Assembly (NCBI GenBank): GCA_902778325.1
Contig: CACYWZ010000003.1
Coordinates: 1-64,000, forward strand
Direction of reading: 5' to 3'
Source: an uncultured Spirochaetaceae bacterium
Lineage (GTDB): Bacteria; Spirochaetota; Spirochaetia; Treponematales; Treponemataceae
Length of the DNA stretch: 64,000 nucleotides
The notes under the pieces are model-generated. The model made no database searches and was not told the origin of the DNA. It was given only the letters and a program-made list of their open reading frames with translations. The translations under genes were made by a program, and so were the position numbers. Below are positions 1 to 64,000 of this stretch, piece by piece (within the stretch, counting starts at the first letter, position 1; every line of letters starts with the position of its first letter).

Positions 1-610
1 CTTTTCCGTTTTTGCACGCTGTGACGGTGAGGTTTATTCTTCCTGTTTTCTCGTCAAAATAAGCCTGAGGGTCTCGAAAATCGCGCTTTTGACCGAGAGA
101 GTCGTCAGGGACAATGCTCCAGCCGTCAATTTTGCTGAACGAATAGAGATTGTCGCTCTTTGCTGCCATGATTTTCTCGCCGTATTCGCTTGCGACTGCG
201 GAATGTCCTGTGTAGAAGAAGACGTATTCGCTGCCGATTTTTACGACGGAGCCTGTTCCTATCCAGCTGTCTTGTGCGAGTGTGCGGCTTGCTTCAAGGA
301 CAGGTTTTTCTATTTCTGTCCAAGTAACAAAATCGCTCGTCGTCGCCAGGAACACGGAATGGTTGAATGAGTCCCCGCCGTCTTTGAGGTAATAAACGTA
401 GAACACGCCGTCCTCATAATAGGGCATGCAGTCTCCTGCGTACGGCTGCTTTGAGCCGATTGCGCGGGGAAGAAAAAAGGTTTTGTAAGAGAAGTCCTTT
501 TCGTCTTTCACATCAAATTGTATTTGCGAAATCTCGTTTTTATCGTTTGCCTCGCACCCGAAAAAGAGAATACCGCAAGAAAGAAGAATAGCTTTCATAA
601 ATAATTTCAT
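1..610 (-). CDS. GH32-type glycosidase lipoprotein (partial)
   Basis: The C-terminal part lies outside the window; about 203 residues are visible. The N-terminus is a lipoprotein signal (ILLSCGILFFGC, Cys at residue 19), so the protein should be anchored in the envelope. The rest reads as a five-bladed beta-propeller glycosidase of the GH32/GH43 type, with a GDCMPYYEDGVFYVYYL stretch in the place of the family's first conserved block and an RDFRDP motif further on, matching the Arg-Asp-Pro motif of GH32. Its start codon overlaps the stop of the upstream GH32 gene (ATGA), so the two are translationally coupled. A likely role is hydrolysis of fructans or fructo-oligosaccharides outside the cytoplasmic membrane, feeding the ABC transporter encoded upstream. 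Family is fairly certain, substrate is inferred. Confidence 0.8.
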   Translation of the reverse strand, partial: MKLFMKAILLSCGILFFGCEANDKNEISQIQFDVKDEKDFSYKTFFLPRAIGSKQPYAGDCMPYYEDGVFYVYYLKDGGDSFNHSVFLATTSDFVTWTEIEKPVLEASRTLAQDSWIGTGSVVKIGSEYVFFYTGHSAVASEYGEKIMAAKSDNLYSFSKIDGWSIVPDDSLGQKRDFRDPQAYFDEKTGRINLTVTACKNGK

Positions 611-2088
611 ATTGATAACTCATATTTGTCTAGCGAGAATGAAGCAGAGCCGACAGCCTTGAATGAAATGCCGTCTGCTTTTAGGTCAGTCGGGACAGCG
701 ACAGACATCGCCTGTTTTCCGTCGTCGATGAAGACTTCCATGCTGAAGCGGTCAAGAATAATGCGCAAATCAAGGCTTTCTGTTTTGTTTTTCAGAATGC
801 ACTCTTGGCTGTGGATAATTGCGCGGCAAGAAGAGCATCTTTTTCGGTCAACCGTGAGTGTATGCTCTTTTGCGCGGAAAATAAGGCGAATGGCTCTTTT
901 TTCATCTTTGAAAAAGTTCACTTCAAAAACGGAGCAGTCATTTTTTGCCGCGATGTGAAGCTCCATATCCAAAACTCTGCCTTTTATGCCGTCAAGGGTC
1001 TTTTCTTCGTTTGAAAGTGGCACATTCTCGTAAGAAATCTTGTTGGAGCGAAATGAATCAAGTTCTTTTATCGGCTTTTGGCAAAGTCTGCCGTCTTTGA
1101 TGAAGATTTCTCTTGGAGTAGCCATTTGGCACGCCCACTTTTTGCTTGTGTTTATTGCCAGACCGTCCCAGTTTTGAAGCCAGCCTAGCATTATTCTTCT
1201 GCCGTCGGTGCTCAAAACTGTTTGCGGTGCGTAAAAGTCGATTCCTGAATCTATTGTTTGTGCATGCTCGTCGTTGAACGTGCCTTTTTCGCTGTCGAAA
1301 GAACCGAGCAAGCAAAGTGTGCTGTTTCCGTTGTGGAATTCCTCGCCGTCGTCTGTCATATCCTGAGGACTTGTCAAAAGCACATAAGAGCCGTCGAGTT
1401 CAAAGAAATCAGGGCATTCCCACATCTTGCCGTAGCGGTTGCGGTTTTGTGCAAGCACGCTTTTGAAGCGCCATGAATAGCCATCTTCACTTGCAAAAAG
1501 CAATATCTGACCGCTTTTGTCTTCTGGTCTGTTTGCGACAACAGCCAAATATGAGCCGTCGTCTGTTTTCCAAATGCGAGGGTCTCTAAAATCATTTCGG
1601 CTTGCTCCTTTTGGAAGCATTTTCTCGTCGATAACAGGGTTCTGCGGATATTTTTCGTAATTGACGCCATCACCTGTTGCGACGCATTGCACTTGCACGT
1701 CTTTTAGTGTTCCGTCTGCTTGCTTTTCTTGTCGCACGCCTGTATACATCAAAAGTTGTTTGCCGTCTTTTGTTTCAACTGCGCTGCCTGAAAATACGCC
1801 GAACCTGTCATACCAAGCGTCAGGTGCAAGCGCGCAAGGAAGATATTCCCAATGCAATAAATCTTTGCTTACAGCGTGTCCCCAGTGCATTGAATCCCAA
1901 TGAGTGCTGTACGGATTATATTGATAGAATAAATGATACGCGCCATTATAAAAAGAAAATCCGTTCGGGTCGTTCATCCAACCGCATTTTGCTGTCAGAT
2001 GAAAAACTGGGCGCTCTTCTTCTTTGATGTTCTTTGCCGTCTCAGTTTCATAATTCCTTGCTTTGAGCAAAATATCGCTCTCTGTCAT
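607..2088 (-). CDS. GH32 beta-fructosidase (sucrose / fructo-oligosaccharide hydrolase)
   Basis: The 493-residue protein carries all three GH32 catalytic motifs: WMNDPNG (nucleophile Asp40), FRDP (168-170) and WECPD with the acid/base Glu224. The N-terminal propeller covers about residues 28-340 and the C-terminal beta-sandwich the rest. There is no signal peptide, so it should act in the cytoplasm on imported sucrose, sucrose phosphate or short fructans. It follows the ABC transporter genes and precedes a lipoprotein GH32, which fits a fructan-use operon. A Shine-Dalgarno AAGGGGA sits before the ATG. Whether it prefers phosphorylated sucrose cannot be read from the sequence; the absence of PTS genes nearby argues for unphosphorylated substrate. 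Confidence 0.93.
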   Translation of the reverse strand: MTESDILLKARNYETETAKNIKEEERPVFHLTAKCGWMNDPNGFSFYNGAYHLFYQYNPYSTHWDSMHWGHAVSKDLLHWEYLPCALAPDAWYDRFGVFSGSAVETKDGKQLLMYTGVRQEKQADGTLKDVQVQCVATGDGVNYEKYPQNPVIDEKMLPKGASRNDFRDPRIWKTDDGSYLAVVANRPEDKSGQILLFASEDGYSWRFKSVLAQNRNRYGKMWECPDFFELDGSYVLLTSPQDMTDDGEEFHNGNSTLCLLGSFDSEKGTFNDEHAQTIDSGIDFYAPQTVLSTDGRRIMLGWLQNWDGLAINTSKKWACQMATPREIFIKDGRLCQKPIKELDSFRSNKISYENVPLSNEEKTLDGIKGRVLDMELHIAAKNDCSVFEVNFFKDEKRAIRLIFRAKEHTLTVDRKRCSSCRAIIHSQECILKNKTESLDLRIILDRFSMEVFIDDGKQAMSVAVPTDLKADGISFKAVGSASFSLDKYELSI

Positions 2089-2202
2089 ATTTTTTCCCCT
2101 TTAGCCATAGGCTGCTTTGTATTTTGTGGTATTGCTTGTAACGGATATTTTTTATGAAATCAGATGTTTGAAATCTATTGTTTTTAATTTGTTTTGTTTT
2201 TA

Positions 2203-2243
2203 AGCAAAGCCGCTTTAACTTATTTTGCTAAAACGGCTTTGCT
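2203..2243 (-). promoter_or_regulatory. stable intercistronic hairpin after the binding-protein gene
   Basis: A 10-bp perfect stem (AGCAAAGCCG / CGGCTTTGCT) with further pairing inside lies between the binding-protein gene and the GH32 gene. No T-run follows on the minus strand, so it is not a standard terminator. Such hairpins after sugar-binding-protein genes commonly stabilise the upstream mRNA so that the binding protein is made in excess; that role is inference here. Confidence 0.5.
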
Positions 2244-2283
2244 CTCATTTTCTAAAACTAGCTCACAAAACTAATCTGTTGCA

Positions 2284-3957
2284 TTAGTTTCCAAGACTTG
2301 CGAAGTATGCATCAAGATACTTCTGATAGATTGCAAGTTCTGAATCAAGTTTGTAAGAATCGAGTTTCTTCAAGAAATCATTCCAGTCAGAATCGCTAAA
2401 TCCGTTCATAACCCATTCAGACTTTGCTGCGTTAATCGTCTTTGTGATGTCTGCCTGCAAGTTAGAAAGCTGCTCTGTGTCTTCGCGAGTCATAAACACG
2501 TTCGGATAAACATATTTCTCGTGGATATCAGGAGTGTAGAACTCTTTAATCCAGTCAAGACGATACTGAGCATCATCAGGGCAAGTTACATAAACACCAT
2601 AGTATTTGTCGAGAATTGCCAAAGGTCCGTTTACGCTCTCTGCTTCGCGCACTTCAACAGGAGACGCATCTCCAAGCGGTGCGTGCTTGAGCATATCGTA
2701 GCCAGCCTCGTTCTTTCCAAGTGTGAAAATGTCGAATCCGTCGTTCTCGCCATAAGTTCCCCAGTTGTTCTGTGGAGACTGGAATGGGTCATACATCTGG
2801 TCAATCCATGCACAAACAAGAGCAGGATTCTTTGCAACAGCAGTGACGACACAGCGACCGCGGTCAAATCCACTGGTGAATGAGCCGTTCTGCGCAGTCA
2901 AGTTCTTTGTGTCAGCCTTCAAAACTGGGAGAGGCACAAAGTCTGCAAGGTTTGCGATATTTGCAACGTCCCAACTAAAGCAAACGCCGTAACGTCCTGA
3001 TTTTCCTTTTGAAACGTATGTTGACCATTCTTGTGTGAATGACTCTGGGTCAATCAAGTCTTGCTCATACAAAGCGTGAAGCCAAGCAGTTCCCTTCTTG
3101 AAGCCCTCCTGAGTTGCGCTGCAAATAACTTTCTTGTCGTCTGTTACTGCAATGTGGCGACCCTTGTCAGCATCTCCGTATCCTTCGCCGAAACCGTTGA
3201 TAAGAACATATGGGTCTTGACCGCCGTCGTTCATGATGAAAGACATAGGGATAACGCTACCGTCAATGCCAAACTCTTTCTGCAATTTTTCTGCATTGTC
3301 GCGGAATGCAATGAGTGTGCGCTCAAACTCTGTTGTTGTTGATGGAATTGGAAGACCGAGGAAGTCGAGCCATTTCTTGTTGATAAAGCTCATGTTATCG
3401 ATAACCTGAATAGCCTCTTTTCCCTGTCCGAGCTGCTCAATCCAAGGGAAAGCCCAAATGTGTCCGTTAGAGTCAGTACACATTGCGCGATATTCTGGAT
3501 AGTTTTCGAAAACAGTCTTGAGGTTTGGCATATACTTGTCAATGTAGTCCTCAAGGGCAATGATGATGCCTTGGTCAGCGTATTTCAAAAGCGCACTGTC
3601 GTTGAAACTTGCGTTAAAGACGAAATCAGCAAGTGTCTTTGGGTTTGCCATAGCAAGAGTGATTTTGTCTCCCCACTGGTCAGCCTGCATTGCAGTCCAC
3701 TTTACTTCAACATTTGTTTTTTCCTGCAATCGCTTGAAAATTGTGCGGTTGTTCGGATTGCTCTCAGTGTTGGCAGGATAGCTCGTCAAACCTGTAATCA
3801 CAGCCTTTTCTTTGAGCGGGAAAACAAGAGAAGCAATATCCACTTCCTGCACCTTGCCATTGTTGAGAGCAACTTTGTCCTTGCCTCCGCAACTGGTCAA
3901 CATCACTGCACTTCCTGCAAGAAGAGCAAGTGCTACCGATTTGTAAAATCTTTTCAT
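2284..3957 (-). CDS. sugar ABC transporter substrate-binding lipoprotein
   Basis: A 557-residue extracellular solute-binding protein of the large (about 550 aa) LplA-type group that accompanies LplB/YtcP permeases. The start at 3957 is chosen because it is preceded by a TTGGGGG Shine-Dalgarno and begins a clear lipoprotein signal (KRFYKSVALALLAGSAVMLT, then SC). A longer reading frame exists upstream but would overlap the permease gene and hide the signal peptide inside the protein. It should bind an oligosaccharide in the periplasm and hand it to the two permeases encoded just upstream. With GH32 genes downstream, a fructan or sucrose ligand is the best guess. Confidence 0.9.
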   Translation of the reverse strand: MKRFYKSVALALLAGSAVMLTSCGGKDKVALNNGKVQEVDIASLVFPLKEKAVITGLTSYPANTESNPNNRTIFKRLQEKTNVEVKWTAMQADQWGDKITLAMANPKTLADFVFNASFNDSALLKYADQGIIIALEDYIDKYMPNLKTVFENYPEYRAMCTDSNGHIWAFPWIEQLGQGKEAIQVIDNMSFINKKWLDFLGLPIPSTTTEFERTLIAFRDNAEKLQKEFGIDGSVIPMSFIMNDGGQDPYVLINGFGEGYGDADKGRHIAVTDDKKVICSATQEGFKKGTAWLHALYEQDLIDPESFTQEWSTYVSKGKSGRYGVCFSWDVANIANLADFVPLPVLKADTKNLTAQNGSFTSGFDRGRCVVTAVAKNPALVCAWIDQMYDPFQSPQNNWGTYGENDGFDIFTLGKNEAGYDMLKHAPLGDASPVEVREAESVNGPLAILDKYYGVYVTCPDDAQYRLDWIKEFYTPDIHEKYVYPNVFMTREDTEQLSNLQADITKTINAAKSEWVMNGFSDSDWNDFLKKLDSYKLDSELAIYQKYLDAYFASLGN

Positions 3958-4045
3958 GTAATACCCCCAAGTGCTTTTTGCACTTTGTAAAACCCTTTTT
4001 TTATAAAACTCTTTTGTAATGTCTGCAAAAGAGTCTGTTGGTTGC

Positions 4046-4945
4046 CTAGCCCTTGATTGAGCCGACAAGAATACCTTTGTTGAAATACTTTTGGAAGAAT
4101 GGATACATCACCAAAAGCGGCAAACTTGAAACGATAATTGTTGCATACTTTAGCAATTCTGCAAGCTGTGCACGGGCGGCTGTGCTTTGCATATCGCTAA
4201 TCATTCCAGATTCTGGCTGATTTTGGATAAGGATTGAGCGCAACACGAGCTGCAATGGCTGTTTTGCCGCATCGTTCAAGTAAATCATTGCGTCAAAGTA
4301 GCTGTTCCACATTCCGACGAACTGCCACAATGACAAAACCATAATTAGAGGAGCGCAAACAGGAAGCAAAATGCGGAAATAGTATGTAAATTCGCTTGCA
4401 CCGTCCACATATGCCGCTTCTTGCAATTCCTTCGGAATTCCGCGGTAGAATGTGCGCGCAATAATCATATTCCACACATTGAATGCGCCTGGCAAAATAA
4501 GCGCCCACATTGAATCAAGAAGTCCGAGATTGCTGATGAGCAAATAAGTTGGAATTAATCCACCTCCGAAGAACATCGTGATGACGAAAATCACATTGAA
4601 GAACTTGCGACCCTTGAAGTCACTTCGGCTCATTGGATATGCTGCAAGCATTGTGATTGCAACTGAAACAAAAGTTGATAGTGCTGAGTAAATAACTGCG
4701 TTCTTGAAGCCTGTCCAGATTGCCGCATTAGAAAGTACTCTCTGATAAGCTGTGAGTGTCCATTTTGCAAAGTCGAACGTAATTCCTCGGTTTTGCAGTG
4801 TTACAGGGTCGATAAAACTTGCAACAACGATGTAGACCATCGGCACGATGATTGCAAGAACGAAAAGAGCCAAGAGCAAGTAGCCAAAGTTGATAATTAT
4901 TTTGTCGCGATATGAAAGTCTGATAAGTTGCCTATTCTGATTCAT
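4046..4945 (-). CDS. CUT1 sugar ABC permease (LplC/YtcP type)
   Basis: 299 residues with about six membrane segments, the first at about residues 17-40. The EAA loop that contacts the ATPase reads IPKELQEAAYVDGAS, followed by the conserved aromatic FRILLPVCAPL. It lies 12 nt after the first permease gene and 88 nt before the binding-protein gene. No ATPase gene is present in the operon; this transporter group usually borrows a shared MsmK/UgpC-type ATPase encoded elsewhere. Membrane role certain, substrate inferred from GH32 neighbours. Confidence 0.92.
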   Translation of the reverse strand: MNQNRQLIRLSYRDKIIINFGYLLLALFVLAIIVPMVYIVVASFIDPVTLQNRGITFDFAKWTLTAYQRVLSNAAIWTGFKNAVIYSALSTFVSVAITMLAAYPMSRSDFKGRKFFNVIFVITMFFGGGLIPTYLLISNLGLLDSMWALILPGAFNVWNMIIARTFYRGIPKELQEAAYVDGASEFTYYFRILLPVCAPLIMVLSLWQFVGMWNSYFDAMIYLNDAAKQPLQLVLRSILIQNQPESGMISDMQSTAARAQLAELLKYATIIVSSLPLLVMYPFFQKYFNKGILVGSIKG

Positions 4946-4957
4946 TTTGTGCGCTCC

Positions 4958-5854
4958 TTAAAGTCCCTGTCCGTCGTTCATCTTTGAGACCGTTTTATTA
5001 ACGATGATGAGCAAAATAACGTTTATAATCGTGTTGAAAAGTCCAACAGCGGTTGAGAAACTGTAATCACCGTCAAGAAGACCTTTCTTGTAAACATATG
5101 TTGCGATGATTTCCGCAGCCGGCAAGTTCAAATCCGTCTGCAAAGCATACGCCTTTTCAAAACCAATGCTCATGATGTTTCCAGCTTGCAAGATGAACTG
5201 AATAACGACCATGTCTTTGATTGCTGGCCATTCCACAACCGCGATTTCTTGCAAGATGTTCGCTCCGTCAAGAATTGCAGCCTCGCGAGTTTCTTGGCTT
5301 ACGTTTGCCAATGCCGCTGTGTACATAATCGAAGCCCATCCAGCGCCTTGCCAAATGCCAGAAGCGATATAAATTGAGCGGAATGCGCTCGGCATCGTCA
5401 TAAAATTGATTTGCGTTCCAAGAAGGTGATTGAGAGGACCTGTTACAGAAAGCAAAATTCGTACAATACCGCAAACAACGATAACAGAAACGAAGTTCGG
5501 CATATAAAGAACTAGCTGAATGTTGCGCTTGATTCCTGCGCTTCTTATGCGATTGAGCAAAAGAGCAAGGATAATCGGTACAGGAAATCCCCACAGAAGA
5601 CCATAAATACTGAGTTTGAGTGTATTCAAAAGATATGTGATGAAATCAGGGGAGGACAAAAAGCGAGAAAAGTGCTTTAAGCCGACCCAGCGACTTGCCA
5701 ATACGCCACGAATCGGATTGTAGTCCTGAAATGCAATCAGGATTCCTCCCATCGGAATGTATCTGAAAATGACAGTGAGCAAGACAGCAGGAAGCAAAAA
5801 GATTACATAGAGTTGCCAGTGCTGTCGTATATATGTCAAGGTTTTAGATTTCAT
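4958..5854 (-). CDS. CUT1 sugar ABC permease (LplB type)
   Basis: 298 residues. The start at 5854 is chosen because an AAGGGGG Shine-Dalgarno lies 7 nt before it; a longer frame to 5935 would run through the promoter. N-terminal membrane segment YVIFLLPAVLLTVIF, then the LplB-type GGILIAFQDYNPIRG block, and an EAA loop (SQETREAAILDGANI). First gene of the transporter operon, translated from the promoter at 5914-5942. It pairs with the second permease to form the membrane channel for the sugar recognised by the lipoprotein. Confidence 0.92.
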   Translation of the reverse strand: MKSKTLTYIRQHWQLYVIFLLPAVLLTVIFRYIPMGGILIAFQDYNPIRGVLASRWVGLKHFSRFLSSPDFITYLLNTLKLSIYGLLWGFPVPIILALLLNRIRSAGIKRNIQLVLYMPNFVSVIVVCGIVRILLSVTGPLNHLLGTQINFMTMPSAFRSIYIASGIWQGAGWASIMYTAALANVSQETREAAILDGANILQEIAVVEWPAIKDMVVIQFILQAGNIMSIGFEKAYALQTDLNLPAAEIIATYVYKKGLLDGDYSFSTAVGLFNTIINVILLIIVNKTVSKMNDGQGL

Positions 5855-5913
5855 TCGTTCCCCCTTGCACGAGTACGGTGCATTTGTAAAATCGTATTTA
5901 TTTGTATAGTTAA

Positions 5914-5942
5914 AGTGTAAGAGTGAATGTTTCATTTGTCAA
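5914..5942 (-). promoter_or_regulatory. sigma-70-type promoter of the sugar ABC operon
   Basis: On the minus strand TTGACA (5942-5937), a 17-nt spacer and TACACT (5919-5914) lead into a leader of about 50 nt ending in a strong ribosome site. Upstream of the -35 there are two direct copies of TTTGCACA (about 5951-5967), and a GTAAAAT-type partial inverted repeat (5886-5901) lies just downstream of the -10; either could bind the neighbouring LacI-type regulator. Confidence 0.75.
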
Positions 5943-6066
5943 GAAGAAATTGTGCAAAATGTGCAAATTGTAAATAGTTGCCAAAAATATATGCTGTTTG
6001 GCGGAAAAATTATTGTATTTTATAAAAATAAAGCTTTATAAATAATGAATGAATATTTACATTTTA

Positions 6067-6079
6067 ATGCAGACTGCAT
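6067..6079. promoter_or_regulatory. 13-bp palindrome upstream of the sugar operon promoter
   Basis: ATGCAG-A-CTGCAT is a perfect inverted repeat in the gap between the regulator gene and the transporter operon. It lies about 125 bp upstream of the -35 box. A regulator site is possible, but no second copy was found near the promoter. Confidence 0.3.
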
Positions 6080-6129
6080 AATAAAAACGTGCATATGACT
6101 AAAAACAAGACTCTACACAAAAGCACTTT

Positions 6130-6169
6130 GCAGAGACTGCCCTGTCAAATAGATAGTCTCTGCTTTTTT
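6130..6169 (+). terminator. hairpin with T-run after the LacI-type gene
   Basis: GCAGAGACT / AGTCTCTGC 9-bp stem followed on the plus strand by TTTTTT, directly beside the regulator's stop codon. Read on the regulator's own (minus) strand the tail after the stem is only weakly T-rich, so termination of the regulator transcript may be partial. Confidence 0.5.
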
Positions 6170-6170
6170 C

Positions 6171-7250
6171 TTATTGCACGCTTTGAGAAGAAGCGCGACA
6201 AATCAAAGACGTTTGCACATAGACAGTGCGAAAAGCCCTTGTTGGCGCTTCAATTCGGGATAACATCAAATCCATTGCGCAAAAGCCCATGTCATGCGAG
6301 TTTATGCGAATCGAAGTGAGAGGCGGGGAGAGAATCAGCGCCTGTGGAGAGTCGTCAAAGCCACAAATAAGCGTGTCTTCTGGAACTCGTATTCCCTTCT
6401 CACGAAAAACCATGAGCAAATCAGCCGCAATGAAGTCGTTTGCACAAATTATCACTTCTGGGATTTTTTCCCATTTTGCAAGATATTCAATCAGATAATC
6501 CCTGTAAACTTTTTGAATTCCGTTCGTGCAAACCGTGATGTTTCCAATCAAGGCGCGCTCTTCTTTGTATTCAAGACCGTACATCGTGAGAGCGCCGCGG
6601 AATGCGTCGTAGCGCTCGAAAAAAGAGCGGCAATGCTTTGCTTCTCCAACGAAGGCAAAGTCTTTTTTGCCGCGATTGACCATATCAGCGATGAACTCAT
6701 AAATGCAGTTTCTGTTTTCCATCAAAAGCACATCGGCTCTAATTGTCTTTGGTGAAAATGTTGCAGGCGTGTCAATAAACACAAGCGGCATATTCAAGTC
6801 GCAAAGCAATGAGCAGTATTCCTCGTCGAACATCTCAACACAGAAAATTCCCAGAATGCGACTCTTGTCAAATGAGGCGGGGAGTTTTTTCTCTTTCAGC
6901 TCCCTCTGTGTCACGCGATAAATCGTAAAGCCACAACCAAGTTTCGACGCTTCTTCTTGCATGACATCAAGCATTTTTGCTGAAAAATGCAGGCTGTCCA
7001 ATATTCCCGCAGTCAAAAGGGCAAAATCGCCGGAAATTTTTTCGTCTTTCACCCTTTGCACATTAAAAGATAGACTGGAGTCTTCTGAAGCATATGAAAA
7101 GAGCTTGTAGCCCATCTCCTGAGCCTTTTTGAAAATCGCCTCTCGCGTGCTGGGAGCAAGAGAGCCTGTATTGTTAATCGCTTTTGAAACTGTGTTTCGT
7201 GAAAGTCCGAGTGAATCGGCAATATCCTGAATAGTAACTCTTGTAGCCAT
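6171..7250 (-). CDS. LacI-family transcriptional regulator
   Basis: 359 residues from the ATG at 7250. The N-terminal helix-turn-helix reads VTIQDIADSLGLSRNTVSKA, the LacI signature, followed by a sugar-binding core of the periplasmic-binding-protein fold. It sits directly upstream of, and in the same direction as, the fructan/sucrose transporter operon, so it is the likely local repressor, with a sugar as inducer. A promoter (TTGACA, 18 nt, TATATT) ends 6 nt before the ATG and there is no Shine-Dalgarno, pointing to a leaderless message. The window holds HPr and HPr kinase, but nothing shows that this protein is a CcpA that reads HPr-Ser-P. Confidence 0.93.
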   Translation of the reverse strand: MATRVTIQDIADSLGLSRNTVSKAINNTGSLAPSTREAIFKKAQEMGYKLFSYASEDSSLSFNVQRVKDEKISGDFALLTAGILDSLHFSAKMLDVMQEEASKLGCGFTIYRVTQRELKEKKLPASFDKSRILGIFCVEMFDEEYCSLLCDLNMPLVFIDTPATFSPKTIRADVLLMENRNCIYEFIADMVNRGKKDFAFVGEAKHCRSFFERYDAFRGALTMYGLEYKEERALIGNITVCTNGIQKVYRDYLIEYLAKWEKIPEVIICANDFIAADLLMVFREKGIRVPEDTLICGFDDSPQALILSPPLTSIRINSHDMGFCAMDLMLSRIEAPTRAFRTVYVQTSLICRASSQSVQ

Positions 7251-7256
7251 AGTACA

Positions 7257-7286
7257 AATATACTTGAAATCGGCAATAAGTGTCAA
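7257..7286 (-). promoter_or_regulatory. promoter of the LacI-type gene, leaderless arrangement
   Basis: TTGACA (7286-7281), 18-nt spacer, TATATT (7262-7257), then 6 nt and the ATG. The transcription start is predicted at or within a base or two of the start codon. Confidence 0.7.
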
Positions 7287-7288
7287 AT

Positions 7289-7304
7289 GTAAAATAAATT
7301 TTAC
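7289..7304. promoter_or_regulatory. 16-bp inverted repeat beside the regulator promoter
   Basis: GTAAAAT-AA-ATTTTAC is a perfect inverted repeat directly upstream of the regulator's -35 box. The same half-site GTAAAAT occurs in the leader of the transporter operon (5886). It is a reasonable autoregulatory operator candidate. Confidence 0.4.
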
Positions 7305-7313
7305 TCAAACATT

Positions 7314-7545
7314 GTGCAGGAGTGAATTCTAGAAGTAAAAAAGTGTCCTGCAACGTGCAGGAGTGAATTCTAGAAGTAAAAAAGCGTCCTGCAACGTGCA
7401 GGAGTGAATTCTAGAAGTAAAAAAGTGTCCTGCAACGTGCAGGAGTGAATTCTAGAAGTAAAAAAGGTTCCTGCAGCGTGCAGGAGTGAATTTTAGAAGT
7501 AAAAAAGTGTCCTGCAATGTGCAGGAGTGTTTTTTAGAAACAAAA
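7314..7545. repeat. tandem array A, 41-bp unit, six copies
   Basis: The heptamer GTGCAGG recurs at 7314, 7355, 7396, 7437, 7478 and 7519, exactly 41 bp apart each time. Every unit junction forms a perfect hairpin TCCTGCA-ACG-TGCAGGA (7-bp stem, 3-nt loop). The first five units differ at only a few positions; the sixth decays into GTTTTTTAGAAAC. No gene is seen inside. The array separates the divergent regulator and LRR genes. Confidence 0.95.
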
Positions 7546-7578
7546 CGTGAAAAAATCACGAGTGCCGATAAATAAAAA

Positions 7579-8550
7579 ATGAGCAACGAAGACAAAGAGT
7601 TTGAGAAAGCGAAGAAAAAAAAGAAACTTGAAGTGAGTAGCGCTGCGGCAAACGCTCGCATCGACGCGTTTTTTTCGGATATTGTGAAAAGGGCGTTTTA
7701 TTGCAACAGGGGAAAGGAGAAAATCACGTTCGGCTTTGACAGAGCCGACGGAACGGTGATCGAAGTTGCGCTTTCGACTGCCTGGTCGAGCGTGTGGATA
7801 GAGACTTTTAGGGATTTGGCAGAAAAACTCATTGCGGGCGCGAGTTTTGATGATGTAAAGATGTTCGACTGCGCGGCGACGCGAATTGATAACGTTGTGC
7901 TTTACACGCGACAAAAAGATGTGCTGAAGCGATGTCAAAGGCGAATTCGAAAAATCCGCATTCCTGACGGCATCACGGTGCTTTCTTCAGAAGCGTTCTC
8001 ATATTGCTATGACCTTGAGAGTGTGTTTATTCCGAAAAGCGTGAAGGACATACACGCGCGCTCTTTTTATCGCTGTAAATCGCTTGCAACGCTTTCGGTG
8101 GACGAGGAAAATCCGTATTTTTGTTCTGTTGGGAACACGCTTTACACGAAAGACAGGCAAAGCCTGATTTTTAGCCCTCCACTTGCAGAACCTATAATAG
8201 TTGACGGCGTGAAGCGGATTCGGAAAAATGCGTTTGCGTACAATTGCAAATTGACTGAGTTGATATTGCCGAAGAGTGTGGAAGTTATCGAGAGTCAGGC
8301 GTTTGAATGTTGCGATTCGCTTTGTAAAATCGAGTTGAATGAGGGGCTGAAGTCAATCGAAATGATGGCGTTTAATTCGTGCCATTTGCTAAAAGAGGTC
8401 GTGATTCCAAGCGGTGTTGAGGTTTTGCACAAAAGCACTTTCTATCTTTGTCCGACTTTGGAGAAAATCACGCTTCGAGGCAACACAATAACGATTGAGC
8501 CGAACGCCTTTTCTGAGTGCAAAAAATATATACAAATTGTAAGAGCATAA
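7579..8550 (+). CDS. leucine-rich-repeat (LRR_5/BspA-like) protein, cytoplasmic
   Basis: 323 residues. The C-terminal two thirds (about 122-320) is a run of LRR_5 repeats of the TpLRR/BspA type, with recurring I-P-x-G/S-V and A-F-x-x-C-x-x-L patterns (for example LPKSVEVIESQAFECCDSL). The N-terminus is charged (EKAKKKKK) and has no signal peptide or lipobox, unlike surface BspA proteins, so a cytoplasmic location is predicted. The stretch at about 20-120 is not recognised. There is no Shine-Dalgarno; a GCCGATAA box resembling the sigma-28 -10 element lies 7 nt before the ATG, but no matching -35 is seen. Function unknown; the fold suggests protein binding. Confidence 0.8.
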   Translation: MSNEDKEFEKAKKKKKLEVSSAAANARIDAFFSDIVKRAFYCNRGKEKITFGFDRADGTVIEVALSTAWSSVWIETFRDLAEKLIAGASFDDVKMFDCAATRIDNVVLYTRQKDVLKRCQRRIRKIRIPDGITVLSSEAFSYCYDLESVFIPKSVKDIHARSFYRCKSLATLSVDEENPYFCSVGNTLYTKDRQSLIFSPPLAEPIIVDGVKRIRKNAFAYNCKLTELILPKSVEVIESQAFECCDSLCKIELNEGLKSIEMMAFNSCHLLKEVVIPSGVEVLHKSTFYLCPTLEKITLRGNTITIEPNAFSECKKYIQIVRA

Positions 8551-8563
8551 TTTTTTAGGCAAC

Positions 8564-8602
8564 AAAAAGAGCCTGCTCCGTAAAGGGACAAGCTCTTTTT
8601 TG
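8564..8602 (+). terminator. terminator after the LRR gene
   Basis: AAAAAGAGC ... GCTCTTTTT stem followed by further T residues. It is directly joined to a dispersed palindromic element, and the same terminator-plus-element unit recurs at 10146-10250. Confidence 0.85.
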
Positions 8603-8611
8603 TCCGTGTCT

Positions 8612-8672
8612 GTCATTCCGAACTTGATTCGGAATCTATAAAACGCAGATGCTGAAACAAGTTCAGCATGAC
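8612..8672. repeat. dispersed two-hairpin element (GTCAT...ATGAC)
   Basis: 61 bp bounded by GTCAT and ATGAC, with hairpin TTCCGAA-CTTGA-TTCGGAA, a middle containing ATCT and AGAT, and hairpin ATGCTGAA-ACAAG-TTCAGCAT. A near-identical 61-bp copy lies at 10190-10250, and other copies at 20.1, 24.5-25.0, 34.8 and 43.5 kb. Confidence 0.85.
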
Positions 8673-8717
8673 GATAGTTTTTCCAGCATAATTTTCAAAT
8701 CACCCTCTCTTCACTTA

Positions 8718-9452
8718 TCAGCTTTTGAACTTCGGAGTCTCGGCAAGCGCTTTTGCAGCATTAAGAGCCTTTCGGGCGTTTTCGTTTGCGCTCCTCACCT
8801 CGCGACTGATTTCTGCGCTGAATCGCGAATACTTGTCCGCGTCAATCGTGGTCATCGCATTGATGTATGGCAAAACCGTGCTGTTCAAGAACTCGCGAAG
8901 CTCCTTTTTCAGAACTGTCGCGCTTTTCGCTCCGCTTACCTCCTGAGAGGCGCTGTTGTTCTGCACTTGAAGAGCCTTGAACGCTTCCTCGTCTGCTGTC
9001 AGCTGTGCAAAATACTCTTTTCCGCAGTGGATTTTTGCCAGAGCGCTTTGCATTTCCGCCGTCGACAAATCCTTTAGCATGCTTTCGATGTGGGCAGATT
9101 CGGTCAAGAGCTTTTCGCCTGTGATTTTGCGACCGTATTTGTTCATTATTTCAAGAACCTTTTTGCCTTCCTCCGCTTCTCCGTCGACAAGAGAAACCAA
9201 AGAAGCCTCGACCACCGTAAAGAAGTTTCGAATCGTCGTATCTCGTTTAGAGTCCGCCTCGTCCATATTGAGTGGGGCTGTAGACTTTTTGATTGCCACG
9301 ATTAAGCCATCTGCTCTTACAGCTAAATCAGAAAAATAGCCATTGAGTTTGTCGTCTTTCAAATCGTCTTTGAAAGACGCATGAACTCTTCCCAAAAGCT
9401 GCGAAACAGTCGCAATTTCTGCGGCAGATAAGATAGCAGCAACCGTATTCAT
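8718..9452 (-). CDS. hypothetical helical protein
   Basis: 244 residues from the ATG at 9452, chosen because TTGGAGGAA lies just upstream. It has no signal peptide, no membrane segment and an even spread of Ala, Leu, Lys and Glu, suggesting an all-alpha cytoplasmic protein (for example EVRSANENARKALNAAKA near the C-terminus). I do not recognise the family. It is a single gene flanked on both sides by repeats, which may mark an accessory locus. Confidence 0.75.
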   Translation of the reverse strand: MNTVAAILSAAEIATVSQLLGRVHASFKDDLKDDKLNGYFSDLAVRADGLIVAIKKSTAPLNMDEADSKRDTTIRNFFTVVEASLVSLVDGEAEEGKKVLEIMNKYGRKITGEKLLTESAHIESMLKDLSTAEMQSALAKIHCGKEYFAQLTADEEAFKALQVQNNSASQEVSGAKSATVLKKELREFLNSTVLPYINAMTTIDADKYSRFSAEISREVRSANENARKALNAAKALAETPKFKS

Positions 9453-9534
9453 TGTGTATTCCTCCAATAAAAGATTAGATACCCACAATTTACCACCAGA
9501 ATGCCCATAATGCAACTAAAAACAAAACTTTTAT

Positions 9535-9739
9535 GAGAAAACACACTTTTTAGCACCTAAATTATGAGTCCGTACGCGAAAACTCTCTTTTTAGCACCTA
9601 AAAAACGAGTCCATGCGCGAAAACTCTCTTTTTAGCACCTAAATTACGAGTCTGCACGCGAAAACTCTCTTTTTAGCACCTAAAAAACAAGTCCACACGC
9701 GAAAACTCACTTTTTAGGAGCCGAATTATGAGTCCATGA
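9535..9739. repeat. tandem array B, 41-bp unit, five copies
   Basis: TAGCACC (or TAGGAGC) recurs at 9551, 9592, 9633, 9674 and 9715, exactly 41 bp apart. The core of units 2 and 4 is the hairpin TTTTTAG-CAC-CTAAAAA (3-nt loop), and the flank (ACGCGAAAACTC) is conserved. Unrelated in sequence to array A but with identical period. From 9740 to 9805 nothing is recognised. Confidence 0.95.
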
Positions 9740-9805
9740 AATTTCAAGTGTGTTCAGTGGAGGTAAGCGTTTTTTTTACAAGTATTTTAGCCCGCCTTGT
9801 GCTGA

Positions 9806-10139
9806 GATAAATCTTTATCTATCGGAGTTATCCGGTGGTATGCTGTTGATAAATACAACTATGACAGTTTTGTTAACGAAGTTAGATTTCAAGTCGGATA
9901 TTTCACAGATGATCCTGTAATTGGATTCATTTTGTATGGGAAAGGAACTGAAGGAGAGATTGCATATTTTTCAAGAGATGGACTTAATTTGCGTTGGGAT
10001 TGGGGAGAACACAAAAACGGAGGGGTACAAATATTCTTTTATAATTGAACCTGATGGAACAGGGCTGTATTACGATTTTGGAGCTTCTACTGATGGGACT
10101 GCAAAGCCTAGAGGTATTTATCAAACTAAGAAGTTTTAA
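9806..10139 (+). pseudogene. broken gene remnant, unknown family
   Basis: An open stretch without a start codon runs from 9806 (KSLSIGVIRWYAVDKYN ...) to about 10020 (RWDWGEHKNGG), and the same protein appears to continue in the next frame (YKYSFIIEPDGTGLYYDFG) to a stop at 10139. A one-base shift near the G-rich stretch about 10018-10025 and loss of the 5' end explain this. Codon use is coding-like in both halves. I do not recognise the family; the C-terminal part looks like a small beta-rich domain. Confidence 0.65.
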
Positions 10140-10145
10140 AACAAA

Positions 10146-10179
10146 GAAGCCCTGCTCAGAAAGAACAAGGCTCTTTTTT
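10146..10179 (+). terminator. weak terminator-like hairpin, second copy
   Basis: An AGCC / GGCT stem followed by TCTTTTTT. It matches the terminator at 8564-8602 in sequence and in its position next to a two-hairpin element, but the stem is poorer. Confidence 0.5.
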
Positions 10180-10189
10180 GTCCGTGACT

Positions 10190-10250
10190 GTCATTCCGAA
10201 CTTGATTCGGAATCTATAAGACATAGATGCTGAAACGAGTTCAGCATGAC
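10190..10250. repeat. dispersed two-hairpin element, near-identical copy
   Basis: 61 bp, GTCAT to ATGAC, differing from the copy at 8612-8672 at a few positions only. It ends about 10 bp before the deoB stop codon. Confidence 0.85.
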
Positions 10251-10259
10251 AGTTGGTCG

Positions 10260-11450
10260 TTAATTAAGTTTGTCGAGGATTGAATAGCCGATTGTGTTTT
10301 CTGGCATCTTCAAGCCGAAATTGTCGAGGATTGTCGCGCCGATAACCGCGAATGTGTCAGTTTCTTCAAGCGCGCCGTTTCCCGTGAACTTCGGAGAATA
10401 AGCGATGAGCGGCACTTTCTCGCGTGTGTGGTCTGTGCCGTGGAAAGTCGGGTCGTTGCCGTGGTCTGCTGTAATCAAAAGCAAATCGTCCTCGCGCAAC
10501 ACCTTCAAAAGCTCGCCGAGTTTTACGTCGAACTTTTCGATTTCCTTTGCATATCCTTCAACATTGCGTCTGTGTCCCCAAAGCGCGTCAAAATCAACAA
10601 GGTTAACAAAACAAAGTCCGTCGAAGTCGCGCTGTGCCACTTCAATCGTCTGTTCCATGCCGTTCACAGAAGATTCTGAGTGTATCGCCTCTGTAACGCC
10701 TTCGCCGACGAAAATGTCGTTGATTTTGCCGATGGAAATCATATCCTTGCCCGCGTCTTTCAAAACATTGAGCGCAGTACGACCGAACGGCTTCACAGCG
10801 TAATCGTGGCGGTTTGCGGTGCGCTTGAACTCACCCTTTTTCTTTCCTACATAAGGACGAGCGATGACGCGACCAACTTTCCATTCGTCTTTCATCGTGA
10901 TTTCGCGCGCGATTTCGCAACAACGATAAAGCTCATCGAGTCCGAAAGTCTCCTCGTTACCACAAATCTGCAAAACGCTATCAGCCGAAGTGTAGACAAT
11001 CATGTGTCCCGTCGCGATTTCCTCTTCGGCGAGTTCGTCGAGAATGACCGTGCCTGAAGAACTCTTGTTGCCAATGACTTTGTGTCCTGTGCGCTTTTCA
11101 AGCTCGGCGATGAGCTCAGGCGGAAAACCTGTGTCGGTGAATGTAACAAAAGGCTTTGTTGTGTGCAAGCCCATCATTTCCCAGTGTCCCGTCATGGTGT
11201 CTTTGCCCACGCTCTTTTCGCGAAGTGAGCCATAATAGCCAAGTGGCTTTTCGATAGCAGGAACTTGCTTGAGCTTTTTCAAATTCGCCATACCGAGTTT
11301 CTGCAAGTTCGGGATTGTGAACGTGTCCATTCTCTCGCTGATGTGTCCGAGTGTATCACTTCCCACGTCGTTATAATCCGCTGCGTCTGGCTCTTCGCCA
11401 ATGCCGAGAGAGTCCATTACGATACAAAATATTCTTTTGAATTTAGCCAT
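10260..11450 (-). CDS. deoB: phosphopentomutase
   Basis: 396 residues, the normal DeoB length. It interconverts (deoxy)ribose 1-phosphate and 5-phosphate, linking nucleoside phosphorylase and DeoC. The alkaline-phosphatase-superfamily metal site is visible: Asp13 in [15 protein letters not shown] near the N-terminus and DHGNDP (329-334) with HGTDHTRE (337-344) near the C-terminus. Last gene of the udp-deoC-cdd-deoB operon, 9 nt after cdd. Confidence 0.97.
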
Positions 11451-11459
11451 TCTGTCTCC

Positions 11460-11891
11460 TTATGCCAAAGATTTTGGGCCAAAGCCGTCGGGCAAAACCT
11501 CTTTGAGAGTCTTCGCATAATACTCAGTTTTGCTTTTTGCCACAATAACGATGAATGTTTCGGGGTCACAAAACTCCATCATCGCCTGTCTGCAAACGCC
11601 ACATGGTGCGCAAAAATCCACCACATTACCTTCGTTTCCGCCAACAATCGCAATCGCCTTGAAGTTCTTTGCGCCCTCGCTCACCGCCTTGAAAAAAGCC
11701 GTGCGTTCTGCGCAGTTCGTAACGCCATAAGACGCATTTTCGATGTTGCAGCCACCCCAGATTTTTCCGTCAGCATCGAGCAATCCCGCGCCAACTTTCC
11801 AGTGAGAATACGGCGTATAGGCAAAACCGAGCATCTTGAACGCCTTGTCAATCAATTCGCTAACAGGAATTCCTGTCAAATCTGCACTCAC
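11460..11891 (-). CDS. cdd: cytidine deaminase
   Basis: 143 residues, homotetrameric-type Cdd. It deaminates (deoxy)cytidine to (deoxy)uridine using zinc; the ligand and proton-shuttle motifs TNCAERTA and [11 protein letters not shown] are both present. Its start overlaps the deoC stop by 4 nt, indicating coupling. In the operon it feeds uridine or deoxyuridine to the phosphorylase. Confidence 0.96.
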
Positions 11892-12547
11892 TTTATGCCT
11901 TGCTCCTTTGCGATTTTGACAATGCGGCTTGTTCCAAGTCTTGTCGCTCCAAGCTCAAGGAACTTCTTTGCATCGTCGAATGATGAAATACCGCCAGCAG
12001 CCTTGACCTGCACAGCTTTGATTGAGTTCTCTCTCATCAGCTTCACGTCGTCAAAAGTTGCGCCCGCTGTTGAAAAGCCCGTGCTTGTCTTGATGAAATC
12101 CGCGCCAGAACGGTTCACAAGGTCACACATCTTTTTCTTTTCGTCATCTGTCAAAAGACAAGTTTCGATGATAACTTTGAGGATTTTGCGACCACAAGCC
12201 TTTTTAATAGCCTTGATTTCGTTCAAAACGTAGTTGTATTCCTTCGCTTTGAGCATACCGATATTGATAACCATATCGATTTCACTTGCGCCGTTTTTGA
12301 TAGCGTCTTTCGTTTCAAAGACTTTTGCTGCTGTTGTCATATTTCCGTTTGGGAAACCGATAACTGTGCAAACCTTGATTTTGCCCTGCATATACTTTGC
12401 AGCCTTTTTCACATAGCACGGCGGAATACAAACAGAGGCTGTTTTGTATGTCATTGCGTCGTCGCAAATCTTCTTGATGTCTTCCCATGTTGCTTCCTGC
12501 TTGAGCAATGTGTGGTCAACGTACTGAAAAACTTCATTGTCGTTCAT
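11888..12547 (-). CDS. deoC: deoxyribose-phosphate aldolase
   Basis: 219 residues, TIM-barrel class I aldolase splitting deoxyribose 5-phosphate into glyceraldehyde 3-phosphate and acetaldehyde. The Schiff-base lysine lies in [10 protein letters not shown], and KVIIETCLL is the other hallmark. It lies between udp and cdd, completing a route from deoxyribonucleosides to glycolysis. Confidence 0.97.
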
Positions 12548-12553
12548 AATCTT

Positions 12554-13339
12554 TTACCTTCCTTGTTCTTTATCTTGTTTGATTAAGATTCTCAATGCTT
12601 CAATAGCTGTTCTGATAGCCGCGTCTGTGTCGTGAGCTACAGGATTGTCTAAGCCTTTCGCCGCGCGTTCCTGATTTGCCATAACCAAGAAAACAGAACC
12701 GCAGCGAACGCGCAAGAACTGCGACACGATAAATAAAGCCGCGCTTTCCATTTCAGACGCCAAACAGCCCATTCTAAGCCAAGCCTGCCACTTGTCCAAA
12801 AGTTCATAGCTCACAGGCTTAATTTCTGGTGAATGTTGACCATAGAAAGAGTCTTTGCACTGCACCACGCCACGATGAGATTTCAAGCCAAGCTTTTTCG
12901 TAGCTTCGCTTAATGCGTTCACAATATCGATGTCTGCAACAGCAGGATACTCAATCGGCGCATACTCTTTGCTTGTGCCTTCCATACGGATTGCGCCTGT
13001 TGCAATAACCATATCGCCGCCCATTACGTCGAGCTGCATTCCGCCACAAGTTCCAACACGAACAAAAGTATCCGCTCCGCATTTTACCAGCTCTTCAATA
13101 GCGATTGACGCGCTAGGACCGCCGATACCCGTTGAAGTTACACTAACAGGAACGCCGTCTAGTGTACCAGTGTATGTAACATACTCGCGGTTGTCTGCCA
13201 CAAACTTCGGATTCTCAAAATAGGCCGCTATTTTCTCACAGCGTTTTGGATCTCCTGGAAGAATGACATATCGTCCAACTTCACCCTTTCCAACTTGAAT
13301 ATGATACTGCTTGCTTTGGTCTTCTGAATAGTTAATCAT
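12554..13339 (-). CDS. udp: uridine phosphorylase
   Basis: 261 residues of the NP-I phosphorylase family. Phosphate and ribose contacts are in LPGDPKRCE and [16 protein letters not shown]; the EMESAALF block and the Gln/Arg base-contact region ([12 protein letters not shown]) favour uridine phosphorylase over a purine enzyme. First gene of the operon, with a TGGAG ribosome site. Only 94 nt separate it from cheY, filled mostly by the cheY terminator, and I see no convincing promoter of its own, so partial read-through from the che operon is possible. Confidence 0.93.
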
Positions 13340-13366
13340 AAAAACTCCATAAAAGTTTTAGCACCG

Positions 13367-13416
13367 ACAAAAAAAGCTCTTCACCGAAAGCGAACAAAAG
13401 CAATCAGGAAGAGCTT
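13367..13416 (-). terminator. terminator of the che operon
   Basis: Stem GAAGAGCTT / AAGCTCTTC (13408-13416 with 13374-13382) followed on the minus strand by a run of T residues. Confidence 0.88.
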
Positions 13417-13433
13417 CACAGAAGTAGCAAAAA

Positions 13434-13868
13434 CTACTTCAATGATGCACCAATGCGCTCCAAAACCTTCTTGCGGTCAAGAGGCTTAACGATGTAATTC
13501 TTTGCTCCTGTAAGAAGAGATTTCTTAACAAGCTCTTCCTTACCCAAAGCACTAACCATTACAACGTGTGCATTCTTGTCAAATGCCACAATCTGTTCCA
13601 ATGCTGTAATGCCGTCCATACGCGGCATTGTAATATCCATCGTAACGAGGTCTACATTTGGATAAAGTTCCTTGTACTTATCCAAACCCTCTTTGCCGTC
13701 ACCTGCGGTTGCTACAACCTCGTAACCTTCACTTGTCAAAATCTGACCAAGCTGTTTTGCAACGAACATTGAATCGTCAACAATCAAGACTTTGACTTTT
13801 GTACCGTCATCTTTGATGCCTTCTGGCGGACGCTCGTTAATTGATGGAAAATCCTGCTTAGTTTTCAT
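13434..13868 (-). CDS. cheY: chemotaxis response regulator CheY
   Basis: 144 residues: a short N-terminal extension (1-24) and one receiver domain. The acid pair Asp31-Asp32, phospho-acceptor Asp78 (in VTMDITMPRMDG), Ser106 and Lys128 are all in place. Phosphorylated by CheA, it acts on the flagellar switch. Last gene of the che operon, after cheX, the phosphatase expected to switch it off. Confidence 0.96.
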   Translation of the reverse strand: MKTKQDFPSINERPPEGIKDDGTKVKVLIVDDSMFVAKQLGQILTSEGYEVVATAGDGKEGLDKYKELYPNVDLVTMDITMPRMDGITALEQIVAFDKNAHVVMVSALGKEELVKKSLLTGAKNYIVKPLDRKKVLERIGASLK

Positions 13869-13886
13869 ATTATATAACTCCTCCAG

Positions 13887-14378
13887 TTAGTTACGCTCAC
13901 GGATTGCAACATTGACCTCGATTTTACCACAATCAGTGATAAGAGGTACAATCAATGCTTCCACATTATCCTCTGCGCCAGGGTTTTTCCCAAGAGCAGC
14001 GATTTCCATTTTCTCACCAACAAACAATGTAGGTGGTGTAACATCAAACTGGAATCCTAACTCATGCAACTTTGTTACAGCCTGAGCTGTAATCATGTTT
14101 GCAAGCTCACTGATTGTTGCCTTTGCGAGGTCATCAAACTCAGGAAGCTCTTCAAAATTCATTCTGGACGCAACTTTTAGTGCTGTATCAAAAGTCATAT
14201 CAAACAAAACACGACCTTCAACAGCACCTGCCAAACCAACCAATGCTGCAACTCCCATCACAGGCATTGCAGTTGACTTCAAATACAAGTCACCTCTTTG
14301 TACATCTGCGCCGCTGAGAACTTCTTTCAGAACTCTGTAAGAACATTCAACAAAAGGGTTGATATACTCTACTCTCAT
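13887..14378 (-). CDS. cheX: CheY-P phosphatase CheX
   Basis: 163 residues, CheC/CheX/FliY fold. The single phosphatase motif E-x-x-N is Glu91/Asn94 in ATISELANMITAQA, as in other CheX proteins, which carry one motif where CheC carries two. Lies 18 nt upstream of cheY. Spirochaetes use CheX rather than CheZ to dephosphorylate CheY-P. Confidence 0.95.
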   Translation of the reverse strand: MRVEYINPFVECSYRVLKEVLSGADVQRGDLYLKSTAMPVMGVAALVGLAGAVEGRVLFDMTFDTALKVASRMNFEELPEFDDLAKATISELANMITAQAVTKLHELGFQFDVTPPTLFVGEKMEIAALGKNPGAEDNVEALIVPLITDCGKIEVNVAIRERN

Positions 14379-14422
14379 TTACCTTCTCCTGTATTGCTTG
14401 TACATCGACAACATAAATTCCA

Positions 14423-15862
14423 CTATTGTTTGCTGAAAGTTACTACTGAACCTGTATTATTTTCAGTCCACTTATCACGTCCTGCAAGGGACTCATTATC
14501 ACCCAGCACAACAATACCATTGCCCTTAATTTTTTCTCCAAAATCCGCAATAAGTTTGTTTTGAGACTCAAGCGGCAAAAAGGAAACTATATCTCGAGCA
14601 AATATAATATCAACAACTGGAAGAGCATTCGTATTAACACAATCGTGGTACTCAAACAAAATCATGTCTTTAATGCTCTTATCAAAAGTGGTTTCACCGT
14701 TTACAGTTTTTGTCGTATACGAAGAATACCAATCTGAAGCGACATTTGCTGGAATATTAAGCAACGGTGCATTTGAAACGCTCAGCAAATCAATATCATG
14801 ACCATATATGCGAATTCTTGCATTAGGATAACGCTTTTTCAATAAACACGCAAGAGAATAAGCTTCGTAACCTTTTCCGCAGCCTGGGTTCCATACAGAA
14901 ATCTGTTTTGCAGAATTCTCAGGTAATGCTTTATACACAGCATCCGCATATTCTTTTGTCCACCAAGTTCCATTGCAACGCGAATAGAATGGTTTCATAA
15001 ATGCATCTGTTTCAGTTTCATTCTGAAGCTGTGTTTTTCCAGCACCTTTCTCCTGTTCCCACTCTTCGAAACGTTTTTCAGCCCATTTGTCATTTACTGA
15101 ACTTACATTAAATTTTCGGAAACTCTTTAAACTTTCACAAACGAATTTAAAGTTTATATCATCTTTTTTCGAAACTTTTTCATTCTCTGCTACTGGTTCT
15201 GCAGATTGCTGAGATGTTTCATTAGTTTGTGTGTTTGAAGGTGCAGATGTTATTTCTGGCTGTGCATTTACAGCATGTGAAACAGCTCTGACATCCATTT
15301 TTGGAGTTTCTTTATCGTCTTCTTCTGCATGGTCCCCAAAAATGCGATCAATATCAAGAAGAATGTACAGACGATTATTGCTTTCTACAACACCATAAAT
15401 ATAAGCAATATTGATATCGCCAAATAGAGGGTGAGGAGGTTGTATTGTACTTTTTTGAATACCAACAACCTTATCAATTGCATCTACAACAATACCAAAT
15501 GTTCTTTCTTCGATTGTTACAATCAAAACATTTTCAAGGACATTTGGGTTTCGCTCTGGTACTTCAATATTAAAGAACAGTCGCAAATCAATAATTGGAA
15601 TAATATCACCACGAAGGTTATATACTCCCAATACAAAAGGCATTGTATTAGGGACATATGTAAAATGTCCTGCCTTTGCGATTTCCTTAACTTTCATAAT
15701 ATCGATGGCATAATCTTTATCTGCGAGAGAGAACGTAACCATCTTGTAATCAATAACGCTAAGTTGCTCTTTTGAAGCGTTAATCTGCTCTGAAGTCAAC
15801 TGAGCGGTATCGGTCTGATTAACTCCTGTATTTTGGAGTGCTTCAGTATTTTCCTGTTCCAT
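14423..15862 (-). CDS. cheW: CheW fused to a CheR-like domain
   Basis: 479 residues. Residues about 35-180 are a CheW coupling domain (FALGVYNLRGDIIPIIDLR is typical). A Ser/Thr/Glu-rich linker (about 185-235) leads to a C-terminal CheR-like methyltransferase domain. In that domain the SAM-binding loop reads WNPGCGKGYEAYSLA where active CheR proteins have the W-S-x-x-C-S-x-G-E-E-x-Y-S type, and IIFARDIVSFLP stands for the usual C-R-N motif. Fusions of this kind are known from Treponema, where they are reported in chemoreceptor arrays. The changed motifs suggest a structural rather than catalytic role, but SAM binding is not excluded. Confidence 0.92.
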   Translation of the reverse strand: MEQENTEALQNTGVNQTDTAQLTSEQINASKEQLSVIDYKMVTFSLADKDYAIDIMKVKEIAKAGHFTYVPNTMPFVLGVYNLRGDIIPIIDLRLFFNIEVPERNPNVLENVLIVTIEERTFGIVVDAIDKVVGIQKSTIQPPHPLFGDINIAYIYGVVESNNRLYILLDIDRIFGDHAEEDDKETPKMDVRAVSHAVNAQPEITSAPSNTQTNETSQQSAEPVAENEKVSKKDDINFKFVCESLKSFRKFNVSSVNDKWAEKRFEEWEQEKGAGKTQLQNETETDAFMKPFYSRCNGTWWTKEYADAVYKALPENSAKQISVWNPGCGKGYEAYSLACLLKKRYPNARIRIYGHDIDLLSVSNAPLLNIPANVASDWYSSYTTKTVNGETTFDKSIKDMILFEYHDCVNTNALPVVDIIFARDIVSFLPLESQNKLIADFGEKIKGNGIVVLGDNESLAGRDKWTENNTGSVVTFSKQ

Positions 15863-15877
15863 TCTAACTCCCTCTTA

Positions 15878-18301
15878 TTATTTGCCAAGCATATGGTTTT
15901 CGCGTTCCTGCTGTGCAGTAATTTCCTGCTGCACACCAAGTTCAAGAAGCTGACTGACATCTATGATCAACGAAACAGAACCGTCGCCTAAGATAGATGC
16001 TCCTGCAATTCCTGGTGAACTTGTAAACTTATCGTGAAGAGGCTTAATAACAACATCTTCCTCACCAATCAAAGAATCAACCATGATACCGATTTTCTTT
16101 TCTTGGCTACCAACGATAACGATAAAGTTGTATTCACCTTTTCCAGCATCTTTTATATTGAACAAGCGGCTCAAGCGCAAAATCGAAATAACTTCGTTAC
16201 GAACATTCAAAACTTCGTAATTATCGATAGTGTTGATTTCACCCTGCTTTACGCGAACGCTTTCTATGATGTTTGTGATAGGAATAGAGTAGACTTCTTT
16301 TCCAACACGAACAAGCAAACCCTGAATAATAGCAAGTGTCAAAGGCAATCGGATTGTAAATTTTGAACCGACCCCTTTTTCAGATGTTACACTTACGCTA
16401 CCTTTGAGTTTCTCAATATTAGATTTTACAACATCAAGACCTACGCCACGACCAGAAACTGCTGTAATTGTGCTGTTTGTTGAGAAACCAGGCAAGAAGA
16501 TAAGGTTGTATGCTTCTTGATTTGAAAGAACCTTATCTGGATGGATAAGTCCCTTCTGTACAGCTTTCTGCTTAACTCTCTCAACATCAATACCTTCACC
16601 ATCATCGACGATATCGATTGTAACAGTGTTACCTTCGTTTGCAGCTTTAAGGAGAATTGTACCAGTTTCTGGTTTACCTGCCTTTTTACGCTCCTCTGGT
16701 GACTCAATACCATGGTCTGCAGAGTTTCGGACACAGTGCATAATTGGGTCGAGCAAATCTTCAACAACGCCCTTATCCATTTCAGTGTCTTCACCCTCAA
16801 TGATAAGATCCATCTTTTTGTTGAGGCTCTTGCACAAATCGCGGACTGTTCTTGGGAATCGGCTGAAAATCTGGTTAACAGGAACCATTCGGATTTTCAT
16901 TACGCCCTCTTGCAATTCACCGATAATGCGTCCGAGGTTCTGTGTTGAAGAACGATATTTTGTTGTAAGATTCTTGAGAGAACCTTCAAACTGGTCAAAG
17001 TAAGAAATAATTCCGCCAAATTCTTCTATTACAGAAGTCTTGATCTCCTTAACAGATGCGCCGTTCTGGATTTCTTCCAAGTATTGAGGTAACTGTTCGA
17101 ACATACGTCGAACTTTTTCTTTGTAAGCTGCATCGAGCGTCTGGAATTGTACCTGCAAATCGCCCATCTGTGTTGCAATCTGGTTGAATGCACCTTTCGT
17201 GATAACGGTTTCGCTGACCAGATTGAGAAGATAGTCAATGCGCTTTGCGTCAACACGCAAAACAGATGTTTGCTGAACAGGAGCTTTCTTTGCTGGTGCA
17301 GGTGCTTTTGTAGCAGCTGGAGCAGGAGCACTAGCCTGTGCTTCTGGTGCTACAGCAGGTGCTTCTGCTACAGGCTCTGCTGAAGTTGTTGTAACAGGTG
17401 CTGAAACAGTTTCTGCCACTGGTGCTTGTTCTTCTGGTACTTCAACAGCAGAAAGTTCAGAACCTCCTCCAATACAACTTTCATCAACAATATGTGCATC
17501 TGTTGTAAGTGTTACATCATCAAGGAATGATGTATCTTCAAGCTCTTCTGCACTTGCAGAAGAAGATATGAAATAAATAACTTTTGGCTGGAATTCATCT
17601 TCATAAAGAACATCAAAATCAGGAATTGTCTTTAAGACACTTCCTTTTGATTTCAATGCAACAAAGACCTGAATTCCTCCAACAGAATTCATTGGATTTG
17701 ATTCATCAAAACTTACAGTAACAGACCAAAGCTTTTCTCCACCCTGGCATGCTTCTCGCATTTCAGCAAGTTCAGATTCGGTGATTGGAAGTTTTGGTGA
17801 TGAAGAAGCGGCTGCTTTAGGCGCAGTCTGAACTGGTTTTGGTGCAGCGGTTGCTCCAAGCATACCAGCAGGCTTTGGAGCTGCACTCTTCTTCTTAGGC
17901 GCTTTTTCAGGTATAAACGATTTAATTTTCGTTACCATCGGGTTTACGTCTTCCGCGTAAACATCGCCATTTCTTCGTGATTCAAGCATTGCCTTGATGA
18001 TGTCGATTGCGCTCAGCAAAACATCAACTATAGGCTCTGATACTGTTAATGTCCCAGAACGGAGAGCATCGAGCAAATCTTCCACGCTGTGAGTGAACGT
18101 AGAAAGCTCGTTCATCTCTACTGTTGCAGAGCCACCTTTCAATGTATGGGCTGCGCGGAAAATCTCGTCAATAGCGTCATGATTTGTCGGGTCCTGTTCA
18201 ATCACAAGAATGTTGCTCTCGAGATGTTCTACCTGCTCTTCTGCCTCGGTAAAAAAGTCTTTGAGCAATTCTTCGTTATTTGCATCAAGATAGTCACTCA
18301 T
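15878..18301 (-). CDS. cheA: chemotaxis histidine kinase CheA
   Basis: 807 residues. P1 HPt domain 1-110 with phospho-His52 (FRAAHTLKGGSAT); a P2-like domain about 170-265; an Ala/Pro-rich linker about 290-345; P3 dimerisation about 345-462, longer than in enteric CheA; P4 kinase about 465-655 with N box HCVRNSADHG (522-531), DDGEG (566-570) and GRGVGL (617-622); P5 CheW-like 660-800. It phosphorylates CheY in response to receptors such as the one at 20.2-22.4 kb. The -10 of the upstream promoter ends 7 nt before the ATG and there is no Shine-Dalgarno. Confidence 0.97.
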   Translation of the reverse strand: MSDYLDANNEELLKDFFTEAEEQVEHLESNILVIEQDPTNHDAIDEIFRAAHTLKGGSATVEMNELSTFTHSVEDLLDALRSGTLTVSEPIVDVLLSAIDIIKAMLESRRNGDVYAEDVNPMVTKIKSFIPEKAPKKKSAAPKPAGMLGATAAPKPVQTAPKAAASSSPKLPITESELAEMREACQGGEKLWSVTVSFDESNPMNSVGGIQVFVALKSKGSVLKTIPDFDVLYEDEFQPKVIYFISSSASAEELEDTSFLDDVTLTTDAHIVDESCIGGGSELSAVEVPEEQAPVAETVSAPVTTTSAEPVAEAPAVAPEAQASAPAPAATKAPAPAKKAPVQQTSVLRVDAKRIDYLLNLVSETVITKGAFNQIATQMGDLQVQFQTLDAAYKEKVRRMFEQLPQYLEEIQNGASVKEIKTSVIEEFGGIISYFDQFEGSLKNLTTKYRSSTQNLGRIIGELQEGVMKIRMVPVNQIFSRFPRTVRDLCKSLNKKMDLIIEGEDTEMDKGVVEDLLDPIMHCVRNSADHGIESPEERKKAGKPETGTILLKAANEGNTVTIDIVDDGEGIDVERVKQKAVQKGLIHPDKVLSNQEAYNLIFLPGFSTNSTITAVSGRGVGLDVVKSNIEKLKGSVSVTSEKGVGSKFTIRLPLTLAIIQGLLVRVGKEVYSIPITNIIESVRVKQGEINTIDNYEVLNVRNEVISILRLSRLFNIKDAGKGEYNFIVIVGSQEKKIGIMVDSLIGEEDVVIKPLHDKFTSSPGIAGASILGDGSVSLIIDVSQLLELGVQQEITAQQERENHMLGK

Positions 18302-18308
18302 ATCTACT

Positions 18309-18336
18309 ATTTTAATCCTTAAACGTTATAAGTCAA
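18309..18336 (-). promoter_or_regulatory. cheA promoter, leaderless arrangement
   Basis: Minus strand TTGACT (18336-18331), 16-nt spacer, TAAAAT (18314-18309), then 7 nt and the cheA ATG. Confidence 0.65.
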
Positions 18337-18509
18337 GCAAAAATGAAAAAAAGAGTCTAAAATAAAAAGCATTTATATTGCATTTATCCAGAATCTTAAC
18401 CGTAAAACTCTGATTAGACAATCTCCTTTTTATATGATATGGTAGAAAAAGCGAAAAAAATTATACAAAAGTCCGCCTTACATTATATCGATACTTTATC
18501 GGGGGAAAA

Positions 18510-19742
18510 ATGAAGAAATTTTCCGCAAAATCTATATTTATAAGTATAACGAGAAAAATAGTTGCTGTCATTATATTTGCACAATTACCTGCAATTTTAA
18601 GTGCAGTATCTTTCAGTGGCTATACTGGAGTGGCTGGTTACTTGACGAATGCGCCTGACAAAGATGGAGAGACAGATTTGAGATTTCCAATGGAATCTTT
18701 CTTGACTGGTCAGTTTGAGTTTTCCAACTTTTTTATTGTACGCGGAGAGATATCTTTTAGACCGGAAAATGTGCTAGAAACAGGGCTTTTGAATGATACC
18801 GACACAATCTTTCGCATCAACGAATTTTCTGGTACTTTCCGCGTGAGCACTGATTATTTCACGCATTTTGTTGCGGGCTTCATGGGCGATTATGAGTCAA
18901 TCGGCTCAGATGTTTTCATGCAGCGTCATTTCGGAACAAAGCCGTTTACATCTCGCCTCACTGAGAACTGGCGCGGGCTTACAGAGCCATATATTTACCA
19001 AATCAGAAAATATGGATTTTCCTATGTTATCCAGCCGTCACGGAATGCTGCTGGTGGCGTTTATCTTTACACAAACACAATTGACGGCGTTCGCGAATAC
19101 AGCGCTGACATGCGACTTGCTTTTTCAAGCCGCGTGTTCAAAATCGACCTTGCGGGAGGCGTTGGTGTTCCTTTGAGCGAGATAGGGGAGTCCAGCGACG
19201 CTATTTTTTCAATAAAATCTGTGAATGTGCATTACGGAACGAATATGCTTTTGAAGCCGTCTGATGCGTTCGAGATTTTTTTGCAGCATGGAATAAAGGA
19301 AATAACTTATACAAAGGAAGATACTTCGTTTGACGACGATGATGTTTATCTGTTGCTTGAGCCGCGCATTTATATTTTTGACAGCTCAAAAATCTCTCTT
19401 TCGCTCTATCAGCTCCCTTTTGACACTGTGAGTCATTCGGTTTTTCTTTTCGGGCTTTGTGGCGTGGACGTCCTCTTTAGCCACAGCCGCATTGCTTTTG
19501 GCAGTCACGAACTAGAAACAGGAATCCATGTCGGAGCGGCTTTCAGCAATTCGATTGTCAAGGATTTCGTCGATTTTCGCACGATGGACAAAACAACCGA
19601 TTATTCGCTCTCGCCGTTTCTGGATATGCAGTTCGGGCGCGGCACGCTCAAAACGGCGTTTTCGCTCGACGTGAAAACTGATTACTCGTGGAAGCCTAAT
19701 TTATACAGCAAGTTTATGCTTGGCTTCAAAACGTCTTTCTAA
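18510..19742 (+). CDS. predicted outer-membrane beta-barrel protein
   Basis: 410 residues with an N-terminal signal peptide (IVAVIIFAQLPAILSAVSF, cleavage near Ala32) and no lipobox. The rest alternates polar and aromatic or hydrophobic residues in short strands, is rich in Phe, Tyr, Ser and Gly, and ends in Phe (LGFKTSF), the usual C-terminal signature of outer-membrane barrels. A GGGGGA ribosome site precedes the ATG. Divergent from cheA and probably monocistronic. No family recognised; a spirochaete outer-membrane protein of unknown role. Confidence 0.75.
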   Translation: MKKFSAKSIFISITRKIVAVIIFAQLPAILSAVSFSGYTGVAGYLTNAPDKDGETDLRFPMESFLTGQFEFSNFFIVRGEISFRPENVLETGLLNDTDTIFRINEFSGTFRVSTDYFTHFVAGFMGDYESIGSDVFMQRHFGTKPFTSRLTENWRGLTEPYIYQIRKYGFSYVIQPSRNAAGGVYLYTNTIDGVREYSADMRLAFSSRVFKIDLAGGVGVPLSEIGESSDAIFSIKSVNVHYGTNMLLKPSDAFEIFLQHGIKEITYTKEDTSFDDDDVYLLLEPRIYIFDSSKISLSLYQLPFDTVSHSVFLFGLCGVDVLFSHSRIAFGSHELETGIHVGAAFSNSIVKDFVDFRTMDKTTDYSLSPFLDMQFGRGTLKTAFSLDVKTDYSWKPNLYSKFMLGFKTSF

Positions 19743-19757
19743 AATCTTTTTCATACC

Positions 19758-20085
19758 TCTTCCCGTTTTGGGAAAAATGAAAAACAAATGTATTTGGCTC
19801 TTCCCGTTTTGGGAAAGTTGAGAAACAAATGTTTCTGGTTCTTCCCGTTTTGGGAAAGTTGAAAAACAAATGTATTTGGCTCTTCCAGTTTTGGGAAAAG
19901 AGAAAAATAAATGTTTTTGGCTTTGTAGAAAATTTTTCGAGTGAAAAACGTTTGTTTTTGATAATGTAGAAAATCTATCGAAGAAAAAACATTTGATTCT
20001 GGCGCAGTAGAAAATCTATCGATGAAAAAACAAATGTTTCTGGCGTTCAAGAAAATCTATCGATGAAAAAAATAGGTACTGCTAT
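19758..20085. repeat. tandem array C, 41-bp unit, eight copies with a core switch
   Basis: Landmarks fall every 41 bp at 19760, 19801, 19842, 19883, 19924, 19965, 20006 and 20047. Units 1-4 carry the hairpin TTCCC-GTTTT-GGGAA (unit 4 has a C-to-A-type change in the left arm); units 5-8 carry a different one, seen best as TAGA-AAA-TCTA, in the same phase. The flank (GAAAAACAAATGT type) persists through both halves. Lies between convergent genes. Confidence 0.93.
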
Positions 20086-20103
20086 AAAAAGTATGCTGCC
20101 AAT

Positions 20104-20135
20104 CGTCATTGGCGAACTCGTTTCGGAATCTATGC
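20104..20135. repeat. partial dispersed element
   Basis: GTCAT followed by a TGGCGAACTCGTTTC hairpin half and GGAATCT; it looks like the left half of a two-hairpin element with mixed modules. Confidence 0.55.
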
Positions 20136-20167
20136 TTCGGCTATGCTCAGCAACCAGCAACCGCAGA

Positions 20168-20203
20168 CAAAAAAAATGACCCTTCGAGATGAAAGGTCAT
20201 TTT
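20168..20203 (-). terminator. terminator of the chemoreceptor gene
   Basis: Minus strand ATGACC / GGTCAT stem with a 13-nt loop, followed by eight or more T. Confidence 0.85.
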
Positions 20204-20223
20204 TGTTTTGTAAAGGGCAAAAA

Positions 20224-22389
20224 TTATTTTTCTTTCTTTTCTTTTTTAGCTTTCTTTGCCTTTTTGCCCATCTTTTTCGCTTCTTCCTCAGCAGCGATGT
20301 CCTCAGCCGTCTTTTCAACTTTGAACTGTCCGACTTCGTGAGTTACATTGTTGATAGACTCGCTGTTCTGCTGTGTGAGCAAGTGAACTTCCTGCATGTG
20401 GTTGTTGAGTTCCTTGACGCCTGTTGAAATCTCACCCATCGCGGTGTTGATTTGCTGCGTAACTTCGGTGAGGCGCTGCATTTCTTTCATAATCTCGTCT
20501 GAGCCGTGCTCCATGACAGTTGCGCCCTCGCGAACTTTTTCTGTGACGTTGTTGATGTCGCGAATTGCGCTGATAACCTGTTTTGAGCCTTCGCTCTGCT
20601 CGTCCATAGCGGTCTTGATGACGCCTTCCTGCTTGCTTACAGTCTGCGTGTTGTCAAAGATAACGTCGAACTGCGTCTGCATATCGTGAGCGGCGTTTGC
20701 CATGTCGGTAATCATCTCGCGAAGGTGCTTCATAACGTCGTTAATCTTCTTTCCTTGCTTGTTGGAGTCTTCCGCAAGTTTTCTGATTTCGTCCGCAACA
20801 ACCGCGAATCCCGCGCCTGCTTCTCCTGCGTGAGCCGCTTCGATAGCCGCGTTCATTGAAAGAAGGTTTGTCTGGTTTGCGATGTTTCTGATGAGGGCGC
20901 TTGTTTCGATAAGAGCCGCAGCCTCGTCAGAAATCTTGTTTGTCATGTCTACAGCCTTGATAACCAAGCCGCGTCCCTTTTCAGCAGAGTCCGAAAGCTC
21001 TTTTACGTTTACGGTGTTCTTGTCCAAAATCTCAGTTACAGAATTGATGTTCTCAACAAGCTCCTCAACGGAGGCTGTTGAGCTTCTGACGCTTTCTGAC
21101 TGGTTTGAAATGTTTTGTGTGAGTTCCGTAATCGTGTTTGCAATCTCGGACATTGTTGAGGATGCCTGCTCAACGCCTGCGCTCTGGTTTTCAACCTGCT
21201 CGCGAATGCTCTCGATGTTCTGGTCGATTTCCTCGAACGCTGTTGCAGAAGATGACATTTCGTGTGAAAGAGAATCACCGATTTCTTTCATTGTCTTTGT
21301 CTGTCCGAGCGTGTGCTTGATTGAATCGGCGATTTTTTCCATCGTCGTGTTAAAGCTTTCGCAAAGTTTTCCGAGCTCGTTCTTGCTGAGAACAGGAAGG
21401 CGGGAAGTGAGGTCGCCATCGCCCTGCGAAATGTTGTAAAGCACGTTTGTGACGTGGGTGAGCATGTTTGTGATGCTTCCCGCAATAAGAAGCGCGAATA
21501 TGAACGATGCGACACACGCGATAACAAGCGAAATAGCTACAGTATAGAAAACTGAGTTTGTGCTTTGGTTAAGGTATGAATGAGGGATAACGATTACATA
21601 ATCGACTCGGATGTAATCGTTTTGTGCTGACAAAATGCGGATATTTGCGGGAGTTTCGCCGAAGAGAACTTCATCGCTGATTCCCCATGCGCCAGGAACG
21701 TAAGTCTCAAGCGCTTTTATTCCCAAGTCATGCGCGGATGTGAGCGAAAGCGATGTTGAATATGGGTTCAAAAGGACGTTTCCAGCCTCATCAATCATCA
21801 GGAACTTGATGTCGCCCATTGATGTCTCATCACCAAAAAGTCTGATGAATGCGTCTGCCGTAACTTCGATGAACGCGACGCCACCAACGCCCTCGTCGTC
21901 GTAAAAGACTTGTGTTCCTGCTACGACGAGCGTTCCGTCGTCTTTTTCGTAAAGTTCCGAGAAACGAGGCATTCCGTCGAAATCAACGGCGATATCGTAC
22001 CAGATGTCCTTCTCGCTTTCTTTTACGTTCTGATATGGGAAGCAGATTATCTCGCCGTCAGCAGTCGCAATACCAGCTGAAACGATGTCTTCGTCGCTGT
22101 CTACGATGTGCTCTGCAATACTGGCGATTTCATCTTGATCGTTTTCTGCGACAATCGAAAGCATATTGATTGTTTTTGCGTGAGTGCCGAGATACGCAGA
22201 AAATGATTGATCCATAAGACGCATTATGTTTGCAAGTTGCCCTGAAAACTGGTAGCCGTTTATTTTTTTTATTCTTACAAAAATTGCCGAACCAAGCGCA
22301 ATAAGAAGAATACTTGTAAGGACTGTAATTGAAACAATAATTTGAGTTGCTAATGAATCTTTCTTTTTTATTTTTATAGAAGTTGACAT
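20224..22389 (-). CDS. methyl-accepting chemotaxis protein
   Basis: 721 residues. TM1 about 14-37, a periplasmic Cache-type sensor about 40-275, TM2 about 280-303, HAMP about 303-355, then the signalling coiled coil with the conserved hairpin tip [20 protein letters not shown] (500-519) and [16 protein letters not shown]. The C-terminus is a very Lys-rich tail ([17 protein letters not shown]) without the NWETF-type pentapeptide that tethers CheR. With the CheR-like domain fused to CheW in this organism, the missing tether is consistent. Ligand unknown. GGAGG ribosome site before the ATG. Confidence 0.96.
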
Positions 22390-22538
22390 ACAAAGATACC
22401 TCCGACTTTTTGATATTTCATTCAGCCCTGAAATACCATTTGAAATATTACAATTTTATTATAACAAAGATTGAATAAAAAAAACACATTGAAATAATAA
22501 TTTTGGAAAGATATTAAGAGTGTTTAGAGATATTTTCA

Positions 22539-22567
22539 TTGAAATTACATAATTTCCGTGTTAAATT
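22539..22567 (+). promoter_or_regulatory. promoter of the first LolA-like gene
   Basis: TTGAAA (22539-22544), 17-nt spacer, TAAATT (22562-22567), leader of about 35 nt with a GAGGAG ribosome site before the ATG at 22609. Confidence 0.55.
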
Positions 22568-22608
22568 TTTTTTAAGTAACACAAATTGATTTGTGTGAGG
22601 AGTATTTT

Positions 22609-23424
22609 ATGAAGTTGATGAAATTGGCGGCTATTGCAGTCTTGATGTTTATGGGTGGAGCTGTTTTTGCAGATGAGGCGTATGATGTTGTGGATAAGTT
22701 CACTCATCTGGACGTTCCAGAATTCTCAAAGGCAACTATGGTTCTTGAGATAACGAACAAGAATGGTACTACTGAGATAAGAGAAATAACGGAATACGGA
22801 AGCGGTTTTAACGTTTTGCGCAATGTTGTTTTTGAGATTGCAAAAGACACTTCAAAGAAGTATTCAGGGGTTCGCGTTCTTCAGGCAGAAAAGACAAACA
22901 AGGAAGATGACCGCTGGATTTACGAGCCGTCATTGCGCAATGTCCGCCGCATTCAAACGGGTGAGCGCTCTGGTTCTTTTATGGGTTCTGAGTATTCTTA
23001 CAACGATATGACAACTCGTAAGGCAGACGAGGACAAGCACGAAATGCTTGATGCGAACGCGAGTGTCAATATCAATGGCACAACGTATAATTGCTGGAAG
23101 ATTAGAAGTGACCCAAAAAAGAAGAATGATATTGAGTTTTCTTATCGCATTTGCTGGTATGACAAAAAGACTATTCTTCCTGTAAAGATGGAATACTACG
23201 ACAAGAAAGACCCTAACACCTTGATGAAGACTTATCTCATCGAGAAAATCGATAACGTAAATGGCATTACAGGAACTTCTTATGTGCTTCGCCGCACTGC
23301 TTCTGTCACAAACCACATCACAGGCAGAAAGACTCGCGTTACGGTCAAGAATTTCATTTTTGATGATGAGAGAATTGTAAACAAGAAAATCTTTACAACT
23401 AACTGGCTTATGACTGGAAAATAA
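22609..23424 (+). CDS. LolA-like outer-membrane lipoprotein-sorting family protein (paralogue 1)
   Basis: 271 residues from the ATG at 22609 (GAGGAG upstream). Signal peptide KLAAIAVLMFMGGAVFA, cleaved before DEAYD. The mature part matches the LolA-like COG2834 group that travels with RND/MMPL exporters: a DDRWIYEPSLRNVRRI block, then GSFMGSEYSYNDM. Members are periplasmic, with a hydrophobic half-barrel that can carry a lipid or lipoprotein. It is a close tandem paralogue of the next gene, with the same DDRWIYEPSLRNVRRIQTGE core. The exporter they probably serve is at 28.0-30.9 kb. True LolA function is not implied. Confidence 0.88.
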   Translation: MKLMKLAAIAVLMFMGGAVFADEAYDVVDKFTHLDVPEFSKATMVLEITNKNGTTEIREITEYGSGFNVLRNVVFEIAKDTSKKYSGVRVLQAEKTNKEDDRWIYEPSLRNVRRIQTGERSGSFMGSEYSYNDMTTRKADEDKHEMLDANASVNINGTTYNCWKIRSDPKKKNDIEFSYRICWYDKKTILPVKMEYYDKKDPNTLMKTYLIEKIDNVNGITGTSYVLRRTASVTNHITGRKTRVTVKNFIFDDERIVNKKIFTTNWLMTGK

Positions 23425-23465
23425 GTTTTCTTCATAGTGTCGTTATTCATAGTGTCGTTAAAATA

Positions 23466-23518
23466 GAAAGCGTCTATAAGGTTGGACAGAAAGTTCAATT
23501 TTATGGCGCTTTTTTTTG
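23466..23518 (+). terminator. terminator between the tandem LolA-like genes
   Basis: AAAGCG ... CGCTTT stem, extended by weaker pairs (TATAA/TTATG), followed by TTTTTTTT. Confidence 0.7.
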
Positions 23519-23604
23519 TTGAAAAACTATTTTTTTCTCGCTGTTGAAAAAGATAAAACATCGTGTTAGAGTTTAAAAAAAGATTTAGTTCTAAGGAGTT
23601 TAAT

Positions 23605-24420
23605 ATGAAGATTATGAAATCTGCTGCTGCTTTTGCGATTGCAATTGCACTTAGTGCCTCTGCTTTTGCAGATGAGGCTTATGATGTTGTAAAAAAATTT
23701 ACTGACCTTGCTGTTCCAGAATGTTCAAAGGCTCAGATGTTCTTGGAAATCCGAAACAAAAATGGTGCTGTTGAAACTCGTGAAATGATTGAATACGGTA
23801 TACACGAAGATTTGACAAACGTTGTATTCGATATTCAGAAAGACTCTACAAAGAAGTATTCTGGTGTGCGCGTTCTTCAGGCTGAGAAGACAAACAAGGA
23901 AGATGACCGCTGGATTTATGAGCCGTCTTTGCGCAATGTTCGCCGCATTCAGACAGGTGAGCGCTCTGGTTCTTTCGTTGGTTGTGAGTTTACCTACAAT
24001 GATATGACAATTCGCAAGGTTGACGAAGACAAGCACGAGATGATTAATGCAAATGCTTCTATCACTGTGAACGGCACAAAGTACGACTGCTGGCAGATTA
24101 AGAGCATTCCAGTCAAAAAGAACGATATTGAATATGGTCATCGCATTTGTTGGTATGACAAAAAGACCTATCTCCCTGTTCAGATGGAATATTATGACAA
24201 GAAAAATGAGAAGCAGAAGATGAAGACCTTTATCATTGAAAAGATTGAGAATGTTAAGGGTGTTACAGGAAAGCCATATGTGCTTCGCCGCTCTTGCCTT
24301 ATCACAAACCACCTTACAGGGCGTTCAACAAGAGTTAGCGTAAAGAGCTTCGAGTTTGACAACGACAAGACTGTTAACAAAAAGCTTTTCACAACAAACT
24401 GGCTTATGACCGGAAAATAA
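23605..24420 (+). CDS. LolA-like outer-membrane lipoprotein-sorting family protein (paralogue 2)
   Basis: 271 residues, same length and architecture as paralogue 1: signal peptide SAAAFAIAIALSASAFA cleaved before DEAYDVV, the DDRWIYEPSLRNVRRI block, GSFVGCEFTYNDM, and the C-terminus NKKLFTTNWLMTGK. AAGGAG precedes the ATG. Independent terminators flank both genes, so they are separate transcripts that arose by tandem duplication. Differences cluster in the N-terminal strand region and in the region about 130-175, which may tune cargo. Confidence 0.88.
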   Translation: MKIMKSAAAFAIAIALSASAFADEAYDVVKKFTDLAVPECSKAQMFLEIRNKNGAVETREMIEYGIHEDLTNVVFDIQKDSTKKYSGVRVLQAEKTNKEDDRWIYEPSLRNVRRIQTGERSGSFVGCEFTYNDMTIRKVDEDKHEMINANASITVNGTKYDCWQIKSIPVKKNDIEYGHRICWYDKKTYLPVQMEYYDKKNEKQKMKTFIIEKIENVKGVTGKPYVLRRSCLITNHLTGRSTRVSVKSFEFDNDKTVNKKLFTTNWLMTGK

Positions 24421-24494
24421 CGCACAGCGTTTTTTGTAAAAAGGCCCTTTCTCAAAATCACAGTGTTTTTTGTATAGAAGGCTTTTTGTGAATA

Positions 24495-24530
24495 AAATGC
24501 TCCTGATTATTTCGGGAGCATTTTTTTTGT
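24495..24530 (+). terminator. terminator of the second LolA-like gene
   Basis: AAATGCTCC ... GGAGCATTT perfect stem followed by T residues. Confidence 0.92.
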
Positions 24531-24591
24531 GTCTTTGTTGTGTCATGTTGAGCGGAACGAAGTGGAGCCGAAACATCTGGCGCTAGGAATA
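24531..24591. repeat. 61-bp direct repeat, left copy (half of a GTCAT element)
   Basis: This 61-bp stretch recurs at 24904-24964 with only two differences. It contains GTCATGTTGAGCGGAACG and the ATCT junction of the two-hairpin element family, but not the right half of an element. Confidence 0.9.
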
Positions 24592-24595
24592 GACT

Positions 24596-24877
24596 TTATT
24601 CAGCAGACAAATCATTCCATTCAGGATTTAATGACTCTATCAACATATTTTTCTTTTTTCGATTCCACCCTTTTAATTGCTTTTCTCTTTTTATTGCTTC
24701 ATCGATATTTTGTGTTTTCTCAAAATAAACCAGTTTGTGTGTTTGATATTTCTTTGAGAACCCGTCTATACAATCAGATTTGTGTTCTGCAACTCTGCGC
24801 CTTAAATCGTTTGTCACACCAATGTAGATTGTAGAATTCGTTTTTGATGCCATTATATAAACGTAATAGTATTTCAT
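24596..24877 (-). CDS. small GIY-YIG nuclease-domain protein
   Basis: 93 residues from the ATG at 24877 (GAAAGAAG upstream). It is a stand-alone GIY-YIG domain of the UvrC-N/URI type: YYVYIMASK supplies the first Tyr pair, IYIGVTNDLRRRVAEH the second motif with the catalytic Arg, and the KREKQLKGW...KKNMLIESLNPEW end is typical of these small proteins. No other domain is present. The gene fills the 312-bp space between two near-identical 61-bp direct repeats that are themselves half of a dispersed palindromic element, so it is probably part of, or a partner to, that element. Small GIY-YIG proteins of this kind have no settled function. Confidence 0.9.
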   Translation of the reverse strand: MKYYYVYIMASKTNSTIYIGVTNDLRRRVAEHKSDCIDGFSKKYQTHKLVYFEKTQNIDEAIKREKQLKGWNRKKKNMLIESLNPEWNDLSAE

Positions 24878-24903
24878 ACTACTTCTTTCGGACGTATGCT
24901 TGA

Positions 24904-25021
24904 GTCTTTGTTGTGTCATGTTGAGCGGAACGAAGTGGAGTCGAAACATCTAGCGCTAGGAATATGCTGTAATGCAGATTCTTCGACTACGTTCGCTAAC
25001 GCTCCCTTCGCTCAGAATGAC
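24904..25021. repeat. right direct repeat plus complete two-hairpin element
   Basis: 24904-24964 repeats the left copy (59 of 61 bases); from GTCAT at 24915 the element continues through ATCT, an AGAT at about 24976, TCTTCGACTACGTTCGC, and ends ...CGCTCAGA-ATGAC at 25021, giving a complete 107-bp element. Confidence 0.88.
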
Positions 25022-25036
25022 ACGCCTCCCACCACA

Positions 25037-25068
25037 TAAAAAAAACAAGGGGTAGAACATACCCCTTG
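25037..25068 (-). terminator. terminator of the outer-membrane protein gene
   Basis: CAAGGGGT / ACCCCTTG perfect 8-bp stem followed on the minus strand by eight T. Confidence 0.95.
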
Positions 25069-25092
25069 CCACATACTAGACGTTATGATGCA

Positions 25093-26877
25093 TTAGAACT
25101 CGTAGCGGACAGAAGCCTGAACGAATGACTTCGTGTGCCACTTTGTGCTGTCAGCAGTGAAGTTGTAGAACTCGCCGTTCTCGTTGTAGCAGTAAAGAAC
25201 ACCACCAGAAACGCCAAGGTTCATGCCGTCAGCAACCTTGTAGTTCACCTTAGGCTGCACGCACCACTCATTGTTCTCAATGCCCCAGATAACAGTAACC
25301 TCTGGCTTCAAGTTCTCATACAAGAAGTTGTCGCTCAAGTTCATAACAACACGGTTGTTGATGTATTTTCCGTCTGAGTTGTAATCAACATCATAAACCT
25401 TGTAAGCGCCGTCCTCAATCTTGTCATTGTTGAGAATGTACTTACCAGTCTCCTGAACATTGAGGTTCATGTTGTGAATCGGGAGATTAACATCGAAACC
25501 TGCGAGCCACTCAACAGAGTTGTTGTGAACCCATGGATTGTCGCCAGCAGTATCCTTTGTCAAGTTGTATGCCACTTCCCAGCGAGTGTTGAACTTCCAA
25601 ACAACGAACGCAGCCTCAAGACCAAAAGTCTGCTTCAAGTCATAACCAAGAACAGGCATTTCAAATTTATCTGTAACTGTAATTGTACCGTCTTCATACC
25701 ATTCTTGTGCATTAGCAGCAACTATCTCTGCGGCAGCTGCTTGTTGAGCCTGTGCTGCTGTCATTTTTCCAGCTGCAATTGCTGGTCCATATTTGTTTGT
25801 TGCAATCGATGCAACTTGAGCTCCGTATTTTGTTGCGAACTCTGTTGATGCAGCATATGTTTTAGCAGCGTTTGTAATTCCAGTTTTCAAAGAAGTGATA
25901 TATGGCTCAAGATTTGCGCTTGGCTGCTTGTAGTGTCCGTAGTAGTAACTTGCACCAAGGTCAACAGAACCGACTGTTCCAAGAATACGAATGCCACCCT
26001 GACTGTATCTAAGAGCTTCAATCTTTTCTTCGTACAAGTCATCAGAAGAGAAAGATGACATATCCTGAAGACCATCAACTATCTCGTCGTATTTCCCGCC
26101 AGACATAGAAGTTTTGAGAGAAAGCGCAGCATTATGTTTTACGATTCCTGTTACAGTCTCTGTTAAAGTTTTCTGTGCTGCCGGTGCCCAAACGCCGCTT
26201 GAAGCGAAGCGGTCTGCCGTCATCATCGGTGTGTAGACACCCTCAACGCTCCAGTTTGTGTTCGGAACATTGTACTTCACACGGAGCATAGGCTCTGCAA
26301 GTCGGCGGTCAATATAATCGCCTCCGAAGATGAAATCTGTGTAATCGTTTGCGTTGAAGTTGTCGAGAACGTGGAGCTTGTCGCCCTTTCCCCAAACAAC
26401 CTTCATCTTTCCGCCCTCAATAACCCAGTTGCCGAGGAACAATCTCGCTGTAGCCTCGTCCAAAATGTCCTGATTGTAATCTCCCAGAGAGTTGCCGTCA
26501 AACTTGAGCTTGAACTCCATCTCTGAGTTCTGTGCGCTGTAGCCCAAGGTCATGTTTGCATAGGCGCTTGCGTCTGTGAGCGAGTCAAAAACTTCCGCCT
26601 GACTCTTTGTCTCGTAGCCAGAATTGAAAGCGCTGCCATCATAAGTGCCGATGTATCCGCGCATATCAACACCAGTCTCAGCGTTGATGTAGTATGTTGG
26701 TGCGCTGTCATCTGAGCCAAAATCGTCAAATCCGCCACCAAAATCATCGCCGAAGTCCGCGGTATACTCGCTTTCTTCTGTTGCAAAAGTCTCCTCTTCC
26801 GCTTCCTGTGCGAAAGCCTGAGGAAGAGAAATCATTCCTGCCACAGCGAGCAGAGCCATTTTACTAATTTTCTTCAT
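25093..26877 (-). CDS. predicted outer-membrane beta-barrel protein
   Basis: 594 residues from the ATG at 26877 (GAAGGAGAA upstream). Signal peptide KMALLAVAGMISLPQAFA, then a very acidic Gly/Phe/Asp segment (about 32-57, including DFGDDFGGGFDDFGSDD), then a barrel-like body with alternating strands that ends in SVRYEF, an outer-membrane C-terminal signature. A central Ala/Gln-rich helix region (about 355-410, AAGKMTAAQAQQAAAAEI) may be a plug or long loop. It lies between LolA-like genes and the RND exporter, matching the common layout of an exporter, a LolA-like carrier and an outer-membrane partner. Cargo unknown. Confidence 0.78.
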   Translation of the reverse strand: MKKISKMALLAVAGMISLPQAFAQEAEEETFATEESEYTADFGDDFGGGFDDFGSDDSAPTYYINAETGVDMRGYIGTYDGSAFNSGYETKSQAEVFDSLTDASAYANMTLGYSAQNSEMEFKLKFDGNSLGDYNQDILDEATARLFLGNWVIEGGKMKVVWGKGDKLHVLDNFNANDYTDFIFGGDYIDRRLAEPMLRVKYNVPNTNWSVEGVYTPMMTADRFASSGVWAPAAQKTLTETVTGIVKHNAALSLKTSMSGGKYDEIVDGLQDMSSFSSDDLYEEKIEALRYSQGGIRILGTVGSVDLGASYYYGHYKQPSANLEPYITSLKTGITNAAKTYAASTEFATKYGAQVASIATNKYGPAIAAGKMTAAQAQQAAAAEIVAANAQEWYEDGTITVTDKFEMPVLGYDLKQTFGLEAAFVVWKFNTRWEVAYNLTKDTAGDNPWVHNNSVEWLAGFDVNLPIHNMNLNVQETGKYILNNDKIEDGAYKVYDVDYNSDGKYINNRVVMNLSDNFLYENLKPEVTVIWGIENNEWCVQPKVNYKVADGMNLGVSGGVLYCYNENGEFYNFTADSTKWHTKSFVQASVRYEF

Positions 26878-27068
26878 AGTGTCTTCTCCTTCAAAGAATT
26901 GACTTACAAATTTATTATGCACATATAACAAGTTTTATCAACCTTGTTAAAAGACGTGTTATCTTTAATTCTATCGTGCCTTTACACACTTTTCACGCCT
27001 TTTAAGCATTTTTTCATTATGTCGCCCTCTTCATCCCCCTTTTGGTAATGTGTCATTCTGAGCGGACA

Positions 27069-27150
27069 GTGTGTCGACTTAGCACTCAACAGTGTGTCGA
27101 CTTAGCACTCAACGGTGTGTTGACTTAGCACTCAACGATGTGTTGAGTCC
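27069..27150. repeat. tandem array I, 23-bp unit, about 3.5 copies
   Basis: GTGTGTCGAC / GTGTGTTGAC recurs at 27069, 27092 and 27115 and decays at 27138. Units carry GTTGA ... TCAAC complementary arms. A left-half dispersed element (GTCATTCTGAGCGG, 27052) abuts it. The gap 26878-27208 otherwise holds the promoter side of the outer-membrane protein gene and the terminator of the next gene. Confidence 0.85.
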
Positions 27151-27159
27151 TAAGAGAGT

Positions 27160-27197
27160 GAAAAAAACACCCCGCATTTTGCTGCAGGGTATTTTTC
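27160..27197 (-). terminator. terminator of the third LolA-like gene
   Basis: Minus strand ACCCTGC / GCGGGGT-type stem with an 8-nt loop followed by a T-run. Confidence 0.8.
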
Positions 27198-27208
27198 AAA
27201 GGCGGCTG

Positions 27209-28000
27209 TTAGCGGCCTGTGCTCAAGAAGTCAGTTGTGAACTTGTGCTCGTCGATTGGCTTGTCGATGAGGATGTTCACCATCTTGATTGTTGAAGTGT
27301 GTCCTGTCTGAACGTTTGACATCACGTTCTCAAGAGGAATGTTGTAAACTCTTCCGTTTGTGCCCGGCATCTTCTTGATTGCCTTGATTTCGTTGACTTT
27401 GAGGAGCTTGCCTTTTTTGTCATACATTTCGATGTATGTCGGAATCCAAGCGTCTTTTGTGACCCAAGAAATGCGGTATGCGTACTGGCTAGATTTTGGG
27501 TCTTTCGGTGTTGACTTTACAACGTACAAATCTTTGAAGTTGCCTTTGTCCTCGCTTTCTTTCAAGAGTTCGTGTGTGTCGTCCTCAACTTTGCGAGAGC
27601 TCATATCGTCATAAGAGAAGTCTGTTCCAACGAAAGAGCCTGAGCCTTCTGATGAGGCAATGCGGCGAACCTGCTTGAGTTTCGGAAGATAAATCCACTT
27701 GTCGTCGTCCTTGCCTTCATTTGCCTTGACCAAAAAGCGTGTGTCTTTTACGCTTGCAGGATCGAGAAAGACCATTACGATGTCCTCAAGGTCGTTCTTG
27801 CTTCTTCCGTATTCTCCGACTTTGCGAGTCTCCTCAACTTTGCCGTTCTTTGCCAAAGTCAAGAGAACGCTTGCCTGTGTGAAGTCAGGCTTTTGTCTGT
27901 TGTAAACGTGGCTCATGACTTCTGTGCCGTCGATAGCGAAAGCAGAGAATCCGATAACGAATGCCGCGCTTGCAGCAACTAATGACTTGATAAGTTTCAT
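27209..28000 (-). CDS. LolA-like outer-membrane lipoprotein-sorting family protein (exporter operon)
   Basis: 263 residues. Signal peptide KSLVAASAAFVIGFSAFA cleaved before IDGTE. It has the same core as the two paralogues upstream (DDKWIYLPKLKQVRRI, then GSFVGTDFSYDDMSSRKVED) but is clearly more distant. It lies 24 nt after the RND exporter gene in the same operon, so it is the most direct candidate for the exporter's periplasmic carrier. GGAGGAAC ribosome site before the ATG. Confidence 0.9.
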   Translation of the reverse strand: MKLIKSLVAASAAFVIGFSAFAIDGTEVMSHVYNRQKPDFTQASVLLTLAKNGKVEETRKVGEYGRSKNDLEDIVMVFLDPASVKDTRFLVKANEGKDDDKWIYLPKLKQVRRIASSEGSGSFVGTDFSYDDMSSRKVEDDTHELLKESEDKGNFKDLYVVKSTPKDPKSSQYAYRISWVTKDAWIPTYIEMYDKKGKLLKVNEIKAIKKMPGTNGRVYNIPLENVMSNVQTGHTSTIKMVNILIDKPIDEHKFTTDFLSTGR

Positions 28001-28024
28001 AATGTAAGTTCCTCCAAATGTATG

Positions 28025-30931
28025 TTATTCGCTTTTCTCAGCGAGTTTTGCTTTGTATTCTTCTTTCTGCTCTTTTGACCACATAAACTTCGGGTCGAAC
28101 GCGTTAAGAATTCCCGGAATAATCGTCATTGAAAGCGCTGAGCTTGTGAACATGACGACTGCGACGAGAGCGCCGATATAGCGCAAGATGATGAACTTTG
28201 AGAACAAAAGCACGCAGAAGCCCAAGCCGACAGCGATGGCGTTTGTGATGATGCCTTTTCCGCTTGTCTTGAATGTCTTTTTTGTCACTTCCTCAAGGTC
28301 GTCTGTGAGCGCTCTTTCTGCGCGGTATGTCTCCATGAAGTGAATCGTGTAGTCGATACCGACACCGATTGCAACAGAAGCGATGATGCTCGTGCAAAGG
28401 TCAAGCGCGATTCCTGCGAATCCCATTGTCATGAAGTTGAGCAAAATCGTAAGTCCGAGCGGGATTGCTCCGATAATGCCAGCCCATGGTGATTTGAACG
28501 ACAGCGAGATGATGACGAAGACCATCACGAGCGAAAGAATGATACTCGTTGTCTGGCTGTCCACGACCATTTTTGTCATCATATATTCCATCTCGCCGTT
28601 GCCTGTTGCTTCAAGCTTGTAGCCGGCAGGGAAATGTGTCTCGGCGTAGTGCTGTGCGTCCGCGATAATCGCGGCTGTGTCGTCTGTCGAGTGTGTGCGG
28701 AGCTGCACCTGTGTGCGGATTGCAGTCGGCATTGTCATATTGTTTGCAAAGCGCTGAATCTGGTCGCTTGCAAGCAAATAAAGATACTGTGTCACCAAGT
28801 CGCCAAGCTCTTCGCGTGTCGCAACAGGGTACTTTGCCACGTCATACGGGATTTCGTAGTAAGCCGCGCCGTTGAAGTTGAGCTGCTTTTCTAGCTCTGT
28901 GACAATCTGCTCAACGCTTGCGTGCTTTCCGCCTGCAACTGTGTATGCTCTGTGGAACATTTCCATAATCTGCTGGATTGTCGCTGGCTCTGAAAGGTCG
29001 TCTGTTGGTGCGTTCATAACCTGATTCATACGCTTGATGAACGTTGTGAACGAAACAATCTTTCCAATGCCTGGGTGTCGGGCGCGAAGGTAATCCTGCA
29101 TTCCGTCAACAGCCATCAAGATTTCAGGGTTTGTGAGCATGTGATACTGCTTCTGTGGCTCAGCTTGTGCAACTTCTGTGCTTTCGCCAAAGTCAAACTC
29201 TTGTGCGTCATCGCTTCCGATACTGTCAAAGCTGAAATCATCTGTGCTGTCTGTGCTTTCAAAACTGAAATCATCAGATGCGTCAAAGCTGAAGTCATCG
29301 CTTGAATCCGCGCTTGCAACTTCACTTGATGAGTCATCAAAGCTAAAGTCGCTCTCTGCGCTATCGCCAAAATCGAAATCGCTTGTATCAGCGCTAGTTT
29401 CTTGTGCTGCATTCTTTTCAGCAATCTCTTCTTCAGTCAGCTCTTCACCGCTAACGATGAAGTAAAGTGTGTTAGAACCTGCAAGATGTTCATCAACATA
29501 ATTGATGTCCTGACGGAATTTTGAATCTGGCGGGAAGTAGTTTACCAAAGCTGTATCAACCACGAGCATCTTAAAGCCCACGATTGCCGCCACAAGCACA
29601 ACCGCTGTTGACACGATAAGACGAGGCTTTGTGCCAGAGAAGAAGTGATAAATTGAGTACAACGTTGATGAAGTTGCTTCTTCTGAAGTCTTTCCGCCCT
29701 GACGCTTGAGCTGCTTTTCAATTCTGAGCTTGATTCTTGTTGTAAGGCGGTTCTTGTTCTTTCTGTGCTTTCCGACTGCGTTAATCGGTGTTACATAAAG
29801 AAGACAAGGAATAAGAGTCATTGAGAGCAAGAGCGAGAACACAACACCAGCCGCCGCAAAAACAGAGAATGATTTGAGCGGCATAATCGGGCTTGTGATG
29901 TTAGAAATAAAGCCTGCAACAGTTGTAACGCCTGCCAAAACAACAGCAACCCAAACATCTTTCAAGCCTTCTGCAATGATGTCAGCGTGCTTTTCTTTTG
30001 TGAGTTCGCCTGTGAAAGCGTCGAGTGCAATATAGTAGTGTGTGAGAACGTGAATACCGTAAGCACTTCCGCAAGCAACAAGACAAACAGGGATAACGCT
30101 TCCGATAATCGTGAACGTGATGTGAAGCATACACATAATGCCCACAGACCAGATTGTCGCCATCAAAACCGTAATCAATGGCAAGATTGTGCCAGAGAAT
30201 GTGTGGAATGAGAAATAAAGCGAGAGCAAAACAACGAGAGCTACAACAGGAATCAAAACGAGCAAGTCGCTAATCATAAAGTTGTAACCGTCATCGCTCA
30301 AAACAGGGTCTCCAAAGTAGCGCACTTCAAGCTCGTCATGCCCCTTAACAGCCTCTTCGCAGATTTTCTGAATCTCGTGCAATGAAGACATCTGTCGCTT
30401 TGAGTTGAGCATATTGCCGTTTTCGTCTTTTGGCTCCAATGTAATCATCATCTGCGTTGTCTTTCCGTCGTCTGTGATAATTACGCGGTTGAACATTTCC
30501 TGCCAATCAATAAGACGCTGCTTTATGTTCTCAATATCCTCAGCGCTTCCTGTGTAATCATCGCCTCCGATAAGGCTGGAAGCCTGCAAACCGCCGTTTT
30601 CGCCTTGAATAAATTTGATGTTTGAAAGAGAGTCGATGCTCTCAACATAAGGAACGCTTTCGATTTTATCAGTGATTTCCTGAACGATACCGATATATTC
30701 TGGAGTTACAATAGACTCTCCAGACGTTTCAAGGGAAATACCTAAAACCATCATGCTTCCGAAATCTTCTTCAGCCTTGAGCATTCGCTGATAAGATTCT
30801 GAACTTTGCGGCATATACATACGCACAGTGTTTTCAATGGAGATTGTGCGAAGCTGCCAGCCGAAAAATGCAGTAATAACAAGGCTTAATGCAATTACAA
30901 GCCAAGAGCATTTCAGCATTTTCTTAATCAT
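28025..30931 (-). CDS. RND-superfamily (MMPL-type) exporter
   Basis: 968 residues from the ATG at 30931, which has AAGGAG 7 nt upstream; a frame extending to 30994 lacks a ribosome site. The fold is the usual duplicated RND: TM1 near the N-terminus (CSWLVIALSLVITAFFGW), a first periplasmic loop, a 5-TM bundle, then a second half beginning about residue 445 with its own loop. That loop contains an unusual acidic low-complexity insert (about 510-590) built from SDDFSFD-type repeats. The group (COG1033/MMPL) moves lipids or hydrophobic molecules and is typically encoded with a LolA-like protein, as here. Repression by the divergent ArsR protein is suggested by the operator. Confidence 0.92.
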   Translation of the reverse strand: MIKKMLKCSWLVIALSLVITAFFGWQLRTISIENTVRMYMPQSSESYQRMLKAEEDFGSMMVLGISLETSGESIVTPEYIGIVQEITDKIESVPYVESIDSLSNIKFIQGENGGLQASSLIGGDDYTGSAEDIENIKQRLIDWQEMFNRVIITDDGKTTQMMITLEPKDENGNMLNSKRQMSSLHEIQKICEEAVKGHDELEVRYFGDPVLSDDGYNFMISDLLVLIPVVALVVLLSLYFSFHTFSGTILPLITVLMATIWSVGIMCMLHITFTIIGSVIPVCLVACGSAYGIHVLTHYYIALDAFTGELTKEKHADIIAEGLKDVWVAVVLAGVTTVAGFISNITSPIMPLKSFSVFAAAGVVFSLLLSMTLIPCLLYVTPINAVGKHRKNKNRLTTRIKLRIEKQLKRQGGKTSEEATSSTLYSIYHFFSGTKPRLIVSTAVVLVAAIVGFKMLVVDTALVNYFPPDSKFRQDINYVDEHLAGSNTLYFIVSGEELTEEEIAEKNAAQETSADTSDFDFGDSAESDFSFDDSSSEVASADSSDDFSFDASDDFSFESTDSTDDFSFDSIGSDDAQEFDFGESTEVAQAEPQKQYHMLTNPEILMAVDGMQDYLRARHPGIGKIVSFTTFIKRMNQVMNAPTDDLSEPATIQQIMEMFHRAYTVAGGKHASVEQIVTELEKQLNFNGAAYYEIPYDVAKYPVATREELGDLVTQYLYLLASDQIQRFANNMTMPTAIRTQVQLRTHSTDDTAAIIADAQHYAETHFPAGYKLEATGNGEMEYMMTKMVVDSQTTSIILSLVMVFVIISLSFKSPWAGIIGAIPLGLTILLNFMTMGFAGIALDLCTSIIASVAIGVGIDYTIHFMETYRAERALTDDLEEVTKKTFKTSGKGIITNAIAVGLGFCVLLFSKFIILRYIGALVAVVMFTSSALSMTIIPGILNAFDPKFMWSKEQKEEYKAKLAEKSE

Positions 30932-31010
30932 CTCGATTCTCCTTAAGTGATTTTTGAGGGCTTTATGGGAAAACCCCTTGCTTTTTTCTGCCATACGGTA
31001 GATAATACGA

Positions 31011-31072
31011 TTAAACGTTTAAGTGCTTAAACGTTTCGACGCTACTATATCCCTCGTTGATAAAATTGTCAA
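31011..31072 (-). promoter_or_regulatory. exporter promoter with tandem operator
   Basis: Minus strand TTGACA (31072-31067), 17-nt spacer and TATAGT (31049-31044) make a near-consensus promoter. Immediately downstream, over the expected start site, are two copies of the palindromic TTAAACGTTT (31027-31036 and 31011-31020), 16 bp apart. Binding there would block initiation. Confidence 0.85.
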
Positions 31073-31110
31073 TATGAATTTTAATATGCTTTTGTTGGAG
31101 TTTCTTGTTT

Positions 31111-31518
31111 ATGAGTGAAAATACAAATAAAATCTTTAGCACTGACGAGAAAAAAACAAATGTCAGAGTCCTGTTTGCGCGCTTTGAAGTGCTTAGCCCG
31201 ATATTTATTGCGCTTTCGGATTCGGTGCGGCAAAATTTGTTTATGCTTCTTCTTGAAGCGGGCGTTGACGGAATGAATGTTGGTGATTTGACGGCGAATA
31301 CGCATCTTTCGCGCCCTGCAATCTCCCACCACCTCAAAGTGTTAAAAGATAACGGACTTGTGGTGTCTCACAAGTCCGGAACGCAGATTTTCTATTATGT
31401 AAAAATGGGTGAATATATTGATGAGTTCAGGCAATTCCATGAACTCTTGAACGAAATGATTCAAAGCATTGATTCTGACCTGATTGCTCAAAAAGCGCCT
31501 TGGATGTTCGGACGCTAA
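31111..31518 (+). CDS. ArsR-family transcriptional regulator
   Basis: 135 residues from the ATG at 31111 (TTGGAG 10 nt upstream). Winged-helix domain about 25-105 with the recognition region NTHLSRPAISHHLKVLKDNG. There are no paired Cys or His metal ligands in the alpha-3 helix, so a metal sensor is unlikely. It is divergent from the RND/LolA operon, whose promoter carries two palindromic TTAAACGTTT sites, and is the natural candidate to bind them. Its 3' end overlaps the convergent radical SAM gene by 4 bp. Confidence 0.9.
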   Translation: MSENTNKIFSTDEKKTNVRVLFARFEVLSPIFIALSDSVRQNLFMLLLEAGVDGMNVGDLTANTHLSRPAISHHLKVLKDNGLVVSHKSGTQIFYYVKMGEYIDEFRQFHELLNEMIQSIDSDLIAQKAPWMFGR

Positions 31519-32516
31519 TCTTTTGCAATCGATGAGCCGACGAAACCCGTCTTCCAGTGCCAGACAGGACGTGCGAGCGCATTAGAAAAAGGCTGCTCGC
31601 GCGAAAAGTCTGGTAGCCAATCCGTATCATCAGACAAATCCTGATAGAACAAATAATCAAAATCATATTTGTCGATTAAAGCCCGCAAACTCTTGTCTTC
31701 CTCAGTGCTGACAAGACGGTTTTGGAATGCCGAAAGCGCTTCTTTTCGCTGTGAAAACTCGACTGGCGTGTACTGGCTCATAAGCGAAATGCAGGCTTTC
31801 CCATCTGCGTGCGATTTGAGCCAGTCAAGCGTCAAAATCGTGTCATCGAGTCTGCCAGGCAAAAAAAGATGTCGGATAATGACACCTGAAAGCATCTTCT
31901 CGCGACTTTCTCCGTTCTTTTTGCGCTCCACGATTTTTAGCGGGCTTTCGCTAATCATATAGCGGATTGCCCGTTTTGCAACCGACGGATAATCTTGTGC
32001 GGCGAAAAGCTGTGCGCTCATCTGGGCGTTGAGCGTCTTTAAATCAGGAAGCCAGATGTCAACAAGACCGTGCAAGAGCGAAAGCGATTCAACGCTCTCG
32101 TAGGCGCTTGAATTCCACGCCACAGGAATCGAAAGCCCTGCATTTTTCGCTTCTGAAAGATATTCTGCGATTTTTGGAATAGCGTGGCTTCCTGTAACAA
32201 GATTGATATTTTCAGCGCCGAGCTTCTCAAGTTCAAGGCACAGTCGTACAAACTCCGCCCGCGAAAGGTCTTTGCCCATTCCTTGCTGTGAAATCTGGAA
32301 GTTTTGGCAAAAAGCGCAGTGAAGCGTGCAACCTGTGAAGAACACCGTTCCGCTTCCACCAAAAACAGTGATTAAAGGCTCTTCACCAAAGTGAAGCCCG
32401 ACAGACGCAACACGGATATCACTCGTTTCGCCACAAAATCCTCTGAGTCCGCTTGTTCTGTCGACTCCGCATTTCCGAGGGCATAATTCGCAATTCTTAT
32501 AAAGAAGATTTTCCAT
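31515..32516 (-). CDS. radical SAM protein (PflA/PflX-like)
   Basis: 333 residues. The radical SAM cluster motif is CTLHCAFC (about residues 63-70), and an N-terminal CELCPRKCGVDR with a later FCG supplies extra cysteines, as in the PflX/COG1313 group of uncharacterised glycyl-radical-activase relatives. ATG at 32516 overlaps the stop of the upstream small gene (TGATG). No glycyl-radical enzyme is seen nearby, so the substrate is unknown. Confidence 0.88.
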   Translation of the reverse strand: MENLLYKNCELCPRKCGVDRTSGLRGFCGETSDIRVASVGLHFGEEPLITVFGGSGTVFFTGCTLHCAFCQNFQISQQGMGKDLSRAEFVRLCLELEKLGAENINLVTGSHAIPKIAEYLSEAKNAGLSIPVAWNSSAYESVESLSLLHGLVDIWLPDLKTLNAQMSAQLFAAQDYPSVAKRAIRYMISESPLKIVERKKNGESREKMLSGVIIRHLFLPGRLDDTILTLDWLKSHADGKACISLMSQYTPVEFSQRKEALSAFQNRLVSTEEDKSLRALIDKYDFDYLFYQDLSDDTDWLPDFSREQPFSNALARPVWHWKTGFVGSSIAKD

Positions 32517-32920
32517 CAAAATGCCTGCTTGTCAACGAAAATCATCATCATTTTTTCAAGAGCGTCCATTGGAATATCTTCTGCTTCGAAGTTCGAAAGC
32601 GAGCAAAGTTCTTTCCAATCTTGTGATGAAAGACATTCCGTTGAAAATGTTTCGCCATCCAAAATAGACTGCATTGCGCCGAGTTTGTCCAGATTTTCAG
32701 CAGTCGGCTCGCCTTCCATGTCGGCAGAAGAGTCAATATAAGTTTTTTTCCAATAATCAGCGAACGAAGCTGCAAGAGAACTCATATCAGGATTGTTCGA
32801 AATGAACAAAGAAATGATTTTCTCAGTTGCGCGCTGGGCATCGTATGAACCGCCGTTATCAGCGCGTTCGTGTTTTTTTATGCGGTCGGCGTCCGCAAAG
32901 AATTTCTGTAAATCAGTCAT
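32516..32920 (-). CDS. hypothetical small acidic protein
   Basis: 134 residues, acidic, helical, no signal or membrane segment. It begins MTDLQKFFADADRIKKHERA and ends in EKMMMIFVDKQAF. I do not recognise it. It is the first gene of a two-gene operon with the radical SAM protein (1-nt overlap), so a role in that enzyme's pathway is possible. The promoter -10 ends 6 nt before the ATG, again without a Shine-Dalgarno. Confidence 0.75.
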   Translation of the reverse strand: MTDLQKFFADADRIKKHERADNGGSYDAQRATEKIISLFISNNPDMSSLAASFADYWKKTYIDSSADMEGEPTAENLDKLGAMQSILDGETFSTECLSSQDWKELCSLSNFEAEDIPMDALEKMMMIFVDKQAF

Positions 32921-32926
32921 AGGGCT

Positions 32927-32955
32927 AATATATTGAATATCCTCTTTTTTTGCAA
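32927..32955 (-). promoter_or_regulatory. promoter of the radical SAM operon, leaderless arrangement
   Basis: Minus strand TTGCAA (32955-32950), 17-nt spacer, TATATT (32932-32927), 6 nt, ATG. Confidence 0.65.
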
Positions 32956-33074
32956 CGATGAAAAAAATCGAAAAACTTTTGAAAAAGCTATAGAAAACAT
33001 TTATACTTTTATGCTAGTATCGCTTTTACATTTTATGCACTACAACATACTATTTTGAAGGCAGGTAAACTACA

Positions 33075-34271
33075 GTGTTTAACCGTCAGGACTTTGTTTC
33101 AGACTCTGATTGGCAGAGGTACAAGGACTTTTCAAAGGATTTGGAAACCCCAAACATCGTCATCAATCTGCATACGATTAAGATGAACTTCTTGAACTTA
33201 AAGAAATCATTCCCGTATGCTCACATTTATTATGCAGTTAAGGCGTGTCCAGGTATTCCTGTGATTCGCATGCTTAATGAACTCGGCTCTAATTTCGACA
33301 TTGCGTCAAGATATGAGCTTGATGAAGTTCTTTCTCTAGGAGTTTCGCCAGACAGAATTTCCTACGGTAATACAATCAAAAAGGCTCGCGACGTAAAGTA
33401 TTTTTACGAAAAAGGCGTAAGAATGTTCGCGACAGACTCAAAAGAAGACCTCAAAAACATTGCTGCTGAAGCTCCAGGCTCACGCGTCTATGTGCGTATC
33501 CTCGTCGAAAGCACAGCAACAGCAGACTGGCCTCTTTCAAGAAAGTTCGGTTGCCACCCAGATATGGCTTATGACCTTCTTGTTCTCGCTCGCGATTTGG
33601 GCTTGACTCCTTACGGCATTTCTTTCCATGTCGGAAGCCAGCAGCGCGATATTGGTCAGTGGAACGAAGCTATTGCAAAGGCAAAGTATCTTTTCACTTC
33701 GCTCGAAGAAGAAGAGGGCATCAAGCTCACGATGATTAACATGGGAGGTGGCTTCCCTGCTCACTATATCCAGCCGTCAAACGAACTTGATGACTATGCA
33801 AGCGAAATCACACGTTATCTTGACGATGACTTCGGCGAAGACCGTCCGATGATTGTCTTAGAGCCAGGACGCTCTCTCACAGGCGACAGCGGTATTTTGG
33901 CAAGCGAAGTCGTTCTCGTTTCACGCAAAAACAACACAGCATTGCAGCGTTGGGTCTATCAGGACGCAGGAAAGTTCAACGGACTCATCGAAACAATGGA
34001 CGAGTCAATCAAATACCCGATTATCACCGACAAAGACGGTGGAAAAGAGGGCGAAGTTATTCTTGCAGGTCCAACTTGCGACAGCGCGGATATTATGTAC
34101 GAAGACAAAAAGTACACATTGCCGATTGACTTGAAGAGTGGCGACAAACTCTATTGGCTTTCGACAGGTGCATACACTTCAAGCTATGCCAGCGTTTACT
34201 TTAACGGCTTCCCACCGCTCAAAACCTATTTCATGGGCGAAGACGGTGAAGATTTGACACCAGAAGCATAA
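33075..34271 (+). CDS. fold type III PLP-dependent decarboxylase (ornithine decarboxylase-like)
   Basis: 398 residues from a GTG start with AAGGCAGG upstream. Alanine-racemase-fold enzyme: PLP lysine Lys56 (YYAVKACPG), HVGSQ, the glycine loop MGGGFP, EPGRSL for phosphate binding, and the C-terminal GPTCDSAD with catalytic Cys335. This set is that of ornithine/lysine decarboxylases of the eukaryotic-like group, producing putrescine or cadaverine. Diaminopimelate decarboxylase is less likely given length and the GPTCDSAD form. Single gene followed by a strong terminator. Confidence 0.88.
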   Translation: MFNRQDFVSDSDWQRYKDFSKDLETPNIVINLHTIKMNFLNLKKSFPYAHIYYAVKACPGIPVIRMLNELGSNFDIASRYELDEVLSLGVSPDRISYGNTIKKARDVKYFYEKGVRMFATDSKEDLKNIAAEAPGSRVYVRILVESTATADWPLSRKFGCHPDMAYDLLVLARDLGLTPYGISFHVGSQQRDIGQWNEAIAKAKYLFTSLEEEEGIKLTMINMGGGFPAHYIQPSNELDDYASEITRYLDDDFGEDRPMIVLEPGRSLTGDSGILASEVVLVSRKNNTALQRWVYQDAGKFNGLIETMDESIKYPIITDKDGGKEGEVILAGPTCDSADIMYEDKKYTLPIDLKSGDKLYWLSTGAYTSSYASVYFNGFPPLKTYFMGEDGEDLTPEA

Positions 34272-34290
34272 AACAAAGCGCACTTTCGCG

Positions 34291-34323
34291 AAAAAGGGGG
34301 AGTTTTCCCCCTTCTTTTTTTTG
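34291..34323 (+). terminator. terminator of the decarboxylase gene
   Basis: AAGGGGG ... CCCCCTT stem followed by a T-run. Confidence 0.93.
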
Positions 34324-34353
34324 ATATTACGAAAATCTGTCAAATGCGATGGC

Positions 34354-34411
34354 TGAGCGAAGTCGAAGTCAGCGCAATTCCATAAAGCGTCGCTCATTTC
34401 GACTTCGCTCA
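34354..34411. repeat. inverted repeat of the dispersed-element type
   Basis: TGAGCGAAGTCGAA (34354-34367) and TTCGACTTCGCTCA (34398-34411) are perfect 14-bp arms around a 30-bp centre. Confidence 0.8.
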
Positions 34412-34434
34412 ATGACCGATTTAAAAAAAATCGT

Positions 34435-34790
34435 TTTTATAAAGTCTTACAAAGCACATTCCGACTCACTGGCGGCGTTTATAAAGTCTTACAAAGCACG
34501 TTCCGACTCACCGACGGCATTTATAAAGTCTTACAAAGCGCATTCCGACTCACTGGCGGCGTTTGTAAAGTCTTACAAAGCATATTCCGACTCACCGACG
34601 GCGTTTATAAAGTCTTACAAACCTCATTCCGACTCACCGACGGCATTTATAAAATTATGGAAATGGCGTTCCGAGTCACTGGCGAGCTTTCCATGGTTGT
34701 GGAAAGGGCGTTCCGAGTCACTGGCGGGCTTTCCATGGTTATGGAAAGGGCATTCCGAGTCACTGGCGACGTTTCCTGATTTTTGGGAAA
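34435..34790. repeat. tandem array D, 42-bp unit, eight to nine copies with a core switch
   Basis: TTCCGA recurs at 34459, 34501, 34543, 34585, 34627, 34669, 34711 and 34753, exactly 42 bp apart. Early units carry the inverted repeat TTTGTAA-AGTC-TTACAAA (one unit perfect, others one mismatch); late units carry TTTCCAT-GGTT-ATGGAAA. Both arms changed together while the TTCCGA(C/G)TCACTGGCG flank stayed. Because 42 is a multiple of three, an open frame of 14-residue repeats runs through it by chance; no gene is supported. Confidence 0.93.
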
Positions 34791-34792
34791 AT

Positions 34793-34933
34793 GTCATTCT
34801 GAGCGGAGAACGGCGATTTAGCCGTTCGGAGTCGAAGAATCTGCTCCTTTTTTTTTCTAATGGCTTGGGCTTGTGGTTTTCTGGGCTAGATTCTTCGACT
34901 TCATTCGCTTACGCTCATTTCGCTCAGAATGAC
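34793..34933. repeat. large two-hairpin element (141 bp)
   Basis: GTCATTCTGAGCG ... CGCTCAGAATGAC ends, GTCGAAGAATCT and AGATTCTTCGAC inner arms, and an inner AACGGC / GCCGTT hairpin. A further direct repeat (AGAATGACACGGGGAGACCA) occurs at about 34926 and 35010. The gap 34272-35099 contains no gene. Confidence 0.85.
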
Positions 34934-35064
34934 ACGGGGAGACCATTTTGCATACGGTTTATTGGCGGAATGACACAATGCTTTCATTCGGCATATTGTC
35001 GGTTTTGCAGAATGACACGGGGAGACCATTCGGCATTGTCGGGTTGGCGGGGAGGAAGAGAGTT

Positions 35065-35092
35065 TTGCATTTTTTTCGATTTATGGTATGAT
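35065..35092 (+). promoter_or_regulatory. ybaK-family promoter, leaderless arrangement
   Basis: TTGCAT (35065-35070), 16-nt spacer, TATGAT (35087-35092), 7 nt, ATG at 35100. Confidence 0.6.
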
Positions 35093-35099
35093 GTTTTTT

Positions 35100-35588
35100 A
35101 TGAAAAAGACAAATGCAATGCGCATTCTTGACGGCGCAAAGATTAAATATGAGACGGCTTGTTACGATGACGACGGGGAGCACGCGCTTTCTCGCGGTGC
35201 GGCAGAGAAAACGGCGGAAAAGTTGGGAATCAATCCTGCGCAGGTTTTCAAGACTATCGTGATGAGGACGGAAACGAAGGAAGTTGTTGTTTTTTGTCAG
35301 AGCGCAATTCACGAGATAAATCTCAAAAAGGCGAGGGCGGCTTGTGGCGCGAAGGACATAAATCCTGTGAAAAGCGAGGAGCTTCTGGGCTTGACGGGCT
35401 ATGTTCGTGGCGGCTGCTCTCCTCTTGGAATGAAGAAGAAGTTTCGCACTTTCATTGACGAGAGCGCGAGGTCGTTCGAGAAAATCTATGTGAGCGCGGG
35501 TGTTCGCGGTGAGCAGCTTTGTCTTAATCCTGAGGATTTGGCGTCTGCTTGTTCTGCTGCTTTTTGTGATTTGGTTCTTGAGGGCTAA
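35100..35588 (+). CDS. ybaK: YbaK/EbsC-family aminoacyl-tRNA deacylase
   Basis: 162 residues from the ATG at 35100. YbaK-type enzymes hydrolyse mischarged Cys-tRNA(Pro). Family marks are QVFKTIVMRTE (the conserved Lys), the YVRGGCSPLGMKKKF loop, and the C-terminal VYVSAGVRGEQL-like strand (here IYVSAGVRGEQLCLNPEDL). The ATG is chosen over two upstream ATGs because those lie inside the -10 box. Followed after 2 nt by a lipoprotein gene. Confidence 0.9.
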   Translation: MKKTNAMRILDGAKIKYETACYDDDGEHALSRGAAEKTAEKLGINPAQVFKTIVMRTETKEVVVFCQSAIHEINLKKARAACGAKDINPVKSEELLGLTGYVRGGCSPLGMKKKFRTFIDESARSFEKIYVSAGVRGEQLCLNPEDLASACSAAFCDLVLEG

Positions 35589-35590
35589 AA

Positions 35591-36331
35591 ATGTTCAGGC
35601 TTGATTTTAAAAAATATGTGTTTCTTTCTTTTTTGTCGCTCTCTTTTTTTTCTTGCGAAAGGCAGAACTTCATTGAGGACACGGCGCTGAAACTCAACGC
35701 GGAAGGCGCGATTCAGCTTGATGTTCAGCCTTATTCGAAGGCGGAAGGAGAAGAGCAGAAGTGGCATTTTGCGGAAAAAAAGATTTGTGTGATTTTTGGC
35801 TACAACTACAACAATGACGAGTTTGTCAATGAGGCGCTCTCTCTTTTTTCGCGCGAGTACGGGCTTGCAGAGGACGGCGGGCTTGTTCTGCCTCTTGTTT
35901 ATCCGAAGGATTTTTTGCACAGCGGTCGCGCCCGCATTTCTTCGCTCAAGGATTTGGTGAGCGATTATATGCTCGACGGTATGATTATTCTTGGCGCTCC
36001 AGAGGCGACTCACCGCGCTCTTGGCGTGATTGAGGACGAGTTCGGCGGGAAAAAGCCTTATCCTGTAGCATCGTTTTTTCCTCAGGACGATATGCTTGGG
36101 ATTGAGTCGACTTGTGATTTGGTGTTCGAGAAGGGAGGGGATATTTCAAAGGACGATATGCTTTCGATTTTGATGTCGTGTGTTGAATATCTTTCTTCTT
36201 GTGCAGCGCCTCTTGAGCGGCTTTCTGAAATTGAGCACGCAAAACTTCTTCTTGGCGAAAAGCACACGATAAAGCGTTATATTGACAATGACACGGGTCT
36301 TGTGCCTGAAAATCACTTTATTTTGGAATAG
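35591..36331 (+). CDS. putative lipoprotein, periplasmic-binding-like
   Basis: 246 residues with a lipoprotein signal (YVFLSFLSLSFFSCER, Cys22). The mature part has alternating hydrophobic strands and helices (KICVIFGYNYNN, LDGMIILGAPE, KKPYPVASFFPQDD), reminiscent of half of a periplasmic-binding-protein fold. Family not recognised with confidence. It follows ybaK by 2 nt and precedes a phosphodiesterase by 33 nt, so all three may be one transcript. Confidence 0.75.
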   Translation: MFRLDFKKYVFLSFLSLSFFSCERQNFIEDTALKLNAEGAIQLDVQPYSKAEGEEQKWHFAEKKICVIFGYNYNNDEFVNEALSLFSREYGLAEDGGLVLPLVYPKDFLHSGRARISSLKDLVSDYMLDGMIILGAPEATHRALGVIEDEFGGKKPYPVASFFPQDDMLGIESTCDLVFEKGGDISKDDMLSILMSCVEYLSSCAAPLERLSEIEHAKLLLGEKHTIKRYIDNDTGLVPENHFILE

Positions 36332-36364
36332 CCTTTTTGAAAAGATGGGCAAAATCGGAGCAAT

Positions 36365-37036
36365 ATGGATTTAACTGATGCAATTCAGCTTCCGTCAGGG
36401 CTTTGGGGAAGCGCAAAGGACATAGCAAATGTTTGCCAGAAGGACAAAGTTCGCGCTCTTGTGCTTTCGGATTCTCATTTTTATCGCTCTGTTGTCAGCG
36501 CTATAATCACTTGTCACAAAGATGCGGATATTTTGATTTTCTGCGGTGACGGAATCGGCGATATTATCGAAAATGCTGCAGATTTGCCGCCGCTCGTGGC
36601 TTTTGTGCGCGGAAACAACGACAGCGGGACTTATCCTTTTGCTTTTGGGGAGCGTTTGGAGTATCTCAAGATTCCAAAAACGCTTTTGTTTTCTATTGCT
36701 GATGTTCCTGTTCTTTTGACGCACGGGGACGGTTTTAGTTTTTTTGACCCTGTTGGCGACAGCGTTATTGCGGCTCGTATGGAAGGCGCTTCTGTTGTGA
36801 TTTCGGGGCATACTCACCGCAGTCTTTTCGCAAAGAAGAACGGTGTTCTTTGTATAAATCCCGGAAGTGTTTCGCGTCCGCGCGGGTGTCCTGCGAGTTT
36901 TGCGATTCTTGATTTTGAGCGTGGAAAGAGTTTTCCGAGCTATGAGTTTTTCAAGATTGAGGCAGACGGGAGCAATTCTTCTTTTTTGTTCAAGCCTTTT
37001 ACGCCAAAAGAGTTCATTGATGACTGGCTTTTGTAG
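36365..37036 (+). CDS. YfcE/MJ0936-type metallophosphoesterase
   Basis: 223 residues. Two-metal phosphoesterase motifs in order: Asp36-Ser-His38 (LVLSDSHF), FCGDGIGD, RGNNDS, LTHGDGF and SGHTHRS. The NPGSVSRPRG end is typical of the YfcE family, small phosphodiesterases. An N-terminal extension of about 28 residues precedes the core. GGAG ribosome site; a strong terminator follows. Confidence 0.9.
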   Translation: MDLTDAIQLPSGLWGSAKDIANVCQKDKVRALVLSDSHFYRSVVSAIITCHKDADILIFCGDGIGDIIENAADLPPLVAFVRGNNDSGTYPFAFGERLEYLKIPKTLLFSIADVPVLLTHGDGFSFFDPVGDSVIAARMEGASVVISGHTHRSLFAKKNGVLCINPGSVSRPRGCPASFAILDFERGKSFPSYEFFKIEADGSNSSFLFKPFTPKEFIDDWLL

Positions 37037-37079
37037 ATTTTTGGGTATTTTTGACACATTTTTGTTTTTATAATTGTTT

Positions 37080-37118
37080 CCGACGATTGCTTTTTTGCGT
37101 TATATCGTCGGTTTTTTA
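37080..37118 (+). terminator. terminator of the phosphodiesterase gene
   Basis: CCGACGAT / ATCGTCGG stem with TTTTTT tail. Confidence 0.92.
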
Positions 37119-37131
37119 TTTTTTTTGAACT

Positions 37132-37146
37132 TGGCACGGCTTTTGC
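37132..37146 (+). promoter_or_regulatory. sigma-54-type promoter of hsp20
   Basis: TGGCAC-GGCTT-TTGC: the GG of the -24 and GC of the -12 box are separated by exactly 10 nt, the canonical sigma-54 spacing. It leads into a leader of about 65 nt and AGGAGGT before the ATG at 37226. No activator-binding site is evident. Confidence 0.72.
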
Positions 37147-37225
37147 TTTTAGTTAAGTGTAAGGTGAAACAAAAGAAGCCTTGCAAAAAAACTTTTAGCA
37201 ACTTTTTGTACTTAGGAGGTACATT

Positions 37226-37663
37226 ATGATAAACGAACTTTCAATTCTTGATGACATTTTTAACTCTGCTTATGCGGCGTTCCCTGAGCTTTCTTGCCCA
37301 AGCTATTCACCAGATGTTGATGTTCTTGAAACAAAGAACATGTACACTATAAGTATGAATCTTCCGGGCTTGACTGAAAAGGATGTGGATATCAGTTTGA
37401 AAGATGGCATTTTGACTGTCGCTTCTGCAAAAACAGAGGAGACAAAGAACGAGAAGTCTGAGGAGAATGCCGAGAATGATGAGGATAAGGCGGTCTATCT
37501 TATCCGCGAGCGCCACACTATGGAGTTTGCTCGTTCTTTCAAGCTCCCTCGCGATACTGACCACGCTTCTATCAATGCGTCTTTCAAGAATGGCGTTCTT
37601 GAGGTGAATATTCCTCGAAAAGAAGCCGAGCAGCCAAAGCGCATTGCGATTACTGCCGCATAA
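37226..37663 (+). CDS. Hsp20/alpha-crystallin small heat-shock protein
   Basis: 145 residues. The alpha-crystallin domain (about 28-138) has the TISMNLPGLTEKDVDISLKD strand pair and the C-terminal FKNGVLEVNIPRK motif; a short acidic insert (about 74-90) widens the loop. It is an ATP-independent holdase that forms oligomers and keeps unfolded proteins soluble. The promoter looks sigma-54 dependent, unusual for this family and different from sigma-32 or HrcA/CIRCE control. Confidence 0.94.
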   Translation: MINELSILDDIFNSAYAAFPELSCPSYSPDVDVLETKNMYTISMNLPGLTEKDVDISLKDGILTVASAKTEETKNEKSEENAENDEDKAVYLIRERHTMEFARSFKLPRDTDHASINASFKNGVLEVNIPRKEAEQPKRIAITAA

Positions 37664-37715
37664 ATCTTGATTTTGTGCTTTTTACCAGCCATATATAAGC
37701 AAACCCTCTTGCCTT

Positions 37716-37752
37716 CAGGCTTCCGTATTTTTGCGGGAGCCTGTTTTTTTTT
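37716..37752 (+). terminator. terminator of hsp20
   Basis: CAGGCTTCCG ... CGGGAGCCTG stem followed by a long T-run. Confidence 0.92.
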
Positions 37753-37780
37753 GTGGGGAGATTTTTTTAGGCGATAATGC

Positions 37781-38140
37781 TTAATTTTTCACGACATCGG
37801 TGTAAATCGCCGAAATGCCTTGTTGCAAATAAGAATTGCGCTCGGTTGTATTGTTGACGGTGTGAAGATATTGTGAGATGTTGGCATTTTTGAATGGTGC
37901 AAAATATGTCGGAGTCCAGTAATACCAATATGTGAAGCCTAAAAGTTCGTGTTTTTTTGCAAAATTGATGAGTGTTTGGACATCTCGCTCTTTTTCTGTT
38001 GTGGCATAAAGTGTGTAAATGATATTCTTAAAGCCGAGAGCGCGGATTTCGTCGTATTCGCTTGCATGAGTGCAGACGAGGCAATTGTCACTCGTAATGC
38101 GAAAATCAATTTCAGAAACGGTGTTTCCAAGCGCATAGCA
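37781..38140 (-). pseudogene. remnant of a glycerophosphodiester phosphodiesterase-like gene
   Basis: Minus-strand reading without a start codon: GNTVSEIDFRITSDNCLVCTH near the 5' end matches the GDPD substrate-binding region (E-x-D then H of the family), then EYDEIRALGFKNIIYTLYA and FTYWYYWTPTYFA near the 3' end resemble C-terminal GDPD strands, ending IYTDVVKN. An in-frame stop at 38141 closes it upstream and the central part of the barrel is missing, so an internal deletion plus 5' loss is likely. Confidence 0.65.
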
Positions 38141-38189
38141 TTAGCATTGGTGAATTTTTATTAAAAATCTCTTTTTTTGGTGGCACATA

Positions 38190-38530
38190 AAATGTTTTTT
38201 TTCTGTTTTCTTAAGAAAGTATTGAAACAATAAATGTTTTTTCGCGTTTTCTTAAAAAGGTATTGAAACAACAAATGTTGTAACCCTGTTTTCTTAAAAA
38301 AGTGTTGAAACAATAAATGTTTTTTGCCGTTTTCTTAAGAAAGTATTGAAAAACTAAATAGGTTAACCCTGTTTTCTTAAAAAAGTGTTGAAAAACTAAA
38401 TAGTTTAACCCGTTTTCTTAAGAAAGTATTGAAAACCTAAATAGGTTAACCTCATTTTCTTAAGAAAGTATTGAAAACCTAAATAGGTTAGCCCCATTTT
38501 CTTGAAAAAGTATTGAAAAACTAAATGACG
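38190..38530. repeat. tandem array E, 41-42-bp unit, eight copies
   Basis: TTTTCTT recurs at 38206, 38247, 38289, 38330, 38372, 38413, 38455 and 38497, steps of 41 and 42. The core is the palindrome TTTCTTAAGAAA, in some units degraded to TTTCTTAAAAAA; the flank (GTATTGAAAA.CTAAATAGG) is conserved. It adjoins the terminator of the next gene. Confidence 0.93.
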
Positions 38531-38533
38531 CAA

Positions 38534-38568
38534 TAAAAAAGACTGCGATATATTTCGCAGTCCTTTTT
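38534..38568 (-). terminator. terminator of the MBL-fold gene
   Basis: GACTGCGA / TCGCAGTC stem with a T-run on the minus strand. Confidence 0.9.
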
Positions 38569-38571
38569 TTA

Positions 38572-39210
38572 TCAGTATTGGTCTTCTGCAAGCAAATAGC
38601 CGTAGGTGCCATGTCCTGGATAGACTTTCAAATCACCATCAAGGTTGTAAAGTCGTCGCAGGCTTTTTGTCATTTCGCTCATGCTTCCGTCAAAAAAATC
38701 TGTGCGCCCGTAAGAGTGGAAAAAAAGCGTGTCGCCTGAAATCAGAACTCGCTCTTTTTCGTTCAGCAAACAAATGCTTCCTGGCGAATGTCCTGGCGTG
38801 TGAAGCACCTTCCACAATGCAAGCGCATTGTTAAGCCTTTCGTTTTTGCTTGGAATCACGTCATAAAGTGTTTGCCCTTCGCTCAAAAATCCTGTTGCTT
38901 CAGGCAGATTTGCGAAATCGTTTGCATCATCAAAGCAAATATGCTGTTGCGCTTCAAAAGAATCCTTCCCGATATATTTTGCATCTTCTTTGTGAATCAA
39001 AATCGGAACATCCGGATAATTTTTGTGAAACGGTTTTAGCGCTTCAACATGGTCGTAATGCCCATGCGTCAGAATAACTGCAACAGGATTCTTCCCATCA
39101 AGCGAAAACTCTCCGGATGGGTCAACGATGAAAACATTTTCTTCGTCAAGATTGACAACAAGCGTGTTTTGATAATCGAAATGTCGAGTGGCAAAAACTT
39201 TTATTTCCAT
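38572..39210 (-). CDS. MBL-fold metallo-hydrolase (glyoxalase II-like)
   Basis: 212 residues. Metal-site motifs: THGHYDH, HTPGHSPG, ISGDTLF and the C-terminal PGHG. The layout is that of the short YcbL-type hydroxyacylglutathione-hydrolase-like proteins; the true substrate is unknown. Starts 8 nt after the DbpA-domain gene and is probably co-transcribed with it. Confidence 0.9.
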   Translation of the reverse strand: MEIKVFATRHFDYQNTLVVNLDEENVFIVDPSGEFSLDGKNPVAVILTHGHYDHVEALKPFHKNYPDVPILIHKEDAKYIGKDSFEAQQHICFDDANDFANLPEATGFLSEGQTLYDVIPSKNERLNNALALWKVLHTPGHSPGSICLLNEKERVLISGDTLFFHSYGRTDFFDGSMSEMTKSLRRLYNLDGDLKVYPGHGTYGYLLAEDQY

Positions 39211-39217
39211 ATGAATC

Positions 39218-39901
39218 TCAAACGAGTGTCTGTGAAACTTCTTCAGTGGCTTGCAAAGCGCTTTCCTGCTCTGAAGATGTGCTTTCTGTGCTTGCTTCGC
39301 TCTCTGAATCCTTGTCGTCAGAGCGCTGTTTTGAATAACTTACGCTGAGTTTTCTTCCGCGATAATCATATCCGTTGAGCGCTGCAATTGCTTTTTCTGC
39401 GTCCTCTTTGAAAAGCTGAACGAAAGAATAATTTGCAAGAACCTTGATGTTTCCGATTCTTTCTCTTTCCAATCCAGCAACGCTTGCAACAAGTCCTACG
39501 AGGTCGCGCGGATAAACATGGCGATTTCGTCCGATTCCGATGAAAATTGTTGCAGCAAGAGACTCGTCGATAACGATTCTTGGCGCTTTTTCTATTTTTT
39601 CTGTCTTTTCAGTTTCTGTGCGAGAGCTGTTTTCTTCTGCTCTGTTCTTTGAAGGGCGCTCTGCACGCTCTTCGCTGCGGCTTCTGCGGCTTGGACGACG
39701 TGTATTTTCTTCGCTCAAAAGCATTTTTGTGAGGAATGCTGCAACATAAGAGCGGCGACCGAGAGGAATACATTTTTTGAAAATTTTTCTGAGGCGTGCG
39801 AGTTCGTCAGGGTCTGCTTCGTGCTCAACTTTTTTCAAAACGTCATTAAGAAATGCTGTCATCTGTTCTTCTTTTATTTCTGCTTCAATTTTATTAGACA
39901 T
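39218..39901 (-). CDS. stand-alone DbpA-type RNA-binding domain protein
   Basis: 227 residues. An N-terminal helical part (1-65), an Arg/Ser/Glu-rich linker (RRPSRRSRSEERAERPSKNR, about 73-110), then a DbpA-like RRM (about 115-195; ATIFIGIGRNRHVYPRDLV ... NYSFVQLF ... GYDYRGRKLSVSYSK) as found at the C-terminus of DEAD-box helicases, and a Ser/Glu-rich tail. There is no helicase core. The domain binds structured RNA (23S rRNA in DbpA), so a ribosome-assembly or RNA-chaperone role is plausible. Confidence 0.82.
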   Translation of the reverse strand: MSNKIEAEIKEEQMTAFLNDVLKKVEHEADPDELARLRKIFKKCIPLGRRSYVAAFLTKMLLSEENTRRPSRRSRSEERAERPSKNRAEENSSRTETEKTEKIEKAPRIVIDESLAATIFIGIGRNRHVYPRDLVGLVASVAGLERERIGNIKVLANYSFVQLFKEDAEKAIAALNGYDYRGRKLSVSYSKQRSDDKDSESEASTESTSSEQESALQATEEVSQTLV

Positions 39902-39926
39902 AATTGTAATTCTCCATGTAAAAAAA

Positions 39927-40823
39927 TTATTCGGATTTCAAATCGGTCAAATAGCAAGAGCCAACGTTTTTAAATCCGAACATTGTAAAAATTCCTTTCA
40001 TATTTTTGCTTGCAATGGCATCTGTGATAATCACTTTCTGAATGCCCTTTGCTTTTAAATCCGAAAAAAATCGCTCCAACAATGATTTTGCAATACCAAG
40101 TCCACGAAATTCTTCAAGCACGAAAAGCGCTGTGATAACAAAAACGCTCTTTTCTTCCTCTGAAGCAAAAGAACCTGTAACACAGCCCACAAAATCGCCA
40201 GAAACGCTTTTACAAATAATCCCCGTTTCTTTTTTTCCAAACTCAAAATGATAGCGATTTATGGCGCAAATTGTATTGGCTATATCCTCAGCGTCATTCT
40301 CTTTGCAAGAAGCAGCAGAAACTTTGTCTATTGATTGCAAAATCATTTTCTTTTCAGTTTGAGCGTTGTAAGGCTGAAATACGAAATCAGAAAGCACCAG
40401 TTCATCTGTGTCTTCGATTTCGCTGTCCAAAACTTCCAGACCCCACATTTCACGAAGAGCGTTATACCATTGATAAACACGTGCGCTCATCTTTTTGTTC
40501 TTGAAAAGATGCCACTTTTTTTCAACGTCAGGATACTCTCGGATAACCTGCTTAAAGTTCTTGAAAACACCGCGTCCTGAACGAATAACATCTTTTAGTG
40601 CTTGTGATGCGCTTGGAGAATGCAAATTGAAAGCAAACTCCTCCAAAAGCGCAAAGCCATCCGCAGATGTCCATTCAGGAAGCGCAAAAATCGTATCTTC
40701 ATCAGGAGTTCCCGAAAAAGCAACGACATCAGCATTTTTTGCATCAAGAGCAGATTTTTCCTTTTGATTCTCCATCGCGAAAAGGATTTTTTGCAAAAGC
40801 CCTTCGCTAAGCTCAAACGTCAT
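39927..40823 (-). CDS. UPF0158-GNAT fusion protein
   Basis: 298 residues. The N-terminal half resembles UPF0158: SGRGVFKNFKQVIREYPDVE followed by an aromatic W-x-x-F region and a YQWYNAL helix. The C-terminal half (about 150-298) is a GNAT acetyltransferase with the acetyl-CoA loop in FVLEEFRGLGIAKSLLERF. The target of the acetylation is unknown. It lies 10 nt after clpP and may be co-transcribed. Confidence 0.82.
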   Translation of the reverse strand: MTFELSEGLLQKILFAMENQKEKSALDAKNADVVAFSGTPDEDTIFALPEWTSADGFALLEEFAFNLHSPSASQALKDVIRSGRGVFKNFKQVIREYPDVEKKWHLFKNKKMSARVYQWYNALREMWGLEVLDSEIEDTDELVLSDFVFQPYNAQTEKKMILQSIDKVSAASCKENDAEDIANTICAINRYHFEFGKKETGIICKSVSGDFVGCVTGSFASEEEKSVFVITALFVLEEFRGLGIAKSLLERFFSDLKAKGIQKVIITDAIASKNMKGIFTMFGFKNVGSCYLTDLKSE

Positions 40824-40833
40824 TATTTTTCAC

Positions 40834-41448
40834 CTAGTTCAAATCGGAGCGTGCCCTGATAATGCGGCTGACAAGTCCGTATTCAATAGCTTCATCTGCT
40901 GTGAGCCAATAATCACGGTCGGTGTCTTTTGTAACCTGCTCAATATCTTTTCCAGTTGCTTCTGAAATAATCTTGTTGAGTTTTGCGCGAGTCTTTGCAA
41001 GCTCCTGCGCGTGAATCTCGATATCAGTTGCAACACCCCTAATTCCGCTCATTGGCTGGTGAATAAGATACTGGCTGTTTGGAAGAGCAACACGGCGCTC
41101 CTTTGGAACAGCAAGCAGAATAAGAGCAGCAGCACTTGCGACAAGACCCATTCCAATGAGAGTTACAGGCGCGTTGATAAAGCGAATCATATCGAAAATC
41201 GCAAAACCCGCCTCGACATCTCCTCCAGGAGAATCGATATACATACGAATTGGCTCAGAAGAATCTGCTTCCATCATAAGAAGGTCGCGAACGATTTTCT
41301 CTGCAAGTTCTTTGTTTATCTCTCCGCTCAAAATAATCTGTCTTGTTTTGAGGAATTTCTCTGCAAGGGGGTCAGCTCCCGCCTTTTTGTCTTCCTTTTT
41401 TTCTTCTTCGTCCTCATCGTTCAAAACGATGTTAAATGAGTTTTTCAT
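40834..41448 (-). CDS. clpP: ATP-dependent Clp protease proteolytic subunit
   Basis: 204 residues from the ATG at 41448; an ATG one codon upstream (41451) sits too close to GGGGGA. The catalytic triad is present: Ser in GLVASAAAL, His in YLIHQPMSG and Asp in DTDRDYW. The N-terminus carries a charged extension (LNDEDEEEKKEDKKAG), longer than in classical ClpP, and the Ser loop differs from the usual A-A-S-M-G, so this may be the divergent second ClpP of spirochaetes. Confidence 0.93.
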   Translation of the reverse strand: MKNSFNIVLNDEDEEEKKEDKKAGADPLAEKFLKTRQIILSGEINKELAEKIVRDLLMMEADSSEPIRMYIDSPGGDVEAGFAIFDMIRFINAPVTLIGMGLVASAAALILLAVPKERRVALPNSQYLIHQPMSGIRGVATDIEIHAQELAKTRAKLNKIISEATGKDIEQVTKDTDRDYWLTADEAIEYGLVSRIIRARSDLN

Positions 41449-41526
41449 CATTCCCCCAAAAAAAATTATGATTGTCTATAGTAGCGAAAAAGCGCTTTTC
41501 TGTCCACGTTTTTCTAATAAATCTGC

Positions 41527-42348
41527 TTACGGATACGCCTTGAAATCCTGAACCACGCTAATTGCAGATTCGATTTTGTAATCAGGGAACGTCTTTTGAG
41601 CCACTGACATTGCTTTTTCGACAAGTGCCGACGAATCAGCAACACCCTGAAGAGTCAATGTCGTTCCGCTGATGACAGCGTGCAAGAAGTTGATGTTGAG
41701 ATTATATTCAAAAACGAGTTTGTTTACCAAACGCTGTGCGCTGAGAAGCTCCTCGACCTTTTTCTTTCCCTCGGCTTCTTTTTCTGGTGTCACGACAATG
41801 TCCTTCAGTTCCTTGAGAATCTTCACCGAAGAATCAACATCGAGCATTCCAGTGTTCAAAACGAGGTGATAATGTGTTGCGTCCTCGTTGTCCACGTTGA
41901 AGAAACTCTTGTGAAAACCGACGCGGTTTGCGGCGCTTTCGCTGATACGCTGCTTTGCCTGCTTGTCTTCCCAGCCGAACTCCTGCTTGAGCCTCTCCAT
42001 TCTGACAGCCTCGTTTGCCACAAAACGAACAGCAAAATGATTCGGCAAATTCTCCAAGATAACGAATGAGCCGCGCCCGATTAAAATGCAGTTGTCCTTT
42101 GCAGCAGCCTCAAGAACAGCGAGCTGAAGGTAATCGAGATATTCGTCGCGGTCTTTCGCCAAAGACGCAAAGAAACCTGGCTTTCGCTCATCGTATTTCT
42201 TTAGCTTTTCAGCGGGAAAACCGAGCTCAACAATGCGTGCTTCTATATCTTTTCGACCGATAAACTTGTAGCCGATTTCTTTGGCAAGAGCCGTCGCGAT
42301 TTCGTCTCCCAGCGCGGCAACTTGTCTGGAAATAGTAATAACAGCCAT
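41527..42348 (-). CDS. cytidylate-kinase-like protein with C-terminal BON-like domain
   Basis: 273 residues. It begins with the ITISRQVAALGDEIATALA nucleotide-binding segment of the cytidylate-kinase-like (AAA_33/Cytidylate_kin_2) group, which differs from normal P-loops; LIGRGSFVIL and an Arg-rich lid follow. Residues about 205-270 (GTTLTLQGVADSSALVEKA) look like a BON-type beta-alpha domain. Substrate unproven. GGAGGG ribosome site. Confidence 0.82.
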   Translation of the reverse strand: MAVITISRQVAALGDEIATALAKEIGYKFIGRKDIEARIVELGFPAEKLKKYDERKPGFFASLAKDRDEYLDYLQLAVLEAAAKDNCILIGRGSFVILENLPNHFAVRFVANEAVRMERLKQEFGWEDKQAKQRISESAANRVGFHKSFFNVDNEDATHYHLVLNTGMLDVDSSVKILKELKDIVVTPEKEAEGKKKVEELLSAQRLVNKLVFEYNLNINFLHAVISGTTLTLQGVADSSALVEKAMSVAQKTFPDYKIESAISVVQDFKAYP

Positions 42349-42433
42349 CTTTTCCCTCCTGACAATATTTTCAGTTTGCTATAACATATATGATAAAGAC
42401 AATCTGCAAGAAAGTCAAAAGGAAACAAACTAA

Positions 42434-42997
42434 ATGGACGAAACTTTTTCAACCGATGACAAATCCCTTGAGTGGAACGAAACGGGACGACGCGAACTCC
42501 TTCGCACCGTCGTTTTTACTGTCAACGAAACCGACAGCACAGGGCCGAACGGAGAAGCAGGGCACTACGTTGTGACTGACGCTCCTGATTGGTGCATCGT
42601 CATTGCAGAAGATGGCGATGATTTTTTGATGGTGAGACAGTGGCGGCACGCCCTCAAAGGCTTGAGCGTCGAGTTTCCCGGAGGCGTAATCGAGAAAGGC
42701 GAAGACCCGAAAGTCGCAGCCTCACGCGAGCTGCTCGAAGAAACTGGCTTCAAAGCGGGAACGTTGGAACTCTTGGGCTCGATGAATCCGAACCCCGCTC
42801 TCTTTTCAAACCGCGTCTATGTCTTTCTTGCCAGGAACCTCGAAAAAGCGGGCGCACAGTCGCTTGACGCAGATGAGTTCGTAGCCTTTTCGCGCATTCC
42901 AAAAAAGAAGGTTTTTGAGCAAATGGGAACGACCGCCCAGCCGCACGCTCTTATGACTGCGGCGCTTTGCCTTTACTTGAAGCAATTTCATATTTAG
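42434..42997 (+). CDS. Nudix hydrolase (ADP-ribose pyrophosphatase-like)
   Basis: 187 residues. The Nudix box is complete: GVIEKGEDPKVAASRELLEE followed by TGF. The upstream WRHALKGLSVEFPGG is typical of ADP-sugar pyrophosphatases (NudF type). It is followed after 13 nt by a PC4-like gene, probably co-transcribed. Confidence 0.92.
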   Translation: MDETFSTDDKSLEWNETGRRELLRTVVFTVNETDSTGPNGEAGHYVVTDAPDWCIVIAEDGDDFLMVRQWRHALKGLSVEFPGGVIEKGEDPKVAASRELLEETGFKAGTLELLGSMNPNPALFSNRVYVFLARNLEKAGAQSLDADEFVAFSRIPKKKVFEQMGTTAQPHALMTAALCLYLKQFHI

Positions 42998-43010
42998 GAA
43001 GGAGTTTTAT

Positions 43011-43238
43011 ATGGCAGATGATTTCAAGTTTGAAATTAAAGAGAGCTTTGGCACACTTAGCGAAAGCTCAAAAGGCTGGACAATCGAGCTCAACAGCGTG
43101 TCGTGGAACGACAGAGAGCCAAAATACGACATTCGAAGCTGGAGCGAGGATCACAAAAAAATGGGGAAAGGTATCGCGCTTTCAAAAGACGAAGTGAAAA
43201 AATTGCGAGAAATCCTGGACGGACTCAACTTGGACTAA
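43011..43238 (+). CDS. PC4/YdbC-like ssDNA-binding protein
   Basis: 75 residues matching the bacterial YdbC form of the transcriptional co-activator PC4: GWTIELNSVSWNDREPKYDI then MGKGIALSKDEVKKLREIL. These small dimers bind single-stranded DNA. Strong GGAAGGAG ribosome site; an intrinsic terminator follows. Confidence 0.88.
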   Translation: MADDFKFEIKESFGTLSESSKGWTIELNSVSWNDREPKYDIRSWSEDHKKMGKGIALSKDEVKKLREILDGLNLD

Positions 43239-43249
43239 AATACATTTTC

Positions 43250-43284
43250 AAAAAGCGCTTGCAGTTTTCTGCGGCGCTTTTTTG
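43250..43284 (+). terminator. terminator of the Nudix-PC4 pair
   Basis: AAAAGCGC ... GCGCTTTT stem with inner CTGC/GCAG pairing and a T tail. Confidence 0.9.
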
Positions 43285-43286
43285 TT

Positions 43287-43502
43287 TATCATAACGATTG
43301 CGCAAATTCATCAAAACAGGCTTCGTTTTCGTAACGATTGTAGCCCAGAACAGTTTCCTTAAATCGTTACCATAACGATTTAAGACTATTCGGATTTCTC
43401 AAATCGTTATGGTAACGAAACCCCGCTTTTTAAATTTCCTCAAATCGTCAAAATAACGATTGCCGTTTTTCGCTTTGGCACAAATCGTTATTTTAACGAT
43501 GG
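43287..43502. repeat. tandem array F, 40-41-bp unit, six copies
   Basis: TAACGA recurs at 43292, 43332, 43373, 43413, 43454 and 43494 (steps 40/41). Units form hairpins AAATCGTTA-CCA-TAACGATTT, TCGTTA-TGG-TAACGA and ATCGTTA-TTT-TAACGAT: the stems share sequence while the 3-nt loops differ. The array begins right after the PC4 terminator and lies between convergent genes. Confidence 0.93.
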
Positions 43503-43543
43503 CCACCAAAAAAACGACCTTGGTTTATCGCAAACGCTTTTTT

Positions 43544-43613
43544 GTCATGCTGAACTCGTTTCAGCATCTGCTCTGCACAACTTGGCAGATTGCGAAATAA
43601 GTTCGCCAATGAC
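43544..43613. repeat. dispersed two-hairpin element
   Basis: GTCAT - TGCTGAACTCGTTTCAGCA - ATCT ... AGAT - TGCGAA...TTCGCCA - ATGAC, 70 bp, the same architecture as at 8612 and 10190 with one hairpin module exchanged. Confidence 0.82.
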
Positions 43614-43646
43614 GTTCTTTTCAGTTTTCCCTTGGGAAAGAAAAAA

Positions 43647-44654
43647 TCAGATTTGGATTTGCTCTTCGTATTGTGAGCACTGAGCGCCGCCGTTGACGAT
43701 GATTTCGTAAAGCATTTTTTCCAAAAGGAGAGATTCGAGCGCCGTGCCTCCAGAGCGGATTTTGATGTCCGCGTCTGCAAGAAGGGCGACGACGGAGGCT
43801 GTTTGGAGCGGGGACCAGATTCTTGACGCGGCTCTGTAGCGCTTTTGGGCGCTTTTGTTGATGAACGCGCCGTTTTTTTCGGGCGCGAGATTTTTCGAGG
43901 CGATGTCGTGCCAAAGGCGAAGCTGCTTGAAGCAGTACGAAAGTCCTGCGATGATTGCGACTGCGCTCGCGCTTCTGGCGTAGAGGAGTTTGTGCAAAAT
44001 CAAGACGGACGCTTCGAGCCGCTCTCCTGTTCTTTTTTGTGTGTCGCACATCGCGTTGAAGAGCGTGAACGGGGTCTCTTCGCGTGTTGATGAGAGCACT
44101 TTTTCGATGTCGTCGCTTTTGATGAGCGAGCCTTTCGGATAGGCCGAAAACAGCATAAGAGAGGCGCTTTTTAGCGCTCCTGTGTTGTTCTCTATCATTT
44201 CAAGCATCGTCTGGACTGCATCTGCTGTTATTGTGTAGCCGTTTTTCTTGAAATGTGAGGAAAGCCATTCTTCTTTTTTTTCTTCAAAAAGTTCCCAAAA
44301 TGTCTTTTGGTTTTCTTTGGGAACGACGTCCTTCAGCTTTTTGTCAACGCTGTTTTCTTCCGACGTGAGAACAAGAATCGCCTGTCCTGGAGAGCGTATC
44401 CAAGACTGGAGAAGGCTTATGTCGCCTTTTGTTTTGAGCGCTTCTGCGCCTGAAAGCACGATAAATGTGCAAGGAACGAACAGGTTTTCGTTTTGAAGTT
44501 GGGAGACAACATCGGAAAACTCGACGTCCTGCCAGTAGTATTTGTAATAATCGATTTCGCCGTATTTTTTTTCTGCGGCTTTTACAAGATTTTTGATGGC
44601 GTCTTCTTTTTCGCCTATTTCAGAGCCTGTGTAAAGATATATCGGGGGAATCAT
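43647..44654 (-). CDS. holA: DNA polymerase III delta subunit
   Basis: 335 residues. HolA loads into the clamp-loader complex and opens the sliding clamp. Recognisable by the N-terminal IYLYTGSEIGEKEDAIKNL, the central AILVLTSEE strand and the C-terminal DADIKIRSGG...LEKMLYEI helix conserved in the family. The Walker motifs are degenerate, as expected for delta. No neighbour is functionally linked. Confidence 0.9.
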   Translation of the reverse strand: MIPPIYLYTGSEIGEKEDAIKNLVKAAEKKYGEIDYYKYYWQDVEFSDVVSQLQNENLFVPCTFIVLSGAEALKTKGDISLLQSWIRSPGQAILVLTSEENSVDKKLKDVVPKENQKTFWELFEEKKEEWLSSHFKKNGYTITADAVQTMLEMIENNTGALKSASLMLFSAYPKGSLIKSDDIEKVLSSTREETPFTLFNAMCDTQKRTGERLEASVLILHKLLYARSASAVAIIAGLSYCFKQLRLWHDIASKNLAPEKNGAFINKSAQKRYRAASRIWSPLQTASVVALLADADIKIRSGGTALESLLLEKMLYEIIVNGGAQCSQYEEQIQI

Positions 44655-44751
44655 CTTGAAAGTTTTTTATTTGAAATCGCTAAATATAAAGCATTTCCGC
44701 CTTTTTGAGAAAACGGAAATGCGCCTTGTTTCGAGAAAAAGTCTGACGGAT

Positions 44752-45018
44752 TTATTCTTCTTCAAATTTTGAATCGAACAACGCCTGTATCGCAGATGCA
44801 GCATCGCTTTCGTCTGCGCCTTCGGTCTTCAGAACGACCTGCGAATTATAGGCAGCCGCCATCGTGATGACGCCCATAATTGATTTGGCGTTAACAGTCA
44901 TTCCGTCTTTTTCCAGCGTGATTTCGCTTGCGAATTTGTTTGCCGCTTGTGCGATTAGTGCTGCTGGGCGCGCGTGAACGCCTGCTCTGTTCTTGACGGT
45001 CAAGATTTTTTCTGTCAT
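44752..45018 (-). CDS. ptsH: phosphocarrier protein HPr
   Basis: 88 residues. His15 in NRAGVHARPA (the PEP-dependent site) and Ser46 in NAKSIMGV (the HprK site) are both present. Its kinase gene lies immediately upstream on the same strand. No Enzyme I or Enzyme II gene is in the window; treponemes are known to keep HPr and HprK without sugar PTS transport, suggesting regulatory use. Confidence 0.97.
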   Translation of the reverse strand: MTEKILTVKNRAGVHARPAALIAQAANKFASEITLEKDGMTVNAKSIMGVITMAAAYNSQVVLKTEGADESDAASAIQALFDSKFEEE

Positions 45019-45054
45019 AAAATTTTCCCCTTGCCTTCGGCTTTTATTTCATTA

Positions 45055-46044
45055 TCAGTAAGTGTCCTCAGTGCCGTAGAACGCGGTCTGAGCCTCACCA
45101 GTTTCTATCCATTTCAACACGTTTTGATTAAATTCCTTGGCGGAATTGTATCCCATTGCTTTGAGCCGCTCGTTCATTGCAGCCGCTTCAATGATAATAG
45201 GAAGATTTCGACCTGGTTTTACAGGAATTTCCAAGAACGGAACTTTTACGCCTAATAAATCTTCTGTGTGATTTTCTGTTCCAAGTCTGTCGTAAACTTT
45301 GTTGTTGTCCCATTCTTCGAGTTTTACAACGAGCTGGACTTCTTTTTGTTCTTGAACAGAACCGATGCCATAAAGCTGGGAAATATTTATGATACCAATT
45401 CCGCGAACTTCCATGTGATGGCTGATAAGTGCGTTCGGACCTGCTCCCAAAATGGAATTTCCGTGGACGCAACGAATTTCAACGATGTCATCAGCGACAA
45501 GCCGATGTCCGCGCTCCACAAGCTCAAGCGCTGTTTCGCTTTTTCCAACGCCACTTGCTCCCATCAGCAATATTCCAAGTCCATAGACTTCAACAAGGAC
45601 GCCGTGAAGTGTTTTTCGTGGCGTGAAAATGTTATCAAAAACACGCAACAATCTTGTTGAAAATTCTGTTGATTCAAGGTCTGTTTGTAAGACGGAGCAA
45701 TTTGCCTCTTCTGCAATCTCCAGAAAATCCTCTGGCGGTACAAGTGAACGCGAAAAAATAACGCAGGGAATATCGTAAGAAAAAAGCCGACGAATTCGCT
45801 CGGTGTTGTTTTCCTCATGCAATTTTTTCAGATAAGCAAACTCGCCACGCCCGATAAGTTGAACGCGCTCGTGGGCAAAACTTTCATAAAAACCAGATAA
45901 TGCAAGTCCTGGACGGTTTATGTCTGGAACTCCGATTGCCTTTGAAAGTCCTGTTCGTCCTCCGAGACAACGTAAATTCAGAGAATCGTGACCAGTCAGA
46001 TTCAAATCAAGTAAGTCCAGAACTGTGAAACTTTTCTCTGTCAT
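45055..46044 (-). CDS. hprK: HPr kinase/phosphorylase
   Basis: 329 residues. N-terminal DRTGG-like domain, then the kinase domain with catalytic-region His147, Walker A GASGVGKS (162-169), HRLVADDIVEI and the C-terminal signature ending PVKPGRNLPIIIE. It phosphorylates Ser46 of HPr with ATP and reverses this with phosphate. Leaderless promoter arrangement; HPr follows 36 nt downstream. Confidence 0.97.
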   Translation of the reverse strand: MTEKSFTVLDLLDLNLTGHDSLNLRCLGGRTGLSKAIGVPDINRPGLALSGFYESFAHERVQLIGRGEFAYLKKLHEENNTERIRRLFSYDIPCVIFSRSLVPPEDFLEIAEEANCSVLQTDLESTEFSTRLLRVFDNIFTPRKTLHGVLVEVYGLGILLMGASGVGKSETALELVERGHRLVADDIVEIRCVHGNSILGAGPNALISHHMEVRGIGIINISQLYGIGSVQEQKEVQLVVKLEEWDNNKVYDRLGTENHTEDLLGVKVPFLEIPVKPGRNLPIIIEAAAMNERLKAMGYNSAKEFNQNVLKWIETGEAQTAFYGTEDTY

Positions 46045-46051
46045 ATTTCAT

Positions 46052-46080
46052 AATATAACAAGCAAGTAAATATTTTTCAA
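46052..46080 (-). promoter_or_regulatory. hprK promoter, leaderless arrangement
   Basis: Minus strand TTGAAA (46080-46075), 17-nt spacer, TATATT (46057-46052), 7 nt, ATG. Confidence 0.7.
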
Positions 46081-46122
46081 GTAAAAACGAATATATATGC
46101 CAATAAGAATTTAATTTCTTGC

Positions 46123-46151
46123 TTGACTAGCAATAATAAATTTGATAGGAT
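46123..46151 (+). promoter_or_regulatory. promoter of the rplU operon
   Basis: TTGACT (46123-46128), 17-nt spacer, TAGGAT (46146-46151). The start site is expected at about 46158, giving a leader of about 60 nt that holds the hairpin below. Confidence 0.7.
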
Positions 46152-46170
46152 AGGCAACACTTATGTTATT

Positions 46171-46204
46171 CCGCAACAAACCCGTTACTTGTTGCGGTGG
46201 TTTT
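46171..46204 (+). promoter_or_regulatory. rplU leader hairpin
   Basis: CCGCAACAA / TTGTTGCGG perfect 9-bp stem (46171-46179 with 46189-46197), 9-nt loop, then TGGTTTTT. It ends a few bases before the AAGAGG ribosome site, so it could act as an attenuator or as a ribosomal-protein autoregulatory site. Confidence 0.65.
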
Positions 46205-46218
46205 TCAAGAGGTATAAT

Positions 46219-46533
46219 ATGTACGCACTTGTTGAGTATAAGGGCAAGCAGTACAAGGCTGAAAAAGATGCTTTGTTGACTGTTGATAAGATTGATGCCC
46301 AGAAAGGCGATAAAATTGAAATCGATTCAGTACTTCTCGTAAGCGACAATGGTAAGGTTTCTGTTGGAACTCCTTACGTTAGCGGTGCGAAGGTTACAAT
46401 CGAAGTTGGTGATACTTTCAAGGATGATAAAGTTATCGTTTACAAGTATAAGAGCAAGAAAGACTATCACCGCACAATCGGTCATCGTGAGCAGTATACG
46501 AAAGTTATTGTTAAGGATATCGTTGTTGCATAA
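46219..46533 (+). CDS. rplU: ribosomal protein L21
   Basis: 104 residues from the ATG at 46219 (AAGAGG upstream). It begins MYALVEYKGKQYKAEKD and has the conserved KYKSKKDYHRTIGHREQYT end that binds 23S rRNA. First gene of rplU-prp-rpmA-obg. Confidence 0.97.
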   Translation: MYALVEYKGKQYKAEKDALLTVDKIDAQKGDKIEIDSVLLVSDNGKVSVGTPYVSGAKVTIEVGDTFKDDKVIVYKYKSKKDYHRTIGHREQYTKVIVKDIVVA

Positions 46534-46545
46534 TTTTGCATTGAA

Positions 46546-46893
46546 ATGATTCGGGTATCGCTCGGGTGTTCTTCTTCTGGAGAATTCAGAAAATGTATTG
46601 CAGAAGGGCATGCAGGGTTCGCGCATAAGGGGCGCGATATCGTTTGTAGTGCTGTTACTGCAATCTTAAGAACTGCTGGGCAAGTGCTTTCGAGTGCTAA
46701 AGATATTTCGGTTGTTTCTGAGGCAGTTTCTCAAGGAAAATTGTCGTTTTGCGTTGAAGATGACGGTGTTTTTTCTGAGAAGACTGCAATTCAGCTTTGT
46801 TGCATAGCAGATTTTATTCGTTCGGGCATAAGTTCGATTGAAAAAGAATATCCAAAATGCGTAAAGTTGGAAGAGTATAGAACAGATTTTTAA
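46546..46893 (+). CDS. prp: ribosomal-processing cysteine protease Prp
   Basis: 115 residues. His22 and Cys34 in EGHAGFAHKGRDIVCSAVTA form the catalytic pair of the Prp family. The gene is in its standard place between rplU and rpmA. Prp removes an N-terminal extension from L27 in Firmicutes and relatives; the L27 encoded next has no such extension, so the substrate here is open. Confidence 0.93.
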   Translation: MIRVSLGCSSSGEFRKCIAEGHAGFAHKGRDIVCSAVTAILRTAGQVLSSAKDISVVSEAVSQGKLSFCVEDDGVFSEKTAIQLCCIADFIRSGISSIEKEYPKCVKLEEYRTDF

Positions 46894-46905
46894 TCGGAGG
46901 ATAAA

Positions 46906-47163
46906 ATGGGACGCAGTAAGGGCGGCAGCGGCGCGAAAAACGGTCGTGATTCAAATCCGAAACACTTGGGTGTGAAAAAATATGGCGGAGAACTTGTTTC
47001 AGCAGGTTCTATCATTATCAAGCAGCGTGGAACAGTTATTCACCCAGGTGATGGTGTGAAAAAGGCTAAGGACGATTCTTTGTTCGCTTTGGTGGACGGA
47101 AAAGTCGTTTATGGCGAGCGCAAGAACAGAAAAGTAGTTTCTGTTACTCCTGTTCAGGCATAA
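46906..47163 (+). CDS. rpmA: ribosomal protein L27
   Basis: 85 residues with normal start region [20 protein letters not shown] and the conserved [21 protein letters not shown]. The N-terminus reaches the peptidyl-transferase centre in the family. The GGAGG ribosome site fixes this start, leaving no room for a Prp-cleaved leader. Confidence 0.97.
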
Positions 47164-47184
47164 ATTGCTGTTTGAGTTTTGACG

Positions 47185-47223
47185 ATACCCGACAAAGGAT
47201 TTTCCTACGTCGGGTATTTTTTT
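47185..47223 (+). terminator. intra-operon terminator or attenuator before obg
   Basis: ATACCCGAC / GTCGGGTAT perfect 9-bp stem followed by TTTTTT, 22 nt before the obg start and with obg's AGGAG just after it. It should reduce obg relative to the ribosomal proteins. Confidence 0.92.
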
Positions 47224-47244
47224 GGAATTTTCGAGGAGAAATCA

Positions 47245-48396
47245 ATGTTGCAATTTGCTGATGAAGCGTACATCGAAGTTCGGTCGGGAAAGGGCGGAAA
47301 TGGTTGTATAGCATTCCGCAGAGAAAAGTATATTCCAATGGGCGGACCTGCTGGCGGAGATGGTGGAAAAGGTGGCGATGTTGTATTTTGTGTTCGCCGC
47401 AATTTGCGAACTCTTGCTCATTTGCGCTATCACCCGATTTTTAAGGCTCGAAATGGCGGTGACGGCTCTGGTCGAAATCGTTTTGGTGCTGATGGTGAAG
47501 ATGTCGTGATTCCTGTTCCACCAGGAACAACGCTCAAAGATGCTGAAACTGGCGAAGTTATTCGTGAGTTCACAACGGAAAGCGAAGATGAGCGCTTTGT
47601 ATTTTTGCACGGCGGAAAAGGTGGTTGGGGAAATGTTCATTTCAAATCTTCAACGAATCAAGCGCCTCGATATGCTCACGATGGAAAGCCTGGAGAGGAA
47701 AGAAAACTTCTTGTGGAACTTTCTATTATGGCTGATGTTGGACTTGTTGGTTTTCCTAATGCTGGAAAATCTTCTCTCTTGGATTATTTTACAGCGGCTC
47801 GTCCAAAAATTGCGCCTTATCCTTTTACAACAAAGATTCCAAATCTTGGAGTTTTGCATGTTGATACAGACAGCGATATTATCATCGCTGATATTCCGGG
47901 AATCATTGAAGGTGCTAGCGAAGGCGCTGGCTTGGGCTTCCAGTTTTTGAAGCATATATCGAGAACGGCGTGCTTGCTCTTTATGATTGATTGTTCTGAT
48001 GAAAACTGCCTTTCTGCTTATGCGACACTCAGAAGCGAGCTTGGAACTTATTCTCCGGAACTGCTTAATAAGCCAAGAATTGTCATTTGCAACAAAATTG
48101 ATGTTGAAGGCGCTACTGAAAAGGCTGAAGAAATCAAAAAGAACATTCTTTCTGAAGAGCCAGAAACTCAGGTGCTGATGGCGTCAGTAATGGAGCGCCG
48201 CGGACTTGGAGCGGTAAAAGATGTTATCGTGAAAATGGTTTCTGATTTGGACAGAATGCGAATTCCTGGAAAAAATCACGCTCAGATTTCATTCCCAAGC
48301 TCTGATAATACAATTCAGTCAAAGAGCGAGAAATCAGATTTCTTGAAGTCACGTTCTGTTGACGAATCTATGGAAGTTCAATATCCAGGACAATAA
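47245..48396 (+). CDS. obgE: Obg-family GTPase
   Basis: 383 residues from the ATG at 47245 (CGAGGAG upstream). N-terminal glycine-rich Obg fold (1-158; GKGGNGCIAFRREKYIPMGG), G domain from about 159 with GFPNAGKSSLLD, DIPGIIEGAS and NKID. No C-terminal OCT domain. Involved in 50S assembly and the stringent response. It follows the ribosomal proteins and precedes nadD, the usual order. Confidence 0.96.
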   Translation: MLQFADEAYIEVRSGKGGNGCIAFRREKYIPMGGPAGGDGGKGGDVVFCVRRNLRTLAHLRYHPIFKARNGGDGSGRNRFGADGEDVVIPVPPGTTLKDAETGEVIREFTTESEDERFVFLHGGKGGWGNVHFKSSTNQAPRYAHDGKPGEERKLLVELSIMADVGLVGFPNAGKSSLLDYFTAARPKIAPYPFTTKIPNLGVLHVDTDSDIIIADIPGIIEGASEGAGLGFQFLKHISRTACLLFMIDCSDENCLSAYATLRSELGTYSPELLNKPRIVICNKIDVEGATEKAEEIKKNILSEEPETQVLMASVMERRGLGAVKDVIVKMVSDLDRMRIPGKNHAQISFPSSDNTIQSKSEKSDFLKSRSVDESMEVQYPGQ

Positions 48397-48397
48397 A

Positions 48398-49084
48398 ATG
48401 AAATTGGCTGTTCTTGGCGGAAGTTTCAATCCAGTGCATATCGGGCATCTCGCCCTTGCTGATGCGGCTTGTGTTGAATTAGGATACGATAAAGTTATTT
48501 TTGTGCCGACGTTTGAGCCTCCCCATAAAAGAGTCGCTCATGATTTTGCTTCTGCTGAGGACAGACTTGAAATGCTTCGCCTTGCAACAGAAAAGAACCC
48601 TCGCTTTGAAGTTTCAGACATTGAGATTGCAAGAGGCGGCGTTTCATATACTGTTGATACCCTTTCAGAGCTCTCTGAAAAATACAGCGCTCAATTATCC
48701 TCAAAAATCGGGTTCATAATGGGAAGCGATTTGCTTTCGGGCTTCCACCTTTGGCACAATGTCCAAAAGATTGTCGAGCTTTCAGACTTGGTTCTCGCCT
48801 CTCGAAAAGAAAGCGGAGTCCGCCTTGATAATGCAGAGCGAAGCATGAACGCACCTTCTGGAAAATACGCTGGTGTCGAGAAATTGGACGAGAGCGAGCG
48901 AGAAGAGCTTCGTCATAATTTTGAATATCCCCACAAACTTCTGGAAACACCGATTTTGCCAATATCATCAACAGACATCCGTGTTATGTGCGCAAAAAGA
49001 GGAAGCTGGAGATATCTTGTTCCTGACGGTGTTTATTGGTATATTATAAAAAACAAACTGTACGGTGCTGAATATGGAGAATGA
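48398..49084 (+). CDS. nadD: nicotinate-nucleotide adenylyltransferase
   Basis: 228 residues from the ATG at 48398, 1 nt after the obg stop. Nucleotidyltransferase motif GSFNPVHIGH at the N-terminus and ISSTDIR near the C-terminus. It makes deamido-NAD from NaMN and ATP. Part of the conserved obg-nadD-yqeK-LCP-rsfS group. Confidence 0.95.
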   Translation: MKLAVLGGSFNPVHIGHLALADAACVELGYDKVIFVPTFEPPHKRVAHDFASAEDRLEMLRLATEKNPRFEVSDIEIARGGVSYTVDTLSELSEKYSAQLSSKIGFIMGSDLLSGFHLWHNVQKIVELSDLVLASRKESGVRLDNAERSMNAPSGKYAGVEKLDESEREELRHNFEYPHKLLETPILPISSTDIRVMCAKRGSWRYLVPDGVYWYIIKNKLYGAEYGE

Positions 49085-49679
49085 TGAGCTTGAGATGACA
49101 AATCTGATTGAAAAAATCAGAGATTTCGTCAAAAAATCCGTTAAAAAAGAGCGTTATGAACATTCCGTTCGCACAGCAGAGTTTTCTGCGCGAATGGGAA
49201 GAATATACAAAGTCGATGATGTGCGCTGTTATCTTGCAGGCATTTCTCATGATATGTGCAAGAACTTTAACGACACAGAAATGCTGAAAACCGCAAGCCG
49301 TGACGGAAGAGCGATTTCCACTCTGGAGGCTGAAAACCCTCAGCTCCTTCACGGAAGAGCCGCGGCTGTTTTTTTGCAAGAGCAGTTCGCCGTTTCTGAT
49401 GCGGACGTCCTTCAGGCAGTTGCGTCCCACACATTCGGAGGCGTTCATCTTTGCCCGCTTGCAAAGATTTTGTATGCGGCAGACAAAATAGAGCCGGGAC
49501 GACCGCACGTTACAAGCGAGTATCTTGAGAAGATGCTGAAAAAAGACTTGGACTCACTTGTCGCAACAATTTTGGAAGAAAATATCGAATATCTGAACTC
49601 AAAAGGAAAGAAAGCGGCACAAATCACCTATGATTTCCTTGAAGAGTTGCGCGGAGAAGCGAATGGAAATCCGTCGTGA
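49074..49679 (+). CDS. yqeK: YqeK-type HD-domain nucleotide hydrolase
   Basis: About 201 residues; ATGs at 49074 and 49095 are both possible starts. HD metal site YEHSVRT, ISHDMCK and ASHTFGG. YqeK proteins hydrolyse diadenosine tetraphosphate symmetrically. Overlaps nadD and the following LCP gene, so translation is coupled. Confidence 0.9.
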   Translation: MENDELEMTNLIEKIRDFVKKSVKKERYEHSVRTAEFSARMGRIYKVDDVRCYLAGISHDMCKNFNDTEMLKTASRDGRAISTLEAENPQLLHGRAAAVFLQEQFAVSDADVLQAVASHTFGGVHLCPLAKILYAADKIEPGRPHVTSEYLEKMLKKDLDSLVATILEENIEYLNSKGKKAAQITYDFLEELRGEANGNPS

Positions 49680-50865
49680 GCAGCAGAGCGCTGTTTTTCT
49701 TGTAATAATCCTTTTGATTCTTGTCGGAATCGGCTCTTATCTTGCTTTTCTTTTGAGAACTGATTTTGTCTCGGACAGCCTTGAGCATGACCAAGTTATA
49801 AAAATCCTTTTCGTGCTTGAAGACGAAAACAAAGCAGCCCTGTTCACCGACGTTTTTATTTATTATCCGCTTTCAAGAAAAGGCGCGCTTTTTGAAATAC
49901 CGGGCAACACAGGCGCGATTTACGAAAGCTTGGGGCGCGTAGACCGAATTGATGCGATTTACAAAGAAAAGGGCATTTTGGTCTACAAAACCGAAATTGA
50001 AAAACTCATCGGTACCAACTTGCAGTTTTACATCAAAATCGGAATCGATGATTTTTGCAAACTTACCGATTTGCTCGGCGGCTTGAAAGTCTTTATCCCC
50101 TCTCCAGTCGACAGCGAGTCTGAAGACGGCGAGGAGCTTTGGCTCTTGCCTTCAGGCGCGGTTTCGCTTGACGGCGACAAAATCGCAGTGTATTTGCGCT
50201 ACATTTTGTCAGACGAAAGCGAAAAAGAGCAGCGCGAGCGGCAGCAGCACGTTATGGTTTCGTTCCTCGAGGCGCTCAACCGCAATCGAGGAGTGTTTTT
50301 CACGAAAAAGTCGTTCATGCACTACAAGAAATTCCTTTCGACAAGCATAGACGAAGACAGCCTGCTCTACGTTCTTTCTGAAATCGCCAACGTTGACACC
50401 GAGCGCCTTCAGCCACAGACCGTAACAGGCTCAAGCCGCGTCGTTGACGGAAAAGAACTCATCTTCCCGTACTACGACGGAGAGCTCATAAAAGAGTCGA
50501 TACAGATGTCGACAACGCAGCTCACAGCGTCTGAGGACGTGAACAGCCGCATTTACGTTCTGGAGATTCAGAACGGAACGATGACACAGGGACTTGCGCG
50601 AAACACGGCGCTGCTCCTGCAGGGCGTCGGCTACGACGTTCTCACGACATCGAACGCAGACACAACAGATTATGAAAAGACTGTGATTATAAATCACATT
50701 GGAAACGCGGCGGCGGCAAAAAGCCTTGGGGATTTCATCCACTGCTCCAATATTATCGACGAAGATGTCAGACCAGAATCGGACGGCCCTCAGACTGATA
50801 CAATGGTCGATTTTACGATAATCCTCGGACGGGACTTCAACGGCCGCTATGTAGTAGAGAAATAA
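49663..50865 (+). CDS. LytR-CpsA-Psr (LCP) family protein with LytR_C domain
   Basis: 400 residues from the ATG at 49663 (GCGGAG upstream). One N-terminal membrane segment (SAVFLVIILLILVGIGSYLA), an LCP domain (about 45-240; YIKIGIDDFCKLTDLLGGLK is the conserved core) and a C-terminal LytR_C domain (about 295-400). LCP enzymes attach glycopolymers to peptidoglycan; in spirochaetes the acceptor and polymer are unclear. Overlaps yqeK by 17 nt and precedes rsfS by 15 nt. Confidence 0.9.
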   Translation: MEIRREQQSAVFLVIILLILVGIGSYLAFLLRTDFVSDSLEHDQVIKILFVLEDENKAALFTDVFIYYPLSRKGALFEIPGNTGAIYESLGRVDRIDAIYKEKGILVYKTEIEKLIGTNLQFYIKIGIDDFCKLTDLLGGLKVFIPSPVDSESEDGEELWLLPSGAVSLDGDKIAVYLRYILSDESEKEQRERQQHVMVSFLEALNRNRGVFFTKKSFMHYKKFLSTSIDEDSLLYVLSEIANVDTERLQPQTVTGSSRVVDGKELIFPYYDGELIKESIQMSTTQLTASEDVNSRIYVLEIQNGTMTQGLARNTALLLQGVGYDVLTTSNADTTDYEKTVIINHIGNAAAAKSLGDFIHCSNIIDEDVRPESDGPQTDTMVDFTIILGRDFNGRYVVEK

Positions 50866-50880
50866 ACAGGAGAAACTCAT

Positions 50881-51225
50881 ATGAAGACAATTCAGGAAAA
50901 AGCGCTTGAAATTGCGCAGTTGATGGAAGACGGAAAGGGCGAGAATGTCGTTGTCCTCGATGTCGCAAAACTGAACAGCTGGACAGATATTTTCGTTATC
51001 GTGACAGTGAACAGCAGCGCGCATTGGAAAGGACTTCAGAAGTCGGCGCTTGAGTACGCAAAGGAGAACGACTTGCAAGTTCACCTCACCCACAGAAAAA
51101 TGTCAGACGGCGACGACTGGAACTTGATAGACCTCGGTCCAATCGTGATTCACCTCATGACTTCCGATGCCAGAGAGTTCTACGAGCTTGAAAAACTCTG
51201 GCACGCAGGCGAGAAACTTCGCTAG
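50881..51225 (+). CDS. rsfS: ribosomal silencing factor RsfS
   Basis: 114 residues of the Iojap/YbeB family. Core motifs NSWTDIFVIVTVNS and DDWNLIDLGPIVIHLM are present. It binds L14 and blocks subunit joining when nutrients are low. ACAGGAG ribosome site; last gene before a terminator. Confidence 0.96.
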   Translation: MKTIQEKALEIAQLMEDGKGENVVVLDVAKLNSWTDIFVIVTVNSSAHWKGLQKSALEYAKENDLQVHLTHRKMSDGDDWNLIDLGPIVIHLMTSDAREFYELEKLWHAGEKLR

Positions 51226-51230
51226 AACAA

Positions 51231-51273
51231 AAAGGCGGAAATCTTCTTCTCAGGGGATTCCGCCTTTCTTTTT
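51231..51273 (+). terminator. terminator of the rplU-rsfS cluster
   Basis: AAAGGCGGAAATC / GATTCCGCCTTT stem followed by CTTTTT. Confidence 0.9.
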
Positions 51274-51299
51274 CACTCCAAGAAAATCCGCCTCAAAAC

Positions 51300-51685
51300 T
51301 CCTTTCCCCAACATCGTTTTTCTTCTCCTTCTGCTCATTTTTTATCATATTGACCTCAAAATCTCTCTTTTCAACGTCAAAACACATCATTTTGACCTCG
51401 TTTTTATTGCTTTTCACGTCAAAATACATTATTTTCATCTTGCAAATCACTTTTCCAACGTTACAAAATGTTTTTGCAACATCACAAATTTATTTTGCAA
51501 GATGACAAAACACTTTTGCAACGTGATTTTTATCATTTTTCACATCACAAACACTGTTTGCAACATCACAAATCTTCTTTGCAACATCACAAATCTTCTT
51601 TGCAACATCACATATCATATTTGCAACATCACAAACTCTTTTTGCGACGTTATTCATCGCAATATCAACATCACAATCCGCATTG
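51300..51685. repeat. tandem array G, 21-bp unit, about 18 copies
   Basis: GCAACATCAC-type landmarks step by 21 bp (51455, 51476, 51497, 51518, 51560, 51581, 51602, 51623, 51644). Upstream units (51350, 51371) keep the phase with changed sequence (TTGACCTC, TCAACGTC). Complementary ends (TTTTG/CAAAA, TTTTGA/TCAAAA) are seen in several units. Between 51690 and 51825 a short AACATTCAGGA repeat occurs and no gene is supported. Confidence 0.9.
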
Positions 51686-51821
51686 TCATGATTAAGGCTT
51701 GTTTCCTTGACTTCAAGGCGACTGAAAAGGGGATTAAGGAGGGCGAAAAGAACATTCAGGAGAACATTCAGGAAGGCTGGAAAAACATTCAGGAAGAGCG
51801 GAAGAAAGTCGTTTTGGGCAA

Positions 51822-51864
51822 AAAAAATATCATTCCGAGCGCCCTCGAAATGATATTTTTGCTT
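51822..51864 (-). terminator. terminator of the acidic-protein gene
   Basis: Minus strand AAATATCATTTCGAG ... CTCGGAATGATATTT, a long near-perfect stem, followed by T residues. Confidence 0.9.
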
Positions 51865-51879
51865 TATGAATATAAGCGA

Positions 51880-52173
51880 TTAGTCCTCGTCGTCGAAATC
51901 GTCGTCCTGCTCGTCTTCAACATCGAAATATTCGTCTTCCCTGTAAGAAAACGAACCGTAGCCGTCCTCCGGCTCGATGTCATCGAAACTTTCCTCTAGC
52001 GTATCAACTTCATCGTCCTGCAAATCATCAAAACTGATGTCGTCTTCATCATCTTCAAAGTCCGATTCATCATCGAAATCGTCATCATAATCGTCAAAAC
52101 GTCCGCCTGAACCATATTCATCATCGTAAGCAAATCCGAATGAATACTCTGCCATCTCGCTTTCACTGAACAT
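51880..52173 (-). CDS. highly acidic small protein
   Basis: 97 residues from the ATG at 52173 (GCAGGAGTG upstream). Beyond the first about 25 residues it is almost entirely Asp, Glu, Phe, Tyr and Ser (for example FDDYDDDFDDESDFEDDEDD), with no membrane segment. It must be very acidic and probably disordered; such proteins can mimic nucleic acid or act as charge buffers, but no function can be assigned. It has its own promoter and a strong terminator, so expression is likely real. Its D-D-F style resembles the acidic inserts of the exporter and outer-membrane protein at 25-31 kb. Confidence 0.8.
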   Translation of the reverse strand: MFSESEMAEYSFGFAYDDEYGSGGRFDDYDDDFDDESDFEDDEDDISFDDLQDDEVDTLEESFDDIEPEDGYGSFSYREDEYFDVEDEQDDDFDDED

Positions 52174-52211
52174 AATTGCACTCCTGCTAAAAAGAAAACC
52201 CTGAGTACAAG

Positions 52212-52239
52212 AGTAGAATAGACAGGCGCTTTGTGTCAA
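52212..52239 (-). promoter_or_regulatory. promoter of the acidic-protein gene
   Basis: Minus strand TTGACA (52239-52234), 16-nt spacer, TCTACT (52217-52212), leader of about 30 nt. Confidence 0.6.
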
Positions 52240-52288
52240 TAACATTGAAAAAAAATGCATTAAAATTCTAATATTATCCTACTCTTTA

Positions 52289-52316
52289 TTGACAATAACT
52301 AATAAAAATGTATAAT
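52289..52316 (+). promoter_or_regulatory. ispE promoter, leaderless arrangement
   Basis: TTGACA (52289-52294), 16-nt spacer, TATAAT (52311-52316): both boxes are consensus. The ispE ATG follows after 9 nt. Confidence 0.8.
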
Positions 52317-52325
52317 GACTATACT

Positions 52326-53219
52326 ATGTTGGATGAAATACGTATTTCAGCTCCTGCAAAGGTGAATATCGGATTGTATGTATCGCCAATCAGAAGTGAC
52401 GGATTTCATAACATCAGCAGTATTTTTACATCGATTCCGTTGTACGACGATTTGACAGTGTCGCTCTTGGGTGACAGTGATGTTTGTAATGTGCAATGTA
52501 AGTTTGTATCAAGTTCTGCAAGTTTTGATGTTTCGTTTCCTGAAAAGAATACTTTGAGTTCAACATACAAAGCTTTTTCAGCGCTTACAGGTTTCCATTC
52601 TGGTATAAATGTTTCGATTTTGAAGCGGATACCAATGGGCGGAGGTCTTGGCGGAGGTTCGTCAGATGCTGCGTTTCTGCTTTATGCGCTTGAGAAGTTG
52701 AGTGGGATTTCTTTGAAAATGCAAGAACGATATGCTATCGCTGAAAAAGTTGGTAGTGATGTTTTCTTTTTTCTGCATTGTTGGGAAAAGCGTTTTTGCA
52801 GTGCATTTGTAAGCGGGCGTGGCGAAATCGTAAATGAAATTGAGCCTCGTTCTGATATTTATTTTGTAGTTGTATGTCCTGAGGTTCATAGTTCTACAAA
52901 AGATGCTTATGGTGCAGTTGATGAATGGTACAGGCTTGGAAAAATTGGGCTTGAAAACGAGGTAACTAAAGAAAGGTTATCTTTGATGTATGCTTCTGCT
53001 GTTTCTGAGTGGAAGTTTTGCAATACGTTTTCACCTGTTTTGATGGAAAAGTTTTCAGAAATAAGAATGGCGCTAGAAGATTTGAAAAAATCTGGGGCGG
53101 TGTTCGCTGATATGTCAGGCTCTGGAGCTTCTCTTTTTGGTGTGTTCGATTCTGCGGAGTCTGCTCGAATTGCTTGGAATGAGCTTCGCCGTAAATGGAA
53201 TTGTTATGTTTTGGCATAG
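52326..53219 (+). CDS. ispE: 4-diphosphocytidyl-2-C-methyl-D-erythritol kinase
   Basis: 297 residues from the ATG at 52326; an earlier in-frame ATG lies inside the -10 box. GHMP kinase: SAPAKVNIGLYV at the start, the ATP loop MGGGLGGGSSDAAF and a late GSGASLFGVF. It acts in the non-mevalonate isoprenoid pathway. Followed by spoVG 26 nt downstream. Confidence 0.95.
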   Translation: MLDEIRISAPAKVNIGLYVSPIRSDGFHNISSIFTSIPLYDDLTVSLLGDSDVCNVQCKFVSSSASFDVSFPEKNTLSSTYKAFSALTGFHSGINVSILKRIPMGGGLGGGSSDAAFLLYALEKLSGISLKMQERYAIAEKVGSDVFFFLHCWEKRFCSAFVSGRGEIVNEIEPRSDIYFVVVCPEVHSSTKDAYGAVDEWYRLGKIGLENEVTKERLSLMYASAVSEWKFCNTFSPVLMEKFSEIRMALEDLKKSGAVFADMSGSGASLFGVFDSAESARIAWNELRRKWNCYVLA

Positions 53220-53245
53220 ACGTGGCTACGTCTTGGAGGACAGCG

Positions 53246-53527
53246 ATGCAAGTTACGGAGTTGAGAATTCATAAGATTGACAATGGCGGAAAACTTTTAG
53301 CCTATGTCACAGTGACTTTTGATAATTGCTTTGTGGTTCACAATGTTAAAATTATCGAAGGTAAAAATGGTTTGTTTGTCGCTATGCCAAGCCGACAGCT
53401 TGCGAGCGGTGAATATAAGGATGTAGCTCATCCTATTAGCCCTGATTTTAGAACTGCACTGCAAGATAAAATTTTGGGTGAATATAATGCAGGTCATTTT
53501 GATACATCGTCAAGCGATGATTATTAA
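53246..53527 (+). CDS. spoVG: SpoVG-family nucleic-acid-binding regulator
   Basis: 93 residues from the ATG at 53246 (TTGGAGGA upstream). It begins MQVTELRIHKIDNGGKLLAY and has the FVAMPSR block. In Borrelia and Firmicutes SpoVG binds DNA or RNA. The usual ispE-spoVG order is kept. The C-terminal basic helix is followed by an acidic tail. Confidence 0.95.
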   Translation: MQVTELRIHKIDNGGKLLAYVTVTFDNCFVVHNVKIIEGKNGLFVAMPSRQLASGEYKDVAHPISPDFRTALQDKILGEYNAGHFDTSSSDDY

Positions 53528-53559
53528 TGATTTTGTTTATTAAAAATTGTTTATCATTT

Positions 53560-53632
53560 TGGGACGTCGTCAAGCGGTAAGACAACGGCTTTTGGTGCCG
53601 TCATTCCGCAGGTTCGAATCCTGCCGTCCCAG
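53560..53632 (+). tRNA. tRNA-Gln (anticodon TTG)
   Basis: TGGGACG / CGTCCCA acceptor stem, ACGGC-TTTTGGT-GCCGT anticodon arm with TTG in the loop, GCAGG-TTCGAAT-CCTGC T arm, discriminator G. CCA is not encoded. It lies between spoVG and the L25 gene. Confidence 0.95.
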
Positions 53633-53670
53633 CGAACCCGTTATGAAAGTGTTTTAAGGAGTTCTTCATT

Positions 53671-54222
53671 ATGGATCAGATTGTTATTAACGCAAAGACC
53701 CGCACTGAGACTGGTAAGAGCGTTTCGAGAAAATTGCGTGCCGCTGGTCGTCTTCCAGCTGTAATGTATAATGAGAAAGGCGAAGCGACAATGCTCGATA
53801 TTGATGCAGTAGAGTTTTCAAAAGTTTGGCGAACAGTTACACCAACTACTCTTATTACGCTCAAAGTTGATGGCAAAGATAATTTGGCTTACATTCAGGA
53901 CTGTGAATATGATATTAAGACCGACAAGAGCCTTCATGCAGATTTCCACGTTGTAAGTGGCAATTTGCCAATCGTTGCACGTATGAAGGTAAATTATGTT
54001 GGAACTCCTGCTGGTGTTCTTGCTGGTGGATTCCTTCTTAAGCATGTTCCTGATGTTACATTGAAAGCATTGCCAAAAGATATGCCTGCAAAAATTACTG
54101 CTGATATTTCTGGCGTTAAGATTGGTGACGTTTTCCGCGTAAAAGATTTGAACTTGGCAGATTCAATTACTGTTATGACTGACAAAGAAGCTTCTTTGAT
54201 TAGTGTTTCTGCTGGTCGCTAA
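53671..54222 (+). CDS. rplY: ribosomal protein L25 (Ctc type)
   Basis: 183 residues: the N-terminal 5S-rRNA-binding L25 domain (about 1-90; RKLRAAGRLPAVMYNEKG) and the C-terminal TL5/Ctc beta domain. TAAGGAG ribosome site; a perfect terminator follows. Confidence 0.95.
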   Translation: MDQIVINAKTRTETGKSVSRKLRAAGRLPAVMYNEKGEATMLDIDAVEFSKVWRTVTPTTLITLKVDGKDNLAYIQDCEYDIKTDKSLHADFHVVSGNLPIVARMKVNYVGTPAGVLAGGFLLKHVPDVTLKALPKDMPAKITADISGVKIGDVFRVKDLNLADSITVMTDKEASLISVSAGR

Positions 54223-54238
54223 GGATAATTATTATCAG

Positions 54239-54270
54239 AAATCCCTGCAATATAAGGCAGGGATTTTTTT
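54239..54270 (+). terminator. terminator of the L25 gene
   Basis: AAATCCCTGC / GCAGGGATTT stem followed by T residues. Confidence 0.95.
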
Positions 54271-54290
54271 ATGTATTTTGGAATAAAAAG

Positions 54291-55658
54291 ATGAGCGATA
54301 ACAAAAAAAAAATTATAGACTTTGAAGAAAAAGTTTCATGTGCTTTGAAAAACTTTGGAGTGACAAAAAATAGCATTGTTGCTGTTGGTGTATCTGGTGG
54401 TGCTGACTCAATGTCTTTGCTTGTGTCGCTTTTGCAGTGTCTTTCAAAATCTCAAATTTTTGTTTTGACTGTAAATCATAATATACGTTCTGAAGAAGAA
54501 AGTGGAGGAGATGCAAATTTTGTTCGCTCTTTTTGCGCAAAAAATGAAGTTTATTGTCGGATTCATGAAATTGAACGAGGTGAAATAGAGCGGTTAGCGG
54601 CTTGTCGTGGAGGTGGCATCGAGGATGCTGCCCGTGAATTGAGATATGCAGCGTTTGAGAAATTTTGTTTTGAAATCAATGCTGATTTTTTTTGCCTTGC
54701 CCACAATCGGAATGACCAACTTGAAACACTTGTTATGCGTTTTTTGCAAGGAAGTTCAGTGCTGTCTGGAATCCCTTCGCAACGTGAAAAGTTTATACGC
54801 CCGCTTTTGAATATTTCACGTTCTCAGATTGAAGAATATTTGAAAGTGAAGAAAGTTGCATGGCGGACGGATAAAACAAATTTTGATGAATCTTATTTTA
54901 GAAACAGAGTTCGTCGTTCTGTTTTGCCTCTTTTTAATGAACTTTTTCCAGGTTGGGATGGAGCGGCTCTTTCTGGTGCTAAAAAAATACGCGATGATTT
55001 GGAATTTGTTGATGAAAAATTTGAAGAATATCTTTCGAAAACAAAATCATGCGAAAAGTTCATTTCTGTTGATATAAAAAGTTTTTGTAGTGCGTCTCCG
55101 TCTTTTAAGCGCCGCATTGTCTATGCTCTTGTTGACAGGCTTAAGAAAAATGTTCGCCTTCCTTTTAGCATTGTCGAAACTATTTGTGGGTGGACGAATG
55201 AAACAAAAAATGGAACAAAAATAGAGGCTGCAGGTGTATCAGTCTTTATATGGAATAATTTCCTATGTGCCGATATTATAAAAAACAGTTTCGCAGATTG
55301 CGGTTTTTGTGTTACCATAAAAAGCGATTGTGCACTGGATTTGTTTGATTTGCATCTTAAGATTTGTGAAGAAGATTGTGGCATTTCGATAGAATCGATT
55401 GATAAGAAAATCTTTTTGAAAAGCCTTGCTTATCCGTTTTTGCTTCGAAGTGCTCAAGTGCTTGACAAGATAAAAGGTGCTGATGACAGTATGCGCGATC
55501 TTTCAAAAGTGCTTTCGTCATGGAAACTTTCAGAAGATGAGCGGTACAAAATCCCTCTCGTGCAAGAGCTTCAAACGCCGAATACTTCTGTTGTTGCTGT
55601 TTTGGGTGGCTTTATTGGAACTAAAGACTGGATTGTAGAAGACTGGCAGAAATGCTGA
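54291..55658 (+). CDS. tilS: tRNA(Ile)-lysidine synthase
   Basis: 455 residues. PP-loop SGGADS (35-40), then HNRNDQLET and RNRVRRSVLP, the conserved N-type ATPase signature region. The middle and C-terminal domains are divergent but of normal length. It converts the CAU anticodon of tRNA-Ile2 to lysidine. Confidence 0.93.
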   Translation: MSDNKKKIIDFEEKVSCALKNFGVTKNSIVAVGVSGGADSMSLLVSLLQCLSKSQIFVLTVNHNIRSEEESGGDANFVRSFCAKNEVYCRIHEIERGEIERLAACRGGGIEDAARELRYAAFEKFCFEINADFFCLAHNRNDQLETLVMRFLQGSSVLSGIPSQREKFIRPLLNISRSQIEEYLKVKKVAWRTDKTNFDESYFRNRVRRSVLPLFNELFPGWDGAALSGAKKIRDDLEFVDEKFEEYLSKTKSCEKFISVDIKSFCSASPSFKRRIVYALVDRLKKNVRLPFSIVETICGWTNETKNGTKIEAAGVSVFIWNNFLCADIIKNSFADCGFCVTIKSDCALDLFDLHLKICEEDCGISIESIDKKIFLKSLAYPFLLRSAQVLDKIKGADDSMRDLSKVLSSWKLSEDERYKIPLVQELQTPNTSVVAVLGGFIGTKDWIVEDWQKC

Positions 55659-55753
55659 CTTTTTCTTTCAATCAAGTAGCTAAGTGTATTGTAAGTGTAT
55701 TCCAAGAGTATTCTAAAGGTGTGTAAATAAAGATTTAGCGGTAAGGAACATAT

Positions 55754-57877
55754 ATGAGAAACAGGATAATTTCAGTTACAGTTTTGTTGTCATTATTATC
55801 GTTTTCTGCTTTTACGCAGTCTTCTTCAAGTGCAAATCAAAAAACAGCATTGCGCTATTTGACGAATGCGCGTATAGCTCTAGAGCAGCACGACTGGAGA
55901 GCGGCAACTTCTTATGTTGAAATGGGGTTGTCATATGATGAGCGGATATCTGATTTGTGGTATTACAAAGCTGTCGCAGCGAATGCTCTTGGAGAGAGTA
56001 GGGCTAGTGTTCTTGAGTCAAGTTCTCAGGCTGTAAAACTTAACAGTTGGTTCAATTACAACAAAGATAATGCTCGGATTTTGTACGCTGATGTGCTTTG
56101 TGACTCTCATGAAGAAGCTGAGGCTTTGAAGCAACTTTCATCTGTTCCTATGCTTACTTCTGCGGATGCAGAATATATTCGTGCAAAGTGCTATTACCAC
56201 ACAGGAAATCTTGAGGCTGCAAGAGCAAAAATTGAGCAAGCCTCTAAATTTTATCCTACAGATGCCAGATTCCCGTTGTTATTCTTCAAAAGCGAGTTTA
56301 TACGCTATCAAGACGCGGCTTCTTATCCGACTTCAGTGCGTCGACAGGCAGACTTTTTTATACGTTCACGAGAGCGTTTTGTTGAATATGTTTCTGATGA
56401 TTTTGAGTTTTATACAGCACTTTTTTCTCGCGGAGATGACAGAAAGCGTCTTTTACAAAACTACAATTCAACAGGAGCGCGTCATGAACTTTTTGCAGCT
56501 ATAGCTCTTCAGAATGAGTTATTGAATGAAATTGAGGCAATTGATTATCTTTTCGGCTTTGATGAAATCAGACGCAACACAATTGAACATTTTATCCCTT
56601 TGATTAGCGAAGAAGAGTCAAAAGCGTATCTTGCAAAATTTTTTTCATCGTATAACGGAGTAATCCTTTCTGATACTGATGGTGATGGAATTGATGATTT
56701 GAATGTCAAATATGAAGCAGGTCGTCCTTCTAAAATCGTTTGGGACAAAGGTCAGACTGGTGTAAATATGTGGACGTTTGATTGTGATTACGGAACTCCT
56801 GTTCGTGCAAATCTTGACGATTGTGCGATGAAAATAAATTGGGATTATTATCCTTCTGTAATTACAGCTGTTTCTAATGATGGCGAAGAAAGCGAAAGAT
56901 TACAATTCAATGTTCTTCCTGATATGCTCAAATGGGAACCTGTCAAAATGGAATTGTCTGATACAATTGGTGAACTTGGCGTTGAATTTTATCTGCCTTC
57001 TATAAATAATGCAAAAACTATTGCAGAGCCAACAAATGCACAACTTATTGCCTCTTCTTCAAGTTACGAAGTTCCTTCTTCTGAACGCGAAGGAGCAAAA
57101 ATTGTATTCCAACTTTACAATGGTAAAATCCAGTTTGCGTCTTATTATAACAATAATCGTGTTTATGCACGAACTCACTTCAGAGATGGAGTTCCAATTA
57201 TTAGAATTGTCGATAACACTGGAAACGGTGTTTATGAAACAACTGAAACTTATGGCATTTCTTCTGATGTAAATCCTGAATATTATGCGATAGAAGATGA
57301 AAGACAAGTTCTTGTCAATCTTTTTGGCTCAATACCGAAAAATTCACATTTCTTTTTGAAGTCAGTACAGATTAACAACAGCAATGATATAAATGCAGAT
57401 TTCACAGAAGAATATCTTTTGAATAACGGAAAAATTGCTTCTTGGGACACTGATGGCGATTCAAAATGGAATGTTCGTTATTATCGCTCATATGGAGCTG
57501 ATAAGAAGTACAAAATTGAAGAGTCGCTGTTTTATCTTGAACCAGGTCATGAGATGGTCAGGGTTTTTACTGAAAATGGCTCTCCTATAAAAATTGCGCG
57601 AGGCATATTTGAAAGTACAGTAACAAAAGACGATGATGCAAATATTTTCTGGATTAACGGAAAAGGCTCAAAAGAAGATGCAGAATGTGCTATTGCGGCT
57701 GTTGACGAAACAAACTCTCAAGGAATTTGCGTTATTATCGATAAAAAGGATTATCGCATAAATGCTATAAAAATCGGAACTGATTATTTTGGCGAAATTG
57801 TGAAAGCTGACAGAGACCTTGAACTTTTGCGCCGTGCAGATGAATTAAATCTTTTGGAGAAAAATACATCACAATGA
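55754..57877 (+). CDS. periplasmic TPR-type protein with a calcium-loop motif
   Basis: 707 residues, AAGGAA upstream of the ATG. Signal peptide (SVTVLLSLLSFSAFTQ), TPR-like helical pairs about 25-190 (LYADVLCDSHEEAEALKQL; YIRAKCYYHTGNLEAARAKI), and a central SDTDGDGIDDLN loop of the EF-hand/thrombospondin-3 kind. The second half is beta-rich and not recognised. It overlaps the following HtrA-like lipoprotein gene (ATGA), so the two are coupled and may work together in envelope maintenance. Confidence 0.8.
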   Translation: MRNRIISVTVLLSLLSFSAFTQSSSSANQKTALRYLTNARIALEQHDWRAATSYVEMGLSYDERISDLWYYKAVAANALGESRASVLESSSQAVKLNSWFNYNKDNARILYADVLCDSHEEAEALKQLSSVPMLTSADAEYIRAKCYYHTGNLEAARAKIEQASKFYPTDARFPLLFFKSEFIRYQDAASYPTSVRRQADFFIRSRERFVEYVSDDFEFYTALFSRGDDRKRLLQNYNSTGARHELFAAIALQNELLNEIEAIDYLFGFDEIRRNTIEHFIPLISEEESKAYLAKFFSSYNGVILSDTDGDGIDDLNVKYEAGRPSKIVWDKGQTGVNMWTFDCDYGTPVRANLDDCAMKINWDYYPSVITAVSNDGEESERLQFNVLPDMLKWEPVKMELSDTIGELGVEFYLPSINNAKTIAEPTNAQLIASSSSYEVPSSEREGAKIVFQLYNGKIQFASYYNNNRVYARTHFRDGVPIIRIVDNTGNGVYETTETYGISSDVNPEYYAIEDERQVLVNLFGSIPKNSHFFLKSVQINNSNDINADFTEEYLLNNGKIASWDTDGDSKWNVRYYRSYGADKKYKIEESLFYLEPGHEMVRVFTENGSPIKIARGIFESTVTKDDDANIFWINGKGSKEDAECAIAAVDETNSQGICVIIDKKDYRINAIKIGTDYFGEIVKADRDLELLRRADELNLLEKNTSQ

Positions 57878-59550
57878 AATATTTCAAAAAAATGCCACTC
57901 GCCTTTGTTGCTATTTGTTTTTTTTGCGCACTTATTGGCGGGTGTGCTTCTTTTGGTGCAAATCCTAAAAATGTTTATCAGCCGCTAAACTACACAGAAG
58001 CAGATGCTGTAAACACAGAAGTGCAGCGAATTGAGAATATTCGCTCTGAAAATAGTGTGGAAGCGCTTTGGCGCGCTGTGATACTTGACCGTTCTATAAA
58101 AGAGCGTGTTTTTGATGAAGAGACCGAGGAAATCAGAAAAAATGTTTCACAGGTATTGGAAAAATGCTTTGAAAGCTCTGTTGAAACATATAATACCTTA
58201 GTTGAAGAGAAAAAGTATGCAAAAGCAATCAGCGTTCGACAATCGCTAGAAACTTGCGGATACAAAGAATCTCTTTCAATGAGCATTGATGAACTTTCTT
58301 CTTTGGCTCGTCCTGAGTCTATTTTTCCAAAAAAAGCGCAAAATGCAGATTCCAGCATTTCAAAAGTGATATCTGGAACTGTTACAGTATGGGTTGACCG
58401 CGGAATTGCCGTTCAAAATGGAATGGGCTACGCAGACCGTGTTATCGGCTCTGGCTTTTTTATCTCAAATGATGGCTATCTCATAACAAATCATCACGTT
58501 ATCGAGGATTTGGTTGATAAAAAAAGCCAAAAATATTCAAAATTGTTCATAAAACTTGCTTCAGACAACGAAACAAGAATTCCTGCGAAAGTCATAGGCT
58601 ATGATAGCGTTCTTGATTTAGCGTTGTTAAAAGTTGAAATCGATGTTCCTTATGTTTTTAGCGCAGGTTCATCCTCTGACCTAGATGTTGGCGACAAAGT
58701 TTATGCGATTGGCTCTCCTGTCGGCTTGGAGCGCACTCTTACAGATGGAATTATTTCTGCAAAAGAGAGAAAACTCAGTTCTGTGGGCAATATTTTGCAG
58801 ATTTCTGCTGCTGTAAACCCTGGAAATTCTGGAGGTCCTCTTATAGATGAAAAGGGCAGAGTTCAGGCTGTTGTTTTTGCGGGAATGCTTCAGTACGAAG
58901 GGTTGAACTTTGCAATTCCTGTTGAATATCTCAATGCGGAGCTCCCTCTTTTGCTTGCAGGAGGAGAAAGACAACATTCTTGGATTGGTGCATTTGGAAA
59001 GCCAAAGAAAGACATGGGCAAAAACATCGGAGTTGAGCTTCTTTATGTGATGCCGGGCGGAAGTGCGAGCAGAGCAGGACTAAAAACTGGCGATATAATC
59101 ACAGCGATAAACGGCATTGATGCAAAAACAAATGATGATTTGTTTAATATATATGTTTCCCTTTTGCCTGGCACAGTCGTGAATGTCACGACAACCGACA
59201 TTGATGGCAACTCTTTGGACTATCCTGTCTATTTGACAGAGCGACCAAAATCACCGGGATATGAAGTGTATAGCCGAGATGTTGTTGCAAACTCGTTTTA
59301 TCCAATCTTTGGAATGAAGTTGCAAACATTATCTGGAAGCAAAAAATATACAATATCAGAACTCATAAATGGCGGAATAGCCGATGAGTCTGGCTTTACA
59401 GACCATGACCCCGTCGAAATAGCACAGATTTTGTTCAATGAAGACAATAGCGCAATATCGGCGACACTATATACCAAAAAGAAAAAAAACGGATATATCG
59501 ATGTTGCAATAGGACTTACGACATCGCTTGACAGTCAGTATTATTTCTAA
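57874..59550 (+). CDS. HtrA/DegP-like serine protease lipoprotein with PDZ domain
   Basis: 558 residues. Lipoprotein signal ending LIGGC (Cys24); a helical N-terminal region (about 40-155); trypsin-like protease with His208 (TNHHVI), Asp248 (SVLDLALLKV) and Ser319 (NPGNSGGPLI); PDZ domain about 380-465; and an unassigned C-terminal part (about 470-558). It should act at the inner or outer membrane on misfolded envelope proteins. The long N-terminal helical extension and membrane anchoring are unusual for HtrA and suit partnership with the upstream TPR protein. Confidence 0.93.
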   Translation: MKYFKKMPLAFVAICFFCALIGGCASFGANPKNVYQPLNYTEADAVNTEVQRIENIRSENSVEALWRAVILDRSIKERVFDEETEEIRKNVSQVLEKCFESSVETYNTLVEEKKYAKAISVRQSLETCGYKESLSMSIDELSSLARPESIFPKKAQNADSSISKVISGTVTVWVDRGIAVQNGMGYADRVIGSGFFISNDGYLITNHHVIEDLVDKKSQKYSKLFIKLASDNETRIPAKVIGYDSVLDLALLKVEIDVPYVFSAGSSSDLDVGDKVYAIGSPVGLERTLTDGIISAKERKLSSVGNILQISAAVNPGNSGGPLIDEKGRVQAVVFAGMLQYEGLNFAIPVEYLNAELPLLLAGGERQHSWIGAFGKPKKDMGKNIGVELLYVMPGGSASRAGLKTGDIITAINGIDAKTNDDLFNIYVSLLPGTVVNVTTTDIDGNSLDYPVYLTERPKSPGYEVYSRDVVANSFYPIFGMKLQTLSGSKKYTISELINGGIADESGFTDHDPVEIAQILFNEDNSAISATLYTKKKKNGYIDVAIGLTTSLDSQYYF

Positions 59551-59557
59551 GAAAATC

Positions 59558-59586
59558 AAAGCCGCGCCGAAAGACACGGCTTTTTG
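59558..59586 (+). terminator. terminator of the TPR-HtrA pair
   Basis: AAAGCCG / CGGCTTT stem, TTTTT tail. Confidence 0.88.
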
Positions 59587-59627
59587 CGCATAGAACGAAT
59601 ATTCATAGATTTTAGGAGATAGAAATT

Positions 59628-61430
59628 ATGGCAGAGATGAAATATAAGCGCAACTTTTGTATTGTTGCACACATTGACCATGGCAAATCCACTCTTTCTG
59701 ACCGTCTTATTGAAAAGGCGCGAATTATTGACCAGCGTCAAATGCAGAACCAAATCCTCGACAGCATGGACATTGAACGCGAGCGCGGTATCACGATAAA
59801 AAGCCAAGCCGTAACTATTCCTTATCACGCAAAAGACGGAAATGATTATGAACTTAACTTCGTTGACACACCAGGGCACGTCGATTTTAGCTATGAAGTC
59901 AGCCGCGCTATTGCGTCTTGCGAAGGTGCTTTGCTCTTGATTGACGCGACTCAGGGCGTAGAGAGCCAGACCGTGAGCAACTTGTATATGGCGATGGAGC
60001 ATGATTTGACGGTTGTGCCTGTTGTGAACAAAATCGATTTGCCGAGCGCAGACGTTGAAAGCGTGAAAAAGCAAATTGACCACGACCTCGGACTTGATTC
60101 CGCCGATGTGCAACTCGTTTCTGCAAAAACGGGCGAGGGCGTTGATGAGCTTTTGGAGGCGATTGTAACCAAATTCCCCGCTCCGACAGGCGACGTAAAT
60201 GCACCGATGAGAGCTTTGATTTTTGATTGCCACTATGATATTTATCGCGGTGTTGTTGTTCATATTCGAATGATAGACGGCAAAATCAAGGTTGGCGACA
60301 CAATCCGCTTTATGAACTCACAGGCGGAATATCGCGTGGAGCAAGTCGGTATTTTTAAGATTACGCTCGAAGAAAAGAAAGAACTTGAAGCAGGCGATGT
60401 CGGCTATATTATCGCAGGCATTAAGACCGTCAGCGATGTTCGCGTTGGTGAAACAATCACGAATGTTGCAAACCCTGCAACAGAGGCTTTAGCTGGCTTC
60501 AAAGATGTAAAGCCTGTTGTCTTCTCATCGATTTATCCGATGGACAGCGATGATTATCAGGAACTCAAAGACAGCATGGAAAAGCTCAAGCTCAACGACG
60601 CAAGCCTTGTTTACGAAAAAGACAATTCGCTTGCTTTGGGCTACGGCTTCCGCTGCGGCTTTTTGGGCTTGCTTCACTTGGAAATCATCGAGGAACGCCT
60701 TGAGCGCGATTATGACCAGTCCGTCATTTTCACCGCTCCGAGCGTCCGCTATCTCATTCACTTAACGGGCGGCGAAGACGTTTATATCGATAACCCGTCA
60801 GAATATCCCGAAGGCAAAATCCAGAGCGCAGAAGAGCCGTATATCCGTGCTAACATCATCACGCCGTCTGAGTATCTTGGCTCAATTATGAAGCTTTGCC
60901 TTGAAAAGCGCGGCGAGCAAAAAAATATGCAGTATCTCGACACAAAGCGCGTCGAACTCACTTATGAAATGCCGCTTGCAGAAGTTTTGTTCGACTTCTA
61001 CGACAAACTCAAGAGCTACAGTCGCGGATACGCCAGCTTTGATTACGAGGTTATCGATTATCGACCGACAGAACTCGTCAAAATCGATATTCTCATAAAC
61101 GGAAAGCCTGTTGACGCTTTGGCACAGCTCGCCTATAAGCCAGAAGCCCGCGACCATGCGCTCAAAGTCGTTACAAGACTCAAGGGCGAAATCGCGCGAC
61201 AGCAGTTCAAAATCGCAATACAGGGCGCAATCGGCTCTCAAGTCATCGCTCGCGAAACAGTCAATCCTGTGAGAAAAGACGTTCTTGCAAAATGCTACGG
61301 TGGCGACATCACGCGAAAGAGAAAACTGCTCGAAAAGCAGAAAGAGGGAAAGAAGCGAATGAAGCTCATCGGCGATGTGGAACTCCCTCAGAGCGCATTC
61401 CTTGCCGTATTGAAAGAGAAAGAAGAATAA
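59628..61430 (+). CDS. lepA: elongation factor 4 (LepA)
   Basis: 600 residues, full family length. G1 AHIDHGKSTL, effector ERERGITIKSQAV, G3 DTPGHVDF, G4 NKIDLPSA; then EF-G-like domains II, III and V and the LepA-specific C-terminus (QKEGKKRMKLIGDVELPQ). It acts on ribosomes during initiation or stress. TAGGAG ribosome site. Confidence 0.98.
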   Translation: MAEMKYKRNFCIVAHIDHGKSTLSDRLIEKARIIDQRQMQNQILDSMDIERERGITIKSQAVTIPYHAKDGNDYELNFVDTPGHVDFSYEVSRAIASCEGALLLIDATQGVESQTVSNLYMAMEHDLTVVPVVNKIDLPSADVESVKKQIDHDLGLDSADVQLVSAKTGEGVDELLEAIVTKFPAPTGDVNAPMRALIFDCHYDIYRGVVVHIRMIDGKIKVGDTIRFMNSQAEYRVEQVGIFKITLEEKKELEAGDVGYIIAGIKTVSDVRVGETITNVANPATEALAGFKDVKPVVFSSIYPMDSDDYQELKDSMEKLKLNDASLVYEKDNSLALGYGFRCGFLGLLHLEIIEERLERDYDQSVIFTAPSVRYLIHLTGGEDVYIDNPSEYPEGKIQSAEEPYIRANIITPSEYLGSIMKLCLEKRGEQKNMQYLDTKRVELTYEMPLAEVLFDFYDKLKSYSRGYASFDYEVIDYRPTELVKIDILINGKPVDALAQLAYKPEARDHALKVVTRLKGEIARQQFKIAIQGAIGSQVIARETVNPVRKDVLAKCYGGDITRKRKLLEKQKEGKKRMKLIGDVELPQSAFLAVLKEKEE

Positions 61431-61446
61431 GGCTTCCAAAAGAGAG

Positions 61447-61480
61447 AATCCCGAATATCGCACGTATTCGGGATTTTTTT
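61447..61480 (+). terminator. terminator between lepA and the P-II-like gene
   Basis: AATCCCGAATA / TATTCGGGATT stem with a long T-run; it lies between convergent genes. Confidence 0.93.
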
Positions 61481-61498
61481 GTTCGGTTGAAAAAGCGA

Positions 61499-62143
61499 TT
61501 ATTTCTTTCCAAGCGTCGTAAAATCTTCGACAGCGCACGAGTAGGCAATGCCCATTCCAGGCTCTTTGAGGCACTTCATCTCTTCAATTGCGGAAATGAC
61601 AGCGTCCTTTTTGTCAGAGCTGACGACCATGATGAGCATCTCCTTTTCGGGAACGATGTGCATGCCGAAAAATCTCGCGTCCGTCTCGCGTGCCGTTCCT
61701 CTCGCGCTCACCACCGTGCCGCCGCCTGCGCCAGCGTTTCGTGCCGCCGCCATAACGTCGTCCGCGTAGCCTTTGTTGACAATCACCGTTATCATCGTGT
61801 TCTCAAAATTAGTGTTTGACATATTTTCTCCTCCGCTTCTTTTTCCGCCTTTGTAAACCGTGCCAAGATTGACGCAAAGCAGTTCGCCGAAGCCTTTTTT
61901 CTGCGTTTTTGAGGCGTTCACAATCGCGTTTGAAACGCTTTCTTTAACGTCATTTCTGACAACCATAAGAACAATGTCCCGCGAAAACTCCCCAAGCCCA
62001 AGAATTGCCGCGACGTTTGATTTCGCAAGCGCTCGTCCGCTCATCACCGTTCCGCCCTGACAGCCGGATTCCATTGCGGCGCGGATAAGGCTTTCCCCCC
62101 TGTCGTGAGGGATTATGCTGATTAAAAGTTTGTAGTCTTCCAT
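61499..62143 (-). CDS. tandem P-II-like regulator
   Basis: 214 residues from the ATG at 62143 (AAGGAG 8 nt upstream). Two P-II/GlnB-like domains in one chain: residues about 3-100 (YKLLISIIPHDRGESLIRAA; GCQGGTVMSGRA) and about 112-212 (TMITVIVNKGYADDVMAAAR; GAGGGTVVSARGT). The uridylylated-Tyr T-loop of true GlnB is absent. It is encoded directly after a DUF1538 membrane protein, a known partnership, and probably gates it in response to an unidentified ligand. Confidence 0.88.
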   Translation of the reverse strand: MEDYKLLISIIPHDRGESLIRAAMESGCQGGTVMSGRALAKSNVAAILGLGEFSRDIVLMVVRNDVKESVSNAIVNASKTQKKGFGELLCVNLGTVYKGGKRSGGENMSNTNFENTMITVIVNKGYADDVMAAARNAGAGGGTVVSARGTARETDARFFGMHIVPEKEMLIMVVSSDKKDAVISAIEEMKCLKEPGMGIAYSCAVEDFTTLGKK

Positions 62144-62155
62144 TCGCTTCACTCC

Positions 62156-63712
62156 TTATTTGCGCTGTGTTTTTGCCTTGAAGATTATGCCGAGGACTTG
62201 GATTGCAATAAGAGGTGTCATTGCAACGAGCGCGATAACGCCAAACGCGTCGACAGCGGGATTCCCGCCTGAGGCGTTCGAAGCTCCGAGCGTGAACGAC
62301 ATTATGAAAGTGCTTGTCATAGGCCCTGAGGCAACACCTCCTGAGTCAAAGGCGATTCCCGTGAAAAGCTTCGGGCAAAAGAGCGTCATCAAAAGAGAAA
62401 GCGCGTAGCCCGGAATTAAAATGTACCAAAGCGAAAAGCCAAAGATGACTCGCGCCATTGAAATCCCGATTGAAAGCGCAACCCCGATGCTCAGAGCGCT
62501 CAACAGCGTGCGCCTTTTTATCGCGCCTCCCGAAACGCTTTCAACTTGGTCAGTGAGAACCCAGACAGCAGGCTCTGCGCTCACGACGACAGCGCCGAAA
62601 ATGCAGCCGACAGCGATAAGCAAAATCTGTGGAACGACAGACGGAATGTTGAGCGCTTTTTCGATTTCGCCCGCCGCGTCAAACAAAACAAGGCTCTTTT
62701 TCCCCGAAATTGCAATGCGCCCAAGAACTTCGCCCAGCGCTTTTCCGGCGTTCATAAAGCCTCCCTTCGCGCCAAGCAAAAAAAGAACAAGACCCGCGAA
62801 ACTGAAAAAAAGACCGCGCACCATACGAATGACTTGGAAAGGCGGCATCTTTATCAAAAAGATTTGAAAAATCACAGCCATCATCACAAGCGGAAAAAGA
62901 GCGCTTGAAACTTCGTGCAATATTTCAGGAAGAAGGCGGGCGAACACCGAAATCCCCTCCGCGTCCAGCATCTCATCGCCTGAAATAGAGCCAGATGCGT
63001 CGGGAGCAGAAAACGACAAGATTATGCCGTACAAACAAACCGCCGCAACAGGACCAACAGAGGCAATCCCCGTAAGCCCGAAACTGTCGTCCTCGCTTTC
63101 CACGCCGCTTTTCGACGCCTTCGAGCGAACTGCGGCAACACCAACGCCGAGCGCCATTATGAAAGGAACAGTCATCGGCCCTGTCGTCGCGCCTCCCGAA
63201 TCGAACGCAACACCCTGAAACGTCGGCGGAGTCAAAAAGGCGAGCGCAAAAACAATCGCGTACGAAATGATGAGAACAAGACGTAGCGGAATTGAGAGTA
63301 CCGTGCGAAGAATGCCGATTGCCACGAACAGCGCAACCCCTGCGGCAATCATAAAGATTAGCGCCCATTTTGAGACGTTCGGGGCAACAGAGCGCACTTG
63401 GTCAGCAAGAACCTGAACATCAGGCTCGGCAATCGTTATCATAAAGCCAATTAAAAATGAGACGACAAGCAAAAGCGGCAAACTCCGCTTTGAAGTGAGC
63501 GCTGCTCCGCTTCGCTCTCCGATTGGCAAAATACCCAGGTCAACCCCGAAAAGAAATACCGTCAGCCCGATTATAACGAGGATAGAGCCAGCAAGAAAAA
63601 GCAACAGCGTATTCAGCGGCAAAGGCGCAATGGTGAGCGAAAGAATGAGAACCAGCGCCATAATTGGAGCGACAGAATACACTGTTTCCTTGAATTTTTG
63701 AAAGAAGTTCAA
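62156..63712 (-). CDS. DUF1538 membrane protein (duplicated permease-like)
   Basis: 518 residues from a TTG start with AGGAGG 5 nt upstream. About 12 membrane segments in two repeats, each with the same signature: GVAFDSGGATTGPMT in the first half and GIAFDSGGVASGPMT in the second, plus matching ISIAEPDVQVLADQV / VSAEPAVWVLTDQV-type stretches. Function unknown; an internally duplicated transporter is likely. The next gene, 12 nt downstream, is the double P-II-like protein, so stoichiometry may match the two halves. Confidence 0.88.
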   Translation of the reverse strand: MNFFQKFKETVYSVAPIMALVLILSLTIAPLPLNTLLLFLAGSILVIIGLTVFLFGVDLGILPIGERSGAALTSKRSLPLLLVVSFLIGFMITIAEPDVQVLADQVRSVAPNVSKWALIFMIAAGVALFVAIGILRTVLSIPLRLVLIISYAIVFALAFLTPPTFQGVAFDSGGATTGPMTVPFIMALGVGVAAVRSKASKSGVESEDDSFGLTGIASVGPVAAVCLYGIILSFSAPDASGSISGDEMLDAEGISVFARLLPEILHEVSSALFPLVMMAVIFQIFLIKMPPFQVIRMVRGLFFSFAGLVLFLLGAKGGFMNAGKALGEVLGRIAISGKKSLVLFDAAGEIEKALNIPSVVPQILLIAVGCIFGAVVVSAEPAVWVLTDQVESVSGGAIKRRTLLSALSIGVALSIGISMARVIFGFSLWYILIPGYALSLLMTLFCPKLFTGIAFDSGGVASGPMTSTFIMSFTLGASNASGGNPAVDAFGVIALVAMTPLIAIQVLGIIFKAKTQRK

Positions 63713-63814
63713 TCATGCCTCCTGTGCATTTTCCAGTAAGTATAGGAATTACTTATAAAACGGTCAATGCGGACAGGAAAAATGAAAGATGTGTTTTCAA
63801 AGCAAAACGAAAAT

Positions 63815-64000
63815 GTCGCAAACTGGAATTTATTGACCTCTTCACTCTTGCAAAAGCGTTTAAACTGGAATTTATTGCCTTCTTCAAAGTGGGGCAGCCT
63901 TTAAACTGGAATTTATTCGCTTCTTCACTCTTGCATGAGCGTTTAAACTGGAATTTATTGCTTTCTTCAAAGTGAAGTAGCGTTTAAACTGGAATTTATT
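63815..64000. repeat. tandem array H, 41-42-bp unit, five copies, continues past the window
   Basis: AAACTGGAATTTATT recurs at 63820, 63862, 63903, 63945 and 63986 (steps 42, 41, 42, 41). The core palindrome is GTTTAAAC; the rest alternates CTTCACTCTTGCA and CTTCAAAGTG types. 63713-63814 shows nothing else. Confidence 0.9.

Follow-up and report, generated by a model that had tools for sequence, protein, structure and literature searches.

The window, a 64-kb stretch from the genome of an uncultured, Treponema-like gut bacterium of the Spirochaetaceae (G000; 94% complete), carries the following tandem arrays of short palindromes, none of which is assigned a strand.

7314 to 7529: 41-bp array of 5.3 units, with the dyad TCCTGCA-nnn-TGCAGGA every 41 bp and a weak second dyad at half a unit
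9537 to 9736: 41/82-bp array of 4.9 units, called by Tandem Repeats Finder (TRF), with the dyad TTTTTAG-cac-CTAAAAA
19757 to 20070: 41-bp array in two halves between convergent genes, with TTCCC-gtttt-GGGAA and a CAAATG-type dyad
27069 to 27143: 23-bp array of 3.3 units, of the minor class, with dyads GTTGA / TCAAC 11.5 bp apart
34436 to 34776: 42/126-bp array with a near-constant half of CATTCCGACTCACTGGCGGCG type, in a family of 7 array rows
34925 to 35036: degenerate 42-bp array adjoining a dispersed repeat of AGAATGACA type
38190 to 38527: 41/42-bp array (TRF 42/83/125) of 8 units, with steps of 41, 42, 41, 42, 41, 42 and 42 bp
43321 to 43500: five dyads of AATCGTTA-nnn-TAACGATT type, centred at 43330, 43371, 43411, 43452 and 43492, with steps of 41/40/41/40 bp
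51380 to 51645 (TRF 51443-51645): 21/42-bp array of A/T-rich dyads with changing arms
63820 to 64000: 41/42-bp array (TRF 41/83), called by TRF and truncated by the window end

The first-pass annotation had reported nine arrays with their steps, and all nine stand. TRF recovers those at 7.3, 9.5, 19.8, 27.1, 34.4, 38.2, 51 and 63.8 kb; the one at 43.3 kb, which TRF does not call and in which the sequence between dyads is visibly unrelated, is borne out by its evenly stepped centres. The 7.3-kb array lies between divergent genes, a LacI-family gene (minus strand) and an LRR_5 gene (plus strand), and is matched 6 more times in the genome, at 5 places. At 9537..9736, a weaker dyad, GAGT(12)ACTC, is found 20.5 bp off (letters read by eye). 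GTAGAAAATCTATCGA takes over from the TTCCC-gtttt-GGGAA dyad in the second half of the 19.8-kb array with the register unchanged, and the dyad half at 34436..34776 changes from TTTATAA..TTACAAA to CTTTCCA..TGGAAAG. In the 38.2-kb array, TTTCTTAAGAAA dyads are combined with AACCTA-aa-TAGGTT dyads at a distance of about 21 bp, the latter with compensatory changes, and the dyad centres of the 51-kb array (51386, 51428, 51470, 51512 and 51554) fall every 42.0 bp.

By both TRF and dyad positions, the intergenic arrays of about 41 bp first seen in the window are real and genome-wide. Scanning 807 kb of readable DNA with TRF gave 150 arrays, 99 with a period of 40–43 bp (double and triple periods included), 31 with 20–24 bp and 20 others. 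With the window left out the counts are 89, 30 and 19, and with four stretches picked for matching the 7.3-kb array also left out they are 82, 27 and 17 in 672 kb. The smallest periods are 40 bp (4), 41 bp (50), 42 bp (29) and 43 bp (1) in the main class and 21 bp (20), 22 bp (3), 23 bp (13) and 24 bp (5) in the short class, with none at 25–39 bp. A dinucleotide shuffle, one per stretch over 855 kb, yielded 0 TRF rows, and a chance origin was rejected on this. Similarly, when 42 kb of intergenic DNA from the first 464 kb is autocorrelated, peaks appear at 41 (0.322), 42 (0.313), 82–84, 123–126 and 165–168 bp and weakly at 21 bp, with no signal at 31 or 52 bp in the same sequence (0.266 and 0.264; median 0.267).

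Whatever its sequence, an array usually has a unit spanning two or four helical turns of DNA. Unit-to-unit steps of 40, 41, 42 and 43 bp number 19, 184, 157 and 6, with a mean of 41.41 bp, or 4 × 10.35 bp (n = 366; the unit splitter permitted only ±2 around the TRF period); together with half-unit dyads at about 20.5 bp, this makes the period quantised. Arrays of 23–24 bp form a second, minor class whose length is not an integral number of helical turns. A coding-repeat reading was rejected, as 41 is not divisible by three and most arrays are intergenic; 12 of 130 array rows overlap predicted frames and remain included in the totals of 130 and 150. At L027:12513-12719, a repeat without a dyad lies inside an open frame.

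The array units carry short palindromes with centres 41 or 42 bp apart, and the short inverted repeat previously noted in most units is indeed there. Independently of TRF, pairs of similar dyads number 81 at 40–43 bp, 4 at 30–39 bp and 6 at 44–79 bp. Of 78 arrays, 18 have a second, unlike dyad scoring at least 5 half a unit away, where 1.8 would be expected, and this brings the basic step to about 20.7 bp; the best second dyad lies at 20–21 bp in 20 of the 78 and elsewhere in 58 (e.g. at 16 bp in 9 and at 10–11 bp in 17). Dissimilar dyads are 20–22 bp apart in 22 cases versus 1.6 in shuffles, and also cluster at 10, 17, 32 and 58 bp, the spacings of 17 and 58 bp being out of phase. Many arrays have their dyad centres on a lattice with steps of about 20.7 bp, with every step used (21-bp arrays) or two dyads alternating (some 41/42-bp arrays).

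The palindrome arms and their spacing are conserved, and the remainder of the unit drifts. Mismatch between adjacent units (42 arrays) is 0.04–0.13 at 3–7 bp from the dyad centre, 0.49 at 10–11 bp, 0.18–0.20 at 16–17 bp and 0.43 at 20 bp; with the centre set by the first unit only, later units (60 arrays) give 0.11–0.20, 0.38–0.42, 0.21–0.22 and 0.38 at the same distances, a profile shaped in part by the common descent of the units. Symmetric changes of dyad sequence with the register retained were found at L265 and L261. In two alignments counted, 0 of 500 shuffles reached the observed paired cells, cells altered on both sides or covariation score; the number of pairs altered on both sides was unremarkable (equally high in 271 and 82 of 500 shuffles), as was that of additional pair types (495 and 82 of 500). 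Arm mismatches in tandem-gene contexts comprise 79 of GU type versus 72 of AC type, so there is no sense-strand bias, as expected for DNA-level sites. The arms are commonly pyrimidine-left/purine-right, with G/C at ±10.5 bp; this is not treated as universal because purine-left arms occur among the arrays of another genome of the genus (G213). The composition profile, read by eye, has a 20.7-bp pattern and no clear 10.4-bp one, on which simple curvature was rejected. Non-coding copies outside arrays exist for 9 of 54 array dyad motifs and for none of the other 45; they total 27 versus 1.4 expected (3.7 with scrambled arms), and 13 of them are one motif, TATACA-nnn-TGTATA.

The arrays had been described as unrelated in sequence, which is the case for 32 single arrays and not for the remaining 98 of 130, which group into 24 families, each occurring at no fewer than two loci. 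Adjacent heterologous arrays are sometimes out of register (L260 15851 vs 16002). With respect to genes, arrays are fewest in divergent gaps (15 of 70, versus 26 of 62 convergent gaps) and located away from gene starts; between tandem genes, 39 of 54 are closer to the 3' end of the upstream gene. Terminator-like sites are equally frequent behind genes with and without arrays (Fisher p 0.58 and 0.51), and a terminator reading was set aside for this lack of association; of 56 gene ends with both, 32 have the site upstream of the array.

Arrays change fast, and the sampled sister species are mostly without them. The first-pass annotation had named absence from sister genomes as evidence against its proposal, and no 40–43 bp array is present in the 743 kb sampled from 25 further genomes of the genus; 41/42-bp arrays are clearly present, with sequences differing from those of G000, in G213, G082 and G133, and G163 has one weak case. 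One array has 7 units in G213 and 9 in G082, and another differs between the two by one 41-bp gap, with an identity of 86.5% versus 96.7% in its flanks (masked letters excluded). An IspE tree places G000 and G213/G133 separately. This second genus branch, with arrays of other sequences, suggests as a candidate agent behind the arrays something able to gauge distance along DNA. The earlier proposal of such a measure, with helical phasing, fits the quantised period and the other-sequence 41/42-bp ruler elsewhere in the genus; it does not fit the 23–24 bp class.

None of the four protein families searched (PF01797, PF00078, PF00216 and PF01381) separates array-bearing from array-less genomes. The REP-associated Y1 transposase (PF01797; G082 left out of this search) has 0 matches in G000 and G133, 3 in G213 and some in array-poor G018, G099, G045 and G210. 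Reverse transcriptase (RVT_1) matches occur in 6 of 16 genomes searched and in none of the array-bearing G000, G213, G082 and G133, by which reverse-transcriptase-made repeats were rejected. HU-family matches are most numerous in G082 (6) and number 1–4 elsewhere, with no link to arrays, and HTH_3 matches in G000 (42) are not raised, the 15 remaining genomes having 6–47. Among 668 predicted proteins, a search for paralogues listed 8 clusters with at least three members each; the only cluster recognisable by eye as DNA-binding consists of four short XRE-like proteins. Rfam returned only tRNA for the window (gathering score) and no match for L022 and L260 (E 0.01). Titles and abstract openings among the literature matches listed, subscription papers excluded, gave no account of such arrays in Treponema.

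We tentatively read the arrays, with a probability of about 0.4, as phased dyad sites held in register by one or more putative bound dimeric proteins. The arrays would be DNA-level minisatellites of two-fold symmetric dyad sites, on which the putative protein(s) could sit cooperatively on one helix face, two or four turns apart. Selection for such a nucleoprotein lattice would preserve arms and length, with units gained, lost and homogenised, and arrays copied to new intergenic sites, by unequal exchange or slippage. Given that most arrays follow gene 3' ends, the most likely role would be to package or insulate the chromosome locally, rather than to control promoters. Speaking for a protein lattice are the quantised period, the dyads at half-unit positions, the conserved arms, the register kept through symmetric changes, the recurrence of the ruler with other sequences in G213, G082 and G133, the unit-number differences between G213 and G082 and the lack of sense-strand bias. 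Counting against it are the dozens of arm sequences per genome, hard to fit to one sequence-specific protein; the 45 motifs without an outside non-coding copy, unlike ordinary operators; the four protein families that do not separate the genomes; the unremarkable counts of doubly altered pairs and pair types; and the 23–24 bp class, the off-phase dyad spacings, the fast change of arrays and the few sampled sisters with arrays. A bolder proposal, possible but less likely than not, is a geometry-based, sequence-free element that accepts any palindrome centred on the two-turn lattice, with a protein or machine that reads symmetry and spacing instead of a motif building and maintaining hundreds of arrays, and two genus branches having gained the ruler independently.

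A close rival to phased sites, and one we consider quite possible, is a minisatellite with a built-in ruler: palindromes amplifying themselves without cellular function, through replication or repair by hairpin-assisted slippage or arm-equalising template switching, whose geometry sets the 21/41.5-bp length. We know of no process that yields a 41.5-bp step, whole-unit copying alone does not produce conserved arms amid a drifting unit, and the loop inversion expected of template switching accounts for 4 overlapping counts out of 205 differing loops, all from a single array (L015:17151). Such self-amplification would, however, accommodate the many palindromes tolerated, the scarcity of motif copies outside arrays, the rapid change between G213 and G082 and the avoidance of promoter sides, and equalisation of inverted-repeat arms by template switching is already described in the accessible parts of two papers (PMC8604942, PMC7202029). 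Mobile palindromic repeats, either REP/BIME/REPIN elements moved by the REP-associated transposase or a minisatellite MITE resembling BrickBuilt, a 23-nt intergenic tandem repeat in the part of its description available (PMC4596501), are improbable. Their intergenic placement, even spacing, alternating dyads and families across loci would suit, as would the transposase matches in G213; however, the transposase has no match in G000 and G133 and some in array-poor genomes, and there are dozens of sequences rather than one family. A comparison of flanks, confounded by neighbouring arrays, gave no clear common leader or tail.

Two further readings have very little probability. RNA hairpins in 3' untranslated regions, acting in stability, processing or termination, would explain arm covariation and the proximity to gene 3' ends, but the sense strand lacks a GU preference (although a two-strand structure would look alike), the hairpins are modest (median of −4.5 kcal/mol for the best 20-nt window, falling below −5 in 41% of 99 arrays), the loops of several dyads measure 0–2, and neither the terminator-like sites nor Rfam lends support. 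Ordinary operators of many transcription factors, each grown into a homotypic cluster, are about equally improbable: conserved arms, the LacI-family gene adjoining the 7.3-kb array and the excess of outside copies agree with them, yet array remnants could explain those copies, nearly half of which are one motif. Further, arrays are rarest in divergent gaps and located away from starts, most motifs have no solitary non-coding copy, the lattice register survives sequence switches and the HTH_3 count is ordinary.

Among known systems, plasmid iterons and partition sites are tandem protein-binding sites about two helical turns apart, at one origin or centromere per replicon. The arrays resemble them in a spacing of about two turns and differ in being symmetric, of differing sequences and at many intergenic places. 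Stoperators are located in short intergenic gaps. In mycobacteriophages, they are described in the accessible text as dispersed repressor sites stopping transcription (PMC9283540); they are asymmetric single sites, whereas the arrays are phased dyads. BrickBuilt of Porphyromonas gingivalis has, in the available part of its description, imperfect copies at 19 loci and a leader and tail with inverted ends; its unit length is close to the minor 23–24 bp class and it too forms intergenic tandem arrays at many loci, but as described there it is one sequence family with no 41-bp class, whereas here the main class is 40–43 bp with many sequences. CRISPR is characterised by identical repeats, unique spacers and cas genes; the array units vary, and the whole unit is shared in most arrays shown. 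Proteins that bind REP/BIME elements include gyrase and IHF. These elements, in the portion of the account accessible, are regularly spaced palindromes of alternating orientation, with more than 100 copies per genome, that bind several proteins (PMC2817692). Like them and REPINs, the G000 arrays are palindromic and evenly spaced, with alternation in part of the arrays; unlike them, they comprise many palindromes rather than one conserved family, lack a REP-associated transposase match in this 94% complete genome and, compared with REP/BIME, keep to a quantised period of 20.7/41.4 bp. Intergenic repeats of bacteria are as a rule recognised through their sequence; what the arrays share is a helix-set length and two-fold symmetry, with sequence nearly free. 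The implication is a hitherto undescribed nucleoprotein lattice or else a mutational process that has a two-turn ruler built in. Either idea lends itself to direct testing, since one genus contains both array-bearing and array-poor species.

The draft genome under study (G000; 3.35 Mb, 173 contigs, 94% complete) was analysed from the window, which is the first 64 kb of contig C3, and sampled stretches, together totalling 855 kb (807 kb of readable letters), mostly contig starts, with four stretches picked for matching the 7.3-kb array (window 7314-7529). Tandem arrays were called with TRF at a score of 60, and the 40-43 bp class counts doubles and triples of the period. The 150 arrays comprise 99 of this class, 31 of 20-24 bp and 20 others; without the window and the four picked stretches, 672 kb held 82, 27 and 17, respectively. 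The smallest periods were 41 (50 arrays), 42 (29), 40 (4), 43 (1), 21 (20), 22 (3), 23 (13) and 24 bp (5), and none of the 150 fell at 25-39 bp. Autocorrelation of 42 kb of intergenic DNA from the first 464 kb had maxima at 41-42, 82-84, 123-126 and 165-168 bp, a weak one at 21 bp and no signal at 31 and 52 bp. Dinucleotide-shuffled stretches (one shuffle each) yielded no arrays. The shared period of about 41 bp, or half of it, that had been noticed in the window is genome-wide. Steps of 41 and 42 bp are intermixed inside arrays (184 and 157 of 366; mean 41.41). Of the 855 kb, arrays take up 21.1 kb; among the 315 intergenic gaps that measure 60 bp or more, 95 contain arrays. Array-overlapping open frames at window 51502-51999 and 34349-35131 are unlikely to be genes but could be annotated as such in error by automatic pipelines.

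The inverted repeat that the first-pass annotation described within array units was recovered as dyads, that is, short palindromes with arms typically of 5-9 bp and loops of 0-8 bp (8 bp being the largest loop allowed in the search). Detected independently of any preset period, centres of similar dyads formed 81 pairs at 40-43 bp, compared with 4 at 30-39 bp and 6 at 44-79 bp. Distances between dissimilar dyads had maxima at 20-22 bp (22 versus 1.6 shuffled) and 60-63 bp (19 versus 0.6), with lesser maxima at 10, 17, 32 and 58 bp. A second, different dyad scoring at least 5 lay within 1 bp of the half-unit in 18 of 78 arrays versus 1.8 expected from shuffling bases outside the first dyad, same-family arrays not being independent in this comparison. 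The best second dyad was at 20-21 bp in 20 of the 78 (8.3 expected), at 10-11 bp in 17 (11.3), at 16 bp in 9 (8.2) and at 13-15 bp in 3 (13.6); the half-unit rule is therefore strong, not general. We read the basic step as ~20.7 bp, two turns of B-DNA, with one dyad per step in 21-bp arrays and two dyads in alternation in some 41/42-bp arrays. An 84-bp higher-order repeat at L015:17151-17319, whose dyad loop inverts between AATAT and ATATT from unit to unit, was the sole array found by a loop-inversion test.

Mismatch between neighbouring units (42 arrays) was 0.04-0.13 at 3-7 bp from the dyad centre, 0.49 at 10-11 bp, 0.18-0.20 at 16-17 bp, where the arms of a second dyad would be expected, and 0.43 at 20 bp. 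When the centre was taken from the first unit only, later units of 60 arrays gave 0.11-0.20, 0.38-0.42, 0.21-0.22 and 0.38 at the same distances. Both measurements thus indicate that arms and spacing are kept while the remainder of the unit drifts, which is unlike the outcome of plain duplication and decay. At L265:14365-14804 the dyad switches from AATTCCAaaacTGGAATT to AATTATGAaaTCATAATT on an uninterrupted 41/42-bp lattice of dyad centres, and in stretch L261 TTTTCC..GGAAAA is replaced by TTGGGAttTCCCAA with the register kept. Cells changed on both sides numbered 13 in L265 and 7 in the 38.2-kb array (window 38190-38527). Paired cells, two-side-changed cells and covariation score were reached in 0 of 500 shuffles in both alignments, while pairs changed on both sides (271 and 82 of 500 shuffles as high, respectively) and further pair types (495 and 82) were unremarkable; with few, related units, these counts are not probabilities. 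Across 51 aligned arrays, 35 of 2135 cells were compensatory versus 3-6 with partners slid by 1-3 columns, a control handicapped by dyad centres having been picked for pairing.

The arrays are read as acting at the level of DNA rather than RNA. Sense-strand mismatches in tandem-gene contexts were 79 G-U-type versus 72 A-C-type, and the best 20-nt window folded at a median of -4.5 kcal/mol (99 arrays). Terminator-like sites were equally common behind genes with and without arrays; where a gene end had both (56 cases), the site lay upstream of the array in 32. In Rfam searches the tRNA was the sole match within the window, and stretches L022 and L260 had none.

The first-pass view that sequences are unrelated between arrays stands for 32 of 130 array rows, which were single by blastn, and fails for the other 98, which fall into 24 families of 2-8 loci each (87 of 112 loci). 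Outside arrays, 54 array-dyad motifs had 27 non-coding copies (1.4 expected; 3.7 for scrambled arms), 13 of them from one motif, with none for 45 motifs; coding DNA held 6 (3.6 expected; 7.1 scrambled). The non-coding surplus may represent array remnants or genuine single sites. Arrays occupied 26 of 62 convergent, 54 of 183 tandem and 15 of 70 divergent gaps (convergent versus divergent, p 0.014; versus tandem, p 0.085), and 39 of 54 tandem-gene arrays were closer to the upstream gene's 3' end. Dispersed palindromic repeats of the GTCATTCTGAGCGGAG...GTCGAAGAATC and GGTCATTGAGC...GTCGAAATG types adjoin arrays (window 34793-34943; L009:16700-16870); such repeats are common across gut bacteria. 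Also, 11 paralogous proteins (median 625 aa) in the 855-kb sample form one family (L023:11357-13708, L025:3327-4667, L265:14830-16812), and at least two of them are encoded immediately beside arrays.

By IspE-like protein, the closest named loci are from Treponema and Spirochaetaceae MAGs (at most 49% identity), several labelled goat, yak or rumen, and the closest genome of the genus has 56% identity. The expectation of arrays in sister genomes was borne out in part. Arrays of 40-43 bp were found in G213 (7 in 179 kb), G082 (1 in 10 kb) and G133 (1 in 83 kb), with one weak 43-bp case in G163 (120 kb), and by the same criterion in none of 25 other same-genus genome samples (743 kb; 6-80 kb each), samples so small that a genome scored negative may yet hold arrays. 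The same 25 samples held 5 arrays of 20-24 bp and 10 others. None of 40-43 bp occurred in 20 same-order stretches (386 kb), and the single one at the 21 nearest IspE loci (351 kb), in L134, is probably coding, with alternative periods that are multiples of three. Two arrays are common to G213 and G082 at matching places: one has 7 versus 9 units and 77% aligned identity versus 93-96% across most surroundings, and the other differs by one 41-bp gap, with 86.5% identity versus 96.7% in the flanks, masked letters excluded. At L294:2259-2362 and L234:1124-1357, a region only partly alignable, a 41-bp array in G213 faces a 24-bp array (CACCCCTATAAGGGTGAGACATAC) in G082, and one array may have been replaced by another. 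The 23-24 bp class (~2.2 turns), in which dyads are frequent (L262:4652, L265:3656-3990, L245:9639, L144:3245), was found in G000, G213 and a named goat-rumen Treponema MAG. The IspE tree groups G000 with G154 and G133 with G213, and array presence must change twice on well-supported branches, as scored on 34 rows of which 15 lack array sampling, with G082 absent and G163 scored as array-less. The occurrence of the same ruler with different sequences in two parts of the tree suggests that it was gained twice, or that it is an old trait which was lost several times.

The arrays themselves plainly show tandem amplification and homogenisation. Since arms and spacing persist amid drift and the register survives sequence switches, our tentative preference (probability roughly 0.4) is for a model in which dyads on one face of the helix would be selected for, putative dimers would bind them, and arms and spacing would be kept by that selection. 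Only a little less probable is a palindromic minisatellite that amplifies itself and has its own ruler, a reading favoured by the wide variety of palindromes, the rarity of solitary sites and the rapid turnover of arrays. Y1 transposase was found in G213 and not in G000, RVT_1 was likewise not found in G000, and HU and HTH_3 gene numbers did not track with arrays across the genomes searched.

Judging by titles and abstract openings, no description of comparable arrays in Treponema was found among the papers listed in literature searches. Regular spacing and alternation are shared with BIMEs, which differ in having one or few sequence families plus a transposase. BrickBuilt is an intergenic minisatellite, a form shared with the arrays here, and its 23-nt unit is close to the minor 23-24 bp class (PMC4596501).
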